Both the position numbers and the translations under genes were made by a program. A stretch of DNA of 64,000 bases, from assembly GCA_947462335.1 (NCBI GenBank), contig OX381721.1, forward strand, positions 6,262,001-6,326,000, given 5' to 3'. Numbering within the stretch: the first letter of the stretch is position 1; every line of letters begins with the position of its first letter. The notes beneath the pieces were generated by a model that was not told where the DNA came from, did no database searches, and was given only the letters and a program-made list of their open reading frames with translations. Positions 1 to 64,000 of the stretch are shown here, one piece after another. The DNA is from Harmothoe impar. Its lineage: Eukaryota; Annelida; Polychaeta; Phyllodocida; Polynoidae.

Positions 1-334
1 TCTACCATTATTGTACAAGACATGGCTTCAACCTAAATCAATTAACTGTATTTCACCATACTGGATCACAGATATTCACAGTAAAAGTGGTTGACTTTAA
101 GGTGCACTGAACCCATGACGTTGTTTGCGTACGAAAATTGGCAAGGTTAGTTCCTCAACTCAGTGCGCCTTTAACACTGCCTCACTGTTAGCACATTTAT
201 GATTATCCACCGTGAAGTTTTACATTGATTCTCTGCATATTCAACAGAATATTTTTATAGTGCATACAAGATGTGTACTGCTACCGTATGACTGGCCCTG
301 TATATATGTCAGGCGCAGAATAGGAACCAGCTCA

Positions 335-390
335 GTTCCGGAATTGCCCATGTACAATTCCGGAACTGCGCAGGGCAATTCCGGAATTGC
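335..390. repeat. GGAATT palindrome cluster
   Basis: GTTCCGGAATTG at 335-346 is followed by its exact reverse complement at 355-366. A 16-bp perfect palindrome, GCAATTCCGGAATTGC, lies at 375-390. The rest of the first 900 bases shows nothing I recognise. The cluster could be a paired binding site or just a small foldback; its function is unknown. Confidence 0.6.
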
Positions 391-730
391 TCCCTACTTA
401 CAATGGGCAGTTTCAGAATTCCTAGCTGTTTTACATATAAAACATTTAGATATATTTGTCACTGTTGTTTGAGCATGATGTGCCACACCTTGGAGGTGTA
501 ATAACATTCAATATGAGGTCCCCATATATCCCACACCTCACTGTAGGTGTAAATAAGGTGTGTCCTTAATGTCTATGCTGTGATAAAACAATGGGGGTTC
601 AGTTGCCTGTAACCTAACAAAGAGCTAACTAATACAGTAAAACTTCTTTGCAAATACCTTTTTAATCCTAGCTTTCTGTTTGTGTGGCACACTAACCTAT
701 TTTAAAAGAGTTGTCATTGAGATGTTAAAG

Positions 731-761
731 TTCCGATATTGCGCAAATTCCGATATTGCGC
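731..761. repeat. 14-bp direct repeat
   Basis: TTCCGATATTGCGC occurs twice (731-744 and 748-761), separated by three bases. It is a small tandem-type duplication of unknown role. Confidence 0.7.
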
Positions 762-938
762 GTGACATATATACGGACACTTTTTTCATGCAAGCTATTT
801 TGACTCAGGATTGACAGTGCCGAGGAAGAATTAATGATGTATTAGATTTCTCATTTTGGAAATGTCAGGGAATTCATAGTCAGATCGAGCTAGTATTATG
901 TTCTATTACCAATAATTAAAGGCATGTGTGTTTGTAAG

Positions 939-940
939 TG

Positions 941-982
<42 letters not shown>
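939..982. repeat. (TA)n microsatellite
   Basis: A nearly pure TA dinucleotide run with a single TG interruption. The short open frames around it are products of the repeat. Confidence 0.95.
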
Positions 983-1716
983 AATATAAACATAATGGAA
1001 ATGCTGCATGAACATAAGTAAATGGTACAAAGCCAGATGAGCCAATTGTTTGTGTATGCTTGATGCTAGGGGGTATCTTATTCTCAGTCACTCTTCTTCA
1101 TATTAGGGAATGCTGTACATGTGATTCTGCCATGTATGAAATGATGATGGAAAACATGGAGGTCTTCTTTATCGGGGATGGTATTTTTGCCTTTGCTTTG
1201 TATCATATTCCAATTACTGTTGTGAAGTAGTACAGGAAGGTCTTTCAGAACGAATTTGTCAGTCGTCATATCACGATATTCTTCAATATTGCAATATTTG
1301 CAATTGACGAGAGTATTTGTATCGGGCAAAAGGTGGTATTTACTATAGATTTCAACAGAAATATTAGTGAAATACTTTTTACTAGTGGTCGCCAAATATT
1401 AAGGCCCCCGGAGACATGAGACCAAATTGCAGTGACCTGCCTGCTCATATTTTACTGGAATTGGTCAGAATGTAGACTGAGCAGGAAAGTTTCAATATAG
1501 GATCCACAACAAGAGTGGGTTGGTCTTTTAGCTTCGCATTAGCCAGCGATCTAGCTAATCATTCCATGCATGGGGAGTGTGTGGCGATCATGATGAAATT
1601 CAATGCCATTATACGGCTCTGCCACCTGAAAAAATGTGCTATTTCTCTTGATCCTGGCTAATAATTGGCTGAACAACTAAGTCATGTCCACTACCTTGCA
1701 CTAGGCTACTGCTTTT

Positions 1717-1758
1717 GACCAGTGATATATAATTTTTGACCAGTGATATATAATTTTT
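1717..1758. repeat. perfect 21-bp tandem duplication
   Basis: Two exact adjacent copies of a 21-bp unit that starts GACCAGTGATATATA and ends in five T residues. This is a recent slippage-type duplication. Nothing else is recognised from 990 to 2690, including an unremarkable 103-codon open frame on the minus strand (1084-1395) that has no ATG near its start. Confidence 0.85.
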
Positions 1759-2694
1759 CATGTTATGAAAGCAAATATTGGCTTTGGAATCTTATTTTGG
1801 CTGTTGGTTTGAAGACAATAAAACTAAACAAATGAGCATCGTTAGCAGCTGGCTCTGAGGGATTACTCCCGAAGTCATCCAGACATGTTTCAATCGGTTC
1901 AACTTAATTAAAGCCAGGTGCGTTTAGTCTGGCAGTTTAATTGCGTGAGCAATAAATTAAAGCGGGATAACATTAAATGCTTGATTATGGTTTGAATGAG
2001 ATTAGTGATGGTCCGGCGGTTCCAACTTGCAGTCAGTGGAGACCTACACCGCATGAATGCAAAACTCGGACTGCTGAAAGTCAAAATTTAAGCATATTTA
2101 ATTCCAGCCAATGCCTCTTAAAGCAGCTTATATGTCATTATGACTTTTACAGGACATGTACATTTGATTAAGTCAAGCTGGTTAAATAGTGATTTTAAAC
2201 CATTAAAGGTTTTGCTTAAATGTCAATGTTCATGCAGTGCTATGCAGTGACTACAACATGGCCTGAGCCTTCAAAGTATGATTCGCTATATAAACTGCAG
2301 TCTTCTCCCGTGACATATATAGCCGGACCATCTGTATTTAATACATAGTCACAACTTCGACATCCGAACTGATAAGGGATCAAGTTGAGGAAAGCAATAT
2401 GCATGTGCAATGTCGAGATTGAGCCATCTAAATGCCCTCTTCTTGATGAAGTCATAGGCATAAATTATTTTTTTTATTTGTAGAAATTCATCTTTTTTTG
2501 GTGAATCTCCTTGTTCAATGTTAACAGTTGACAGCAATAATTTTTGTGGTTGACCCCCCCCCCCAAAAAAAAAAGAATTTTATTTTTAAAAAGATCACAT
2601 TTTGAGAAATTGCTTGCACGGTCCTGAAAAGTGAAAAAATAAATTCATATAAAATGTTTGTTTTTTTTACGACCCTTGACGGCCACCATAGCTC

Positions 2695-2875
2695 GTGGAC
2701 CCAGTCTGCAGATACCTGCCCCCCCCCCACTGTTTGTACAGCACGGTCTGGCAACAATCTGACACCAAGTTTCCCACTGAGATATCTCTGTCTACACACA
2801 GCCTCATGGTAACAGGGACGGTGGTCCACCACAGCCTTGTCAATCAGGTTGTAGGTCTAATTTGGGGTTCCTACT
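2695..2875 (+). repeat. dispersed repeat R1, copy 1
   Basis: It shares CCAGTCTGCAGATA, a poly-C run, CACTGTTTGTACAGCAC and CCACCACAGCCTTGTCAATC in the same order with the copy at 8.59 kb. More diverged copies lie at 7.3 and 8.1 kb. No terminal inverted repeats or coding capacity are visible, so the class is unknown. Confidence 0.7.
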
Positions 2876-3223
2876 GACTTCTAAAAGGTACTACGGCCAT
2901 AGATAGCTTTGACGAAACTGTCAATCATAATCGGTCTATGGGTTGATAAAACAAGAATTATATGAACAAAGGCAAAGATTTGTTTTGTGGGAGGGAGGGC
3001 GTTTGCACAACCAAGTGAAATTCCATCAGTCCTTCCTTCCCGTGATTGTATACTGGAGTGTGTAGGTAACTGTTCCTGAGCTTTTTTTGATTGGAGAGAA
3101 GTGTAATACACACCCGCGCTTATTTATACTGGAAAAAGAAAGAGTTTATACAACTTGGAAAATATCCTTTTCCAGTACTTGATCAATAAATCAATACCTC
3201 ATATAAGGGGTGTAGATGGGGGG

Positions 3224-3425
3224 GTCCCCATGTCGCATGTCGATTTTAAGAAAAGGCCATGTCGCATGTCCATGTCGCTTAATAATCCCCATGTCGCATG
3301 TCGTTTTTAAGAATTGATCATGTCCCCTGTCACTAATCTTTCAAACCTCATGTCACATGTCACTAAGCCTTATGTCTCATGTCGATTTTAAGAAATGGCC
3401 ATGTCGCCGTGTCGAATTTAGTCAT
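3224..3425. repeat. CATGTCGCATGTC degenerate tandem repeat
   Basis: About six degenerate copies of CATGTCGCATGTC, alternating with TTTTAAGAA or CACTAA spacers. The decayed copy at 45.12 kb keeps the same order. The pattern fits a short-period tandem repeat inside a mobile element, but the class is not identified. Confidence 0.75.
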
Positions 3426-3664
3426 CCATACCCATCATATAAAATTCAATTAAAAGACATCACAGATATCATGATGCAAAAACGTTTTGATAACTTGTAT
3501 CGAGTCTATCGATTAGTCGATTGGTCCTCATATAAAAGAGCATTAAAATGCATTTGTTTAGTAAGGGACACAGCATGTGCTTAGACTTTTAAGGTTTAAG
3601 TTCTAAGGTTTAAGCTTTTAAGGTTTAAGCTTTGAAACGCTATTGCACTCCCTCTATAAAAAAG

Positions 3665-4075
3665 TTAATTTATATTCATGAATTAAACTCTTATCGATCA
3701 TGATCTCTGCTAGTATTGATTATGTTGGAAGTTTGAATAATTAGCTCTAAATGGCTTGTTTCTTGAACAATATCAGGATGCCTCTTTTTTTAAAGTCTTT
3801 AGTAGACTAATTGCTCAGGCTTCATCTTGACTGATTCTGCTTCACTGCTGTAGTCAGGTTCCATACTCATTAAAACCCAGTAAACCATTCAGAGCGACTC
3901 ATCCTGGATTTATTTTTAGCCTGGCCATTTGTCGAATCTAATAATGGGATATTTGATACATTGCCTTGCGATATGAATATTTATTTTACCAAGCTGTATT
4001 ACAATAGTTTACAAGTTCTGTCCACAAAATGTGCACCTCTGTCATACGGCCAGCTCTGTCATTTGAAGCAAGCCA
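3665..4075 (-). repeat. diverged unit, block B copy 1
   Basis: Read on the minus strand, this contains in order AATATTCATAT, TATCAAAT, CCCATTATTAG, GGAACCTGACTACAGCAG, AAGATGAAGCCTGAGCAATT, AGTCTACTAAAG and GAGCTAATTATT. The same co-linear series occurs at 9.6-9.96 kb (minus) and at 27.3, 32.5, 35.1 and 36.1 kb (plus). Stops and length changes in every frame make it non-coding. It could be a regulatory or ncRNA unit, or a very old transposon. The homology is clear; the function is unknown. Confidence 0.7.
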
Positions 4076-4588
4076 TTTAGATGCAAGGTGGATAGTGTTG
4101 AAGGGAAAATTAATGAAGTATCGAATTTCTCATTTCTAAGAGGCCAAGATCATCAGAATGGATGGTTTGTTTGAGTATGCATTATTTTTCGTCGCCAATT
4201 CCCGAATACATGTTTATCTGTCAGTATATATATATGCATACTGATGTAATATGAAATTTACCTACCTTCAATGCCATTCAACTACACTGTAAAAAAATTC
4301 CCTTGAATTCACAGAGAAGCTCAGTTAAATTGGACAGTGCATCTCCGTTTTTTGGTTTACAGTGAAACACTGTAAATTACAGTGGCCCAAGAGGGCCAAA
4401 AAGTGATTTCGAAAAAAAAAGTGATCTTGAAAAAAAAAAAAAAAAAGATTTGAGAAAAGAATTTTTTTTTGAGAAATAAAAAAAAAAAATGGTTGGAAAA
4501 AAATCATTTTGACAAATTGCAAAAACATTAGTTTGAAAAAAAAAAAATTGAAAAAAAAATTGAGAATGGATGCTGTCAACTGTCAACT

Positions 4589-4829
4589 CTGTAAATTGAC
4601 AGTTGACAGCACCCATTTTCAATTCATTTTCAACAGTCCAGATGAAAAATGAAATTCCAAATGGTTGCTGTCAAGTGTCAACTTATTCAGAACAGCTTGT
4701 GACAGCCGAATTCTGTAAATTGACAGTTGACAGCACCCATTTTCAATTTTTTTTCAACAGTCCAGATGAAAAATGAAATTCCAAATGGTTGCTGGCAAGT
4801 GTTAGCTTATTCAGAACAGCTTGTGACAG
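4589..4829. repeat. 124-bp tandem duplication in foldback
   Basis: Two copies offset by exactly 124 bp, each starting CTGTAAATTGACAGTTGACA and ending CAGCTTGTGACAG, with few differences. They form the centre of the surrounding foldback element. Confidence 0.85.
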
Positions 4830-4867
4830 GTATCCTTTGGAGTGAGGCCAACTTCTACACAATACAC

Positions 4868-4922
4868 TGTCTGCCTGTCTGTCTGTCTGCCTGCCTGTCT
4901 GTGTGTTTGTATGTCTGTGTGC
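4868..4922. repeat. CTGT/CTGC microsatellite
   Basis: A degenerate CTGT tetranucleotide repeat. It produces cysteine-rich nonsense frames. Confidence 0.85.
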
Positions 4923-5944
4923 CTTTTCAAAATAAAAATTCAAATTTTTTTTTTATTCAAACAGAATTTTTTCAATTTGTCAAAATGTTTTTTTTTCAAA
5001 CAATTTTTGTTTTAAATTGCTCTCCCGAAAAATCTTTTTCTTTCCAAAAATCTTTTTTTCCCAATTTTTTTTTTTCTCAAAGATCACTTTTTTTTCGAAA
5101 TCACTTTTTGGCCCTCTTGGGCCACTGTAGTAAATCTTGTATATTTTACGGTGAAATTCTGTAATCCATTGCAGTGAAACTCCGTTATTTGTTTTACAGT
5201 GAACCTTTGTTTTCTTGGTAGTTCTATATTTTCCTATCAGGTCGCGGCTCAGTTCCTCAACAGAGTCTTCTGAAGGTTCTAGTTTCTAAAGCAGTATATA
5301 TATGCTAATATGTTGATATTTTTCAATATCTTAACTCACTATAAAGTAGATATACAGATGTAATTTAAATTTGAAATATTCACGATCAATAAAAGATTCA
5401 ATTGTGTGGGACACTAAGCAATACTTTTGATACAATATACACCCTTCTTGTGATATTATGAAAAATATATATTCTCAGCACTGTAGTTGGTGTTCTATAA
5501 CTACAATAATCATGAAGTCCGTGCACAAGATATATCATGGAACAAATATGGATATGGTTGATAATCAAAGTGAACTGTACACTGACATAAGCAGAGAATA
5601 AAACAGGAAAATTCCGTAAAAATTACGGTGACGTCTAAAAACGGAATTCCCTAAAATAAACAGTGACTTACAAAAACTGAATTCCCTTAAAAAGCCTTGG
5701 ATTCCCGGCTCCAATTGATGCCAGTGCTTCTCCATTTTTTCTACGGTATATTTTTTACAGTGTAGATGAGCACATAGTTATGAGTACAGCCATATGTAAA
5801 TTGATAAATGTTCGCTTCTATTCCTGAACAGAAAAAGCGTGAGCTTTTCTTTCAGTTATTTTTGATGTAAATCTGTTTTTTTGTCAAAGATCCTGTATAG
5901 CCACAGAATGCCTACAGAACAACGGTAATGTCTCTTCTACGGGT

Positions 5945-6075
5945 GACCAGTATAGTTCTTGTAAATAAAAAATGGAGTCAACGCTAAAGATTGTCAAATG
6001 GCCTTTGAGGTTCCTCCTTGAAATGTCACCAGGATAATAAATAGAGTGAAAATGGGGGAGTGTGACAGGCCCCAG
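5945..6075 (-). repeat. diverged unit, block A (minus)
   Basis: On the minus strand this reads ATTATCCTGGTGACATTTCA, then GTTGACTCCATTTTTTATTT. The same pairing occurs at 26.05 kb (GGTGACATTTCAAGGAG), at 40.6 kb (GTTGACACCATCTTTTATTC) and at 51.5 kb. Removing the 1.48-kb foldback at 4285-5762 brings this A block to within about 0.4 kb of block B copy 1. That is in the range of plus-strand A-B spacings. From about 6.1 to 7.3 kb I see only an ATA microsatellite at 6688-6700 and one GCATGATGCAT-like fragment near 7090. Confidence 0.55.
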
Positions 6076-7307
6076 AGGTCAGGTAAAGTGTGACCTTTAA
6101 GGAAGTAGCGGGCAACTGGTTGGAAATTCAGACAAATGTCCTTTTAGTGCCATTCTGCCAAGGTGCCCTGTCTTCTGAAGAGGCAGTGTTTGCTAAACCC
6201 TGCTGGACAGTGGCAATGTTCACTTAAAATGGCTCATGTCTGCAGAATGAGTGGTGTTGTATGACCTGATATCCTTCACATTCTGTGCTTTCCAAAACTG
6301 AAATAATTCTTCAAATATTCCAACTAGAACTGATATTACAACTTCTAGAATGCATGCTAATATGCTATGCAAATTAAAGCTTTTGTTATCATTTTCCTTT
6401 ATAAATGCTATTCTATTCTTTTCTAAATATTATCCAAAACTTTGATTTTGGTATCCAGTCCTGCAGAAATCTATCTGAAAATTTTTTAGCATGCAGAGGT
6501 CAGAATGTAAACTGAAAGACGTTGTGGGACAAGGGTTCCGTGTTCAGGATTATTAAAGAATATACACAGAATTTAACACCCTGTCATGCAGCCTGTGATG
6601 AAACTGCTCAGAATCTTAAAAGAGACATAATCATCATTGAGGTTTTTTAAGATTTTGCAGGCTGGCAGGTCTAATTCGATAATAATAATAATAATGTCTA
6701 GCCATTAACTCTTTTCCATCCTCTGTAATTTTAAGTTAATCACAAAGCAATACGTAAGATCGGCCATAATTATTTTCTCCCTCAGTCCTTTGCTAATGGA
6801 ACGACAATTACTTTTGACATTTCAAATACTCAGGCCGTATGATAATATCTTTTGCTCATCTGCATGAAGGTGTTGCACTGGTTTTAGAGGTTATAAAGAA
6901 AACTGCTTTGACGGATCACTCCTGAAGGTATACAAACATGTTCTCAATGGTGGACATTTGATTAGGGCTGGTCATGTGTTGCATCGCTTTTTAACTTCAC
7001 CCCTTTGTGATTGGACGAAAATCATATTAATAGCTTCATTGTGGTTTAACCCTGTACAATGCCTTAATGCATGATCCCCTTGGTCTTCATGATGCATGGA
7101 TGCAGTCCCATAAGGTCATGTAATCATAAACACGCCCAGAGCCATAGTTAGTATTATCCTACGGAGTCGGTATTTGTTATCAACGTACCCCCCCCCCCTC
7201 CACAAAAAAAGAAAACAAAAAAAAGCAAAAAAAACTCAGTTGATCAAACTGACCCCTTTTTTTGTATACATGTATATGTGCCACTCAACATGAGGCAGTA
7301 TGGCAGA

Positions 7308-7415
7308 AAGTGAGAACACTGCCCCAGGAGGCTGCTCATGCAGTCTATGTCTGCCTTGTTTGTACAACACAATCTGACACCAAACCGATACAGGGGTCTG
7401 TTCCAAAACTCTACG
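7308..7415 (+). repeat. dispersed repeat R1, copy 2 (diverged)
   Basis: It keeps GTGAGAACACTGC, TTGTTTGTACAACAC, AATCTGACACCAA and GGTCTGTTCC in R1 order. Divergence from the 8.59-kb copy is substantial. Confidence 0.5.
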
Positions 7416-7499
7416 TAAACCATAGCGCAAAAAGAGCGTATTACAAACAATTATCTTTACCTTTTTTTTTGTTTTTTTTCAAGGGGCGGTTACAAAATA

Positions 7500-7705
7500 T
7501 GAAATTCACGTTGCAAATATTTTTATGTTATGGACATTCTTCAACATAATGGACTCCATTTTAGTGTGCAAAAAATGTGTTAATTGGCCTTAATATGCCT
7601 AAATTTGAAAACCACAGCGTAAGTTTGTCATTTACGCTAATAGTTATGTAAGCTTTTAAACACTAATGTAAAGTAATTACGTTCTATAACATAAATTGTT
7701 ATAGA
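7500..7705. repeat. dispersed repeat R2, copy 1
   Basis: It shares AATTGGCCTTA/AATTAGCCTTA, ACAGCGTA, TTTAAACACT and AGTAATTACGTTC-type motifs with 12.56-12.79 kb in the same order. At the second site it interrupts a tandem array, which suggests a mobile origin. The class is unknown. Confidence 0.55.
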
Positions 7706-7777
7706 CCCCAGTGCCTTTCTGAGATACCTGTTTCTATAGACTCTGCCTTAGGTGCACAGCGAGTGTGGTCTATCGTT

Positions 7778-7920
7778 TATTTCATGTGGAGAAACAACCT
7801 TACTACGCTTAAGTACTAGAATGGTTGTTCTCCACACCCCTGTGAAAAAACTGATGGTCATTCTCCATGGCCTGTTTCTCCACTATGACATCACCAAAAT
7901 AGCTATGAAACCAATATTTG
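7778..7920. repeat. foldback related to 22.6/30.9-kb elements
   Basis: It contains GTGGAGAAAC and its exact reverse complement GTTTCTCCAC, plus an inner pair AGAACAACC-like/GGTTGTTCT around CTTAAGTACTAGAA. The same loop and TATGACATCA occur at 30.86 kb, but the paired motifs there are GGATAC/GTATCC. This is a possible structured or transposon-end sequence. Confidence 0.5.
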
Positions 7921-8104
7921 AATACATATTTTGATGAAATTAATCAAGAATTACAATAAATCAATACAGCGATCCACTCTAATCAGTCTGAACTCCTAGT
8001 TTCTTCACTCGTTTCTTCACTCGTGATCGCATCACACTCTGCTGTATCTCGGGTGGTACCATCCAATGCACCACTCGTGGAGAAACCTGTCATTCAGACG
8101 GATT

Positions 8105-8250
8105 ATTGTGGACCTGGTCTGTTGATACCTCCTGCCATGTTTGTATAGCCAGGTATGGCAACAAACTGACACTGAGTGTCCCATTGAGAAATCTGTTTGT
8201 CTACACAAAGCCTCAGCTGCCCAGCTCGGGTGGTTTACCGTACACTGCCA
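8105..8250 (+). repeat. dispersed repeat R1, copy 3 (diverged)
   Basis: It keeps GTTTGTATAGCCAGG, GCAACAAACTGACACTGAGTG, CATTGAGAAATCTG and GTCTACACA in R1 order. The long antisense frame across it is not conserved in the other copies. Confidence 0.55.
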
Positions 8251-8284
8251 CAAGTTGGTTGCCCTTTTTGTCTGTGTACAGTAG

Positions 8285-8385
8285 ATTCTACTGTAGGTGA
8301 ACAGTCTATTGTAAGTCAACAGTGGAATCTACTGTAAATATACAGGATATTCTACTGTAGATCTACAGTAAAATCAACTGTGTAC
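8285..8385. repeat. TCTACTGTAG/CTACAGT repeat
   Basis: Several direct and inverted copies of TCTACTGTA and TACAGT lie within 100 bp. Similar motifs form the arms of the foldback at 49.57 kb, so this may be a decayed relative. Confidence 0.6.
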
Positions 8386-8439
8386 CTTCACTAACTACGC
8401 TATAAAAGACTATAGTTTGACCCCATGGGACCCACCTTC

Positions 8440-8572
8440 TGAGCTGTTACTGCCCTTGGAAACCATTGTAATGTATTCCAACCCTTAAATAATACGCTTT
8501 TACTGTATTTGCAACACATTTATGTCGGATTTAGAATTTGGCAAAAATCGGATATACCCACTTTAAAGGGTT
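8440..8572. repeat. dispersed repeat R3, copy 1
   Basis: It shares GGATTTAGAATTTGGCAAAA, TCGGATATACCCACTTTAA and an upstream TCCAACCC.TAAATAA segment with 16.59-16.73 kb. The last 45 bp are nearly identical. It is followed directly by R1 copy 4. Confidence 0.75.
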
Positions 8573-8588
8573 GGTGCAGATATCAAGT

Positions 8589-8810
8589 GAGAACACTGCT
8601 CATGGCCCCAGTCTGCAGATATCTCCCCTCCCCCCCCCCCCCCCCCACTGTTTGTACAGCACTGTCTGACAACAAACTGACACCGAGTGTGCCACTGAGA
8701 TACCTGTGTGTCTACACACAGGTACATAGCCCGGGTGGTCCACCACAGCCTTGTCAATCAGGTTGTAGAAGGTCTAATGTCTGGTTCCCACTCACTGCTG
8801 GCAGTTCAAA
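8589..8810 (+). repeat. dispersed repeat R1, copy 4
   Basis: The best-preserved partner of the copy at 2.7 kb. It includes the poly-C run, CACTGTTTGTACAGCAC and CCACCACAGCCTTGTCAATC. The 181-codon plus frame across this region mixes R3, R1 and unique sequence and is not credible as a gene. Confidence 0.7.
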
Positions 8811-9604
8811 ATGCCATGGACAGTCTCTGCGAGAACTTTTTCATCCCGCAGGATATTTAGTCCTGTACATTCTCAATGCTGCAGGACCGGCTATATTTCT
8901 GAAGGACTGGATAGCCACATATGATGATCTATGCTTTTTATGTATAAACTGGTATCATCCACTGAAAATACATTATATTTGTAATCATTTATGGCCAAAT
9001 CAGGATAGATACATAGTTTTTCACAGTATGTTGACAAACATATTTCAGCTTTAGGAACCCTACTAAATTATTTTAGTTCAGAATATCTCAACATGTGACT
9101 GGACATTCATTCCTACTACACTTGTGATTCTACTGGATTGGTGCCATTTTATGTGGACATTGCCAGTGTCCTGCATGTTTTCGCAAAGACTGCATGGATG
9201 TGTAAGTTTGATGAGTGTCACTTGTGTCTTATCTAGGGGTCAATAATTGTAGGTATACTAACAAAACAAGGTGGGTGCAAATATATCAACACCTCGTTTG
9301 ATTATCTCAAAATTTGAAAAGAGAGGTTGAAAAATACATGTTTTCGTACATCCATGAAAGATTCGGACAACCCTCTCCTGTCGTTGAGATAGCATGGTGA
9401 GACTGTCTCTGAAGCTACGTGTATGCTAGTTGGATCCGGATTTAAAGTGCATCTCAACACTGAAAGCTTTGTTATAGTCTTGTTAGAGGCACTCACAACT
9501 TTTCAATGGTCTACATGATAAGAATCAAGATCAAATAAACCAAGTTTACCATAGCCTGCATTGTATTGTCTTAAATAGCCATTAATCTTCAAATTAGAAA
9601 GCTA

Positions 9605-9985
9605 TGCATCTTCTAATAAACCTCTATTAGTCATATAATCATCAACATGGGTCTGCTCGCCAATATCAATTATATAAGGAAGTCTGAATAATTAGCTCTT
9701 GATAGCATGTTTCTTATGAATCCCCAGTACCAGATTTAATTCAATTATCTCCTTTATCAGAGCAGTTGCTCAGGCTTCGTCTTAAAAAAAATCTTCTTCA
9801 CTGCTGTAATCAGGTTTCATGCTTATTAATCATTCCCTGGGAGTCATTAAAGTCGGCGGCTCAAAATGAATTTATTTCTAACTGCCTATTTTCTGACTTT
9901 AACAATGGGGGCATTTAATAAACTGCCAGCAAATATGAATGTATTTAGAACCAACAAATGCACAACGTTTTTTCTGTAGCAAAAT
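9605..9985 (-). repeat. diverged unit, block B copy 2
   Basis: The minus strand gives ATTCATATTTGCTGGCAGTT, CCCATTGTTAAAGTCAG, TATGAA/GCATGAAACCTGATTACA, GCAGTGAAGAAGA, AAGCCTGAGCAA, GATAAAGGAGATAATTGAAT and GAGCTAATTATTCAGACTTC. This is the full series of block B cores and one of the best copies. No frame stays open across copies. Confidence 0.75.
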
Positions 9986-10069
9986 TTAGCACTTTTTAAA
10001 TCACATTATTATGTTCCATATTCCCAACTTCTCACTCACTATCCACCTAATCACTTATCATACCATTTA

Positions 10070-10240
10070 TCCTTCTATATCCTTCTTATTTTCCTCTGTC
10101 TTCCTCTGTCCCTCTGTCCCTCTATCTCTCTCACTCTTTGTTTCTTTCTCTTTGCCTCTCACTCTTTGTCTTTCTATGTATGCCTCTTCCCCCCACCCAC
10201 TCTCTGTCACAGTCTCCCCCTCTCTCTGTCCTCCTCTAAC
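10070..10240. repeat. pyrimidine-rich tract
   Basis: A strongly C/T-biased tract rich in TCTCTC and CTCTGTC. It yields a serine, leucine and proline-rich frame that is not a protein. A similar C/T-rich stretch lies at about 13.73-13.95 kb. Confidence 0.8.
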
Positions 10241-10675
10241 ACCATACTAATTGTTGCTGCCACATGTTAACACAGTAGTGTAGAGCCCTGAATGCCTCAC
10301 AATAGGCCTCCATTCAGACCTAGCAGACTGTGGCAGCTGCTGATTTACAGGCAGGACTACTACAGAAGTCACCAGCCAATATAAGCCACAGCCGGCTGAC
10401 CGTGACTATAAAGTAATTACAATCCTTCATCCCTCCCCTTTGTCAGAACAAATCAATCCGCTTCAAAGCACACAGAGACTCTTGTAGAATACGTGCCCAG
10501 ATCAAAGGGAGCGTGATGAATGAAGAAATGCTGTACGGTCCGCGTGGAAGAAATTCGACTTGACAAGGGTTTCCGGCCAAGAAGGAAACGTAAGAATAGT
10601 GTCAAAGGGATCAGAATGTGAATACTTATAGTTTTGGCTGAACAAGAATTCATTGATACTGGAAAGAAAACTTAC

Positions 10676-10747
10676 CTAAGTTCCAAAGTTAGTTTGAAAA
10701 ACAGAACCATTTCTGATCAACAGCTGCTTGTCTAAAGTGTATAGACC
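10676..10747 (-). other. candidate internal exon (minus)
   Basis: On the minus strand, TTCCTGCGCAG precedes and AACTTAG/GTAAGT follows a 72-nt segment. One frame is open until a TAG at the last three bases; it reads G-L-Y-T-L-D-K-Q and so on. The donor matches the consensus well; the polypyrimidine tract is weak. No neighbouring exon is identified, so this may be chance or part of a non-coding transcript. Confidence 0.2.
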
Positions 10748-11401
10748 CTGCGCAGGAATTGAACAAGATATTAACATTTTACACCGATGTATGCCTAAAT
10801 CACAATAAAGTTCATAAAGTAGTTAAATAAGTTTAATTAATTCAACCATCAGATATCCCATGCACTGCGTACACCTGATATACTGCATACACTTGATATT
10901 GCCAAACCCTTTAAACAGCACAAATTTATTTTGATATAAGAGAAGAAGATTAATTCTGAAAATGTAATAGATAAATGCAAACATAGTCATTAAAGAAATA
11001 AGTGGGTAGGAAAAGTAGGATGGCAAAGATGAGTTTTTGGTAACAAGCGTATAGGATAGCAACATTATAAATATGTACTTTACTGGGACGGCTGTATGAA
11101 AAAAATGGGAACTAAAATTGTCCCTGCAATGGGCAAACAGTGTAATCAATATCCGCTGAAAAATGTTGTAATATTAGTTTCATAAATACAAAGTATGAAC
11201 AGGATCCGCAATAACACAGAGTAAAAAAGGTGAGGGATGGAGAGGGGAAACACTTGGGGTGTGTACCAAGAATGCTGGGAGGGTGTGGGTAACTGAACAA
11301 GCAGACAGACCATTCTCAGATCGGGGTGGACTGAGGAATCACTCTCTGAGGGCTCAGGATCTGTAGGAGAGGTTTGATCATTCTGTAACACTCTTTGGCT
11401 A

Positions 11402-11640
11402 CACAGAGAAAAGAAACAGCGTCAAATGAGAGTCCAGGCTGCCTCCAGAATGGCTCTCCTGTTTGAGGGAGCCCAGGTCACCTAAGGAAGCCTTGTTGAC
11501 TCCCTATGTCAGACCTAGCTGAGCCACCTAGGAGAGTCATATAGCTCCTTGACCCACTTAAGGGGGTCATATAAAGACCACGGCTCCCCTAGAGAGGGCA
11601 GTCTAGACTCACTTTTGACGCTGTTACTTTTCTCTGTGTG
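11402..11640. mobile_element. MITE, CACAGAGAAAAG ends
   Basis: ACAGAGAAAAGAAACAGCGT at the left is inverted as ACGCTGTTACTTTTCTCTGT at the right. TA flanks the left end, and TG then TA follow the right. The interior is rich in GACTC/GAGTC motifs. The 16.86-kb element has the same ends, and a decayed end lies near 39.19 kb. It is about 240 bp with no coding capacity. Confidence 0.8.
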
Positions 11641-12164
11641 TACAAAAACCGGGAATTCTACTGGTTTCAGAGAAAATCGGGTGTCCACTAGCAACAGCAG
11701 CTCCAGTCGGATATTGGTTCTGCTCTTGGAAATCAGCCTTTTATTGGTATATGAAATTTGGTTTGGGGGTGGTCTCAGTTCCAATCTAGTGGGATATTCG
11801 GAGGACAGAATCGATATGGCCCATACTGTGGCTATACATGGGTAGGTCTTGACAGAAGCGACACAGCAACGCAGTCCTATTACAAGTCAATGGACCAGAG
11901 AACCAAATGTATGGGATAGAAATCTACCAGGCGACACAGAGCTTTTCGAAAAATTGACACTATGACACAGTCATGTATTTGGATACCAACGCATAGTCAC
12001 CACACTATAAGGAATGAGTGCAGACAAGCAGCAAAATGAATCTACTAAGTTTTAAAGTATATTATGATAATATCAAAATATACTGTAAACTGAATGGATT
12101 CTTCACTGTACTAATGATGTACTAACAGTATTAGTACAAAGGGAGGACGTTTTATACCTTAGCC

Positions 12165-12985
12165 CCTAGTGTTTAATGATGCCCGTACATGTACAGAGAG
12201 GTGCTGGGCTGCTGTGGCGCCATGTGTTGTTACAGAATGTGTGACAGCAGGATGCCTGGTACACACTGTAGTAACACATGGTCTCTACCCCCTGCACACC
12301 GCAGCGCAATGTTCCCACACACCAACTACAGCCTGGCCAATCGGTGCTTTGAGAGAAACAGCATGTTTCAATCTAAAGATGGCCGTGCTTGCACAGAGAG
12401 GACCTCACCCGGCACCATTCCTGGTCACAGAATGGTTACACACGTGGACAGCTGTAGTAACACATGTGGTCCCTATCCCCTACACACGGCATTACTATGT
12501 TCCCACACACCAACTACAGCTTGGGGGTGTTACACAACCTAAAATCAGGTGGCTACAAAAAAATATCTTACAAAACAAAATCGACGTTACTGATTTTTGA
12601 CGTTAGGGACTCTATTTCTTCACACCATTTTCCCAGGGTGTGTGAAGAAAATTGTGTAAATTAGCCTTATTTAGCTCAAAGTTGAACACAACAGCGTACA
12701 TTTGACATTAACACTAGTGTTAAGTTTTTAAACACTGACGTAATTTTCTTTTTAAAGTTTGTCATAACGTAATTACATTCCTTAACATACATAGACAATT
12801 GGTGCTTTGTGAGTAACAGCATGTTTCAATCTAAAGATGGCCGTGGATGCACAGAGAGGACCTCATCCGGCACCATTCCTGGTTACAGAATGGTTACACA
12901 CTTGGTCGGCTGTAGTAACACATGTGGTCTCTATCCCCTACACCACACTACTATGTTCCCACACCCACTCACTACAGCATGACCC
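12165..12985 (+). repeat. three-unit tandem array, interrupted
   Basis: Three units start at about 12165, 12336 and 12796. They share GGTGCTTTG, AACAGCATGTTTCAATCTAA, GATGGCCGTG, GGCACCATTCCTGGT, TAGTAACACATG and CTATGTTCCCACAC. Units 2 and 3 are separated by a copy of repeat R2. The longer frames across the array do not share a frame between units and are not genes. Confidence 0.8.
12560..12790. repeat. dispersed repeat R2, copy 2
   Basis: Related to 7.50-7.70 kb. It sits between units 2 and 3 of the tandem array, so it probably inserted after the array formed. Confidence 0.6.
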
Positions 12986-13116
12986 AAGTGCATGAACTGG
13001 GTCATTACACTCTCACCCCTGAGGTTCCCTATAGTAAGGTACAGTGTGGGACACTCTGCAACTATCTAACTTAACATTTTAAAGCCTCCAATATGATGGA
13101 TCTAGAGACAGCACTA

Positions 13117-13305
13117 CACTCTAAGAACAGTGTGTTTACACACTCATCAACTCGCTTTCCTGTACACACTTTTAACACACATTTTGGTGTAACACACTAC
13201 ACACTACACACCCTTTGCCAAAAGTGTGTTGATCTCAAAGGTGTGTTGCAAATATGTGTGTGTAATTCCTCATGCATGTTCCCGCAACACACTGTTCTTA
13301 GAGTG
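13117..13305. mobile_element. 189-bp MITE, CACTCTAAGAACAG ends
   Basis: The termini CACTCTAAGAACAGTGTGTT and AACACACTGTTCTTAGAGTG are perfect inverted repeats. TA flanks both ends. The interior is rich in ACACAC/GTGTGT. It is a Tc1/mariner-type MITE by end structure and target site. A related, more decayed copy is at 28.45 kb. The following 1.1 kb (13.3-14.45 kb) shows only C/T-rich and unique sequence. Confidence 0.9.
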
Positions 13306-14485
13306 TACATAGCCGGTAATGGCTAGTACATGGGAAGATGGAATTCACCAGATATGGAGAAGGGCAGGGGAGAGCCGGGGGAGAGATAAAGGTCAGCCAT
13401 CTTTTTTGCACTGACCCCTGTGACCCACATCGGGGGTGGTAGACAAACCCATAAGTGCTTAAATCTCAATTATAAATCAATTCCTGTTTCCTGCATCCTT
13501 AGGGTATTACTTGATTTGAATATAACTAGGGGTTGCACCGTTTCTGACATCTAATTCCGCTCAGAATGCCCATATTACCCCCCTTCACAGGAGGTGGTAA
13601 ACAAATAGTTTACTACACTGTTAGTAATCTATCAGCACATCAGGCAGGCGATTGTAGTGACCCAGTTCAGGCACGTGGCATGACCAGTTAGTGCTATAAG
13701 GGTTACAGCCTGACTCAATCATAGTACTGCTCTTCCTCGCCTGCCTTGGATCACCTGTTCCTTACCTCCCTGCCTCCATGGCTCTATGCCTATCTGCCGT
13801 GCATACATCCCTCAATACCACCCTCCCTCCTTGCACGTAACATTTAGAGTAGACTGTCCAGTCCTCTTTTCGTTCCGCACTCTATCCCTTCACCTCCCAT
13901 TCTGTCCTCCGATTGCTCCCCCCTGTCTCTCTCCCTATCTTTTTCATTCATGAAGTATTTTCCTAGATTAAAAAGTATCTTCTAGAGACTGCCTGTGTTT
14001 TAGTCTGTTGTGCTGTTTTACAAAATGCAGCCCGACCATAAACAAATGAAATAATCCACCCAGTAGACCAAAAGGAGTGCTCCTTTGTCTAATTTTTACC
14101 ATTTTCGATTCAAATCATTTTATTTAGGGGTAAATCGTTTTGTTTCTACCAGGGATATAATGTTTCTACGTACGAATTATTTTGATAATGTCACAAGGCC
14201 GTGAAATATGACCATTGGTTATTTCACAGGGGAGTGAAATACAGTGCTCCTTGGTTAACTCAATGGCACCGTATTTCATAAAAAATTAACAGTGAGCCTC
14301 TAAAGCAAAATATCTGCCCCTTGAGATTACATAATGTACTTTAGCCTCGTAGTGAGAGAGGTCACGTGACAGACTACATCCTAGTCTGCCTCTCAGCCCG
14401 TGGTACAGTGTATGCTGTAAGTATAGGACCCGGCTGTTAGTTAGGTAACCTGTATGTAACATGTACATTAGGCACAGTGTGTTTA

Positions 14486-14595
14486 TATTTACATTAGGCC
14501 AAAAAAAAAGAGGTTTGTTTCAGGTAACATTGCAAGATAATGTAGGGTCGGTAGGTTTGTTTTTTTTACCTTTTTTTTTTAACATGAAAGTACTA
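14486..14595. repeat. GGCCAAAAAAAA repeat fragment
   Basis: It carries GCCAAAAAAAAAGAGG, TTTCAGGTAACA and TAGGGTCGGTAGG, the left end of the element seen complete at 48.75-49.15 kb. No right end was found, so it is a fragment. The 120-codon frame over it is not supported. Confidence 0.65.
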
Positions 14596-15770
14596 CACAG
14601 TCTCTCTGAAGACCCGAAAAATGACCAACAAAGGGTAAAAATACGAAAATTTCTTCAAAATTGCATAAAAAAAAATGTAGCCGTAACTCTTAAAGAACCG
14701 CCTAGTACTTCAGTGTGGTGTAAATCTGTTCAGCATATTGGATGGAATGCAGCTCTTGCCAATATACTCCTTATGTGTGTTTTCACGCATCATGACCACC
14801 CTGTAGGGTTAATGCACTCCTAACAGGTTTGCATGATAAGTGGGAGCAGTACTGGTGAGTTACACGGAAAGGCTCCAGGAAGGTATTGTAGCAATAACAG
14901 TAAAGTGTACCCTGTGGCAGTTACAGTCTACCGAAGGGTTATGAGCTGATTTGGGGTCAATTTTAATTTTTTCATTTATTCAACATATTTGTGTTCATAT
15001 TGTCCATATAAATATGTGTGTAGCTTTTAAAATCATTTAGACACATATATATCATTATAAATAGAGCAAATTATGGTCAGAATGGGTCATGCGACCCGAC
15101 TCCATTACAGAAAGTGGTCCCCTAACCTGGTTTTCGCTATATCATATGCATTTACACACACCAGATTGATTTTAAAAAGCTACACAAACATTTATATGGA
15201 CATTATGAGCACAAACACGTTGAAAACTGAAGACAAAAAAATCTACCCCAAATTAGCTCCTAACCCATCTTTAACTGTCAGTAAGGGGCCCACTGCTGCT
15301 GCTAATGCAGCCTTGGCCATCTGCATCTGTTCTGTTTAGCATAACACATCTATTTGTTTACATGTGTGGACGGCCAGATAAGACCCCTGACCTCCCCATA
15401 ACACATGCACACATCAGGAGTAGCCCTATTACATCAACCTAAGTGACTCAGTTACCAGCTTCTGCTACAGCCATCTGTGTTTACTTAGTTTGGTATTACC
15501 CAAATATTTATTGCCCTGGGTGTGCTGCTTGGCTGGACCTATGAGAACCTTCACTTGTGATCTGGAACATTTGCCCCAAACACGTTAACCTTCTGACCCT
15601 AGAAACTATACTTCATTTGATGGTTTTAGAGAAATTGACCATGGAGGGAGGCTGTGAAAATGCGTTTTTAATGAAGCGATAATTCAGTTTGCTCCATGTG
15701 CCTGGCCATGTTAGTTTCAAGATTGCAATTTCGATCAAGACTTAGGTAGTGACCAAACACGCACAGACCA

Positions 15771-16033
15771 CACTCAAAAAGTAAACTTGTCTCCAGACTC
15801 TTCCAAGTGACAGTCATAAAATTAACGAGTCAAAAACTTGTCTAAGTGACAAGGAAGCGGGTATCTAGCTGGAGATGGAAGACCCACTTGGCATGTGCCA
15901 GCCCACAACCCGACATTTTCCGGCTCCAGATTCTATTTGTTGGATGGTAACCTGATAGGTTAGACAACTTTTGACTCATTTATTTTATGATAGTCACTTC
16001 AACGAGTCTTGATACAAGTTTACTTTTTCAGTG
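15771..16033. mobile_element. MITE, CACTCAAAAAGTA ends, copy 1
   Basis: CACTCAAAAAGTAAACTTGT on the left is inverted as ACAAGTTTACTTTTTCAGTG on the right. The middle matches the element at 53.58 kb, including GGCATGTGCCAGC and CAGATTCTATTTGTTGGAT. It has no coding capacity. Confidence 0.9.
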
Positions 16034-16589
16034 CATAACTTGCCCGAAACAGGCTACATTGCAAGAGCAGAACCAAGTTCTACGAGATTGCTGGTGTCAC
16101 TGTAACCATTGCCGCCGCGGGAATAAGTTAACTCATGTTACAGCGCTTTAAGAAGAGACTTATTTTACCCACAGAAGCATATCTGAGTAGCAATCATGAT
16201 CCTTATGTCATGATCGATAGTTACTGTCGTAGTATGGCGGTCTCAAATTTGATAACCACGATTGTAAAACCATCACGTTGATATGATTAAGCTATTTCTT
16301 GACAGATGTAAGGTATATAGGCATACCAAGAACAATCTAGAATAATCAAGCCAACCAATTAACGTGAGTATATCCAATGTGTGGGACAAAAAAATTAATT
16401 TCCCTACTAGTGAGTCAGGATGTTCCCCAATATCATATTTAACTCCCTATCTACTCAAATACGCCTCATTTCCATCGATATTGCCCAAATTTTATTTTAT
16501 TTCCTAAAATATTGTCATTTTTGTATAAAATCGTGCACGATTTTAATGCCCCATGGAAAATCCGCAAGAAAAGACTTTGGTTGGAGCCC

Positions 16590-16733
16590 ATTAGACCGAC
16601 TTTCTGATCTGTAACTGTCTATGGATACGATTTTAATGTAGTCCAACCCATAAATAACATACTTTTACAGTGTTTGGAACATAATGATGTAGGATTTAGA
16701 ATTTGGCAAAAATCGGATATACCCACTTTAAGG
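16590..16733. repeat. dispersed repeat R3, copy 2
   Basis: It shares GGATTTAGAATTTGGCAAAA and the following 19 bases exactly with 8.52-8.57 kb. Similar but weaker GTATGGAACAT...TAGGATTT segments occur at 55.61 and 56.86 kb. Confidence 0.75.
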
Positions 16734-16858
16734 GCAATGTGTTGCTCGAAGGCAATATGCACAAATAAAGCACTAGCATTCAATGCAGCCCTGGTGTGTC
16801 ACTTGGCTTTGCTGCATCTTGACATCATGCCGATCCTTCGGGAGGTTTTAGACCGATT

Positions 16859-17095
16859 CACAGGGAAAAGAAGTAGAATCACTGTGACTCCCAACTTGAT
16901 CACTGAGGTAACTCTCCCCAGGACTCTAAAGTGACTCCCTAACATTAGCAGGACTCTTTGATAACTCTATAATGATTCCCATTCTAAAACTCCCTAAAAT
17001 TGGGAGTGACTTTAGAGTCATGGGGAGAGTTACCTTACTGATCAATTCCAGACTCCTATTTGGGAGTCACCATGATTCTACTGCTTTTCTCTGTG
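16859..17095. mobile_element. MITE, CACAGRGAAAAG ends
   Basis: CACAGGGAAAAGAAGTAGAA is inverted against TTCTACTGCTTTTCTCTGTG, with TA on the right flank. The whole element folds back. It is packed with GACTCC, GGACTCT and AGAGTCA motifs. It belongs to the family of the 11.4-kb element. Confidence 0.85.
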
Positions 17096-17099
17096 TAGG

Positions 17100-18010
17100 G
17101 TCGGCATGATTTATAAATGCAGCCCTAGCAAGTTATTCTCTTGAGCTGCATCCATGTATCCTTCCCGCGAAGGGAAGATTACATTCCAGCACTCCGTGGC
17201 CCTTGTAGCGTTAACCCGGATGTTGTTAAAAGATGACATTGGTCGTCATGATGCACCAATGCAGTCCCGGTAAGTAACTTGCAGGGCCTGCATTGGTGCA
17301 TCATGCCGACCCTAGAGGGGTGTCTCAACCCCATAGGGTCGGCATGATGCTTGAATGTAGCAATGGCGTGATACTCACCAGGGCTGTATCCATGTATTAT
17401 GACGACCAAGGCTATGATGCATTGAGACATTATGTCGTCCTTGCAGTTTTAATTAATGAGGCCGCTGCTACTGTGGTAGTGTTTACACCTTTACAAATGT
17501 CCACTGCGTGTAGCAGGTGTATGACTGCTGGAGGCTAGGCTGTTGTAGATACTGCTCTGTTGGCAATTAATGAATGATGCATACTCCTTTAACCCTTTAG
17601 GGGCTGCATAGTGAAGTAACAATACATCATGCTGACCATGGGGGGGGGGGGGCTAATATTCTAGGGCCGCTATGATTCACCGAAGCAGTCTGGTGAAATA
17701 TTTGCGAGGGATGCATCATGACAACCATGTTTTGTCTTAATGACGCATCATACTGAATGTATATTAACTCTTTAAGGACGGCATGATGCATTAAAGCTGT
17801 TAGTCGTCATGCTGCATGTATACAGCCCTAGGGAGTGGCTTACCATTGCTGCATTTAAGTATCAAGCTGACCCTATTGGGATGATACACTCCCGAAGGGT
17901 CAGCATGATGCATCAATGCAGCACTGGCGAGTTCATCGCGATGGCTGGATTGGTGCATCATGAAGACAAATGTCATCTTTTAGCGACATCTGTCCTTAAA
18001 GGGTTAACAT
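17100..18010. repeat. cluster of GCATGATGCAT hairpin repeats
   Basis: Repeated pairs of GGTCGGCATGATGCA and TGCATCATGACGACC enclose CAGCCCTGG and CCAGGGCTG. One nearly perfect hairpin has arms at 17241-17268 and 17285-17311. The units end in CCTTAAAGGGTTAA. Members recur near 7.09, 18.35, 18.75, 34.75, 48.65, 51.55, 52.4, 53.15-53.38, 53.52, 55.93, 56.45, 57.15 and 61.4 kb. This is a high-copy foldback family with no coding capacity; the open frames in it are spurious. Confidence 0.8.
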
Positions 18011-18109
18011 GCTATCCTCTTATTAAAGGGTTTACATCAAGAGATGTGTACACCCTGCAGGTGGGTCATCTATAACAGCAGCTTAACACCACCGTAATGT
18101 TATATCAGC

Positions 18110-18123
18110 CCACCAGGTGGCAG
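18110..18123 (+). promoter_or_regulatory. possible CTCF-like site
   Basis: CCACCAGGTGGCAG matches the known bilaterian CTCF core closely. A single motif match carries little weight, and it sits among repeats. Confidence 0.25.
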
Positions 18124-18231
18124 TTCTGTGATTAATCACCGGGCGCTGTTCGCGTCCCATTCACTACCCTGATTAAGGTGCCCTATATACACCATGGTAA
18201 TCAGCATGGTCATTTACACCAGGAGGTATTA

Positions 18232-18457
18232 ACTTGGAGCATTCATAGGGCACTGAATATATGATTTAACCCTTTATAAGCAGCACAATAATTTGATGTG
18301 CCAGCTTTTTTTGCCGAGATGTATGTATATAGCCTTGGCAAGTAGCCAATGCTGCATTTAAGCATCATGTTGAAAATATAGTATTAATTCACCCACAAAT
18401 GATATGTGACAAACTTGGAGCATTCATAGTTCACTGAACAGATGGTTCAACCCTTCA
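18232..18457 (+). repeat. direct repeats around 18.2-18.8 kb
   Basis: AACTTGGAGCATTCATAG, CACTGAA and TTTAACCC/TTCAACCC recur at 18232 and 18413. A second pair, GCTGCATTTAAGCATCATG and GTATTAATTCACCC, recurs at about 18345 and 18733. The tRNA-like unit lies between the second pair. Together they suggest a partly duplicated composite repeat. Confidence 0.65.
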
Positions 18458-18614
18458 TTAGCTGTGCATTTTATTACCGAGATGCAAGTGTAGGGGCATG
18501 GATTACTCGCACCTTGGTGATAAATCCACAAGGAGGTATCACTTGGGGAATCCTACACCCCTATATAAGGACCATACCGATGCAGTAGGGTATGGTGCCG
18601 TTGAGTTGTCGGAT

Positions 18615-18685
18615 GGGGATGTAGCTCAGTGGTAGAGCATAGGCCCATCGGTCTAGAGGTCTTGGGTTTGAATCCCGCTTTCTCC
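18615..18685 (+). repeat. tRNA-derived SINE-like unit
   Basis: GGGGATGTAGCTCAGTGGTA resembles a tRNA 5' half with an intact A box (18622-18632). GGGTTTGAATCCC (18664-18676) is a good B box. The acceptor ends GGGGATG and TTTCTCC pair imperfectly, and the anticodon arm is irregular, so a functional tRNA is unlikely. The antisense frame encodes the protein-like string RDSNPRPLDR, a familiar artefact of tRNA-type sequence. It could be a SINE head or a decayed tRNA-Ala-like gene. Confidence 0.6.
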
Positions 18686-18929
18686 AGTTGACTTTTCCGC
18701 GACCATTACACAAGTATTTAACCCTGGTGAGTAACAAGTGCTGCATTCAAGCATCATGCTGAAAATATTGTATTAATTCACCCTCAAATGATATCTCACA
18801 AACATCAATGTAACCCTAGTGAGTAACTTGCCAGGGTTGTATTCAAGAGCCATGACGCGAAAGGGTACAGAGCATTGAAGTACTTTGCGGTCCTTAAAGG
18901 GTTAATACTATCCTGAATAGATTGATAAT

Positions 18930-19266
18930 GCGGTGGGGCATGGTTTGTTGGGGACATAAAATTAGGGGGGGGGGGTAATTTTTTAACGGGGGGGGGGGGG
19001 TGTTGGTGGATTTTCACGTGAGCTAGTCGGAAATATTTTTGTTCCCCCCCCCCACCAGAGAGATTAAAATATTTTTGGTCCCCCCCCTCAGGCAAGTTGA
19101 AATCGAGAGCCGCCGACCCCTTTGAGCTATAGTGATGCGCTGATTTTTTGACTAAAAAGGGGTGCAATTCTTTTTGGTCCCCCCCTTAAGAGGGGTCCAA
19201 ATTTTGTTGGTACCCCCACCCAAATCCACCAACCCCCCCTGTTGTTTAAAGATGACCACTCCCTTA
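18930..19266. mobile_element. foldback, GGGAGTGGTCAT family, copy 1
   Basis: The right end CCCCCCTGTTGTTTAAAGAT, followed by GACCACTCCC, matches the ends at 33.02-33.25 kb and 53.91-54.17 kb. The interior has G and C runs around TTTTTGGTCCCCCC and ATTTTCACGTGAGC. The left end is unclear. It is a non-autonomous element. Confidence 0.7.
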
Positions 19267-19629
19267 GGTGCCTGTATGTTATAAGCTGAAGGCATAAACT
19301 TCCCCAAGCTACCTATCATACAGACAAAGGGACACAATGTGTAATTAGGGGCCTTAACACTTCATTAGTGACGGTAATTATGAGTTAGAATGAGTAAAGC
19401 AGGTAGGCTATGGCTTATCCTGCTGGATTCTTAGGTTGCCTTAACCTAAGCCTCTATTATAAGTTGTCCAAATGGCAGATTAAGTTTGATATCCCCTCGG
19501 TATTGCTTGTCATATAGAGTCGACTGTGTATATAAAAAGGTGTGTATGTCTTATGCAGTATATATCTCAACTCAATATTTCAACAATTACAAAATATATG
19601 AATAAGGATGTAGTAGGCCTAAGACATCT

Positions 19630-21650
19630 GTCTTGTTTATAAGGTCAGGGACGAAAGATCGTGACTAGAACATGATGTATGCCTGAGGAATTAAATCCCA
19701 CTGTTGTAGTTCTTGAATCAGAACTAAAGCAAGGTGGATCGGGTTGCGTCTGTAACTAGGACTTATATTTATAAATTGAAGATCAAGTCTATGGGTGTAA
19801 TCGTTTATCGTGTGTCCTTGTGTTTTATAATTGAGTAGGCAATTTTTGACATTAATCTTGTTTTCAACTTGCCCTTATGAATGATTATAATCTAAGAATT
19901 TCTCTATCTGGTCATGGTACGGGTAACCATTCACAGTTACCTAAATTGACAGCAAGAGTCTCTATGACAATTCTATGCAGATACAGATAATGTATATTGT
20001 ATTTTGTAGAAAATATTTTTTTTAAAGAATTAGGATAAAAATACATCATTTATGTTTAGAAACATTGTAATATTCCCTCCATGTGAACAAGGGCAGTGGA
20101 TGAAAGGTTGTGGCCAGAACATGACCCGCCTGAAGAAGTCAGTCCCACTGCTGTTTTTCAGTTATCAGAACTACTGCAAACAAATGGCAATTGAAACGCA
20201 TGTAGCTTTAGTCAGGGTCATGATGTTGGTTCTTGTAAGGCATATCGTGTCTCCTTTTGTTCATTATCCAGGAAATAATTTGTAACAAAAAACAGGTATA
20301 ATATTCCGCATGATACCGGCAGTATAAAGGTTTCAAAGCTTAGCCTTTCTTTATCTGGTCATGATCTGGATACCCTTCAAAAATGGCTTTTTGAAAATAT
20401 TCATAAAGTATTCGGCGTCTTCTGATAAGGCATATTGTGTTTACTATCCAGAAGATAATAGTTTTTAAGAAATAGGAATAAGAAAACATCATGTATGTTT
20501 GAGTACATGTAAGATCCCCTCTTCTTGTAAAAGGTTACGGGATAAAAAGGTTGTGGGCCGAACACGAGTCGGGAGTTGAATCTAATCCTAATGTTGTTTT
20601 TTGTTCATCTGAACTAAAACAAGGTGACTCTGGCTGCCCCTGCACCTGAGACGAGAAGGAATTTGAGAGCATGTATATCAGTGGAGCAGTGACTAGGAAA
20701 AGGGGGGGGGGGCAGGGGGGCCCAGGAGCCCCCGGATCACAGAGCTGTTAGGGCCTGCATATGTTTGGGTTCCCCCGAATGTATCAAGACCCTAATATGA
20801 TACACAAAATTCGCAATCCTGTCCTCTCCAACAGTGGGTAAAATGGGGGCGGGCCAGAGGGGGCTGAGCCCTCAGTAAGAGCTAAAGCTCAAATACTTCT
20901 TTTCTATACAATCCGATATAAGCATGTATATGATAGATCATTCATAAAAGTTGATATTTAAAGTTGTTTGGGTTGGGGCACCCTGCCCCCCCCCCCAATG
21001 AAGATTTGCTTCCTACGCCTCTGTGTAGTGTGGATTCTGACAAGGCATGTAATTTTTTTATCACCCACATGGTAATTAGTAACAGAAATGAGGTCTCCAA
21101 TTTACCACGATACTCAGCATCATGAATGATTAAAAGCTGAGCCTTGATTTTATGCTCATGATCAGCATACGCATGCAAAGTTATACCTGAGATAATAGCA
21201 ATTAAAGAGATTATGTGGCAGTGTAAGGTAGATTCTGATATCGCATATTGTATCCCTTTTGTGTTTCATTTTGTATATTATCTGGAGGATAATTTGTTCT
21301 AATGAAATAGGGAAAAAAAATACACCTTGTTTTTTAGAAATATTGTAAGATCCCCTCCTGATGTACGAGGTCAGTTTGCAAGAGCCGTGTGGATCCTGAC
21401 AAGACACATCAAGGGTTTTTGTTTCATAATGGAGAAGGTAATTTGTAACAAAAACTTGCCATAATACCAGCATCATGAGCGATCAGAACCTGAGCGTTTC
21501 ATTATTATGTCATAATCCTGAAGAACAGTTTAAATCTGTGATAAGGACAATGGTGTAAAGTGGATTCTGACGAGGTGTATCATGAGCCCTTTCGTTTATG
21601 ATCAAAAACAAAAGGTTTGTAACGGGACTTGGAATAGAGGTTGCTTTGTT
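19630..21650 (+). repeat. diverged array, period near 440 bp
   Basis: Units starting at about 19.64, 20.08 and 20.52 kb share GGTTGTGGCC-like, GAACATGA, CCCACTG.TGTT and CAGAACTA motifs. Linked segments recur at 19.90, 20.35, 21.10 and 21.50 kb (TTTATCTGGTCATGATC) and at 20.24, 20.42, 21.03, 21.24 and 21.57 kb (TTCTGA.AAGGCAT). A foldback insertion occupies 20.69-21.03 kb. No frame is conserved. It is an old tandem array with heavy decay. Confidence 0.6.
20690..21026 (+). mobile_element. element with AGAGGCGTAGGAAGC end, copy 1
   Basis: It ends GAAGATTTGCTTCCTACGCC and begins with a G-rich run. GAGCTAAAGCTCAAATACTT and ATGATAGATCATTCATAA lie inside. The inverted copy at 26.83-27.13 kb and a shorter one at 23.5-23.7 kb share the same end and the 'AAATAC' inner segment. 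Confidence 0.65.
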
Positions 21651-21780
21651 ACTTGCATCACAAATAGATAAAGCCTGAAAATGTTGTAATCAAGCCATCA
21701 AAGAGAACTTGCAAACTAAGATGTTTGGCAATGCATTTTTTCAATATAAATGTCAGAATCAAGGTTTGCGTGTTCATACT

Positions 21781-21784
<4 letters not shown>

Positions 21785-21846
<62 letters not shown>
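21785..21846. repeat. (TA)n microsatellite
   Basis: A pure TA tract of about 60 bp at the left edge of a foldback element. Confidence 0.95.
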
Positions 21847-21853
<7 letters not shown>

Positions 21854-21865
21854 AATATGAGATGA

Positions 21866-22185
21866 GGATGTGTCTCACGACCTTGAGCCAATGTTTTTGT
21901 CTCTGACCGGGTGCTGACCGGGTGCCTTCTCTGACCAGGTGCCGTCTCTGACCGGCTTGGCAAAATACCAACAGCAGGAGGCTAATTATAATAATAATAA
22001 TAATTATATAACCACCGCCATAACGTTTTTACAAATCCTTATATATATGAGTATAATTATTTTTAAAACACCTTTTTTTCTGACACCTGGTCAGAGACGG
22101 CACCTTGTCAGAGACAGCGACTGGTCAGAGACAGCACCAGATCAGAGACAAAAACTTTGGCCCAAGGTCGTGAGACACAGCCATA
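21866..22185. mobile_element. foldback with CTCTGACCGGGTGC arms
   Basis: GTGTCTCACGACCTTGAGCC and TTTTTGTCTCTGACC on the left are inverted on the right as GGTCAGAGAC, GGCCCAAGGTCGTGAGACAC. Each arm has three to four tandem CTCTGACC(G/A)GGTGC repeats. The loop contains an ATA run. A related partial arm is at about 27.88-27.99 kb. Confidence 0.85.
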
Positions 22186-22385
22186 TCTACATAGCATTAA
22201 TATGATTAACAAGAATTGCGGTTGTTGCCACATGAAAAAAAAAATCCTTATTCACTGCGTGTCAGTGCGATGAACGGTAACATCACAACATTGTCATTCT
22301 GTTGTAATTAATTGATTTGATATGATATGATCATAATCATATAATATATATATATTTATTTATCTGTTTTTTTCTTGGCCTTTAC

Positions 22386-22575
22386 ACAACCAGAGAGTCA
22401 GTGTACTGCAGTGGTACACATCCTTTTCTGTGCACACAACGGTCAAATGTGTTGCCTCCCGGGAAGGAAAATTTGCCTATATCAAATATCTAATTGCAAA
22501 AGTCAGCAAGGAGGCGGTGTAAAAATAAGCTCAATTCAAGATGTACAGCTCTTAGTGACTCTTGCTTCATAACGT
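22386..22575 (+). repeat. diverged unit, block B copy 3 (partial)
   Basis: It carries TGTACTGCAGTGGTACACAT, TATATCAAATATC, TTGCAAAAGTCAGCAAGG and GGTGTAAAAATAAGCTC in block B order, then stops where the 22.6-kb foldback begins. Copy 5 stops in the same way at a related insertion. Confidence 0.65.
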
Positions 22576-22597
22576 ACAGTGTTTATTGAGTGCTTTT

Positions 22598-22965
22598 TCA
22601 TGGTGGATACGACAACCACTAGGCTTAAGTACTGGAATTCCCGTATCACATGCCCCCCTTATTGGATACAGTGTTCCTGTATCACATGGCCTGTGACATC
22701 ATCATTTGTTCAAATTATTATGAACATTTATATGCAATTGAAAGTGTATTAAAGAGTAAAAACCATGAAATAAAGGCAAAGGCCCATAGCCAGAGGATAA
22801 TTGGTATTGTTACTCCCTTGGTTGGGCTGGGGCTGCATCCCACTCAGCCTGTGGCTTTGTGGGACATGGCCCCAGCCCCACCTTGGGGGCAACAATACCA
22901 AAATGTCCTCTGGCCATGGGCTTCTGTCTATATATCTGATAACAGCAATGGACAAGATTTAGTAG
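22598..22965. mobile_element. foldback with GC-rich hairpin core, copy 1
   Basis: The first part matches 30.86 kb: CATGGTGGATAC, GGCTTAAGTACT, TGTATCACATGGCCT and GACATCATCATTTG. The second part (22782-22921) is a long hairpin with arms GCCCATAGCCAGAGGATAAT/ATGTCCTCTGGCCATGGGC and a core GGGGCTGCATCCCACTCAGC / GGCTTTGTGGGA. It is non-coding. Confidence 0.8.
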
Positions 22966-23499
22966 CTGGTCTGATAAATGATATATGATGAAGTTAACCT
23001 GATTCTCTGGATTCACAGGAATTGATATATCTAGAGCTATACAGAATTATCATTGACTTGCAGAGTTGTATTGATGATCCGTGTCATACAACCTTTTTTC
23101 TAATTGTTCATACATGTAATATGATTACACACACGCTTATAAACATGATGCATATAACCTGAACACACCCAACTTTAGGAATGCATACATGTTTGTTTCC
23201 AAACACCAGTTGATCATATGGCCAAGTCGGGGAATATAACAATTTCATGAATAAAAGTGCATATATCAAGAAACAAATTAAAAGATTTAAATATCCACAA
23301 CAAACTGTCAAGTTGACTTCAGGTTAGTAACCTTTTTTTTTAGGACATGTACATCGAAGAAGAGGGGGGTTTGGTGAACTTATATGCTCATAAATAGATA
23401 GGCATGCCGTCTGTTATTTGCAATAAAAAAAACATACTCAATAATGTAATTTTGGGTCTCCTTACACGATTTGATTTTGTGCATCATTAATCTCATGCC

Positions 23500-23695
23500 A
23501 CTAGAGCCTGCTGTGAGTCAGGGTGGCTTGGGCCTCCAATCAGAGCTAAAGGGTCTCAAAACTTTTTTTTACAATTTAAATACAAATGTGTATAATATAA
23601 ATGCGCCATCATGCTTGAAATCTGATGCGTAAAGCCAGTTTGGATAGCCCTCCTCTGCCCCCCCCATGTAGATTTGCTTCCCCTGCCTCTGCAGC
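23500..23695 (+). mobile_element. element with GGAAGCAAAT end, copy 2
   Basis: It ends GTAGATTTGCTTCCCCTGCC and has an inner AGAGCTAAAGGG. It is a shortened relative of the 20.69-kb copy. Confidence 0.5.
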
Positions 23696-23736
23696 AGTCT
23701 CTCCTTACACATCCATACTAACCCAGCCTCGAGCTC

Positions 23737-23776
23737 TCCAGGCCCATTACAGCCGTCAGGCTGTAATGGGCCTGGA
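23737..23776. repeat. perfect 18-bp hairpin, GTCA loop
   Basis: TCCAGGCCCATTACAGCC is followed by GTCA and the exact reverse complement. The hairpin is short, GC-balanced and has no T-run, so it is not an obvious terminator or a full microRNA precursor. Confidence 0.85.
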
Positions 23777-24091
23777 CAATTTTGTATCTAATAACTGTAA
23801 ACTAGTTAGGAAATGATCAAGGATCCTGGATCATTTCTTAATGAGATAGCTCAACCACTGATTGGTTAGCCATGGTCACATGATCATGAATGACATATAT
23901 ATGTTGTGTTTGGCCTCATGGGTACGAATGCCACCTTGGCAAAAATGTAGGTTCGCTTTTTTACATTATTTATTTGGCCTATTTGAAGCATAAATACCCC
24001 TACACCGGCATAGTAATATTATATATTTAATATTAAGATAGAGAAAATAGTGTAAAGGAGGTGCATTGTACAGCTATAAAAATTCCTACCA

Positions 24092-24212
24092 ATCGTGCCA
24101 TAGTGGGACTCCAACCCACGATGTCCAGATTGCTGGTTTTCAGTACAACCCAGTATGTAAGAACTCTCCCAGACTGTATACATACAGTCGGGGTCCGAGA
24201 CTGATACTAACG
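24092..24212 (-). repeat. tRNA-like SINE fragment, copy 1
   Basis: On the minus strand, GGGTTGGAGTCCCACTATGG resembles a tRNA T-arm with a B box. The linked segment GACTGTATACATACAGTCGG, then GTCCGAGACTG, also occurs at 34.67 kb as GACTGGAAACGTACAGTCAG and GCCCGAGACTG. Two loci sharing the same tRNA-like arm and tail point to a SINE family. Confidence 0.55.
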
Positions 24213-24860
24213 ACATGCGATAGTCAACATGTGTATTGAGACAACCTCAATGGTGAGCCTCTTTCTGTGTGTATCTATAGCACTCCGTTGATAAGCTGCA
24301 ACACATCATGGCCCACGGATAAAGCTGTTTATTTCAACTATCTAAATATGTTAGATAATGTGTATATCATATAATTGATATCCTGTTACTTGTAATTTAG
24401 ACATGCTAGGAATCCTTACCTTGCCCCAGTATCGGCACTTTCTGACAGCAACAAGATATTCTGTATTGAATTTCACGGAAATGGAAATTTTATTCAGAAA
24501 TTTCATCCCGGGATGAAATATAGATGGCTTAGGTTTCATATTGCATATGCATATTGTGTTTTTTCATTGGAGCCTGTAGCAGATGGGATGTCAATGTTGA
24601 AAACTCGTCTTAGTCCCACGGTTAAATGTCTATAGAAAATCTATTAAAAAGGTACTAGCAGTTTGTTTCTGCAATGAAGAGAAGAACTCGCAAAATGATA
24701 AAAGAAAAGTAGAGATATACTTTCAGAAGATTGATCCTGAAAACAATGTATTGTACAGTTTTAAAAATGTGTTAGATCAGGTGACATTACTAAGCTCCCT
24801 GTTGCTTGGCGAATTATCAAAGGCAGAATGAGGGTACATAGGAATTAATATTACTCAATG

Positions 24861-24972
24861 CTCGAATGGCCACTCAATTTGCATCCTTACATGGACTACA
24901 ATGCTAGAAATATATGTATATATTTCTTGCATTGTAGTCCATATAAGGATGCAAATTAAGTGGCAATTTGAG
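24861..24972. ncRNA. 54-bp-arm hairpin, miRNA-like or foldback
   Basis: Positions 24861-24914 and 24919-24972 are reverse complements at 49 of 54 positions, around a TGTA loop. One of the five differences would be a G-U pair in RNA. The stem includes TTTGCATCCTTA and ATGGACTACAATGC. The stem length and the scattered mismatches fit a hairpin precursor RNA. The near-symmetry and short loop fit a small foldback transposon equally well. No expression evidence is available. Confidence 0.4.
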
Positions 24973-25964
24973 TATACATACATATACATTTATTCAAATC
25001 TTTATAAATTTACCCCCATTTATCTTTGTTATAAGATGACTGAGTTCCCAAAGGTTCCGATAATAAAAGAATAGAAATATTTTTTGATTGATTCATATAT
25101 TTTATCATTTCAACTGTGAGCCCTGAATCTTATTATTCTAAAATGCTCACTAAAACCTCCTTTACTCACCTGCAAAATCGAGTACATAAATTGGGAGAAT
25201 AATGACGTTTTCCCATTCATTCTCATTGTTAAGGCATTTTTGTGTGGATGGCAACTAATGTATCAAGCTCATATAATCCCCAAAAAAGTAGAAAAAAATC
25301 AGAAAAACATCACAACCTTCCTACCACTAGCATTTGTCCTGAAAATTTGGAAAGATAAGGTAGCTGTTCATTAATAATGATGGATCAAAGGCCTTAAGTG
25401 CCCTTAAACTGGACATAATGCGTTTGGGCATAACAAACCTTTATCATGTGCCCAAGAGATGATGCACCTGTAAACATCTAGCTTCAAAGTCTTGGCTTCT
25501 TGTTTCTTCTGCTGGGAAAGCAATATTGTCTAGGTCCTTGTCTAGTATTAGAATAGTTTAAAAGGTTTTGGTGCCATTAACACTCAACTGAGACAGAGTG
25601 AGACTATGACTTTATAAAATAGTTGTTTAGAGCTTCACACAAAGAATACAAATGAAGGGAACTTGCAAATGGCTAGATACATCAGCCATATATCAAAGTA
25701 TTGCGCCTATGGAATGCAACATAGTGTAAATACATCTTAGAAGTTGTTATCGCTATTTTCACCTTTTAATCAAAGACAAATATAAAGAGACGAAGAATAT
25801 TTTAAGAATCTCGCATTAGTTAGCTTTAATTCTTTATATTTTGTCATACATACTGGTGTACGCCTGCCCGAACCTGCTCAATGATGTTTGCTGGCAGCTT
25901 AGAAAACAACTGTAGTAGAAAGTAATATAAGAAATGTGATGGCAGGAACATATTCATCTAACTT

Positions 25965-26120
25965 CCTTTACAGCAGCAGTTTGCCCTACACTTCCACAAT
26001 TGTTACAATTGACCGTACTGCAGGGAGTTATCATGCTCCACCATTCTCACCCTGTTAATCATTCTGGTGACATTTCAAGGAGTCTGACACTTCCTCTTTT
26101 ATTCGCAAGAGCTAAGCTAG
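25965..26120 (+). repeat. diverged unit, block A
   Basis: TTTACAGCAGCAGTTTGCCC, TTCTGGTGACATTTCAAGGA and CTCTTTTATTCGC align with the A blocks at 40.56, 31.79 and 29.66 kb and, reversed, at 5.95 kb. The preceding 24.98-25.96 kb shows no recognisable feature. Confidence 0.6.
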
Positions 26121-26826
26121 TGAACCATTGGCTTTAAAAGAAAAAGATTTCAATGGAGTAGTGATTGTGTATTCAAGACTACATTGGGGTTCCTTTCCAT
26201 CATATCCAAAGCCATGCAGGCAACTATAAAGGGTATTTGTGCAGTAGTAATAAGTCTTCAGGAAACTGTCAGCCTTAAGTAAGAAATACATGAACATCTT
26301 CATTGTATTCTGAACATGAGTGTGACATAGGGTTGTGCAAGTGAATCAGCAATGGCTACAATTGTGTTTCCCCTTCAAGTGCTAATTAGTATAAGAGTGT
26401 GCATCTAGGCGCGAGAAGATAGGGCCCCCCAAGTGAGTATGGAGAGAACCAGGAGGGAACTAGTTCCCCATTTTGGTACACAAAATATACACCACATCTC
26501 AAATGAGAAGACACAGTATGCATATTGTGTTTATAGGATAAGAGCCTTTAAAAAGGACTATGCATAAATTTTGAGTAATAAGTAACTGCACAAGAAGAAA
26601 TGAAAACACAATGGAAGATCTGCTGTTTTTACAGAGTGAGAGGAAAGGTTAGAATGATTTAGCGATCAAGGATTGGCAAGAGACAGAGAATGAAATATAC
26701 AAAGAATATTTAATGGGGACTTACTTGACTTCATTAATAGATATTTAGCTATTTTCATGAACTATTGTTTCATCTGATTGAACAGCATTGTTTGGAGGCA
26801 ATTTTGCTATTCATAACATATCAGAA

Positions 26827-27125
26827 CAGAGGCGTAGGAAGCAAATCGCCATTGGTAGGGCCCATGGGGGCCCACTACATTTAGGCTTCAGCATCGGCTT
26901 TTATACATGATGTATCATATACACCCTCATATTGAAACTGTATAGAAAAGTAGTATTTGAGCCCCTTTTAGTTCTGGTCCAGGCCCTTCTGCCCCCATTT
27001 TTCCCTATGTGGGAGAGGCAAGCAATTGAAATTGTGTGATTTACATTGGAAGTCTTGACAAATTTTGGGGGGCCCGAACATATTCAGGCCCCCCCTCCTC
27101 AGCCCCCCCCTTTTCCTACGCCACA
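26827..27125 (-). mobile_element. element with AGAGGCGTAGGAAGC end, copy 3
   Basis: AGAGGCGTAGGAAGCAAATC opens it and CTTTTCCTACGCC closes it, giving short inverted ends. It is the reverse of the 20.69-kb copy. It lies between an A block and a B block, lengthening their spacing. Confidence 0.75.
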
Positions 27126-27269
27126 GCAGAACATATCTATGTATCCCCTTATAAGTAGTCATGCCTTCTATCATTGACAGTAACATATCATAAATGTCAC
27201 CATCAGTTCCCATCTCACTGACATTATGTGGCAACCTGATACTTTATTAGTTTTAATCTTTGTCTCCCA

Positions 27270-27705
27270 CAAACAGCTCCGGCTGTACCGCTGTTGTACA
27301 CATTCTCGCAGTACTACCATAGATCGTGTTACCTGCGGGTGAAAATAAATATTCATCTCGGCTAACATTATATCAAATGACCCATTGTTGGAGCCTGAAA
27401 TAGGCAGGGTAAAATACATTTAGTTTGAGATAAACAGCTCAAATGTCTCCCATTGAATGGTTTAATGCATTTTAATAACAATGAAACCTGATTACAGCAT
27501 TTGAGAAGAATCATTTAAGATGAAGCCTGAGCAATTAGTCTAATAAAGGAAATAATTGAATTAAACCTGATAGTTTGACTATTCAGAAGAAAAGAGCTAT
27601 TTAGAACTAATTATTTAGATCGCCAAAGATAAATGATACTAACACGCAGTGCAATGTTGATGACAATCATCAATAAAGGTTTTTGATTGTCATACTAGAC
27701 ATCTA
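27270..27705 (+). repeat. diverged unit, block B copy 4 (long)
   Basis: The longest plus-strand copy. Its cores include TGTACCGCTGTTGTACACAT, AAATAAATATTCAT, TATATCAAATGACCCATTGT, ATGAAACCTGATTACAGCA, GAAGAATCATTTAAGATGAA, GCCTGAGCAATTAGTCTAAT and AATAATTGAATTAAACCTGA. A tail, CTAATTATTTAGA to ATCAATAAAGG, matches the minus-strand copies at 3.7 and 9.6 kb. There are stops in all frames. Confidence 0.8.
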
Positions 27706-28071
27706 GTGCAAAGCCTTCTGATTTGATGATCGATACTGTTTGAAGACAGAATTCACTCTGTGATAAGGCTCTAATGAGGCTGATATGTTTAAGCTTCCTT
27801 TACACTTTTGTCGGATCTTGATATGATATTTTCTCTTCATCCCATGTGTTGACGTTAACATGGGACTTTGTGCAAGAAGCTGTGTCTCATGAGATTGTAA
27901 CAGTAACGTCTTGGACTGGGTGTAGTCTTTGAGCAGGTGTAGTCTTTGACCGGGTGTAGATCGGGTGTAGACCAGCAAGCTCCAGAACCGCTGAAATGGG
28001 TGCTATGTACACAGAAATGCCAGGAAAATATTAATGGGTATAACACTATATCTTACAAATTTCCCTGCATT

Positions 28072-28140
28072 TCTTGTCAGTAGCCCTTTGCCCTCTACTT
28101 TTCCAGAGGTTATGATCCATCTTACCGTTTTTAGGTATAT
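28072..28140 (+). repeat. diverged unit, block A fragment
   Basis: CAGTAGCCCTTTGCCCTCTA, CTTTTCCAGAGGTTATGATC and ACCGTTTTTAGG match 29.72-29.78 kb closely. No matching B block follows before the next A. Confidence 0.5.
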
Positions 28141-28446
28141 GCAGAGCCACCGGAATTGTTGCTTTACTAGAAAACATCAATGGTAGTCAGGAAAGCCCTG
28201 CCAGATGTTTCGCAAAAGCTGCACCATATTTTTAACTATGCATTGCAGGTAATTTAAATCATGCCCATCGCACTGCTTGCCTTTTGCAAATCAGTGCTTT
28301 GAGAATGAGTTTTGTGGGAAAAGTGCTGCAGGAATGAAGCTGGGAAATTAATTTGAAATTTTACATCTTGATACACAGTGCCGCCGAATTAACCACAGTC
28401 ATGAGTGCAACCTGCAAACGCCCCTTTTAGACTTTATCAACGTATA

Positions 28447-28589
28447 CACTCTAAAATATGTGTGTTGTGGGAACATGCATTTAAAGCGTAACACACTTTT
28501 GAATAGCGTGAAGTCTGTTACAAAACACAAAAAGACTGCAAAAGTGGCTGCAAAAATGTGTGTAAGCATAAGACACTTCTCTTAGAGTT
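28447..28589. mobile_element. MITE, CACTCTAA ends, decayed copy
   Basis: CACTCTAAAATATGTGTGTT at the left and ACACTTCTCTTAGAGTT at the right are flanked by TA. It is related to the perfect element at 13.12 kb. A G-rich/C-rich low-complexity stretch follows (28.59-28.77 kb). An inverted CTTTCACAGGAGA/TCTCCTGTGAAAAG pair lies at about 28.85-28.92 kb. Confidence 0.75.
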
Positions 28590-29139
28590 TAGGGGGGGGG
28601 GGGGTTAGAAGGGGCTGGGGATAGGTGGGAAGGGCCCTAAGATAGGTTAGGATAAGGGCCGCCTCCTACCACCATGGACCTCTGCCCCTACTACCATTTG
28701 CCAGCTCAACCCTTCCCCTCTGCCCACTCCCTCTAACCGCTGCTGCCCACTCCCCCCCCCTCCAAACCCCTAGATTAGCCTATATGAGGGCTTTCACACG
28801 GGGTAGGTCCTGTAAAAATATTCCCTAAGGGGCTGAGATGATGCCTTTCACAGGAGAAAGATCAGTGAAAGAAAACCTCTATCACACGACCTCATCTCCT
28901 GTGAAAAGATGTGAATGGTGTGCGGCTTATATGCATGAATGAAGCAATGGCAAGTCGCAATTCGAGCACCTCTTGTATAGTTGGAGTTAAAACAAGCCTC
29001 CCTAATATATTGGTCAATGTCAGTTCTGTGTTCCCTGCTAGTTGACATTTTACGCTGGGCATTCAATTTGGTCTTACTTTGAAACAATAATCAAGCATTC
29101 ATTGTAATCCCCTTTTAATGAACAAAGGGTGAAATTAAG

Positions 29140-29260
29140 CATCCTGACAAAACACACATGGCTACAATCAAGTCAGACCAATTGAAACAATGCCTGGATA
29201 ATTTCAGCTGTCGGAGTCGGCTGTTGGAAAGGTCCAATTGAATGTGCAAGCTTGGTTTAA
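29140..29260 (+). repeat. diverged unit, block C-like
   Basis: AATCAAGTCAGACCAATTGA and TCAGCTGTC-type motifs resemble TTGAATCAGGTTAAACCAAT at 36.45 kb and its partner at 35.56 kb. The match is weak. Confidence 0.35.
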
Positions 29261-29654
29261 TATCCGAATATTGAATTATTCTGAATACGACGGTTCTAAT
29301 TTACAGTAATATGTGAAGGAAGTCCCAATTTAAATATGTGACAGTTAAACAAGCTTCCAAATAACGATGGCCATACCTTGATTGTCATGTTTTATGTATC
29401 TTGCAGGCTTTCCCGGTAGTTTTGGAATGAAGTGAAAACTGTTTGATATCCACTGGGCATACCGGGCCTATATTAAAAGATACATTAGGAAATCAAATGT
29501 ATGCCAGAAAAGGCAGTAATAAGGCCCCCCCCCCCGAATCTACTACTGTTTAAAAATGTGTATCGCTTCCAAGGTGGGAATTAAATGTTTAATTGTGCAT
29601 TGACAAGATGATAGAAAGAAGACAGCCTGTTAGGTAGAAAAAAGGTATTTCATG

Positions 29655-29875
29655 TTGGACAGTAGGCAGGTCACTGTACAACTGCAAAATGTCACCCTAA
29701 GGTCATTTCCACCGGCTTTTTGTCCTCTTCCTTTCCAGAGGTTACGATCGATTCCACCTTTTGGGGCTGTCACGTTTTTCCGTTTTTTTCTGCACTTATC
29801 ATTCCAGTGACCTTTTGACACCCTTTACCATTGACACCATATTTAATTCATACACTGCCATTTCTTATAGTGCCA
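29655..29875 (+). repeat. diverged unit, block A
   Basis: GGCAGGTCACTGTA, AAAATGTCAC, TTTCCAGAGGTTACGATC and ATTGACACCATATTTAATTC align with 31.79-31.95 kb and 28.07 kb. A B block (copy 5) follows about 0.8 kb downstream. Confidence 0.6.
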
Positions 29876-30679
29876 AGAGCTATGTGAGGACGCTCAAATG
29901 TCAGAATATCCTGAGGAATTTGAAGCATAGGCTAATTCAATGTCAAACAAAGTCTGTGACATACAAGCAGAGAAAGCACTTTCCCTGAGTGCGTAAGTAA
30001 ACAACAGAAAACCAAGATAAGAAGAGAAGGAAAGCTGCTGTTAAAACAAAATAAACTGGTTGTGATAAGACATTTGCACTTTCTCAACGACAGAATCGGA
30101 TCAAGGTCCGTGCACTTTTAATAATAGACAGTAAAAATACAATTGTATAGAACGTTTTCTCATGATGCCTTACTAATGAGGATTCTGTTTTCATAATATC
30201 CAGATTGCCATGTTCTGAATAGCGGTATGAATCAAATGGTTCCTAACCTTTTTTTTGATACCATGTCACCCTGCACACTGATTTACAAATGATATGCGTC
30301 ATTGTCTCCAAACACAGTGAATAATTTGGATAGGATCCTTCTGAATTACATTTCTAGCCATGGAGTGTTTTGGGATGTATTTTACTCGTTCCTAATTGTT
30401 TCATATGGTAGGAGAAGTAGTCACAAGTAAAAGGCGAATGAGAAACAGACCTGCTCTAACACACAATATCACTGGCAAGAAAACCAATACTTTTTTTTAA
30501 AATGTGATTTATTCCGGTAATTAATTACATAAGTAATTTCAATGGTTCGGCGCATTGCCGTTCTTCCATCATGTCCTTGACTTTTCAGAAATATGCAATT
30601 TGAAAATGATCATCAGTTTTATCTGCAGGCAAGGTCTCTCAATTTGCTGGATGGATGCACGCTTTGACATTTGAATTTC

Positions 30680-30785
30680 CTTGCCTCTTGATGAAAATAA
30701 AAGTTCATACTGTCCAGCAGTATATCAAATGACCCATTGTAAAAGTCAGCAACTCAGTCGGGTAAAAGCAACTCAGTCTCAAAAA
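30680..30785 (+). repeat. diverged unit, block B copy 5 (interrupted)
   Basis: TTGCCTCTTGATGAAAATAA, TATATCAAATGACCCATTGT and AAAAGTCAGCAACTC match copies 6 and 8. The copy ends abruptly where the foldback arm ACATAGACAAATGCC begins. Confidence 0.75.
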
Positions 30786-31240
30786 GTACATAGACAAATG
30801 CCAAGGCCTATTGATACAGTCTCTGACGTATTCTAAAAGTTGGGATGGGCGCCTCATTTCATGGTGGATACAATGATCATTAGGCTTAAGTACTAGAAAT
30901 CCCGTATCCAATGCCCCCCATGGGATACAATGTTCCTGTATCACATGGCCTATGACATCATCATTTGTTCAAATTCTTATGGCCATTTATATGCAATTTA
31001 ACATGTTTTTAAGGTTAAAAAACATGGAATAAAGGCAAAGGCCCATGGTCAGAGAATTTTTGGTATCGTTCCCCCCTCGGTGGGGCTGGGGCGCATCCCA
31101 CTCAGCCTGCGGCTTCGTGGGATACTGCCCCAGTCCCACGTCGGGGGGAACGATACCAAAATATCCTCTGGCCATGGGTTTTTGTCTATATATCCCATGA
31201 AGACGCAGGTATCAGAGCAGTATTGATGAAGTTTCGGTAG
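30786..31240. mobile_element. composite GC-rich foldback, copy 2
   Basis: The outer left arm (ACATAGACAAATGCC, ATTGATAC.GTCTCTG) and the outer right arm (ATCAGAGCAGTATTGATGAA) match the 46.3-kb hairpin. The inside matches the 22.6-kb element, with hairpin arms at about 31040-31103 and 31112-31177 and the same GGGGCTGGGGC...CCCACTCAGCC core. It looks like nested or recombined relatives. Confidence 0.75.
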
Positions 31241-31784
31241 AGGTAGCCAGATTTTACTGTTAGCCTATCTTAGGGCAGTATTCCACTGACAGAATCGGCC
31301 TTGATTCTGTCTGTCGGACGAGATTCTCCCATGAGTTTTACATCATAGACTTTTATCGGATCACAAAATTTTGGCCGACCACATGCTTTAGTGGGAAGGT
31401 TCACTTGGTATGTCAATTTGTTTGGGTAAATATAAATGGGATGATAAGTCAGATGAGCAGTTGTTCATTGTTGATGGCCCGAGGGATTTAATTGGCAGAA
31501 CTTTTCATCGCTGTTGAGATTCCTTGATGGTTCCAAAACACACTCATACATGTCTAATAGCTTTCAAAGCATTGGACCAAGGGTATGCCAGCAATGACAG
31601 TTACAACCTCTTTCTTTAAGCAACATTCACTTTTTTCCTATCCATTAATGTTCAAAATGAGACAAAAGAAGAACAAATGCCTAATTTAGAAATACAGATG
31701 GCATCTTTTATAGTGCAATAACTAGATGATTAAAAGGCAACCGTCAATAAAAAAAGGGGTTTGATGCGTAATGATAGGGCCTCT

Positions 31785-31950
31785 GTAGGCAGGTCACTGT
31801 AATGCAGTGAAATGTCACAGCAGCCATTTGCACTCTACCCCCTTAAAGGTTACCTTTAGGGCTCTCACCCTCCTGTTTTCTCCCTACTGGTGTGGTTTCA
31901 AGGAAGAGTGCTTTGACCACTGACACTATTTCTAATTCACAATGCATAAT
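31785..31950 (+). repeat. diverged unit, block A
   Basis: GGCAGGTCACTGTAATGCAG, CACAGCAGCCATTTGCACTC and ACTGACACTATTTCTAATTC define this copy. It precedes block B copy 6 by about 0.5 kb, the most compact A-B pair. Confidence 0.65.
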
Positions 31951-32397
31951 ATGACCACTTGAGTAGTTCCGTCAAAAGAACACAGTGACATGTAGAGTTC
32001 TATTTAATAGTCATCAAACTCGTGCCACATGATTTCTCCCTGTCATACGCTCTGTCCATTTGTGAACTTTTGGAAACATTGAGAACAGGAGAAGAAAATC
32101 TACAAAGAACAAAGAAATGGGTGGAGATGACCCCTTTGCACATTCATCAATCAATAAAAGGGACAGGTTAAATGTCAGGAGAATTACAGAGACAAAAAGT
32201 GGCAACAAACCAATTTGTTCCACTTTAATATTCCATATCAGATAAGTCTTTACTTTCAAATAGTCATGCTAATACTGTTAACATTATTGGCGATAATTAT
32301 AAGCAGTTATTGACAGCCATTTATTCATATGTTAACTGCTACATCTTCATGCAAGGTTCCATGTCATTTCACACAAACGCAGCTGGCTGTACTGCTC

Positions 32398-32864
32398 AAA
32401 GTGCTAAATCCAATTCCATCTTCATTTACAAATATTAAAAATGAAAACGCAGCTGTTTGTACTGCAGTAGTACACATCTTGCTCTGTCCTCTTTCTTGCT
32501 CGCCTGTAAAAATGGATACATGTTGTCAGGCAGTATATCAAATGACCCTTTATAAAAGTCAGCAAGTTGGCAAGGTAAAAATAATCTCAGTTTCAGATTA
32601 ACAGCTCAAATCATTCCTGCAAGATGATTTACTTTTAATGACTGTGAAACCTGATTATGAAAGCGGAGGAGAATCACTTAAGAAGCCGAAGCAATCATTC
32701 CAATGAACGAGATAATGAAATAAGACCTCATTGTGTGTGTTCACAAGAAGCCTGACCTATCTAGACTAATATACAAAGGGAGCAACAAACATGTATGATG
32801 TTGAAGGTTTCAAAGTGCTTAATCCAATTCCGTCTTCATGTACAAATATTAAAAATGAAAGGGC
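32398..32864 (+). repeat. diverged unit, block B copy 6 with flanking repeats
   Basis: The B cores run from TTTGTACTGCAGTAGTACAC through TATATCAAATGACCC, AAAAGTCAGCAAG, GTGAAACCTGATTATGAAAG and GGAGAATCACTTAAGAAG to GAGATAATGAAATAAGACCT. A 52-bp near-identical direct repeat flanks it at 32398 and 32812; each starts AAAGTGCT and contains TACAAATATTAAAAATGAAA. Confidence 0.75.
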
Positions 32865-32960
32865 CAGACAAAACACTTGCCTCTAATAGAGTCAAACAAA
32901 TTGAAGTCTCCTTTGGGAACGTGAGGCTCAATTTGTCAGATTCTGCTGCTTCTAGAACTC
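32865..32960 (+). repeat. diverged unit, block C
   Basis: AGTCAAACAAATTGAAGTCT, GAGGCTCAATTTGTCAGATT and CTGCTG align with 35.56 and 36.45 kb at the same distance downstream of B. Confidence 0.55.
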
Positions 32961-33018
32961 ATTTCAAACCAGCAAATGCAGTTTGCTTGGCAATTATCAA
33001 AATGGACTTACGGCCCCC

Positions 33019-33246
33019 TATGGGAGTGGTCATTTTTTAATAACAAGGGGGGGGTTGGACCCCTTGAAGGGGGTGGGACTAAAAATTTGTGGACCTCTTT
33101 TTAGCGCAAAAGCTTGCGCGTTGCTATAGCTCAAAGGGGTTGGCCGTGCTTAATTTCAACTTGCCTGGGGGGGGGACCAAAATTTCGAGCTGCTCACGTG
33201 AAAATCCACCGACCCCCCCCTGTTGTTAAAAAATGACCACTCCCTA
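33019..33246. mobile_element. foldback, GGGAGTGGTCAT family, copy 2
   Basis: GGGAGTGGTCATTTTTTAAT on the left is inverted as AAAAAATGACCACTCCC on the right, with TA nearby at both ends. The interior has G/C runs and TCACGTGAAAATCCACC, as in the 19-kb copy. 33.25-34.2 kb holds no recognisable gene. It does hold a TATAAATA (about 33540) followed by a C/T-rich CTGCAG, which I could not develop into a promoter or exon. Confidence 0.85.
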
Positions 33247-34224
33247 AGCCACGTCATGTGCTGTTGAATTTCAGCAATAAGAAGTTTAAAACCTAGAGTT
33301 CTTGGAAGCATTGTACTAATATTTCTTCTTAATTGAGTACTTCTTTTGGCTGCCTCACATTGATACATGTGTAGTTGAATAGCCTGATTCATCAAATGGA
33401 GTAGTCAAGATTATTGAAACCCAGGGCATAGCCAATAGTAGTATAGGGGCACTAATATTATCCAGGTCCGTCATCGAACACCTATTGTATAGTTTGCATG
33501 GCTGGAACCAGGGGGCACCCCGATCGGAGGCAAACAGTATAAATACTGCCCTCACCTCCTTGCTCCTGCAGACCTCTTCAGGTCTCTGACCCTGACTGAC
33601 CACCCGAAAGTACATATACATCGAATGACCAGAATGAATCAGAACTCATATTTAGCTTGATAGTCCAGGTTGGGACTTTAATAAAAACCCTTTCTTCGCA
33701 TCTCACTAAGAATACTGCGGTTCATGTTCCTATTTCTCGAATCTCATAAAGACAAACTCTACAGTAGTGTGTAGCACTGTTAAGTTCATTGGCGATCTTA
33801 AAACAAACCAGTTACTCAGTTCACGCCTAATGGCTTATAATCTTAAAAGCCCATTGCATATGGCACATTGTCAGCTCTTAAGAATCATCCCTCAGGATTC
33901 AGCCATTGTACGAATGGAATTATGTGGATATGTTGAAGGTAGTAAGATAAGGACGCTGATATTGCTGAATGTGAAGCTAATGAATTAGAGGTATCCACTG
34001 TTACTACACTAAGATATTACTACAATAATAACAAAGCAGTACTGGGTGCTTTCCACTGTTTGATTTAGATATCCATTGTTCTTTCCTCTTCTCCAAGACC
34101 TAGCCGATTTGAACATCAATTTTCATTTCTTATTCTAGATCTGAAACTAAAAGGGCGGCTAAAGAAAGCTTTGGTAATTGCATTGACCATCACAGTTCCA
34201 TTCATCAGACTACCAGACACGACC

Positions 34225-34330
34225 TAATTAGTTAAGAAATTTGAAACTATTTCCAATTCTGGTAGGAAGCACAGTAGGTTGATCTTGTAAACAGCTAGTT
34301 TTAGCGACATTTGTGTAGGCACCAGCGCTT
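34225..34330 (+). repeat. duplicated block E, copy 1
   Basis: GAAACTATTTCCAATTCTGG, GAAGCACAGT and ATCTTGTAAACAGCTAGT align with 37.43-37.51 kb. It may be a further block of the diverged unit. Confidence 0.55.
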
Positions 34331-34569
34331 TAGATGCTTTCTGGGCATCATTTACCCATTGCTTTAACCCTTAACAGTTAACTTATAGCTTGTGGCTAAA
34401 TGCAAGATTTATCATCACTGTGCACTGCTGCAGGACCAGCCTCGAACAAATCTATATCTAAATAAAATGATCCACCGTTATTGACATAGTCATATCACCT
34501 AATTAGTATGTGACAAGGCCCATTATTTCAATTTAGTTTCATTATAAAGATATCAATTGTAATACTAAT

Positions 34570-34712
34570 TGAGCAAGAGTTGGGTTCAAACCTACGTCCT
34601 CCTGAGTGCTGATACACAGTAGCATAGTCTATAAGGGCCAGTGTAGGTATAGGTCTCTAAGTAAACCCCCAGACTGGAAACGTACAGTCAGGGCCCGAGA
34701 CTGCTGCAGGAC
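34570..34712 (-). repeat. tRNA-like SINE fragment, copy 2
   Basis: The minus strand carries GTAGGTTTGAACCCAACTC, a B-box-like T-arm. CAGTCTCGGGCCCTGACTGT is shared with 24.16-24.2 kb. Confidence 0.5.
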
Positions 34713-34714
34713 TT

Positions 34715-34860
34715 GCAGGAGGCTCTACATTTGTGCATCAATGCGACCCTAAACACTGTGAGAAATATTACTCGCAAGGGCTGCATTCTTGTATCATGGC
34801 GACTAAGGGCCTGATGCATGGAAGCGTTATGCTGTCCTCAAATAGTTAGGAGCCACATCA
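34715..34860. repeat. GCATGATGCAT-family copy
   Basis: GTGCATCAATGCGACCCTAA and AAGGGCTGCATTCTTGTATC belong to the family clustered at 17.1-18 kb. Confidence 0.6.
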
Positions 34861-35029
34861 CAATATAGATGGACTTTGCAACACAGATATAATAGAGTAC
34901 AGAAAAGAGTAAAGATAAGATGTGCTCCACAACAAAGTAGGATACTTTTAGATAGTCACCGACACCATTATTGGCAATAACAAAAAGCGGTTCTCATTTC
35001 TTTGACATTTCAGAAGTGCTTCATCTTGT

Positions 35030-35345
35030 TGTGCCGCACACAGCAGGGTCACAGCAGTGGTACACATCCCTCCCTCTTCACTGGGTTGCTTCTTGATCAA
35101 AATAAATACTCATATTTGCCTACAGTATATTGAATTACCCGTTTTAAAAGTCAGCATGTGGGTAGTGTAAGATTAAACTTTGTTTCAAATCAAATCATTG
35201 CTGCAAAAATATTTACTTTGAATGAGTATGAAACCTGATAATCAATGCTGAGTAGAATAATTTGAGAAGCTGGAGCAATGACTTTCACAAAAAGAGATTT
35301 AGAATGAAGTATACAGTTGAAATTGACAGTTAGGAACAAATACAT
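35030..35345 (+). repeat. diverged unit, block B copy 7
   Basis: GTGGTACACATCCCTCCCT, AATACTCATATTTGCC, AGTATATTGAATTACCC, AAAAGTCAGCATG, TGAGTATGAAACCTGATAAT and GAAGCTGGAGCAATGACTTT follow the B order. CATTTCTTTGACATTTCAGA just upstream matches copy 8. Copies 7 and 8 sit 965 bp apart and are each followed by a C block. Confidence 0.75.
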
Positions 35346-35544
35346 ATGCTGTAGGCCGGTTTAATTATGTTTATATTCCTCAGCATGTATGGCAAATTAC
35401 AGCAGTGCATTTTTATTTAGCGTAAACCTTAAATTGGGTTAATATAATATGCAGGATATTTAAAGTTCAACTGTTAGAACTGACAGTCAGGCATCTTATG
35501 AAATCTCCTTTCAATTGAGAACTAGTAAAACCAAATTACCAAAC

Positions 35545-35660
35545 AAAAAACACTGCACTTGAATCAGCTCAAACCAATTAAACTTCATTCACTGAACTCC
35601 AGGCTTAATTTATCAGATAATGCTGTTAAAACAACCTTGTCGAACCTGCAACCCTAGTGT
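35545..35660 (+). repeat. diverged unit, block C
   Basis: TTGAATCAGCTCAAACCAAT, TAAACTTCATTCACTGAA, CTCCAGGCTTAATTTATCAG and AACAACCTTGTCGAACCTGC align closely with 36.44-36.54 kb. Confidence 0.75.
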
Positions 35661-35999
35661 ATAAATAGACATTATCAAAACTTGAAACCATTTCATGGTG
35701 CAAAGGGGCAGAGGTAGTGAGTTAAAACCTAAAATTGACAGAAGCCTTACAAGTGTGGGAGCAGTCATGCAGTGCTCCAGAAGTAACCGGAAATCACCAT
35801 TTAAAGAGAGACAGAGCGATGATAAGAGTCAGAAAGGGATAACATCTGGTCCATCGCACAACAGTTTATAGTGATTATCAGACATTCACTGACATTATAT
35901 TGGCTATAATAGCAGTCAGTTCCAATTTCATTGACATTTCAGAAATGCTTAATCAGATACCTCTAATGGAGTTCTGCATTCAGACAAGATACACACAAG

Positions 36000-36315
36000 G
36001 CAGGCTGTAAAGATGTGGTACACATCCCTCCCTGTTTACTTTGTTGCCTCTTGAGGAAAATGAATATTCATATTTGCAGTCAGTATATCAAATGACCCGT
36101 TGTAAAAGTCAGCAAAGTTGGAAAGGTGAAAATGAACTCTGTTTCAGATGAACAGTTCAAATTATTCTCGTGGAATGATTGAGTTTTAATGTGTGTCAAA
36201 CCTGATTATGAAAGCAGAGGAGAACCACTTTAGAACCGGAAGCAGTCATCTTGATAAATGAGATACTGAAATCAAAACCTTATTCACAACAAACCTACTT
36301 ATTTAGACTAAGGTA
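36000..36315 (+). repeat. diverged unit, block B copy 8
   Basis: GTGGTACACATCCCTCCCTG, GAATATTCATATTTGCAGTC, AGTATATCAAATGACCCGTT, GTAAAAGTCAGCAAAG, CAAACCTGATTATGAAAGCA and GAGAACCACTTTAGAACCGG give a near-consensus copy. None of the frames stays open across it. Confidence 0.8.
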
Positions 36316-36429
36316 CAAAATGAGAGTTGACAGTTTTGCTGTTAGGATATTTTAATCACTTCGTATTATTCATCCTGTATGGTTTAATAGAGCATTGCAT
36401 TGCTATTGAGCATAACGAAGCCATAAATT

Positions 36430-36540
36430 TACTTGATAGAAGACATCTAACTTGAATCAGGTTAAACCAATTAAACTTCATTTGGTGAATTTCAGGCTCA
36501 ATTTATCTACTGCTTAAACAACCTATTTGGACCTGCAAGT
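36430..36540 (+). repeat. diverged unit, block C
   Basis: TTGAATCAGGTTAAACCAAT, TAAACTTCATTTGGTGAA and AACAACCTATTTGGACCTGC match the preceding C block. 36.54-37.33 kb shows nothing recognisable. Confidence 0.75.
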
Positions 36541-37429
36541 CTAGTTTAATAGACACTTATCAAAGCCTACTGAAGGCCTCTGAATCCACTGCATGTGATG
36601 ACGTTAAAATGTAAAATTCAAGTGAGTTACTACAATTTAGTTTAATGTTAATAATCTGATTAACCAGATGCACACCTAATCATTAATACTGGAACCCAGA
36701 CTCTAGCTCTAAGAAGTGTGTTACACTGATGAAATCCTGCAAAGGTCCCTAAATGAAATCACTGACTGAGCAGGTGCCCCGCGGTTTCTAAGGAAATGAA
36801 CTCATTGCATGATAAGTTAGCAGCTGTTTTGAATCAGATTTTGTAGATATGAATTTCTAGGGGGAACTCGAGTGGGTCAAATAAGTTGCTGTATGCTATG
36901 CGTCAGAATAAGAGAGTATCCACTTCTAGGAAATACAGAGCAAAGGTTCAAGAGTATAGTTTCTCAGTGAGGCTTATCCGTGAGGCAAAGCCTACTTGTG
37001 CTCATTGTGTTTATCTATGTCGATTTTAACATGTTGGTCAAAATTCCATTTCATTAATCAGTAAGGGCTATTTTATATTGATTATATCATTAAAAAGGCA
37101 GTGAAATAGGGCTAGGGTTATCTAACAGTAGCAGTGAAATAGTGAAATACAGGCTTTCTCGGTTAAGTCAGTAGGACTGGCGTTTTAAATTATGGAAGAA
37201 AGAAGGGACATTTTTGCCCTTCGCAGTGTGCTAGCTAGACCCTGCATTCTTTTCTCTTTAACAACACTGGGCTGATTGTATGTGTCTTTTTCATGTCTGA
37301 TTCTAAAATAAACTTATTCTAAAAGAGACTCAAAGGGAATAGAAAATGCTAGCTCTTTCTTAACTTCTGTGAGGTTTTCTTTACCTTCACAGCCCGATTC
37401 ATTACTTAAACAGCCTGGAGACAATGAGT

Positions 37430-37515
37430 TCAGAAATTCGAAACCATTTTCAATTTTCAGAGATAGCACAAAGTGTGGTCTTGTAAACAGCTAGTGTCCA
37501 TCACCCTTTGTGGTT
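37430..37515 (+). repeat. duplicated block E, copy 2
   Basis: GAAACCATTTTCAATTTTCA, GATAGCACAAAGTGTGG and TCTTGTAAACAGCTAGTG match 34.24-34.31 kb. Confidence 0.6.
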
Positions 37516-37679
37516 TCCTGTGTATTTTACCACAAAGCAAGATGGATAGAGTCAACCTCTTAGACTGAATAAACATCGGAAATTACAAGCAAAAGGTTTT
37601 ACTTCTAGCCATAGAACCAAGACACACACATATACAGCGGCTTCAAAAACAGCTTTTTTTTTGGCAAATGTCTCCCCTA

Positions 37680-37797
37680 TCCCAGTGGGCACAGAACATT
37701 GAATCAACATTGATAAATGGTTGACAATGTTGATTCAATGTCAATGCAATGTTGATTCAATGTTGAACTGAATTTTGTGCCCATTGGGATATAGGAT
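37680..37797. mobile_element. small foldback, CCAGTGGGCACA ends
   Basis: TCCCAGTGGGCACAGAA at the left is inverted as TTTGTGCCCATTGGGA at the right. Three copies of AATGTTGATTCAATGT fill the middle. The CCAGTGGGCACA end type is common among short animal foldback elements. Confidence 0.8.
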
Positions 37798-38258
37798 AAA
37801 TTTTAGAGTTGGCAGAGTATGGCCCATGGCTGTATGATTTAAATATATATTTCATGTACATTCCCACATAATGATAAAAAAGTTGTGACAGGACAACAGT
37901 ACAATCTATTTCAAAGTTTTAAACTTTTAGACATGGCTTAATATTCTCTCTGCAGTTCTACTAATGATTGGATTTTACTTTACTATAAGGCAAAGACTTT
38001 CGCTTGGGTACTTAGTAGTGGCCATGATATTATAAAAGCCATATGTTCTGACCCATTCTATGATTAACATAATACAACAATTTTAAGTTAAATGGGCATG
38101 CTGTTATCAACCAGCGATATACAGTTGTAAATTCTGATGGAATATATAATTATGTTAATCATCGAATGAATCAGAACATTTCACAAACTCGATTCTATGG
38201 AAGCTATATCCAATCTCATCTGAATATTCCTCATGCTATACACAGCCTAACCTTTGTA

Positions 38259-40520
38259 GTCAGGTCCCTTAGCGAAATGACCGTTATTTTCCGGAAAAAA
38301 ACATCAAAGTTGGTACACATATTGGTATGGCTATACTTTTGAATATTTTTCCTTGCAACAAGAAAAAAATCCCTGGGACACATATTTAATGACATCTTTC
38401 AAAATTGCCACAAATTAGTAGGAAAAACTGGATGATTTTACATTATGAGCATATTTGATTGGTACACCCACTTCAGTTCATATGTACATGTAGCCAACAT
38501 ATATTATTCCATAAAAAGATCAAATATTTGACTTTGACTCCTTAGGATTTATCCGCCACACAGTTTTCATTTTTCAAACAAAGGTCAACTTTGTCTAAAT
38601 AGTGTGGTTAAGGGATGTCAATGGGAAAGCTTTTCCCTTTAATTAAACATATCTAAATTAAATGTGATGATGCTCTATACAAAACATTCCATGAACATCA
38701 CCAGTATATAGCTTAGTCACCATATTTGTGGCCAAAGGAAATACTGTACCATCATCTATAAGCGTTTATAACTATGGAGGGCTGGTTACCCACAGCACTT
38801 ATACAAGACAGGCACTTTTTCAGATCCACTACTACATAGAGACCTATGATATTGGCATCAAATTTGATGTTCTGAAGATGTGGAGAAGTGGTGGACATGG
38901 AAACATGTCTTGTTATTGACCTGTCTTAGGCAATAACCTCACCTACTAACGTATCTCACTGGCATGTCCACGAATTATATACACCTGTTGCCCCAACTCT
39001 ACCCTGACATAAGTACACATTCCACCTTACCTGCATGTTACCTATGTATTCAAGTATTGATTTTTATTCTCCCCCTTTTGATGGGTCAACTACTGTTGAC
39101 TCTTCAGGAAGAGAGAGTCGTTTTACTTTCCTCTGTCACATGGGAGACAAACTGTGACTCTTGCTGTCAAAGTTGTGGCGACTCCTTCACCTTCTCTGTG
39201 TGACCATTTCTTAAAATTGGTAGGGCTCCTGTCCATTTCTTAAAATTTGACAAGGGATATTGGGACCCCCTATAGACAGCCCTTTTATTGAAGGGTTTAG
39301 AACCATGTGTATTTCCCCACCTCCCTCTAGTGAGAGGAATACAGTTGGAGTGATGTGGGAAAAGGGAGGGATGAACAGAGGGAAGGGGAAAGGGGATGAA
39401 AGAGAAAGACTGAGAGGTGTAGAAAGGGAGGGGGGGTTACTCTTAAATTTTTATAATCTACACTGACTTACAGCTGACCAGTTCCCATGGTTACCATAAT
39501 AGGCTTTAACCCTTGAAGGGCTGCTGCTGCCTGTGGGCAGCATCTAATATATCACTGGGAAGCAGCTGCTTAGGGCAGCAGTACAATCAAAAGACTGTTA
39601 TCCTGATTAACAAATATTACATATTTTTGAAGCATCCAAAAATATTTCTACATAGATCCTATGTCCCCTAGTCAGAAAATCGAAAATTCCACATCTAACA
39701 CAACATGTTTTACTCCTTAGGCACTAGCACCTATATGCCAATTTTATATTCTCATGGCAAAGGGCCAGTTGTTAAGGCCCAAATTACATTTGTCAAGGCT
39801 AGCAGATAAAGGTTAATGATTGTTCTCGTCAATACCATCATTTTTAGCAATTACACTAGACATTAAGCAAATGCATGAGGATCTTAGAGACGGACGTTTA
39901 AATCAATGTATAAGTGGTAGCCATCTTGGATTATCATGCATACCTTGATTGCCTCCCCTTGAGATTGATTGTTCTTATCAATATAACCATTTTGAGCCAT
40001 TGCACAACCTGTTTAATTCATAGTTAAGGATCTCAGGGTTAGATATTTAGACAAGTGCCCATATGGTAGCCATCTTTGATTTAGGCGGGTTCCTTGAAAT
40101 CTTGTATTGCCTACCCTTCTAGGGCTGACAGGTGTTGAAAATTAACTCATATGAAAATTCTCAGAATTTTGTTCAGAGGGGTTGCTTTGAACCCCTAACA
40201 GCCCCTATAATGACCAAACAAAGATGGCCGCCCCTGCTATAATAATAGGTTTTCAGGGTTAGAAAGATTTATATCAACATAGCATACCCATTTTCGAAAA
40301 GGTTTATGGAAAAAGCATGATTCAAATGCACATTCTGGGAGTAAATGTCATTTTCTGCATTTGGTCGGCCATATTGAAAAATAATAGTGTTCCAGTCATC
40401 CAATCTTTTGTTGCAAGGGATAGAATTAATCCCCAAATTTTTCTCAATGTGTGGTAAAAAAATGGCACTTTTTTCCAGAAAATAACGATTTCCTGGTTTA
40501 TTGACGCTAACAGACCTGAC
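38259..40520. mobile_element. 2.26-kb TIR element, TA target site
   Basis: GTCAGGTCCCTTAGCGAAAT at the left is inverted at the right as CGCTAACAGACCTGAC. A subterminal CGTTATTTTCYGGAAAAAA is shared in inverted orientation. TA flanks both ends (38257-38258 and 40521-40522). No transposase frame is visible. The interior holds a short ACAC/CTCTGTG-type element end near 39.19 kb, repeated 'AGATGGCCGCC' and 'ATCTTGGATT'-like text, and otherwise unrecognised sequence. It is a non-autonomous DNA element by structure. Confidence 0.65.
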
Positions 40521-40557
40521 TATTGACACTCACAAGATGGACAGGAAGGGTGACCTC

Positions 40558-40700
40558 TGAGTTCCTTCACAGCAGACATTTGCCCTCTACCTGCCCAATT
40601 TCCCTGTTTATTATTCTCCTGACATTCGAAGAAAGAACTTCAGACTCAGTTTGGCAGCCGTGACCGTTGACACCATCTTTTATTCATAGGAGCCATGTTG
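40558..40700 (+). repeat. diverged unit, block A
   Basis: TTCACAGCAGACATTTGCCC, TTCTCCTGACATTCGAAGAA and GTTGACACCATCTTTTATTC match the other A blocks. No B block follows within 2 kb. Confidence 0.55.
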
Positions 40701-40907
40701 GTCGCTTTGAGATGGGGTAATAAAAGCAGTCGGTATACTTGAAATATATTCAAGACAATGGAGGGGTTACAGATAAGAGCATGCAGGAGACCAGCCATAC
40801 GTCCAAACATCATTTTCCCATTACTCAATAATAAAAAAGAAACACTAAAAAAGAAAAGGAGAAAAAAATGCTGCCTTAAGAGATGGGAGCGTTGTTATTG
40901 CAGGCAC

Positions 40908-40910
<3 letters not shown>

Positions 40911-40950
<40 letters not shown>
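40911..40950. repeat. (GA)n microsatellite
   Basis: A pure GA run of about 40 bp. Confidence 0.95.
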
Positions 40951-40953
<3 letters not shown>

Positions 40954-41617
40954 AAGGCTTGAGGTGAGGTCTATGTAGGGAAGTGGTGTTTGATGTCTAT
41001 TCTGCTTAGTATTCAAGTCATGCTGGGGGCAGTCAGTGTCTGGATAGTGTAGCAAATTAGGGTCAGATTTCTGGTCAGGAGAATGTTGGGTTGAAGTGAA
41101 ACATCTACCGTTAAAACTTTCTAAAAAATTGACCTCCCTTATAAGCCAACCCCCACTTTAAGAGAATATTATAAGCCGAATTTGGACCCATTTAAACATG
41201 GTTAAACTACAATTTACTTGATAAAAACCTCCATTGTATGCCGACCCCCCCCCTTTTTGAGACGATGCTTTATAGGAACCAGGCCTAAAATTCCCCAAAG
41301 AAGGTCGACTTAACAGAGAGGTTTGACGCTATGGTCATCTGCAAAGTATTCTGTACACCAAATTGAGGTGTATGCAATTAGATTCAGCAAGGATTGCTTT
41401 ACGTGAAATATGTTGGTAATCCGTAGTTATTGTCTCCTCTGCATTATATGTAAAAATTGTCACCACAGGATCTACCAATAAATGTGATATGCCATGCAAA
41501 TTACACCTTACTTTGGAATATTGAATAGGATATGCTTCCTATTCTTTGCCGTATCAAAAAAACTACCTCGCTATTGAAGCTAAATCTAATCGTCTCTTTT
41601 ATCTTCTCCCTTTGCAG

Positions 41618-41676
41618 GATCCACTTGAGTGAAGTACTTGATGGACTCGGCTGCCAAGAATAGAACTTAGACTAAG
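41618..41676 (+). other. candidate non-coding internal exon
   Basis: TTATCTTCTCCCTTTGCAG gives a strong polypyrimidine tract and acceptor. ACTAAG/GTAAGC gives a strong donor 59 nt later. All three frames contain stops, so any exon would be 5' UTR or lncRNA. A partly matching copy, AAAGTACTTGATGGTATAGA with an upstream TAATCTCTTTTTTCCCTCTC tract, lies at 44.53-44.61 kb but has lost the donor. No linked exon was identified. Confidence 0.35.
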
Positions 41677-41989
41677 GTAAGCTGGCTGTGTGTATAACAT
41701 CAATCATGTGGTGTATGAAACTCTAACATGAGTACTTGATGCTTATCCCCCAAGCTCTCACTACTTCTTCTACAGAGATGTCTACCCATTGGGATCATGC
41801 CAAAAAGTACTTTGCACCCTCAAATGAATGATAAGCAAGTAATTGACTTGCAATGACACAAAAAGTCATTTACATTGGGAGTAACTCTTAGTGCAGTCCA
41901 GGCGTGCTCAACAGGAAGGAATTAACAAAAACAGGGAAGTCGCACTGCATGAGTGTTGCCATTTAGGCAAAGATTGGTCACACTTCTAG

Positions 41990-42165
41990 CTTATTTGATT
42001 CTGGTAAACGCCACTTCAAGCAGCTGAAAAGTCATTATGACATTTCCCTGATATTTGCATGACTTTCAGTGAACTTAAAGCAGCTCAAAATGTGACTTTA
42101 AGATACAGAAAGTAAGCTTAAATGCCAACATTCATGCAAGGATCGCTTAATAGAATGGATGTGCT
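41990..42165 (+). repeat. block shared with 2.06-2.24 kb
   Basis: AAAGCAGCT, TGACTTT and GCTTAAATGCCAACATTCAT, then GCA, align with AAAGCAGCTTATATGTCATT and GCTTAAATGTCAATGTTCAT at 2.11-2.24 kb. This is a weak but co-linear old duplication. Confidence 0.4.
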
Positions 42166-42214
42166 GTGCAGGCAGTACCGCTTTGGATGTGAACTCGCCA
42201 CCATCACAATAATT

Positions 42215-43030
42215 CAGGGTTTGTGCTAGCCGCTCGCCAAATCGCCAATGGCGATTCAAAGTTGAATTTGGCTAATGCTAAGCTCTGGAAATTCGCCAAA
42301 TTGGCTAATTGTGGATGTGGAACAGTCTTTCCTCATACACTTTATAGTCATGTTATATATCATTGGATAGAGAAAATAATGGAGAAGTCAGACGGTTTAT
42401 TCATATCTATGTATAAGTCAATAATGAATATTCATCGACGAAAGTAGCCTAAAATAGTTCTACAAGGCCCACAAATTTAACCAGTAGCTGAAGATATTAA
42501 AGTGACTACCCTGATGATAGTTTGTCTCTGACAAAGGAAAGGGACAATTAGATTCTAATCTTTGATTCATGTCGAGGTTTTGAGTGGGTGGGAGGGTGGG
42601 GACAGGAGTAAGTGAGGAAAGGACTAGATAGGCATGAGCTGTGGTGTTTCCCGGGGTGTTTCACAAATACTGCATTTATCGATCTACATGTTTACAATAA
42701 GTTAGAATGTGTGAAACATAGACTTTCTAAATGTGCCCACTCCCAAATGGGAAAAATGTCTCCCACCATTGTCATTAGACTCTACAGAATGCCCTCCTAT
42801 TTACAATTTTTTGCTTAAGCTAAATATGTGGTTTTGATTATCCCTGTTTCGAAAATATGGGATGGTCAGCTCTGTTAGAATGACTGTCTTTAGTAGGCAT
42901 TGATGAGCAAAAACTGTGATACATTTCATTGCAAAACCGGTTTGGCTAATCAATGCTGAATTTGGCTAATTAAAATTCATATAAATTCGCCAAACTGGCT
43001 AATAGAAAACAGGTCCTAGCGCTAACCCAG
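42215..43030. mobile_element. 816-bp foldback with TTTGGCTAAT arms
   Basis: CAGGGTTTGTGCTAG is inverted against CTAGCGCTAACCCAG. Both arms repeat AATTTGGCTAAT and AATTCGCCAAA near the ends. Internal frames are short and unrecognised. It is a non-autonomous element. Confidence 0.7.
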
Positions 43031-43035
43031 CAATA

Positions 43036-43370
43036 AGTACAGTGTGTATTGTGGTAGTGTCAGATAAACACTAGTATCAAGTCACAGACCTGCCCCTCAC
43101 ACCCGTACTGTTGGGTGTGGGGCTCTAATACTGTTCTCTGCCTAATGACACTACTCACACCTATCCCAGGGGACCTAGCACTCTCTGTGGCTGCCATTTT
43201 AGACACACCATGTGTGTAATTAGGACCGTCCTGAGAGCTGCTCAGGTGGTGTCCATAGCAACCACTTGTAGGGAGAGGAGCAGCTCTGTATGTTGTACAT
43301 TGGGGACTGCATGGCTTTGGGGATTGTATAGTGGACTGGGTAAGGTTATATCTGACCAAAAAATGGCAAG
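43036..43370 (+). repeat. repeat R4, copy 1
   Basis: GATAAACACTAGT, AAGTCACAGACCTGCCCC, GGGGCTCTAATACTGTTCTC and GGGGACCTAGCACTCTCTGT, CTGCTCAGGTGGTGTCCATA are shared at high identity with 45.37 kb. Frames across the copies differ. Confidence 0.85.
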
Positions 43371-43617
43371 TTTTTAGTTTGCATATATTTCAATTTTTGC
43401 ATGCGTATCACATTTTCACCATGAACGCTATAGCAAAAAGTAGGCAAAACTATGCTAATTTAGTGTTTTCACACAACAGAAAGCAATTTCAGTATTGTCA
43501 ACGTGGAGCATTTTATCAAACGGTATGGCCACAGAGCATTGTTGCAGTGGGTGTTCACTTTGTAGTCAGCTTGGTAGTGCTCTTGTTGGACATCAGAGCA
43601 TTCTAGCCTTCTCTAAA

Positions 43618-43830
43618 CCTTTGATATATTGAAGTAGTGCCTTCACTGGGACATGAATAAATGATACATCACATGATGGATGCAGTACAGAGTTACAGCT
43701 GCTGACTTGTGACAGGACAGTAAGGGATGACCGTACTACAGGTGTCGCTGCATTCATTATTTACCAACAGTGATCCATCACCACACCATGACACGTGTCT
43801 ACCACGACACCATTGTTTAAGAATGGAATC
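43618..43830 (+). repeat. repeat D, copy 1
   Basis: AGTAGTGCCTTCACTGGGAC, GACAGTAAGGGATGACCGTA, GTCGCTGCATTCATT and CAGTGATCCATCACCACA align with two adjacent copies at 47.31 and 47.53 kb. Confidence 0.7.
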
Positions 43831-44599
43831 AAAATCCTAATGGAAGTATATTGAAGGACAGCTTCTGTTTCTCTTTCAAACAGCCATATAAATAGATTGA
43901 AATGTAATACACAACCATATTCGCAATGGCATAGTTGTGCTATGTCAAAACCAGCCACTGGACTGCCCTTGTCTAGATTTTAAAACATTTTTTTATATGT
44001 AAATTGACGTACCTTCAGTGGGTTATGAAATTTGGCATGAGTGTACAAATTAAATTTCCAACTTAACCAAATCAGGGGCAAGTGCTGCCTTTCTCCCTCA
44101 GACACATCCCTTCCTAAGAAAGCAGCAAACTGCTTTTGAGAACAGAGCTCACGTCCTGCCGGCTGTTTAAATGGCGCTCACTTGAGAATGTGTTGTTACA
44201 AGAACAGACAGAGAGAGCAGTGGGTTTTTGCAGTGAATACAATGTTAGGTATCAGGTATTTGACACTATGCTGTTCCTACAAAGATAAAGGTAAAGAGAC
44301 CCAAAGATGAAGGAGAATTCAAGGCTTTTAAATTCAGTTCATTTTCTTTCACTGTTCACTGGCAGAGTAAGGCCAGTTAACACAATTGGTATTGTTTTAT
44401 CAGGGGTTACAAATTGACGCATAATGGATTCATAGCAATATGAACTAAGTGGTTAAGTGATTGTTAACATGTCTAAGCGTAAGGCCCACTGTGACGTTAT
44501 TTGTCTTCTCTGTGTAGAGAAAGCTTAATGTAATCTCTTTTTTCCCTCTCATTGTAAAATATACTTAGGTAAAGTACTTGATGGTATAGAATAGAAATT

Positions 44600-44690
44600 A
44601 GACGGGGAATGGGAATTGCTCAGGCAGTAGCATGTTTGTCTCTCATGCATGAGATCATAGGTTCGAGATTCAATAGCACTCTGTTGTTCA
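44600..44690 (+). repeat. possible decayed tRNA-like sequence
   Basis: TTGCTCAGGCAGTAGCATG resembles a D-arm/A box. CATAGGTTCGAGATTC resembles a T-arm/B box, 44 nt downstream. The acceptor ends do not pair well, so it is probably a SINE relic. Confidence 0.35.
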
Positions 44691-45117
44691 AACTTACACC
44701 TCTCTTTCTGCTGTGGTAGACAGCCTACACTATGGCTATGAAAGTTGGCATGTAAAATAATGATGTTCTCAGTAAAAATGTAGGTTAGATCCCTCTTGAA
44801 ATGACCATGGGAGTAATATGAAGCAACCCAACAACCAACTTACTGACTAGGAATCAGAAAGAGACAAGCTGTTACCTGCAACAAACCTTTTTTTGGCCTA
44901 AGTTGGCGGGATCTATAGCATTAATCAAGCGCAGCTAGCACATCGTTAATGCCCATCATCCAACATCTTTGAATGTCTTCCTATGCCAGGGTGTTTATTC
45001 TTCCCTGCACTTTTATATGTCATACCAACCACTAGTTTGCTGCCCTTATAGGGGGTCTGGATCGTGGGGTCCCAATGCCACATGATGGTTTAAATGCCCT
45101 TGTTGTTTGTCAATTCA

Positions 45118-45235
45118 AGAGCCCATGTCCCCTGTCACTAACTTTTCAAGAGCCTATGTTCAATGTCACTAGACCTCATGGTGATTGTTCATTATAAGAA
45201 AAAGCTATATCGCCTTGTTCAATTTGACAGTCCTA
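45118..45235. repeat. CATGTC repeat, decayed copy
   Basis: CATGTCCCCTGTCACTAA, TTCAATGTCACTAGACCTCA and TATCGCCTTGTTCAATTT follow the order of the array at 3.2-3.4 kb. Confidence 0.6.
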
Positions 45236-45369
45236 TATTATAGAGCAAATTAGATACTAAAAACTTTTGAAATAGTACATCAGTGGACTCCAGGCCTGAT
45301 CAACAACCAGGAAGCACTTAAAACTAAAGGGGAGGCTAAGTGTTTTCTTTTATTATTTGGCTGCCATTA

Positions 45370-45985
45370 GGTGTAAGCACCTCAAGTCACAGTTCTGTAG
45401 AGTGTGTACTTGTGGTCGTGTTAGATAAACACTAGTGTTAAGTCACAGACCTGCCCCCTACACCTGCACTGCGTGGTGTGGGGCTCTAATACTGTTCTCT
45501 GCTAATGACACTACTCACACCTATCCCCGGGGACCTAGCACTCTCTGTGGCCGCCATTGTGGACACACTATGTGTGTAATTAGGACCGTCCTGAGAGCCG
45601 CTCAGGTGGTGTCCATAGTAACCACTAGTAGGAAGAGGAACCGAGCTCTGTACGTTGTACATTGGGGACTGCATGGTTTTGGGGATTGCATGGTGGCATA
45701 AGGTTAAATCTAACCAAAAATTGGCAAGTTTGGGTGTAAGCTCCTCAAACCACATATCTGTAGAGTGTGTACTTGTGGTAGTGTTAGATAAACCCCAGGG
45801 GACCTAGCACTCTTTGTGGCCACTATTTCGGACTGAATTTGTGTGTTTTAGGATAGTCCTTAGAACTGCTCAGGTGGTGTCCATAGCAGCTACTTGTAGG
45901 CGGAAGAGCAGCTCTGTGTGTAGTGATTTTGGGGTCGTATGGTTGTCTACATGAGGTTAGATCAGACAAACATAGCCAGTATTGC
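45370..45985 (+). repeat. repeat R4, tandem copies 2 and 3
   Basis: Two adjacent units each start GGTGTAAGC.CCTCAA, then TCTGTAGAGTGTGTACTTGT. Copy 3, starting at about 45734, lacks about 120 bp between GATAAACAC and GGGGACCTAGCACTCT. The breakpoints share CCCC/GGGGACCTAG microhomology. Confidence 0.8.
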
Positions 45986-46302
45986 ACGATGGGGTAACGT
46001 TATAAAGTCAGACGCACCTATTGTTGGTACAGGATGTGCGTGGCCCTAGTGTATAATAAAAGCCTTATTACATGACCAGAAGACGATTTTCGAAACCCCC
46101 TACCTTTGAGTTATTGTTTACAATGCAAATTTAGTTGTTTATATCTTTAATTAGCATTGTTCACATTGTCATCTGCTTTGTTTACATTGCCACCATTGCC
46201 CTGTCACGTGACCAAAATGCTGCCTTCTGATTGGTCTAGAGCAGTGAAAAGCAAACCACAGGGCCAGGTGGTATGTTTTATAATGCTTAAACATAATACA
46301 TA

Positions 46303-46455
46303 GACAAATGCCAATGCCCATTGATACCATCTCTGTTGTATTTCACGAATGGGGGCTGGGGCAGTATCCCACGGAGCCGCAGGCTGCGTGGGATGCGTCC
46401 CAGCCCCCACGAGTGAAATACATCAGAGCGGTATCAATGTAGTTGGCATTTGTGT
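46303..46455. mobile_element. long GC-rich hairpin, copy 3
   Basis: The left arm ACAAATGCCAATGCCCATTG...TTGTATTTCAC...GGGGGCTGGGGC folds on the right arm GCGTCCCAGCCCCCACGAGT...GGTATCAATG.AGTTGGCATTTGT. The core CCCACGGAGCCGCAGGCTGC, then GTGGG, is shared with the 22.8 and 31.1-kb hairpins. From here to 47.3 kb only a short TAGACCAAAAAA/TTTTAGGCCTA fragment (47.15-47.24 kb) is recognised. Confidence 0.9.
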
Positions 46456-47311
46456 TTATTTTTTTATTTGAAGCCATTTAATGAATGAAAACCAACTTTT
46501 TCTTAGCACATTGAATACGGCCGTGTTGTATTCAATGGGGCCATTGAATACAGCCCTTCAGTGCTAAAGCATAGGACATCTTGTATTTCAAAAAACTAAA
46601 GGATTGTACTTATAACGTTAGGTTGTGTAAGACAAAGTGCATATCATCAAAGTGTGCCAGATACCAGATAGGCAAAACCATTTAAGTGACATGGTCCGAT
46701 GATTAGGGCACAAAAATCAATTTTGTTAAAAATGGTCCAAAATGTTCAATATGGCCATACTTCATATCCTACCTACTTTATCAAAGATTATTACTCAAAC
46801 TCAGAATTCAGCTAATTATCAGTTTTATGCTAAGTTGAGGATTTTTGGAGTGCATGCTGTAAGTCCACTCATTTAAAATACACTGTGCCTATGACTGTAC
46901 TCATGGGACCCTCTAAATTGACTATTTTTGCCCATCAAGGATATTTCATTGTGCCTCATCCTCCAAATATGATTCCGTTATAACATTTGGAACACATTTA
47001 AGTAATATTTGAAATGTGAAAAAAATTGGACCATGCTACTTTAACCATGTCCACTGCAATGCTACTTTCCTATTCAGGTACTAGTGAGATAATGCAAATA
47101 CATAATTATCCTCTAGAGTCCCATTCTTCAACAAAGTATATAATTAGACCAAAAAAATTATCTTGTGCTTAGATTCTACTGACCGACCCAATTTTTTTGG
47201 CCCACCAGTTTTCTTTTCCTTTTTTAGGCCTAATATTCTGAAATGTTAACAGCCATAGTATCATCCAAGATCAACCCAGAACGACATTTGTAACTTTTTC
47301 ACTCCTCAATA

Positions 47312-47705
47312 GCACTGTAATATTGAGATAGTGCCTTGACTTGGAGGTGAATAACTGGCAAAGGGGATGATTGATGAACTGAACGGTAAAAGAGGACCAT
47401 ACTGCTGTTGTCACTGCATTCAATATTCATATGGTGATAGGATAACATAAAATAAAGGTAGCAATCCTGATTGTAACCTTCCAAAGTTGGACAACCTAGG
47501 AAATTTTTTTTTTCACTTTTCACTTTTCACTTGTAATGCTGAGATGGTGCTGTCACTTGGAGATGAATAAATTACAAAGGGGGTGATAGATGGACTGAAA
47601 GGGGACAGTAAGGGATGACCATACTGCTGCTGTCACTGCATTCATTCTTCACACAGTGATCCATCAGCACAGAATGACACTTGTCTACTGCCACACTGAG
47701 AGTGT
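47312..47705 (+). repeat. repeat D, tandem copies 2 and 3
   Basis: Units at about 47312 and 47530 share GAGATAGTGCC/GAGATGGTGC, ACTTGGAG.TGAATAA, GGGGTGATTGATG-like and ACCATACTGCTG.TGTCACTG. Unit 3 keeps ACAGTGATCCATCAGCACAG, as in copy 1. 47.71-48.64 kb shows nothing recognisable. Confidence 0.7.
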
Positions 47706-48644
47706 TAGAATGTAACAGGAGAAATATGGGATAGCGGTTATTATTATGTATCAGCTCGAGAATGGGATTGAAAAGTAAAATTTCAGCTCATTCTAGATTA
47801 GTTTGCTGCAATGTGACACCTAAAGAAAATAACAAATTCAAGGTGGGCATATATCCTTGGGTTTTCAATCCAATTCAATTTCTAATTGATCCTTTGTTTG
47901 CCCAGTGGGATAGACATAACACCGCGCACATATCTGGATAGCGGATATGAATATATGTCAACGAGTCAGGGCAAGATGGTCTAATGGTCTTTACACATAC
48001 ATGCTTGAATGTCCCGAATAACAACTGCAACAATAATACGGATCAACCAAGGCCGAGCTTGGTCTCTCCATAATCAGTCCATCAATGAAATAACACCCAT
48101 AGTAGCATTTTTTGCAGAATATAATGATCAACATTAATGTGAACTAGTCAAAGAGGCAAATTCCGTCTCTTTACAATAAACATATTCAGTTCAAGTAGGT
48201 AATGATATGACCTACAACTGACCACTTCTAGAAAATAAATGAAGTGATAGGTACTTACAAGTGTATCCAACTGTCCCTACTCTGCCCTTAACTGGGTTTC
48301 AATTTGAGTGATTTTATCTCTCTTTGTGGCATGTCCCTTTGAGTGAATTTATCACTATTTGTGGCTCGTGAATCATTTATGAGGATGAACGCTGTGTGAA
48401 TGCCACATGAGTTAAACTTATAATCAATTCACTTGTATTATATCAGCCACATACCTATGATGTAGTGAGGGGGTCAGATCATCATGGCTGAAGTCCCAAA
48501 TATTAAAATGAGGACCAGAGAGAGCTGCCTCTAAACATAGAGAAGAGTTCTATGGTAGTACTTGATATTGGTCCCCGAAGTCAAATTGATGGGGTCTGAC
48601 AGTTCAGAAATGTAGGGATCTTGGAGGGTATTTGTCCAGAGGCT

Positions 48645-48735
48645 GCCGGCGAGTTACTCACCAGGGTTGCATTGGTACATCATGACTACAAATTTTATCT
48701 TTTAGAAACTCCGTCTATAAAAGGTTTAAGAGTAA
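48645..48735. repeat. GCATGATGCAT-family copy
   Basis: GCGAGTTACTCACCAGGGTT, GCATTGGTACATCATGAC and TTATCTTTTAGAAACTCCGT follow the family order. Confidence 0.65.
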
Positions 48736-48753
48736 GCACAGGGAGAGCGGATA

Positions 48754-49148
48754 GGGCCAAAAAAAAAGGTGTGTTTCAGGCAACCCGACCCTACATTAAA
48801 AAATTGGCGACCATAGCATTTTTTTCCCAATATTGGAGATTTATTTTTTTCAATTTCTTTTTACATTTCTTAAGTTTTACAAAATTGTATGAAGAATAAT
48901 GAGCTCCCAGTGACCTCAGAGGTCTGGATAGTTGATGAACTTTTAAATAGGAATATGCAATAACTTCTTGATATTCTTAGTCAATAGAACAATTATTGAA
49001 TTATTCTGGTGAGTTGCGAGTCGCTTTGTTGATTTGCAACTCATTTAGTGGTACTCTCTCTATGTAAAATAATAACAATAATAAATCCGACCAACCTACC
49101 CTAGATATTCTGACCATGTTGCCTAAGACACACCTTCTTTTTTTGGCC
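48754..49148. mobile_element. GGGCCAAAAAAAAAG foldback, TA flanks
   Basis: GGGCCAAAAAAAAAGGTGTG, TTTCAGGCAACCCGACCCTA on the left is inverted as TAGATATTCTGACCATGTTG, CCTAAGACACACCTTC and TTTTTTTGGCC on the right. TA flanks both ends. Fragments of the same family lie at 14.49, 44.88 and 49.47-49.53 kb. Confidence 0.85.
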
Positions 49149-49569
49149 TAGGTCTCATGGGCTCCCTCAGGTTCCACAGTTATACTCTAGTTTGCTCTTT
49201 TGGAATGATGACAGATGGGGAATATATCAGGGTCCAAGGGGGTAGTGGCCAGAAGATGACATGTGCCAAGCCGTATATTACAGTTAACGGTAGGCCGAGG
49301 GCAACTGTAGTTGATTTAGGTTATTGCACCCTGTTGTGGCTATTGCATTACATTTTATGGTGCTAGTAACACTGGGGAGCCACCTGCAGCTAAAGATAGA
49401 ACATTGACACATTCATTCAGATAGCTAGTCTCATAGTAGCAAGCAGTTCAATAAACTGCATGAGTGTTTCTAAGGCCCAAAAACATTATGTGTTTCAGGC
49501 AACATGGTCCAGGAAATTAGGGTCGGTAGATTGTTTGTTACCTTGTGTGTTTTTTTATTGTTGGAGGTA

Positions 49570-50021
49570 CACTGTCAGAAGTTAGTGTAGCTGCACAGCG
49601 AGATATACTGTAGATTTACAGTATAAAAGGAGGTATTTTTGGTTTCCAGTATCACATACTGTTCAGCTACACTCACCTACTGTAAAACTCACACACAGAA
49701 GGTCCCTGGATCGAGTCTTACCTTGGCACAATATGAAATACGTTTTTATTTTTTTATTTCTTTAACCCATTTGACATACATTTCCACCAATATTGACATA
49801 TAAATGTTAGCTAGTGATATTTGAATATCTACATTTGTATTATCTAAATGTTTTATGCATATTTTAACAGTACAACCTATTGTGCCCAGGTGGGACTCGA
49901 ACCAATGATCTGCAGATAGTGGATTACAGTAGGTGAGTTTGTAGCTGTACAGTATGTAATACTGGAAACCAAAAATACCTCCTTTTATACTGTTCAGCTA
50001 CAGTACTTACTTCTAACAGTG
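49570..50021. mobile_element. 452-bp foldback with tRNA-like arms
   Basis: The ends CACTGTCAGAAGTTAGTGTA and TACTTACTTCTAACAGTG are flanked by TA. The arms share TATAAAAGGAGGTATTTTTG and CTCACCTACTGTAA. Both arms also carry a T-arm-like sequence: GGATCGAGTC on the left and GGTTCGAGTCCCACCTGGGC read on the minus strand of the right arm. No coding capacity. Confidence 0.85.
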
Positions 50022-50083
50022 TACATTGAATGTGTCTTTGACCGCCACATTGACTTGCAGGTCATCAGCACGCCGTACCCATG

Positions 50084-50960
50084 CTTACAATAACTAGGAA
50101 TGTCATAAAATTTCCTGAGGTCGGACCCTTAATAAGGCATGTGATCAGTTCTTCCTGACCAAAAAATTGCTTAAGTTTCCAAAAAAATATGAATATTTTG
50201 CAAAAGATGAAGAAAATTCTCCAAATTGCTAGGGTCGGCCCTTTTTGGAAACTAAGTGAATTAGGTATGCTTTAAGAAATAATTAAAGCACATTTACTTT
50301 GAGCAATAACAGCAAAAAGCTTCTTGAATGCCCTTGTGAACTTACAATAACTGTTACTAAGCATATCTTAATCCACTTACAATAACTAGGAATGTCATGA
50401 AATTTCCTGAGGTCGGACCCTTAATAAGGCATGTGATCAGTTCTTCCTGACCAAAAAATTGCTTAAGTTTCCAAAAAAAATGAATATTTTACAAAAGATG
50501 AAGAAAATTCTCCAAATTGCTAGGGTCGGCCCTTTTTGGAAACTAAGTGAATTAGGTATGCTTTAAGAAATAATTAAAGCACATTTACTTTGAGCAATAA
50601 CAGCTAAAAGCTTCTTGAATGCCCTTGTGAACTTACAATAACTGTTACTAAGCATATCTTAATCCACTTACAATAACTAGGAATGTCATAAAATTTCCTG
50701 AGGTCGGACCCTTAATAAGGCATGTGATCAGTTCTTCCTGACCAAAAAATTGCTTAAGTTTCCAAAAAAATATGAATATTTTGCAAAAGATGAAGAAAAT
50801 TCTCCAAATTGCTAGGGTCGGCCCTTTTTGGAAACTAAGTGAATTAGGTATGCTTTAAGAAATAATTAAAGCACATTTACTTTGAGCAATAAAAGCAAAA
50901 AGGTTCTTGAATGCCCTTGTGAACTAACAAGAACTGTTACTAAGCATATCTTAATCCACT
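50084..50960 (+). repeat. 292-bp unit, three near-identical copies
   Basis: Units start at 50084, 50376 and 50667 with CTTACAATAACTAGGAATGT and end before GCATATCTTAATCCACTT. Only a few substitutions and a 1-bp length change separate them. Each has GGTCGGACCC and GGGTCGGCCC in its two halves. This is a recent local amplification or a short satellite. Confidence 0.95.
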
Positions 50961-51132
50961 TGAGGTGCTGCTTTAAGCCACCTTGAATAAGATTAAATCC
51001 AAGTGAAAGTGACGTTACCTATTTTGGGGTTATACCGTAATGGCCTGTTTAAGTGCAGGGTTCTTAAACAAGAGCACTACTCATTTCAGGGCAGGTCTAG
51101 GACCCCTCTGACACCCCAAATATCTATTTAAA

Positions 51133-51245
51133 ATGACTCACATGAGTCAAGATCCCTGTTAAAGCGCAGGTATTTAAGCAGATCCATGCTCCTTTCAGCT
51201 GATATCACATGAGTCACGATCCCTGTTAAAGCGCAGGGGGTAGCA
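51133..51245 (+). repeat. 75-bp-spaced direct repeat
   Basis: CACATGAGTCAAGATCCCTG, TTAAAGCGCAGG recurs 75 bp later with one change. The TTTAAGCAGATCCATGCTCC segment here also occurs at 62.34 kb. Confidence 0.75.
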
Positions 51246-51308
51246 GGTACTTGACATTTATAAGCGCAGGGGCGTTAAAATGAGCCACTACTTTTTTCCA
51301 CTTCTATT

Positions 51309-51530
51309 AGACTATATTCCTACCCTTTACAGTAGAATGCCAGTAGTCAGATTATTATAATTGATTTTTGAGTCACCAGGGGACCATCTATCTTAATTCC
51401 GTTACAGCCGTCATTTTCCCTCAACCTCTTCAGTTATCATTTGTTTCACCATCAGGCATTATCCTGCTCACAAATTGACACTATTCTTTATTCACAAGTT
51501 TCTCCTTTGAAGTCAGAACGGCATGATGCA
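51309..51530 (+). repeat. repeat F copy 1, containing A-like sequence
   Basis: TTCCTACCCTTTACAGTAG, GATTATTATAATTGATTTTT, GAGTCACCAGGGGACCAT and AACCTCTTCAGTTATCATTT are shared with 52.46-52.66 kb. The central part resembles block A (TTACAGCCGTCATTTTCCCT and ATTGACACTATTCTTTATTC). Confidence 0.8.
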
Positions 51531-51980
51531 ACAACGCACTGGGACTGCATTGGTGCATTATGACAACAAAAGTCACCTGTAAGCGATGTCCCTCCTTAAA
51601 GGATTAAACCAGCCATCACAATCTACACCCGCACCTTAGGATATGGGGCTCTAAATCTTTCGTCAGATCTATGCGACCGAATTGAAGTATGTGATAGGAA
51701 TCTAAGCTGGCTGGGTGGATTATAACATAAATGCCTCACTGCCTGTACCTCCAACATGAACAGCTAATGTGCATCTTTCAGCCGCGCTCTTCTTCGTCTT
51801 CCTCTTCTTTTTCTTCAGCATATGGCTCTATGCACACACATAAGCCTTAATGGCTTTGATCATCATAGCACCTCCTAAGTGTAAGTATGAGGATTTAAAC
51901 AAGAATGCTTAATCGGATTTTCTCATCTCCTTTTGCAATGTACAGGCTCAAAGCACGCTCTACTTTTTATTCCAAAGTGC

Positions 51981-51983
<3 letters not shown>

Positions 51984-52066
<83 letters not shown>
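51984..52066. repeat. (TA)n microsatellite
   Basis: A pure TA tract of about 80 bp. Confidence 0.95.
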
Positions 52067-52071
<5 letters not shown>

Positions 52072-52104
52072 GTATATGTGTATATCTATAATATATATTT
52101 TGTG

Positions 52105-52458
52105 GCCATTAGAGCCTTTGTAATAATCCTATCTAGGCATGGACACTTAGACGCATATACGATTTAGAATGACCATTAATGTATTTTTCTTGCCATTGAT
52201 GGGGTGGGGAATGGTGGAAATCACAATTCCATTTTCTGGAAATATCCTCACAGCGTAAGTACAGTATCTTTTTTCTGATAATGCTGATATTATCAACACA
52301 GCGAGGCAAATCACCTCTAGGTGCTGCTTCATGCCAAAAAAACATTTAGGATAAAATCAACTAATGGAGCATACTGCTCAGTGAACCCTTTAAGGACAGC
52401 TTGATGCATTCATGCATCATGCTTGGTCGTCATGATGCATGCATGCAGCCCTGGTGAA
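52105..52458 (+). repeat. 354-bp duplication, copy 1
   Basis: It appears identical to 52852-53205, an offset of 747 bp, so even the 70-codon minus frame repeats exactly. It ends within a GCATGATGCAT-family hairpin. It is either very recent or an assembly duplicate. Confidence 0.9.
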
Positions 52459-52464
52459 GACTAG

Positions 52465-52655
52465 ATTCCTACCCTTTACAGTAGTATGTCAGTAGTCAGA
52501 TTATTATAATTCATTTTTGAGTCACCAGGGGACTATTTATCTAAATTCAGTTACAGCCACCATTTTCCCTCAACCTCTTCAGTTATCATTTGTATCCTGC
52601 TCCCAAATTGACACAATTCTTCATTCACAAGTTTTTCCTTTGAAGTCAGAACGAC
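52465..52655 (+). repeat. repeat F, copy 2
   Basis: The partner of 51.31 kb, with a short deletion after TATCATTTGT. It again contains the A-like TTGACACAATTCTTCATTCA. A 73-codon minus frame here is not kept in the first copy. Confidence 0.8.
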
Positions 52656-52851
52656 CGAGTGGATTGTGTTCACCAGTACAGCATCAACATCATGCCGACC
52701 CCAGGGGTTGATAGTTAGGGGGCCTAACACGAGGGGGAGAGGTAGCGTTAGGAACAACTCACCTGCTGCCATTTTGAAATACAGAGGTTTCCCACTATTT
52801 CTGCTGGCTCAACTCGCTCCATATAAGGGTATGGATATTGGCGGAAGTCAA

Positions 52852-53205
52852 GCCATTAGAGCCTTTGTAATAATCCTATCTAGGCATGGACACTTAGACG
52901 CATATACGATTTAGAATGACCATTAATGTATTTTTCTTGCCATTGATGGGGTGGGGAATGGTGGAAATCACAATTCCATTTTCTGGAAATATCCTCACAG
53001 CGTAAGTACAGTATCTTTTTTCTGATAATGCTGATATTATCAACACAGCGAGGCAAATCACCTCTAGGTGCTGCTTCATGCCAAAAAAACATTTAGGATA
53101 AAATCAACTAATGGAGCATACTGCTCAGTGAACCCTTTAAGGACAGCTTGATGCATTCATGCATCATGCTTGGTCGTCATGATGCATGCATGCAGCCCTG
53201 GTGAA
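52852..53205 (+). repeat. 354-bp duplication, copy 2
   Basis: It appears identical to copy 1. Different flanking sequence on both sides shows that the duplicated segment itself is about 354 bp, not 747 bp. Confidence 0.9.
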
Positions 53206-53390
53206 TAACTCGCCAGTGCTGCATTCTAGCATCATGCCGACCTTACAAGGTAGTGACAATCCCAAAGGATTGGCATGATGCATCAATGCAGCACTGATGA
53301 GTTACTTACCGTGGCTGCATTGATGTATCATGACAAAAAATGTCATCTTTTATTGACATCCGTCATTAAAGAGTGAATAGGTGTAATATG
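53206..53390. repeat. GCATGATGCAT-family hairpin
   Basis: GGCATGATGCATCAATGCAG and GCTGCATTGATGTATCATGA form arms, followed by ATGTCATCTTTTATTGACAT and CATTAAAGAG. Confidence 0.75.
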
Positions 53391-53580
53391 TGTAAGATGC
53401 AGATTTCAGCTGTTGTATGTTTGATAGTGATGCATTATACACCTGTGCATTGTATACATGTAGTAAACTGATTTAATACCTTAGCCTGCGTGATTCCTGA
53501 GTTTCTTCAGGGCTGCATTCTTGCATCACATCGACCATATTGCATTGATGCATCATGACGACCAAGGGCATGTAGCGGTA

Positions 53581-53834
53581 CACTCAAAAAGTAGACTCGT
53601 CTCCAAGTGACGGTCATAAAATAAAGGAGTCATTAACTTGTCTAAGTGACAAGGAAGCGGTTCTTTTAGCAGGAGATAGAAGACCCAATAGGCATGTGCC
53701 AGCTCAAACCCCAACATTTGCCAGCTCCAGATTCTATTTGTTGGATAGTAACATGATAAGTTAGACAACTTTTAACACGTTTATTTTTTTATAGTCACTT
53801 CGACGAGTCTGGAGACAAGTTTACTTTTTCAGTG
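53581..53834. mobile_element. MITE, CACTCAAAAAGTA ends, copy 2
   Basis: Ends CACTCAAAAAGTAGACTCGT and ACAAGTTTACTTTTTCAGTG, with TA on both sides. Close to the copy at 15.77 kb throughout. Confidence 0.9.
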
Positions 53835-53911
53835 TACCTGACCCACACACTGTTTATATAGCCATGTGCGGGTCAGGGGTGTGTCAGCTGGTGTAGATAG
53901 GGGTTGTGTTC

Positions 53912-54166
53912 AGGGAGTGGCCATTATTTAACAACATGGGGGGGGGGAGAGTTGATGAATTTTTGTGCGAACGAACTAATAGATTTTCACTAACCCCCCA
54001 GAAATATTGGAATTTTTCTGCCCACCCCCCCCCCCCCAGAGATGCATCCCAATTTCTCTCAAAAAGAATGGCATTTGTTTTGGCCCTGGTGGAGTTGTCT
54101 GAATCTCCTCACCCATGTAGAGGGGACCAATCCCCCCCCCCATTTATAAATAGTGACCACTCCCTT
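53912..54166. mobile_element. foldback, GGGAGTGGTCAT family, copy 3
   Basis: AGGGAGTGGCCATTATTTAA at the left, ATAAATAGTGACCACTCCCT at the right, with G and C runs inside. 54.17-55.56 kb is AT-rich with no recognised feature. Confidence 0.85.
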
Positions 54167-55560
54167 ATCTATGCCTCCAGGCCTCATGTCTCTCTGTTAT
54201 CATGTGTGGTTATAACGCATGCAGGGCCCGCAGTAATGGCTGCATTGTGAAACCCTGTCTGGAGAGAGTTGACCGGTATGGGTAGCGAGATGGATGTATT
54301 CCTAACGTGTTAGTATAATAATATGATCTGCGCCAGATACGCTCTGACGGTGATTAAGAACAGAGGACAGAATATGCCCATGAGATTAGAACCTTAGGAA
54401 CAAGTTTCAAGGTATTTCTTACCTTTTCGAAGCTCAGAAAAATGTTTTCATGTCATTTGACTTTTGATGAATGAATGCAGCTTTGGCAAGTAACCCACCA
54501 TAACTACATCTTACATTGTACTTACACTTAGAGAGTAAAATATCAACAACTGCATTACTCTCGTACTTGCTTTCATCTACAAAGAGCAACCAAAATGCGA
54601 TAATGGTAGCACTGCACAACAATACATAATTAGTTTGATGAACTATTTTTACAGAATATCAATGGTTAACCTTTGAACTCAATTACCTGTTGGCAAGAGC
54701 CCGACAAGTTTTTTTGGCAGTGAATCAGTTCGGTTTGCTGATTTTGTTTGTTGATATGAAAGGAACACTTTCGATTACCGTTTTTGTGCATCAGGTTTTG
54801 GAATGGAGACATTGATCTTTAAATTGAAATCGACGTTGTGGTTATCTGTTTTTGAGAAAATTAATTGCCTGTCTGGTTTGTTTTTTAGAACTTTTTAAGT
54901 CTGTTTTTGCATTCCCAACATTTTCACATTTCCACTTGAAAATGGATATCACCAGGCAAACTATGCGCCAGAATGAATAAGATGGTGAATTTAACTTTTT
55001 ACACAAACTATTAAATAAGATATCAAAAAAATTCCTTTGCATTCAGCAGCATTCCTTGGACATTGTACTCTCTACACTAAGAATAATATGCAGTCATTAG
55101 TTATGTATACTATATTTGCACATTTAACCTCCTTGGACTTGGAACATTTTGAAGGTCATTAAGATTTTACTCTGTGCCCTCATAAATGTGCGATGATCCT
55201 GTTCAGGCCTCAAAATAAAAGCTGTTTTTAATAAGCGAGTCCAGACAACTAGTGTTGAAAGGGATAACTATTCCAAAAGGTTGGCTTAAATACAAATTGC
55301 TGGTCCCTGCAAGAAGTAGATCTAATTCGATAAGTACTACAAGAAACGACTACATCCTCAATACCAGGCAGATATCATTCTTTCATACCTATGTATTCCA
55401 TTCCCTATCATTTCCTCAAACTTGAACTTACAACCCGTATTATGGTCAATCAAATTGTGATGCTTTAATTCCAACAATTTGTATTCTAAAAATACGTTGT
55501 GAAAGACCAAGATTGCACTCCATGTGACCAATTCACTGAACCGATACTGCCATAAGTTAC

Positions 55561-56816
55561 CATTTCACTGACACCCAACCTGTACATATATACTTTAACA
55601 GTGTATGGAACATCTTTTAGTAGGATTTAGTTAAAAGTGAATAGACCTACTATCAGGATCCTACTCATGATCCCGTTCATGAAAAGCGAGTGATAACAAA
55701 CAAGGTATTCATCATGTGGCAGTTCAAGGTAAAGCAGAGTTGGAATCACTAAACACTTAATAGTATAGAGAAGAATATCAACTCACACTAAAAGCTGGTT
55801 GAACCCTTCAAGGACAAAATACTCTCTAAAACAACAGTTTCCAGATGGTGCACCAATAATTAATGCTTCATGCAAATGCTTAAAAATGTTTTAGATTTAT
55901 TGGGTGCGGCTGATACACCAATGCAGCAATGGTGGTTGACTTACCAGTGCTCGGTTCATGCATCAAACTTGACCAAAAAAAACACGGAAAACCAGGATGC
56001 TGTGTTTATAGTGTTATAACCTTAGGTGGCGCCAGGGTTATGGTGGGATAATGGAAAGGTGCCGACCCTAGTTTCCGAGCACCGGGTGGGCTGCTAGATA
56101 ACCATACAACCCAAATGGACTGACAATATCCTCAAAATAGGTGCCACTAAAAAGCCCTAAAAGGGCATTGAGGAGAGTGGGCAGTTACCAGAGTAGCCTG
56201 ACAGGCTATGCCCAGTCCCTGCCCCTGCATGGCTTTTCTGACCTTTAAGAACATATACAAGCCCTAATGACAGCTTAGGTGTGAATTGTGCGATGGGAGT
56301 GCGCCTAAATGGCTGGGGAAGGTGATGGAGGTGAGGGGGCAGCATAACCCTATAAGGGCAACAAACTGCTTTAATATAATATGTAGCAGCCTATGTTAGC
56401 ATGATGTATATAAATGTACCATGGCGAATCACCAAGGTTGTATTGAAGCATCGTGCTGATTGGACTTATACTCTTTCAAAGGGGTGGCATGATGCATCAA
56501 TGCAACCCTTGTCAGTGGCCTTACCAGGCTCCCTGTTTCCTGTAGACCTCATCAAAACACTTTGCTGACCTTGAAGGGTTAAGATGATTAGGATTAGAAA
56601 TATGGGGAGCCTTATCGCACCCTGGCTTTAGAGGTGGCCTGTAACTTAAAGATGCTGACGCAAACAAAGTCTCTTTGCAGCTTCACAGGAAAAACAAGCA
56701 AATTAATTTGCACCGGCTTCTTGCGATTCCTATAGCTCCCTAATTGAATCGAGGTTAGAGAATTACAACAGCTTTAAATCAGCATCAATATGTAAGAGCC
56801 ATAAATATTATGAGGC
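55561..56816 (+). repeat. tandem duplication unit 1 (intact)
   Basis: A 1256-bp unit whose next copy starts at 56817 with the same CATTTCACTGA. It contains GCATGATGCAT-family segments, TAACCTTAGGTGGCGCCAGG, GTTATGGTGG and AAATTAATTTGCACCGGCTT. The 62-codon minus frame (56157-56345) is not kept open in the second copy. Confidence 0.9.
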
Positions 56817-57638
56817 CATTTCACTGAACCCAACCTGTACATATATACTTTAACAGTGTATGGAACATTTTTAAGTAGGATTTGGTAAAACCTGAATAGA
56901 CCTACTTCCGGGATCCTACCCATGATCCCGTTCATGAAAAGCGAGTGATAACAAACAAGGTATTCATCATGTGGCAGTTCAGGGTAAAGCAGAGTTGGAA
57001 TCACTAAACGCTAAACAGTACAGAGAAAAATGTCAACTCACACTATAAGCTGGTTGAACCCTTCAAGGACAAATTACCCTCTATAACAAAACTAATTGAT
57101 GCTTCATGCAAATGCTTAAAAATGTTTTAAACCTATTGGGTACGACTGATACACCATTGCAGCAATGGTGGGTTGACTCACCAGTGCTCGGTTCATGCAT
57201 CAAACTTGACAGAAAATCCCTGAAAACCAGGATGCCGTCTTCAAAGTGTTATAACCTTAGGTGGCGCCAGGGTTATGGTGGGGTAATGGAAAGGTGCTGA
57301 CCCTAGTTTCCGACCAACGGGTGGGCTGCTAGATAACCATACAACCCAAATGGACTGACAATATCCTCAAAATAGGTGCCACTAAAAAGCCCTAAAAGGG
57401 CATTGAGGAGAGTGGGCAGTTATCCACATAGCCTGACAGGCTATGCCCTGGCCATGCCCCTGCATGGCTTTGCTGACCTTTAAGAACATATACAAGCCCT
57501 AATGACAGCTTAGGTGTGAATGGTGCGATGGGAGTGCGCCTAAATGGCTGGGTAAGGTGAGGGGGCAGTATAACCCTATAAGGGCAACAAACTGCTTTAA
57601 TATAATGTGCAGCAGCCTATGCTAGCATGATGTATATT
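56817..57638 (+). repeat. tandem duplication unit 2, left part
   Basis: It matches 55561-56411 at about 90% or better by eye, then ends at AGCATGATGTATATT where a large inverted-repeat element begins. Confidence 0.9.
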
Positions 57639-58269
57639 GTCTGGAGGTAGAAGCCCCCTTTGTAGCCCAACCTCAACTTCTAGTATAAAGTTTTTTTCTT
57701 TTCTGATTATTGATGTATAGGGTCTAGGTAAGATTATCAGGGTGGGTGTGGAGCTCTCATCCTTGGGCAATTTGAGTTATTCAAGATGGCCGCCAGTATA
57801 CTCCCAAAAACCAGAAATGTGTCTATCTTAGCTTCTAATCAACTTAGAAATACAAATAAAAATGCAAAAAGTACACTTATGAGGTCAAGGAATACAACCC
57901 TGCCATTTTTAAGAAGAAATGTTGCAGCCATTTTGAATTTTTAATGGGATTATCCATGAAATATGCCTTATTTTGATGGAAAAATGGAAAATGACATAAC
58001 ACTATACTGTCACCATCTTGCATTTGAAATGAACACTTTGGAAGGCAAAGAACCATTCTGTCACATCAAGGAATGCATGTGACAGCCATATTCAATTTGA
58101 AAGTAGGTCACTCGTGATAGCTTAAGTTGAAAAGTTAATGACAATAAGTATAATAAGTCTTATAAGTACAATAAGTCGTATAGGTGACACAATTAGCAAA
58201 AAGGGCCCTAATTTGTAGTGGTACCTCAGTGTTCCCTTTCAAATTATCATAAAGACTGTCTGGAGGGAG

Positions 58270-58800
58270 GGGCCCAAACCTGGCCAACCCTAGAGGTGAT
58301 GTCTGATACCCCTGACCACTGCAAACGAAGAACAGTGGTTATACTGGGCGGGGGGGGGGGGGGGGAGGTTGGGGGCATGCCCAACAAGAAAATGTTGATG
58401 TTCTAGACTTGAAAGGGTGGTGTCTTCTCACTCATTTTGGGATGTAATATATTAAGACCTAGGTCTGTACCTGGCCTCTATCACTTGGTTTGAGAAATAC
58501 TTCTTTTGAGGGAAAGTATGTTTCAGCAGCAGCAGCTTTTCAGGGGTATTTTAGATGCTAACCAGTGGCAGCAGCGATAGCGGGGAGAGAGATGTGGGGG
58601 GGGGGGGGGTGGGGGGAGATATGATATGGCAGGGGAACAAGGGGCCATGGTAGGGGAGGGGATTATATGAGGAGAGGGGATCATATGGCAGGGCAACGGA
58701 TGTGGTGGGGGAGGGAAGGCAATGTTTAGGATATGGGAGGGCATTGAGATGGTAAGGGATAAATGAAGGAGAGGGGAAAATTGTGTCCAGCCCATCTGCT
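58270..58800. repeat. G-rich/purine-rich tract
   Basis: Runs of 12-17 G (about 58348-58365 and 58597-58612) and GGGGA-type repeats. This is G-quadruplex-prone sequence inside the large inverted-repeat element. The proline-rich antisense frames are by-products. Confidence 0.8.
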
Positions 58801-59651
58801 ACCCTTCCTTTCCCATACTCAATCATATACTGACATTCTTTGGCTCCCTATCCAACCAATCTCTCAGTCACTAAAACCTAACCTTGCAAATGATTTTTTC
58901 GCTCGCTATATGACCAACCTAGGTTAGTTTATATTTTCAGGCTAGTAAGTACTGACCAAGTCACCCTAGTCTTTCCAGTTTAGGCTAATTGCTTTTGAGT
59001 AAGGCATTAGTAGCTATTAGTTATATGTTGTTTTGCCGCAGTCATTCTTGAATAGCACTTGGTCATGCCTGACCAATGTCCCTCTGACCAATCTGGAATA
59101 GCCACTACAGACTAAGGCCCAGGCTCTTAGATTATCTGTGTACCCAACCTCCGCATCATAGTCCTGGGGATGTACATGATTCTTGAGATCTAGTCCCTGG
59201 GACATCCTACCCATTCCCAACTTCCCTCCAACTGCCCCCCCGCCGCCATGACCCTGCCCATTGCATCCCTGTCCTATTCTTTCACGCTGCCCTTATTCTA
59301 TAAATGCTTCCCTCTTCTTCTGCTTTCCCATTCCCCTGCCTATTCAATCCCCTTCCTGCCTCCCCTTTTCCTGCTCCCATTCCATTGACTTACTTCCCCT
59401 GTATATGCCCCCCCCCCCTAATTTCTGCAGGGTAGAACAGGGGAGTGGGAGGAGGATGCAGGAGGAGGTAGAGCATTAGAAAAGGAAAGAAACAGTCATG
59501 GTGAGTGAGGGCAGTACACAGGGAATGGGAGGTTACAGGGGTAGATGAGACACAGGGTGAATTAAGGTAGGGACAGTGTGGATCTTGGGGGAGGGGGGGG
59601 GATAAGGGGGCATAGGCGTATGGGGGAGAGGACACCGGAGAGGGCAGGACA

Positions 59652-60257
59652 TTACATGGAGGAAAGGAGCCAGTGAAGGACAGGACATATATATGGCAGG
59701 GAGGACACAGGTGGAGGTAGCCTGGAAGGGGTGGATATGGGACAGGAGATGAGGGCTTGTGGGAGATGAGCGAATATGGGATATGGTAGAAGGGCCACGC
59801 CTCCCTCTCTCAGGCCATGAGTTTGACATTTTATGAAGGGAAGGGGACTCGGAGGGATTGGAGATCCTGAATGGAGGTAATGAGACCACAGAGGATGGAT
59901 GGAACAGCTAGTACATGGTTGGGAGATCCTACAAAAAAGAGGTATTGATGCTGGAGGAGGGATGGGCACCAGGTTGAAGGATGGAAGCCCAAAGAGGATG
60001 GGCCGAAGCCCCAGGAGGAGGTATGGGGACCTAGGAGCGGTGGGAACCGTGATATGAGGGGTGGAATCGTTAGGTAGAGGGGTTGGGGCCGTGGGGGCGT
60101 GGCCCCGGTAGGAAGGGTGGGGCCCTAGGACACTGAAGTAGTAGGGGTCCATACCACTGCTGGTACTATAGGCCAGGGTGATGCTGACAACTGCCAAGAA
60201 GGTGATGAGCCCCCACCCAGCCAGAATTTGCCCCCTACCTTTTCTTTGTCCTTCCAT
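59652..60257 (-). CDS. candidate exon, type II membrane-protein-like N-terminus
   Basis: The 201-codon frame starts with an ATG at 60257. It begins MEGQRKGRGQ, a short basic tail. Residues 11-30 or so, from ILAGWGL to TLAY, form one hydrophobic segment. A serine, threonine and proline-rich stretch follows. That layout is typical of Golgi type II enzymes, but no catalytic domain is present. The first 80 codons favour C or G at third positions; later codons follow the purine-strand bias of the DNA and may be meaningless. A strong alternative donor, AAAAG/GTAGGG, lies after residue 6. It lies inside a long-TIR element, so it could be a captured exon, or an artefact. I do not recognise the protein. 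Confidence 0.25.
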   Translation of the reverse strand: MEGQRKGRGQILAGWGLITFLAVVSITLAYSTSSGMDPYYFSVLGPHPSYRGHAPTAPTPLPNDSTPHITVPTAPRSPYLLLGLRPILFGLPSFNLVPIPPPASIPLFCRISQPCTSCSIHPLWSHYLHSGSPIPPSPLPFIKCQTHGLREGGVALLPYPIFAHLPQALISCPISTPSRLPPPVSSLPYICPVLHWLLSSM

Positions 60258-61334
60258 CTTCGGGGCAGCCCTCGATCTGCCAATGTTTAATGTTCTGTTT
60301 GTTTCTGCAGGTTAGACAAGACAACAGCTAATACAGTTAAACTGGGCTAAAATGTCTTTGCATGTGCTTCTCTTCTGATCTGGTTACTCAATCCCACCAC
60401 TAACTGCCTGTGATGCCTCAGTTGGAGGTGTTGAATCATGAGCTAGTTTACTGCAAAGAATAGCCCCCCCCCCCCAGGTCAGGCAAGTCCCATCCTCTGG
60501 CAATTATATTGCGTAGAACTTCGGACTTTAGCAGTGGGCCACTGTAAATCACTATTCATATACCACACACAATCCCTAACTGCAGAGAATATTAAATAGT
60601 GGGTAGGAATAATTCAGACTACATGGGTTTGGCTGCTTTTCACACAGAAATAACTATCTTTAATATCTTATCAGTATCTTCAGGGTTCTATAAACGTCAC
60701 TAAGGTTAAGAAACTAGAATATGGTGTCTGCTCTAGTGGACATGCAAACATCAACAAATGTAAGTTGTTATTATAAAAATCATTACAAGGGTTATGATAC
60801 TCTAAGCAGGTCCTTATAATGCAATCAACACAGAAACTTCAAATCTGGGCAGGCCTATATGGAACCCACCACTTAGTCCAGGACAAAACTATGGTCCCAT
60901 AGGACATAACAATACAGTGTCTTGTTCTCAGAAGTATTCATTTTGAATGCAAAATGTTGACAATACAGTGATTAGAATTTATGATGGCCATTTTTCCAAT
61001 TTTCTGTCAAAGCGAGGCGTATTTTTTGGATAATCCTATTAAAAATTCAGAATGGCTGCAACATTTCTTCTTGAAAATGGCAGGGTTGTATTCCTTTACC
61101 TCATAAATGTACTTTTTGCATTTTTATTTGTGTTTCTAAGTTGATTAGAAGCTGAGATAGACACATTTCTAGTTTTCGGGAGTATACTGGCGGCCATCTT
61201 GAATAACTCAAATTGCCCAAGGATGAGAGCTCCACACCCACCCTGATAATATTACCTAGACCCTATACATCAATAATCAGAAGAGAAAAAAACTTTATAC
61301 TAGATGTTGGGGTCAACCCCTCTGGCTTCCAGAC

Positions 61335-61750
61335 TATATATAATTATAAATGTATCATGGCAAATTACCAAGGATGTATTGAAGCATCGTGCTGATTGGA
61401 CTGATACTCTTTCAAAGGGTTGGCATGATGCATCAATGCAACCCTTGTCAGTGGCCTCACCAGGCTCCCTGTTTCCTGTAGACCTCATCAAAACACTCTG
61501 CTATCCTTAAAGGGTTAAGATGATTAGGGTTAGAAATATGGAGAGCCTTATCGCGCCCTGGCTTTAGAGGTGGCCTGTAACTTAAAGATGCTGACGCAAA
61601 CAAAGTCTCTCTGCAGCTTCACAGGAAAAACAAGCAAATTAATTTACACCGGCTTCTTGTGATTCCTATAGCTCCCTAATTGAATCGAGGTTAGAGAATT
61701 ACAACAGCTTTAAATCAGCATCAATATGAACCATTAATATCATGACGCCG
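61335..61750 (+). repeat. tandem duplication unit 2, right part
   Basis: It continues exactly the sequence that follows TGTATAT in unit 1 (matching 56412-56800), including AGATGCTGACGCAAACAAAG and CAAATTAATTTACACCGGCT. It shows that the 3.7-kb element inserted after the duplication. Confidence 0.9.
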
Positions 61751-61799
61751 CCTTTAAAAGGTGTTTTCAGAGGCTCCTATATTCCAGATGCTGAAGGAC

Positions 61800-61985
61800 T
61801 TAATAAAAAGGCAACATTAATCTATCTGTTTCCTGCGCATACATTTATGTGCTAGAATAGTAAGCTAATATCTTAGAAATCATATGTGCAGTTTTAATTT
61901 TGCTGAAATGTGTTATACCATTGCTCTGCATTGGAAGCCAGAGTGGGGCTTTGTATTGAATAAAATGTAATGTATTGTAATGTTA
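61800..61985 (+). repeat. possible retroposon 3' tail
   Basis: TATTGAATAAAATGTAATGT followed by ATTGTAATG gives an AATAAA with a short ATGTAATG repeat, a tail pattern seen in SINE and LINE copies. No body was recognised. Confidence 0.25.
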
Positions 61986-61999
61986 CTCGAGCTTTCATT

Positions 62000-64000
62000 C
62001 AAGAATCAAATTACTGCTTTAAACAGGCTGGAAAGTCCCACCTGCAGTTCTGTGTACAAAAATGTGTGTCTGAATGACACAGCTATAACGATTATTGACA
62101 TTGGTGGTTTTTTTACCACCGTGTGATATAAAGCCCAGAGATGATTGGGTCCAGGAGCAGTCAATAGTTAACAACAGCGGGTGAGGCTTATGGATTTTCC
62201 TGCTGGTAGCCAGATTTTTTTGCAACCCTTCGCACCCCTTTAAACTAGTACATATATACTACTTGAGAGTTTTTCACTGAAAAGGGCTGATAAGTTGTGT
62301 TGCACCCATGGTTAAAAACATGGTTTCAGGTTGGTATTTAAGCAGATCCATGCTCCTTTCAGCTTATATACTACAATTGCTTATTCATTCAGCTTGAATA
62401 TCACAAGGATGTGCCCAATATAGACTGCCTGCACTTCTTAGAAAAAATCAATTCTGTCTTTATGTATTTAAGGACCTTGAAGCAGAGACAGCCGAGTTTA
62501 AAATGCATGCCTCTCTGAGAGCTTAAAATATAGTATCATCAGATATTACTAGATGGGGAGGTAAAGGTATACACCTGGCAGTACAAACTTAGGTACCTTT
62601 GTCTTAAAACAACTAGTAATGTTGGGAACTCTGCTTACTTCTGAACATACCGCTTGTCCACCACATTGTGATATAAAGTCCTCAATTAAATAGTGGCGAT
62701 AATGGGGGTAAACTGTAGTCAACCGTATACTCCTTTCATCAGTCTATACAAAAACTTTTTCACCATGCAGGACATTTTGTACTGCAGATTTTTTTTATGC
62801 AGCCCAGCTCAATTTTTGCAGGCCCGGATATTGGAGTAAAATCTTGCTATTCAAAAATGAAATATCAAGCAAGTGTTTGTACAAGCAATGATACTAAATA
62901 TGGTTTCCCCTATGTGTTACAATTATATTAATCATTTTAATATTTACATTACGGAAGACCATTACAGAAAATATTCACACTTTCTGTTTTATGCTGTAGA
63001 AACCTTAATAATGATCTGATTAATGATCCGTAAAAAATGGCATGTAGCCAAGAATCTCTAGAATACAGGTAGTCAATAGAGCCTGCAGTAGAGCTTCTTC
63101 TGCCGGACTGGCAGACTTTTTGGCGGCTATAGCCGGTGTCAGGTAGGTTTTCGTATATGGCCTAAACTCCTGAGTTATGCAGTTTTGGCTATTTCTGGCC
63201 CTTTTCAGCTTTATAACCCTACAGAATAGCAACCTTTACATCAATCTTTTCAAATTTTTGGTATATGTGACAAAACATCCTATACTTTTAGGAATTTTCT
63301 TTTTTTTTGTGTATTGGTCCAAAGTTTTTTTATTTTCTGGCCCTCCAAAGCCCTAAAATCCCCTAAAAACATCCAAAAGGCTAAAAATGTAATGTTTTAC
63401 ATGTCTCCTATGTCTACTGAGGAAACAACAGCCCATCTGAAATATCATTTTCTGTTAGGCCTATGGTAGTCAATTAATTCATGACGCTTTCACTTGATAT
63501 GTACCGTCTTTTTTTCTCCACAGCCATTTAAGTGTGTAGTGTCAGCAAAATATTCATAAGTCCTTTCATTTTGATACCCTTATACAGTAAATAAAGAAGA
63601 CAAAAACAGTATTCCTTGTACCCCGGTTTGTGAGGTAACTATTGTGTCTTTTGCCAGAAAAAAGAAATTTCCAATACTCTAGCCTCCAGGACAAAATGTG
63701 TAGCGTGATACATATTTTTGTCCCTGAGTCACCCTCTTATATTGGTCCCGGAGTCACTCACCTTGCTGATAATAGTAAAACCCACACAGAATTGTTAATA
63801 TCCAATATATTGTAGCTATCTTTAGTGCCCCTGCTTCCTATCTACCCCCTCTAATGCTCTAAACCAGAAATCTGATGATTCTACCAATCTAACCTACATT
63901 TATACAATATCTGACCCGGGTGACTCTGGGACCCAAATAAGGTGAAATAGCAGATTTTTAGGCCAGTACTGTGCCCAGTAGGTTCAACAAGGGATCCTAT
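62000..64000. other. no recognised feature
   Basis: AT-rich sequence with short frames only. The only link found is TTTAAGCAGATCCATGCTCC at about 62.34 kb, shared with 51.17 kb. Confidence 0.6.

Follow-up and report, generated by a model that had tools for sequence, protein, structure and literature searches.

A probable single-locus, two-armed cluster of old and younger non-coding duplications in Harmothoe impar

Introduction

In the human genome, segmental duplication has given rise to families of non-coding elements (PMC13333887), and the microRNA cluster in intron 10 of Sfmbt2 in mouse and rat consists of units at one locus that have spread over 55–65 kb through rounds of tandem duplication (PMC3212979). 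The locus described here, in Harmothoe impar, would resemble the human families in that its non-coding families appear to stem from duplicated genomic segments and not from transposition. The human families were delimited by sequence plus open chromatin and have in part been tested for activity, whereas the present family is characterized by sequence; its copies – unlike the human ones – lie at one locus, in two arms, and are strongly diverged (PMC13333887). With the Sfmbt2 cluster the locus shares non-coding repeat units that are unique to one place in the genome. The Sfmbt2 units bear microRNA hairpins and B1 retrotransposons and run head to tail, whereas in H. impar a consistent hairpin was not found and the units form two opposite arms (PMC3212979). 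We consider it highly probable that non-coding duplications, some old and some younger, restricted to this one locus, built the cluster, and that in it a unit of three blocks (A-B-C) was multiplied in tandem and came to lie in two arms.

Copies of blocks A, B and C

Positions refer to the window, the whole 64-kb stretch of contig OX381721.1 that was analyzed; negative values denote contig to the left of it. Leave-one-out profiles recover eight B, eight A and five C copies in the window. The eight B copies counted in the initial annotation are each found by a profile of the other seven (E 1.4e-14 to 9e-62), all eight of its A positions are found likewise (E 1e-8 to 4.5e-23), and so are its three C copies at 32.9, 35.55 and 36.43 kb; two further C copies, at 1.79–1.96 kb (minus strand) and 29.13–29.28 kb, emerge from the profile. 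For B, A and C the best E values in the reversed window are 8.8, 3.4 and 3.5, respectively. Some B leave-one-out runs give an extra row beyond the eight copies (E down to 5.6e-7); with the full B profile the sole extra row is 22936–23063, the second half of the 22.4-kb copy.

1794..1956, minus strand: block C copy, left arm (profile E 7.6e-36; leave-one-out 1.3e-13)
3686..4038, minus strand: block B copy, left arm (profile E 3.8e-75; leave-one-out 9.8e-32; matched in genome searches with two other B copies)
5960..6145, minus strand: block A copy, left arm (profile E 4.3e-38; matched in the genome search with A)
6905..6948, minus strand: weak, uncertain block C remnant, left arm, outside the copy count (profile E 0.18 only)
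9619..9988, minus strand: block B copy, left arm, closest to the center (profile E 3.8e-78; as genome query matches this locus only)
22411..22592, plus strand: block B copy, right arm, first half, with a MITE-like element next to it (profile E 6.9e-33)
22596..22936, plus strand: palindromic MITE-like insertion within B, foreign to the array (85% identical to 30857–31194)
22936..23063, plus strand: second half of the 22.4-kb B copy, past the inserted element (profile E 8.4e-5; 5.2e-19 with an enlarged profile)
25942..26107, plus strand: block A copy, right arm (profile E 2.2e-38; as genome query matches this locus only)
27294..27681, plus strand: block B copy, right arm (profile E 6e-86; as genome query matches this locus only)
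28055..28135, plus strand: partial block A copy, right arm (profile E 4e-14)
29125..29275, plus strand: block C copy, right arm (profile E 1.5e-35)
29681..29852, plus strand: block A copy, right arm (profile E 9.2e-34)
30654..30783, plus strand: block B copy, right arm, disrupted by a MITE-like insertion (profile E 9e-30)
30786..31194, plus strand: MITE-like insertion within B, foreign to the array; left end judged by eye, left part matching the same family
31814..31942, plus strand: block A copy, right arm (profile E 2.7e-27)
32468..32784, plus strand: block B copy, right arm (profile E 2.5e-85; as genome query matches this locus only)
32849..33003, plus strand: block C copy, right arm (profile E 2.3e-38)
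35057..35336, plus strand: block B copy, right arm (profile E 1.8e-63)
35515..35681, plus strand: block C copy, right arm (profile E 3e-34; matched in the genome search with C)
36015..36332, plus strand: block B copy, right arm (profile E 6.8e-84)
36408..36566, plus strand: block C copy, right arm (profile E 6.1e-37; as genome query matches this locus only)
40541..40688, plus strand: block A copy, right arm (profile E 1.8e-27)
51375..51496, plus strand: block A copy, right arm (profile E 3.6e-20)
52524..52629, plus strand: block A copy, right arm, near-duplicate of 51375..51496 (profile E 2.8e-15; pair bootstrap 100)

A census of 264 kb of the contig gives 13 A, 9 B and 6 C copies, spanning about -19 to +53 kb, with an A profile that, like the one for the RNA-fold test, still included a segment at 1.4 kb: this early-profile candidate for a ninth A copy was discarded, since the leave-one-out profile failed to find it. 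The stretch beside it, 1227–1398, matches distant DNA. The extent first assigned to the array, 3660..36540, does lie inside it, but the limits do not hold, since copies continue beyond both ends.

Genome searches with three B queries and one each of A, C and D (a further block, below) were run against 1.512 Gb, and every row falls in C21:6.234-6.310 Mb. Rows, the query included, number five, seven and three for the B copies at 32.4, 27.3 and 9.6 kb, three for A, two for C and 11 for D. Such searches miss diverged copies – the three B queries (same order) found 4, 5 and 2 of the 8 other B copies at the locus, the A query 2/12 and the C query 1/5 of the other copies there – so that strongly diverged copies elsewhere in the genome could have been missed. 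In five distant 10-kb stretches A and B gave no row at E<1 and C gave one at E 0.47; other repeats of the window are present in 3/5 of these stretches. That the unit is regionally multiplied, as first proposed, is well supported: the genome-wide DNA searches place the blocks here only.

Orientation and duplication history

All A, B and C copies below 10 kb (11/11) lie on the minus strand and all those above 22 kb (17/17) on the plus strand. Seven of the 28 copies are outside the window and were absent from profile building, yet they obey the strand rule, which had been noted beforehand. Of the set order and spacing previously attributed to the blocks, the order A-B-C stands, the blocks alternating with some members missing; a fixed spacing does not. 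The distance from A to B is 523–946 bp (four cases, with recognized insertions excluded from two), and that from B to C is 64–178 bp in the right arm vs. 1,729 bp in the left.

Block D follows the same rule of orientation: the rows of its genome search are minus in 6/6 cases on the left and plus in 5/5 on the right. Its copies in the window are the following.

43037..43980, plus strand: block D, right arm, full copy (11 genome-search rows, every one at this locus; alignment)
45397..45934, plus strand: further, shorter block D copies, right arm (89% and 81% rows of the genome search)
47603..47696, plus strand: partial block D copy, short, right arm (83% row of the genome search)

Beyond the window, at -15.6 to -14.6 kb, an inverted copy matches the full one at 89–91% identity. 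Across the arms the closest D copies thus reach 89–91% vs. 70.9–75.6% for rows of A, B and C: D being far more identical than the other blocks, the arms have no one common age.

Younger clades are found within the right arm, with bootstrap values among the window copies of 100 for B and of 95 and 99 for C; support for the right-arm B clade is 75 once copies of the left flank are included. In some unit pairs homology runs past the blocks (34819–35683 with 35756–36568; 33937–34314 with 37096–37511), and the spacer after B aligns between two left units, a comparison outside the 40 scored spacer pairs described below. Whole-unit duplication is directly shown for a few neighbors only, because most inter-block spacers have no detectable homology. 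A single, clean duplication that turned the entire array into a palindrome is unsupported: the order of partners in the left and right arms was compared for mirror symmetry, and the test failed (Spearman 0.27, permutation P 0.78). The first map of inverted matches hinted at a center near 15.5 kb.

These patterns would be accommodated by the following history. An ancestral unit – very roughly 2 kb long – would have carried A, B and C in order and undergone repeated tandem duplication, with segment D as a fourth member of the same cluster. An inversion or inverted duplication would have produced two arms facing outward from a center between about 10 and 22 kb, after which the right arm would have expanded again locally (30.7–36.6 kb), part of D may later have been copied between the arms or held similar by gene conversion, and transposons would have inserted into single units. 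Unequal crossing-over and template switching are the presumed motors, and weak or past constraint may be the cause of A, B and C outlasting the intervening DNA.

Blocks and the DNA between them

Compatible with this duplication history, to which it would add a candidate function, is the idea that short cis-regulatory elements or lncRNA exons make up the blocks, that they were multiplied as a group and that selection preserved them as the spacers diverged freely. Block pairs align at z>4 in 52/59 cases (B 28/28, C 9/10, A 15/21) vs. 4/40 pairs of inter-block spacers (36/40 have z of 4 or less), although blocks were picked because they align. The spacer comparison was redone with stricter scoring, lax scoring being uninformative for most spacers. 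Simulated spacers were detected in 23/24 cases at a divergence of 0.45, in 17/24 at 0.6 and in 3/48 at a divergence of at least 0.8: against these rates, the 4/40 real pairs suggest that within a given unit pair the spacers are mostly older than the blocks. Where spacers do align, the blocks are the more identical in 7/7 unit pairs, significantly so in three (U6-U8, 79% vs. 65%, P printed as 0.0; m1-m2, P 0.03; m1-U4, P 0.04) but not in the other four (U7-U8, P 0.26; U5-U6, 0.68; m2-U4, 0.90; U4-U8, 0.23). Since A, B and C have persisted where most of the intervening DNA has not, the alignments hint at weak or past constraint on the blocks as wholes.

The initial annotation described six short cores that at least eight B copies share in order and that stay recognizable while the text between them diverged. 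The cores are in fact missing from some copies. Counted with 2 to 5 mismatches tolerated, they number 13, 10, 21, 8, 6 and 6 in the window, the expectation from ten Markov-resampled windows being 7.5, 3.9, 11.2, 2.2, 0.5 and 4.1; nor, in simulation, do cores in B stand clearly above uniform-rate decay. For central B a gamma rate model was not preferred (alpha 3.7, BIC worse by 2.4) and the window variance lies within that of uniform-rate simulations (25/80 and 12/80 as large); on the high side are the number of invariant columns (0/80 and 6/80) and the longest invariant run (3/80 and 1/80). Clustering of rates over the whole of B, edges included (variance and autocorrelation reached in 0/180 simulations), is gone on central B.

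The lack of clear rate variation within central B, by gamma model and window variance, counts against cis-regulatory elements or lncRNA exons, as does the failure to find a consistent RNA fold, and we regard this explanation as unlikely. Quite improbable, too, is a two-armed regulatory or ncRNA locus of 28 A, B and C copies and about nine D places over ~80 kb, facing outward from one shared center, which selection would have kept until most of the intervening DNA was past recognition, and in which later exchange between the arms would hold a part, D, at 89–91% identity. The earlier suggestion of an enhancer or ncRNA array finds no direct support, the blocks being without a consistent RNA structure, an Rfam family, a coding signal or clear conservation of the cores within B, though weak or past constraint on the blocks as wholes may have acted. 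If the blocks of the duplication cluster are functional, they would provide a natural series of paralogous non-coding units of differing ages, in which regulatory loss and retention could be traced unit by unit; if they are not, they would provide a well-resolved example of slow decay in a duplication-prone region.

Coding potential and RNA structure

Ordered blocks with fast-changing DNA between them are reminiscent of exons and introns, and the units might be decayed tandem copies of a protein-coding gene, with the blocks as old exons. The absence of a shared protein, already noted from the letters, is however upheld: A, B and C carry no coding signal. Their mismatches show no three-base periodicity (P 0.89, 0.96 and 0.63, respectively), of the 102 gaps in the B alignment 21 have a length divisible by three, which is no excess, and mismatches in the D alignment are nearly even across the three phases. 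No Pfam match was found among the longer open frames (20 in the window, 10 in the flanks), and the best 70 of 511 rows of a protein-level self-comparison were all other repeats. Decayed gene copies are thus very unlikely.

Tandem non-coding units at one locus are known from small-RNA clusters such as that of Sfmbt2 (PMC3212979), and the blocks might similarly carry microRNAs or snoRNAs. In two C copies (1.8 and 32.8 kb) a stretch of 90 bases reaches fold z values of -3.1 and -3.5; in the remaining three z is only -1.2 to -2.3. Against this, consensus folding gave no structure for A or B and for C a weak one, on one strand only (-1.9 vs. -0.14, sd 0.39). At gathering thresholds Rfam found nothing in the window except a tRNA at 18.6 kb, and its weak matches within 22.3–37.7 kb all lie outside A, B and C. 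Neither folding nor Rfam gave a hairpin or family match conserved across units, and we hold the small-RNA explanation to be extremely improbable.

Dispersed repeats and the transposon question

The blocks are like the MITE-like and dispersed families of the same window in being multi-copy and non-coding; those families, however, occur genome-wide and in both orientations, whereas A, B, C and D were found here only. A first look with the MITE-like element 30857–31194 gave 1,824 candidate places genome-wide; of the 40 that were scored one is the element itself and the rest are 96–97% identical. With the block rows confined to the locus and this element as control, the array is therefore, as far as the searches indicate, probably a cluster at one locus, with two arms built by tandem and inverted duplication, and not an old transposon family. 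That A, B and C come from a very old transposon family whose members landed here repeatedly – the other possibility raised at the outset, consistent with multi-copy, diverged, non-coding blocks in a window where dispersed repeats are frequent – is contradicted by their restriction to this locus (vs. 1,824 candidates), by the complete segregation of orientation by arm and by the kept order, and we give it almost no credence. A diverged multi-copy non-coding family that resembles an ancient transposon can, it would seem, be purely local, and strand segregation together with genome-wide restriction separates such a local array from a transposon family.

Dispersed repeats are common in the window; two B copies, at 22.4 and 30.7 kb, are each split by a MITE-like element.

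Genome searches match blocks A, B and C at one locus

Self-comparison of the window revealed B-type similarity among eight places. Each of these eight B copies was retrieved by a profile built from the other seven (E 1.4e-14 or better), and leave-one-out profiles likewise retrieved all eight block A positions named in the initial annotation and five copies of block C in the window; with the window reversed, the same profiles gave nothing below E 3.4. The six short ordered motifs (cores) claimed for B are indeed over-represented, but are not universal among copies. A ninth A candidate at 1.4 kb was dropped: it was not retrieved when left out, and the adjoining 1227-1398 also matches distant DNA.

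The window corresponds to C21:6262001-6326000 of the 1.51-Gb assembly. Profile scans of 100 kb on each side (two runs, at thresholds of E 0.1 and E 0.01) detected seven further copies, all on the minus strand; the outer limits of the detected copies are -19.1 kb on the left and +52.6 kb on the right.

Copies of blocks A, B and C by arm (kb in window coordinates; negative values lie to the left of the window)
Right arm, outward, 22-30 kb, plus strand: B 22.4, A 25.9, B 27.3, A 28.1, C 29.1, A 29.7
Right arm, outward, 30-37 kb, plus strand: B 30.7, A 31.8, B 32.5, C 32.8, B 35.1, C 35.5, B 36.0, C 36.4
Right arm, outward, 40-53 kb, plus strand: A 40.5, A 51.4, A 52.5
Left arm within the window, outward, minus strand: B 10.0, A 6.1, B 4.0, C 1.9
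Left arm, minus strand, between B 10.0 and A 6.1: weak C at 6.9, excluded from counts
Left flank, minus strand, A copies by profile match: -1.0, -7.5, -7.9, -11.0, -13.1
Left flank, minus strand, C copy by profile match: -6.6
Left flank, minus strand, B copy by profile match: -18.7

Over window and flanks together, left copies are minus in 11 of 11 cases and right copies plus in 17 of 17: independent insertions would be an unexpected source of strands so sorted by arm. Genome-wide DNA searches with three B queries (32440-32800, 27270-27700 and 9614-9992) returned 5, 7 and 3 rows, respectively, and those with A (25930-26130) and C (36400-36580) returned 3 and 2, in every case including the query and all at the A/B/C locus; the first stage of this search is not fully sensitive, finding 4/8, 5/8 and 2/8 of the other B copies at the locus (in the same order of queries), 2/12 of the other A copies and 1/5 of the other C copies. 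As a dispersed-repeat control, the MITE-like sequence at 30857-31194 gave 1,824 candidates, of which the 40 scored were itself and 39 at 96-97% on many contigs. Window repeats are present in three of five distant 10-kb stretches; in none of the five did A or B reach E<1, and C yielded a single row, at E 0.47. An exact 19-base core has a single genome occurrence, which carries little weight alone, the family being so diverged. The proposal of a very old transposon family is contradicted by matches only at the locus (at the sensitivity of these searches), strands sorted by arm and the abundance of the dispersed control. The alternative raised with it, regional multiplication, is upheld by the confinement of all A, B and C rows to the locus, in a search that misses diverged copies.

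Coding and RNA readings

The blocks show no period-three signal, and 20 open frames of the window and 10 of the flanks gave no Pfam match; as far as tested, the array is not coding. Of six further flank open frames, four are LINE parts. LINE-type open frames that carry reverse transcriptase and endonuclease domains are present on either side (L007 2911-7846; L018 1984-5019).

Folding and Rfam comparison gave no evident structured RNA for the array, although two of the five C copies contain a 90-base stretch of fold z near -3. Elsewhere in the window, a tRNA-like sequence at 18615-18686 (plus strand; 38.7 bits, above the Rfam gathering score, with no ARAGORN call) could represent either a tRNA or the head of a SINE. 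A 118-bp palindrome at 24858-24975 (88% self-complementary) bears a weak likeness, below Rfam cut-offs, to several miRNA precursors. Copies of a MITE-like palindromic element lie at 30786-31194, 22596-22936 and 46272-46587, and such copies interrupt two separate B units.

Constraint in blocks and spacers

Across the six full copies, the central part of B did not favour a gamma rate model (alpha 3.7; BIC 2.4 worse), and its conservation by window fell within uniform-rate simulations. The count of invariant columns was nevertheless on the high side (equalled or exceeded in 0 and 6 of 80 simulations), as was the length of the longest run of them (3 and 1 of 80). Whole B looked clustered (0/180 simulations as variable), with the gamma model again not preferred; this clustering counts for less, since homology fades towards the ends of B.

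Blocks and spacers differ more strongly than positions within B: among block pairs 52/59 exceeded a z of 4, vs 4/40 spacer pairs; simulated spacers were detected in 23/24 cases at divergence 0.45, 17/24 at 0.6 and 3/48 at 0.8 or more. Blocks were more identical than alignable adjoining spacers in all seven unit pairs, a contrast to be read with the blocks having been chosen for alignability; the difference was significant in three (U6-U8; m1-m2, p 0.03; m1-U4, p 0.04) and not in four (U7-U8, p 0.26; U5-U6, 0.68; m2-U4, 0.90; U4-U8, 0.23). These sequence comparisons are fairly read as constraint, either weak or in the past, or as the selective survival of segments; they fall short of proving function.

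Duplication history

Trees of window copies contain a younger right-arm B clade (30.7-36.0; bootstrap 100), a younger right-arm C clade (32.9-36.4; 95 and 99) and a pairing of A 51.4 with A 52.5 (100). With left-flank copies included, support was 75 for the B clade and 97 and 93 for C, and A nodes were mostly weak. Homology clearly extends past the blocks between some right-arm neighbours (34819-35683 with 35756-36568; 32305-33018 with 35870-36581; 33937-34314 with 37096-37511) and in the left arm (2685-3992 with 8592-9954). The idea that one mirror duplication produced the entire array is not supported: best cross-arm partners lack mirror order (Spearman 0.27, p 0.78). The array probably grew by repeated rounds of tandem duplication, together with one or more inversions or inverted duplications, followed by copying or conversion between arms.

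The array is similar to other clusters of non-coding DNA formed by local duplication. In human, non-coding element families are known to arise by segmental duplication (PMC13333887); the A/B/C array is comparable with these at the level of sequence. In the Sfmbt2 miRNA cluster (PMC3212979), tandem rounds filled an intron with locus-specific units; those units have hairpins, whereas the A/B/C array has no consistent hairpin of that sort.

Multi-kb tandem duplications lie on both sides of the array, at -87 to -53 kb (L003-L006; 84-97% identity) and 97-115 kb (L015-L017; 91-94%), so that the region looks duplication-prone. Close to the array centre, 19361-21636 is an old tandem repeat whose period is near 450 bp and whose copies share about 58-62% identity. 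At 50084-50961 a 291-bp unit occurs three times head to tail, at about 97-99% identity. The last A copy is flanked by direct repeats of 354 bp (52105-52458 and 52852-53205), 747 bp apart and 100% identical, which point either to a duplication of very recent date or to an artefact of assembly.

A fourth block, D

A map of inverted matches between the arms drew attention to 43.0-45.7 kb. Searched genome-wide, D (43037-43980) gave 11 rows, one weak (E 0.03), all at the A/B/C locus (C21:6.234 to 6.310 Mb); left rows are minus in 6/6 cases and right rows plus in 5/5. Adjoining D, 44.4-45.7 kb matches the left arm at 86% identity. Mismatches by codon phase were 0.178, 0.189 and 0.184 in the first D-region alignment (non-matching tail included) and 0.142, 0.156 and 0.116 in the second; with these phase values and frequent one-base indels, neither alignment looks coding. 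The closest arm-to-arm D rows are 89 and 91% identical, and the four remaining left rows are short and 69-81% identical. The 89-91% part may be younger than the A/B/C copies, exchanged between arms, or more conserved.
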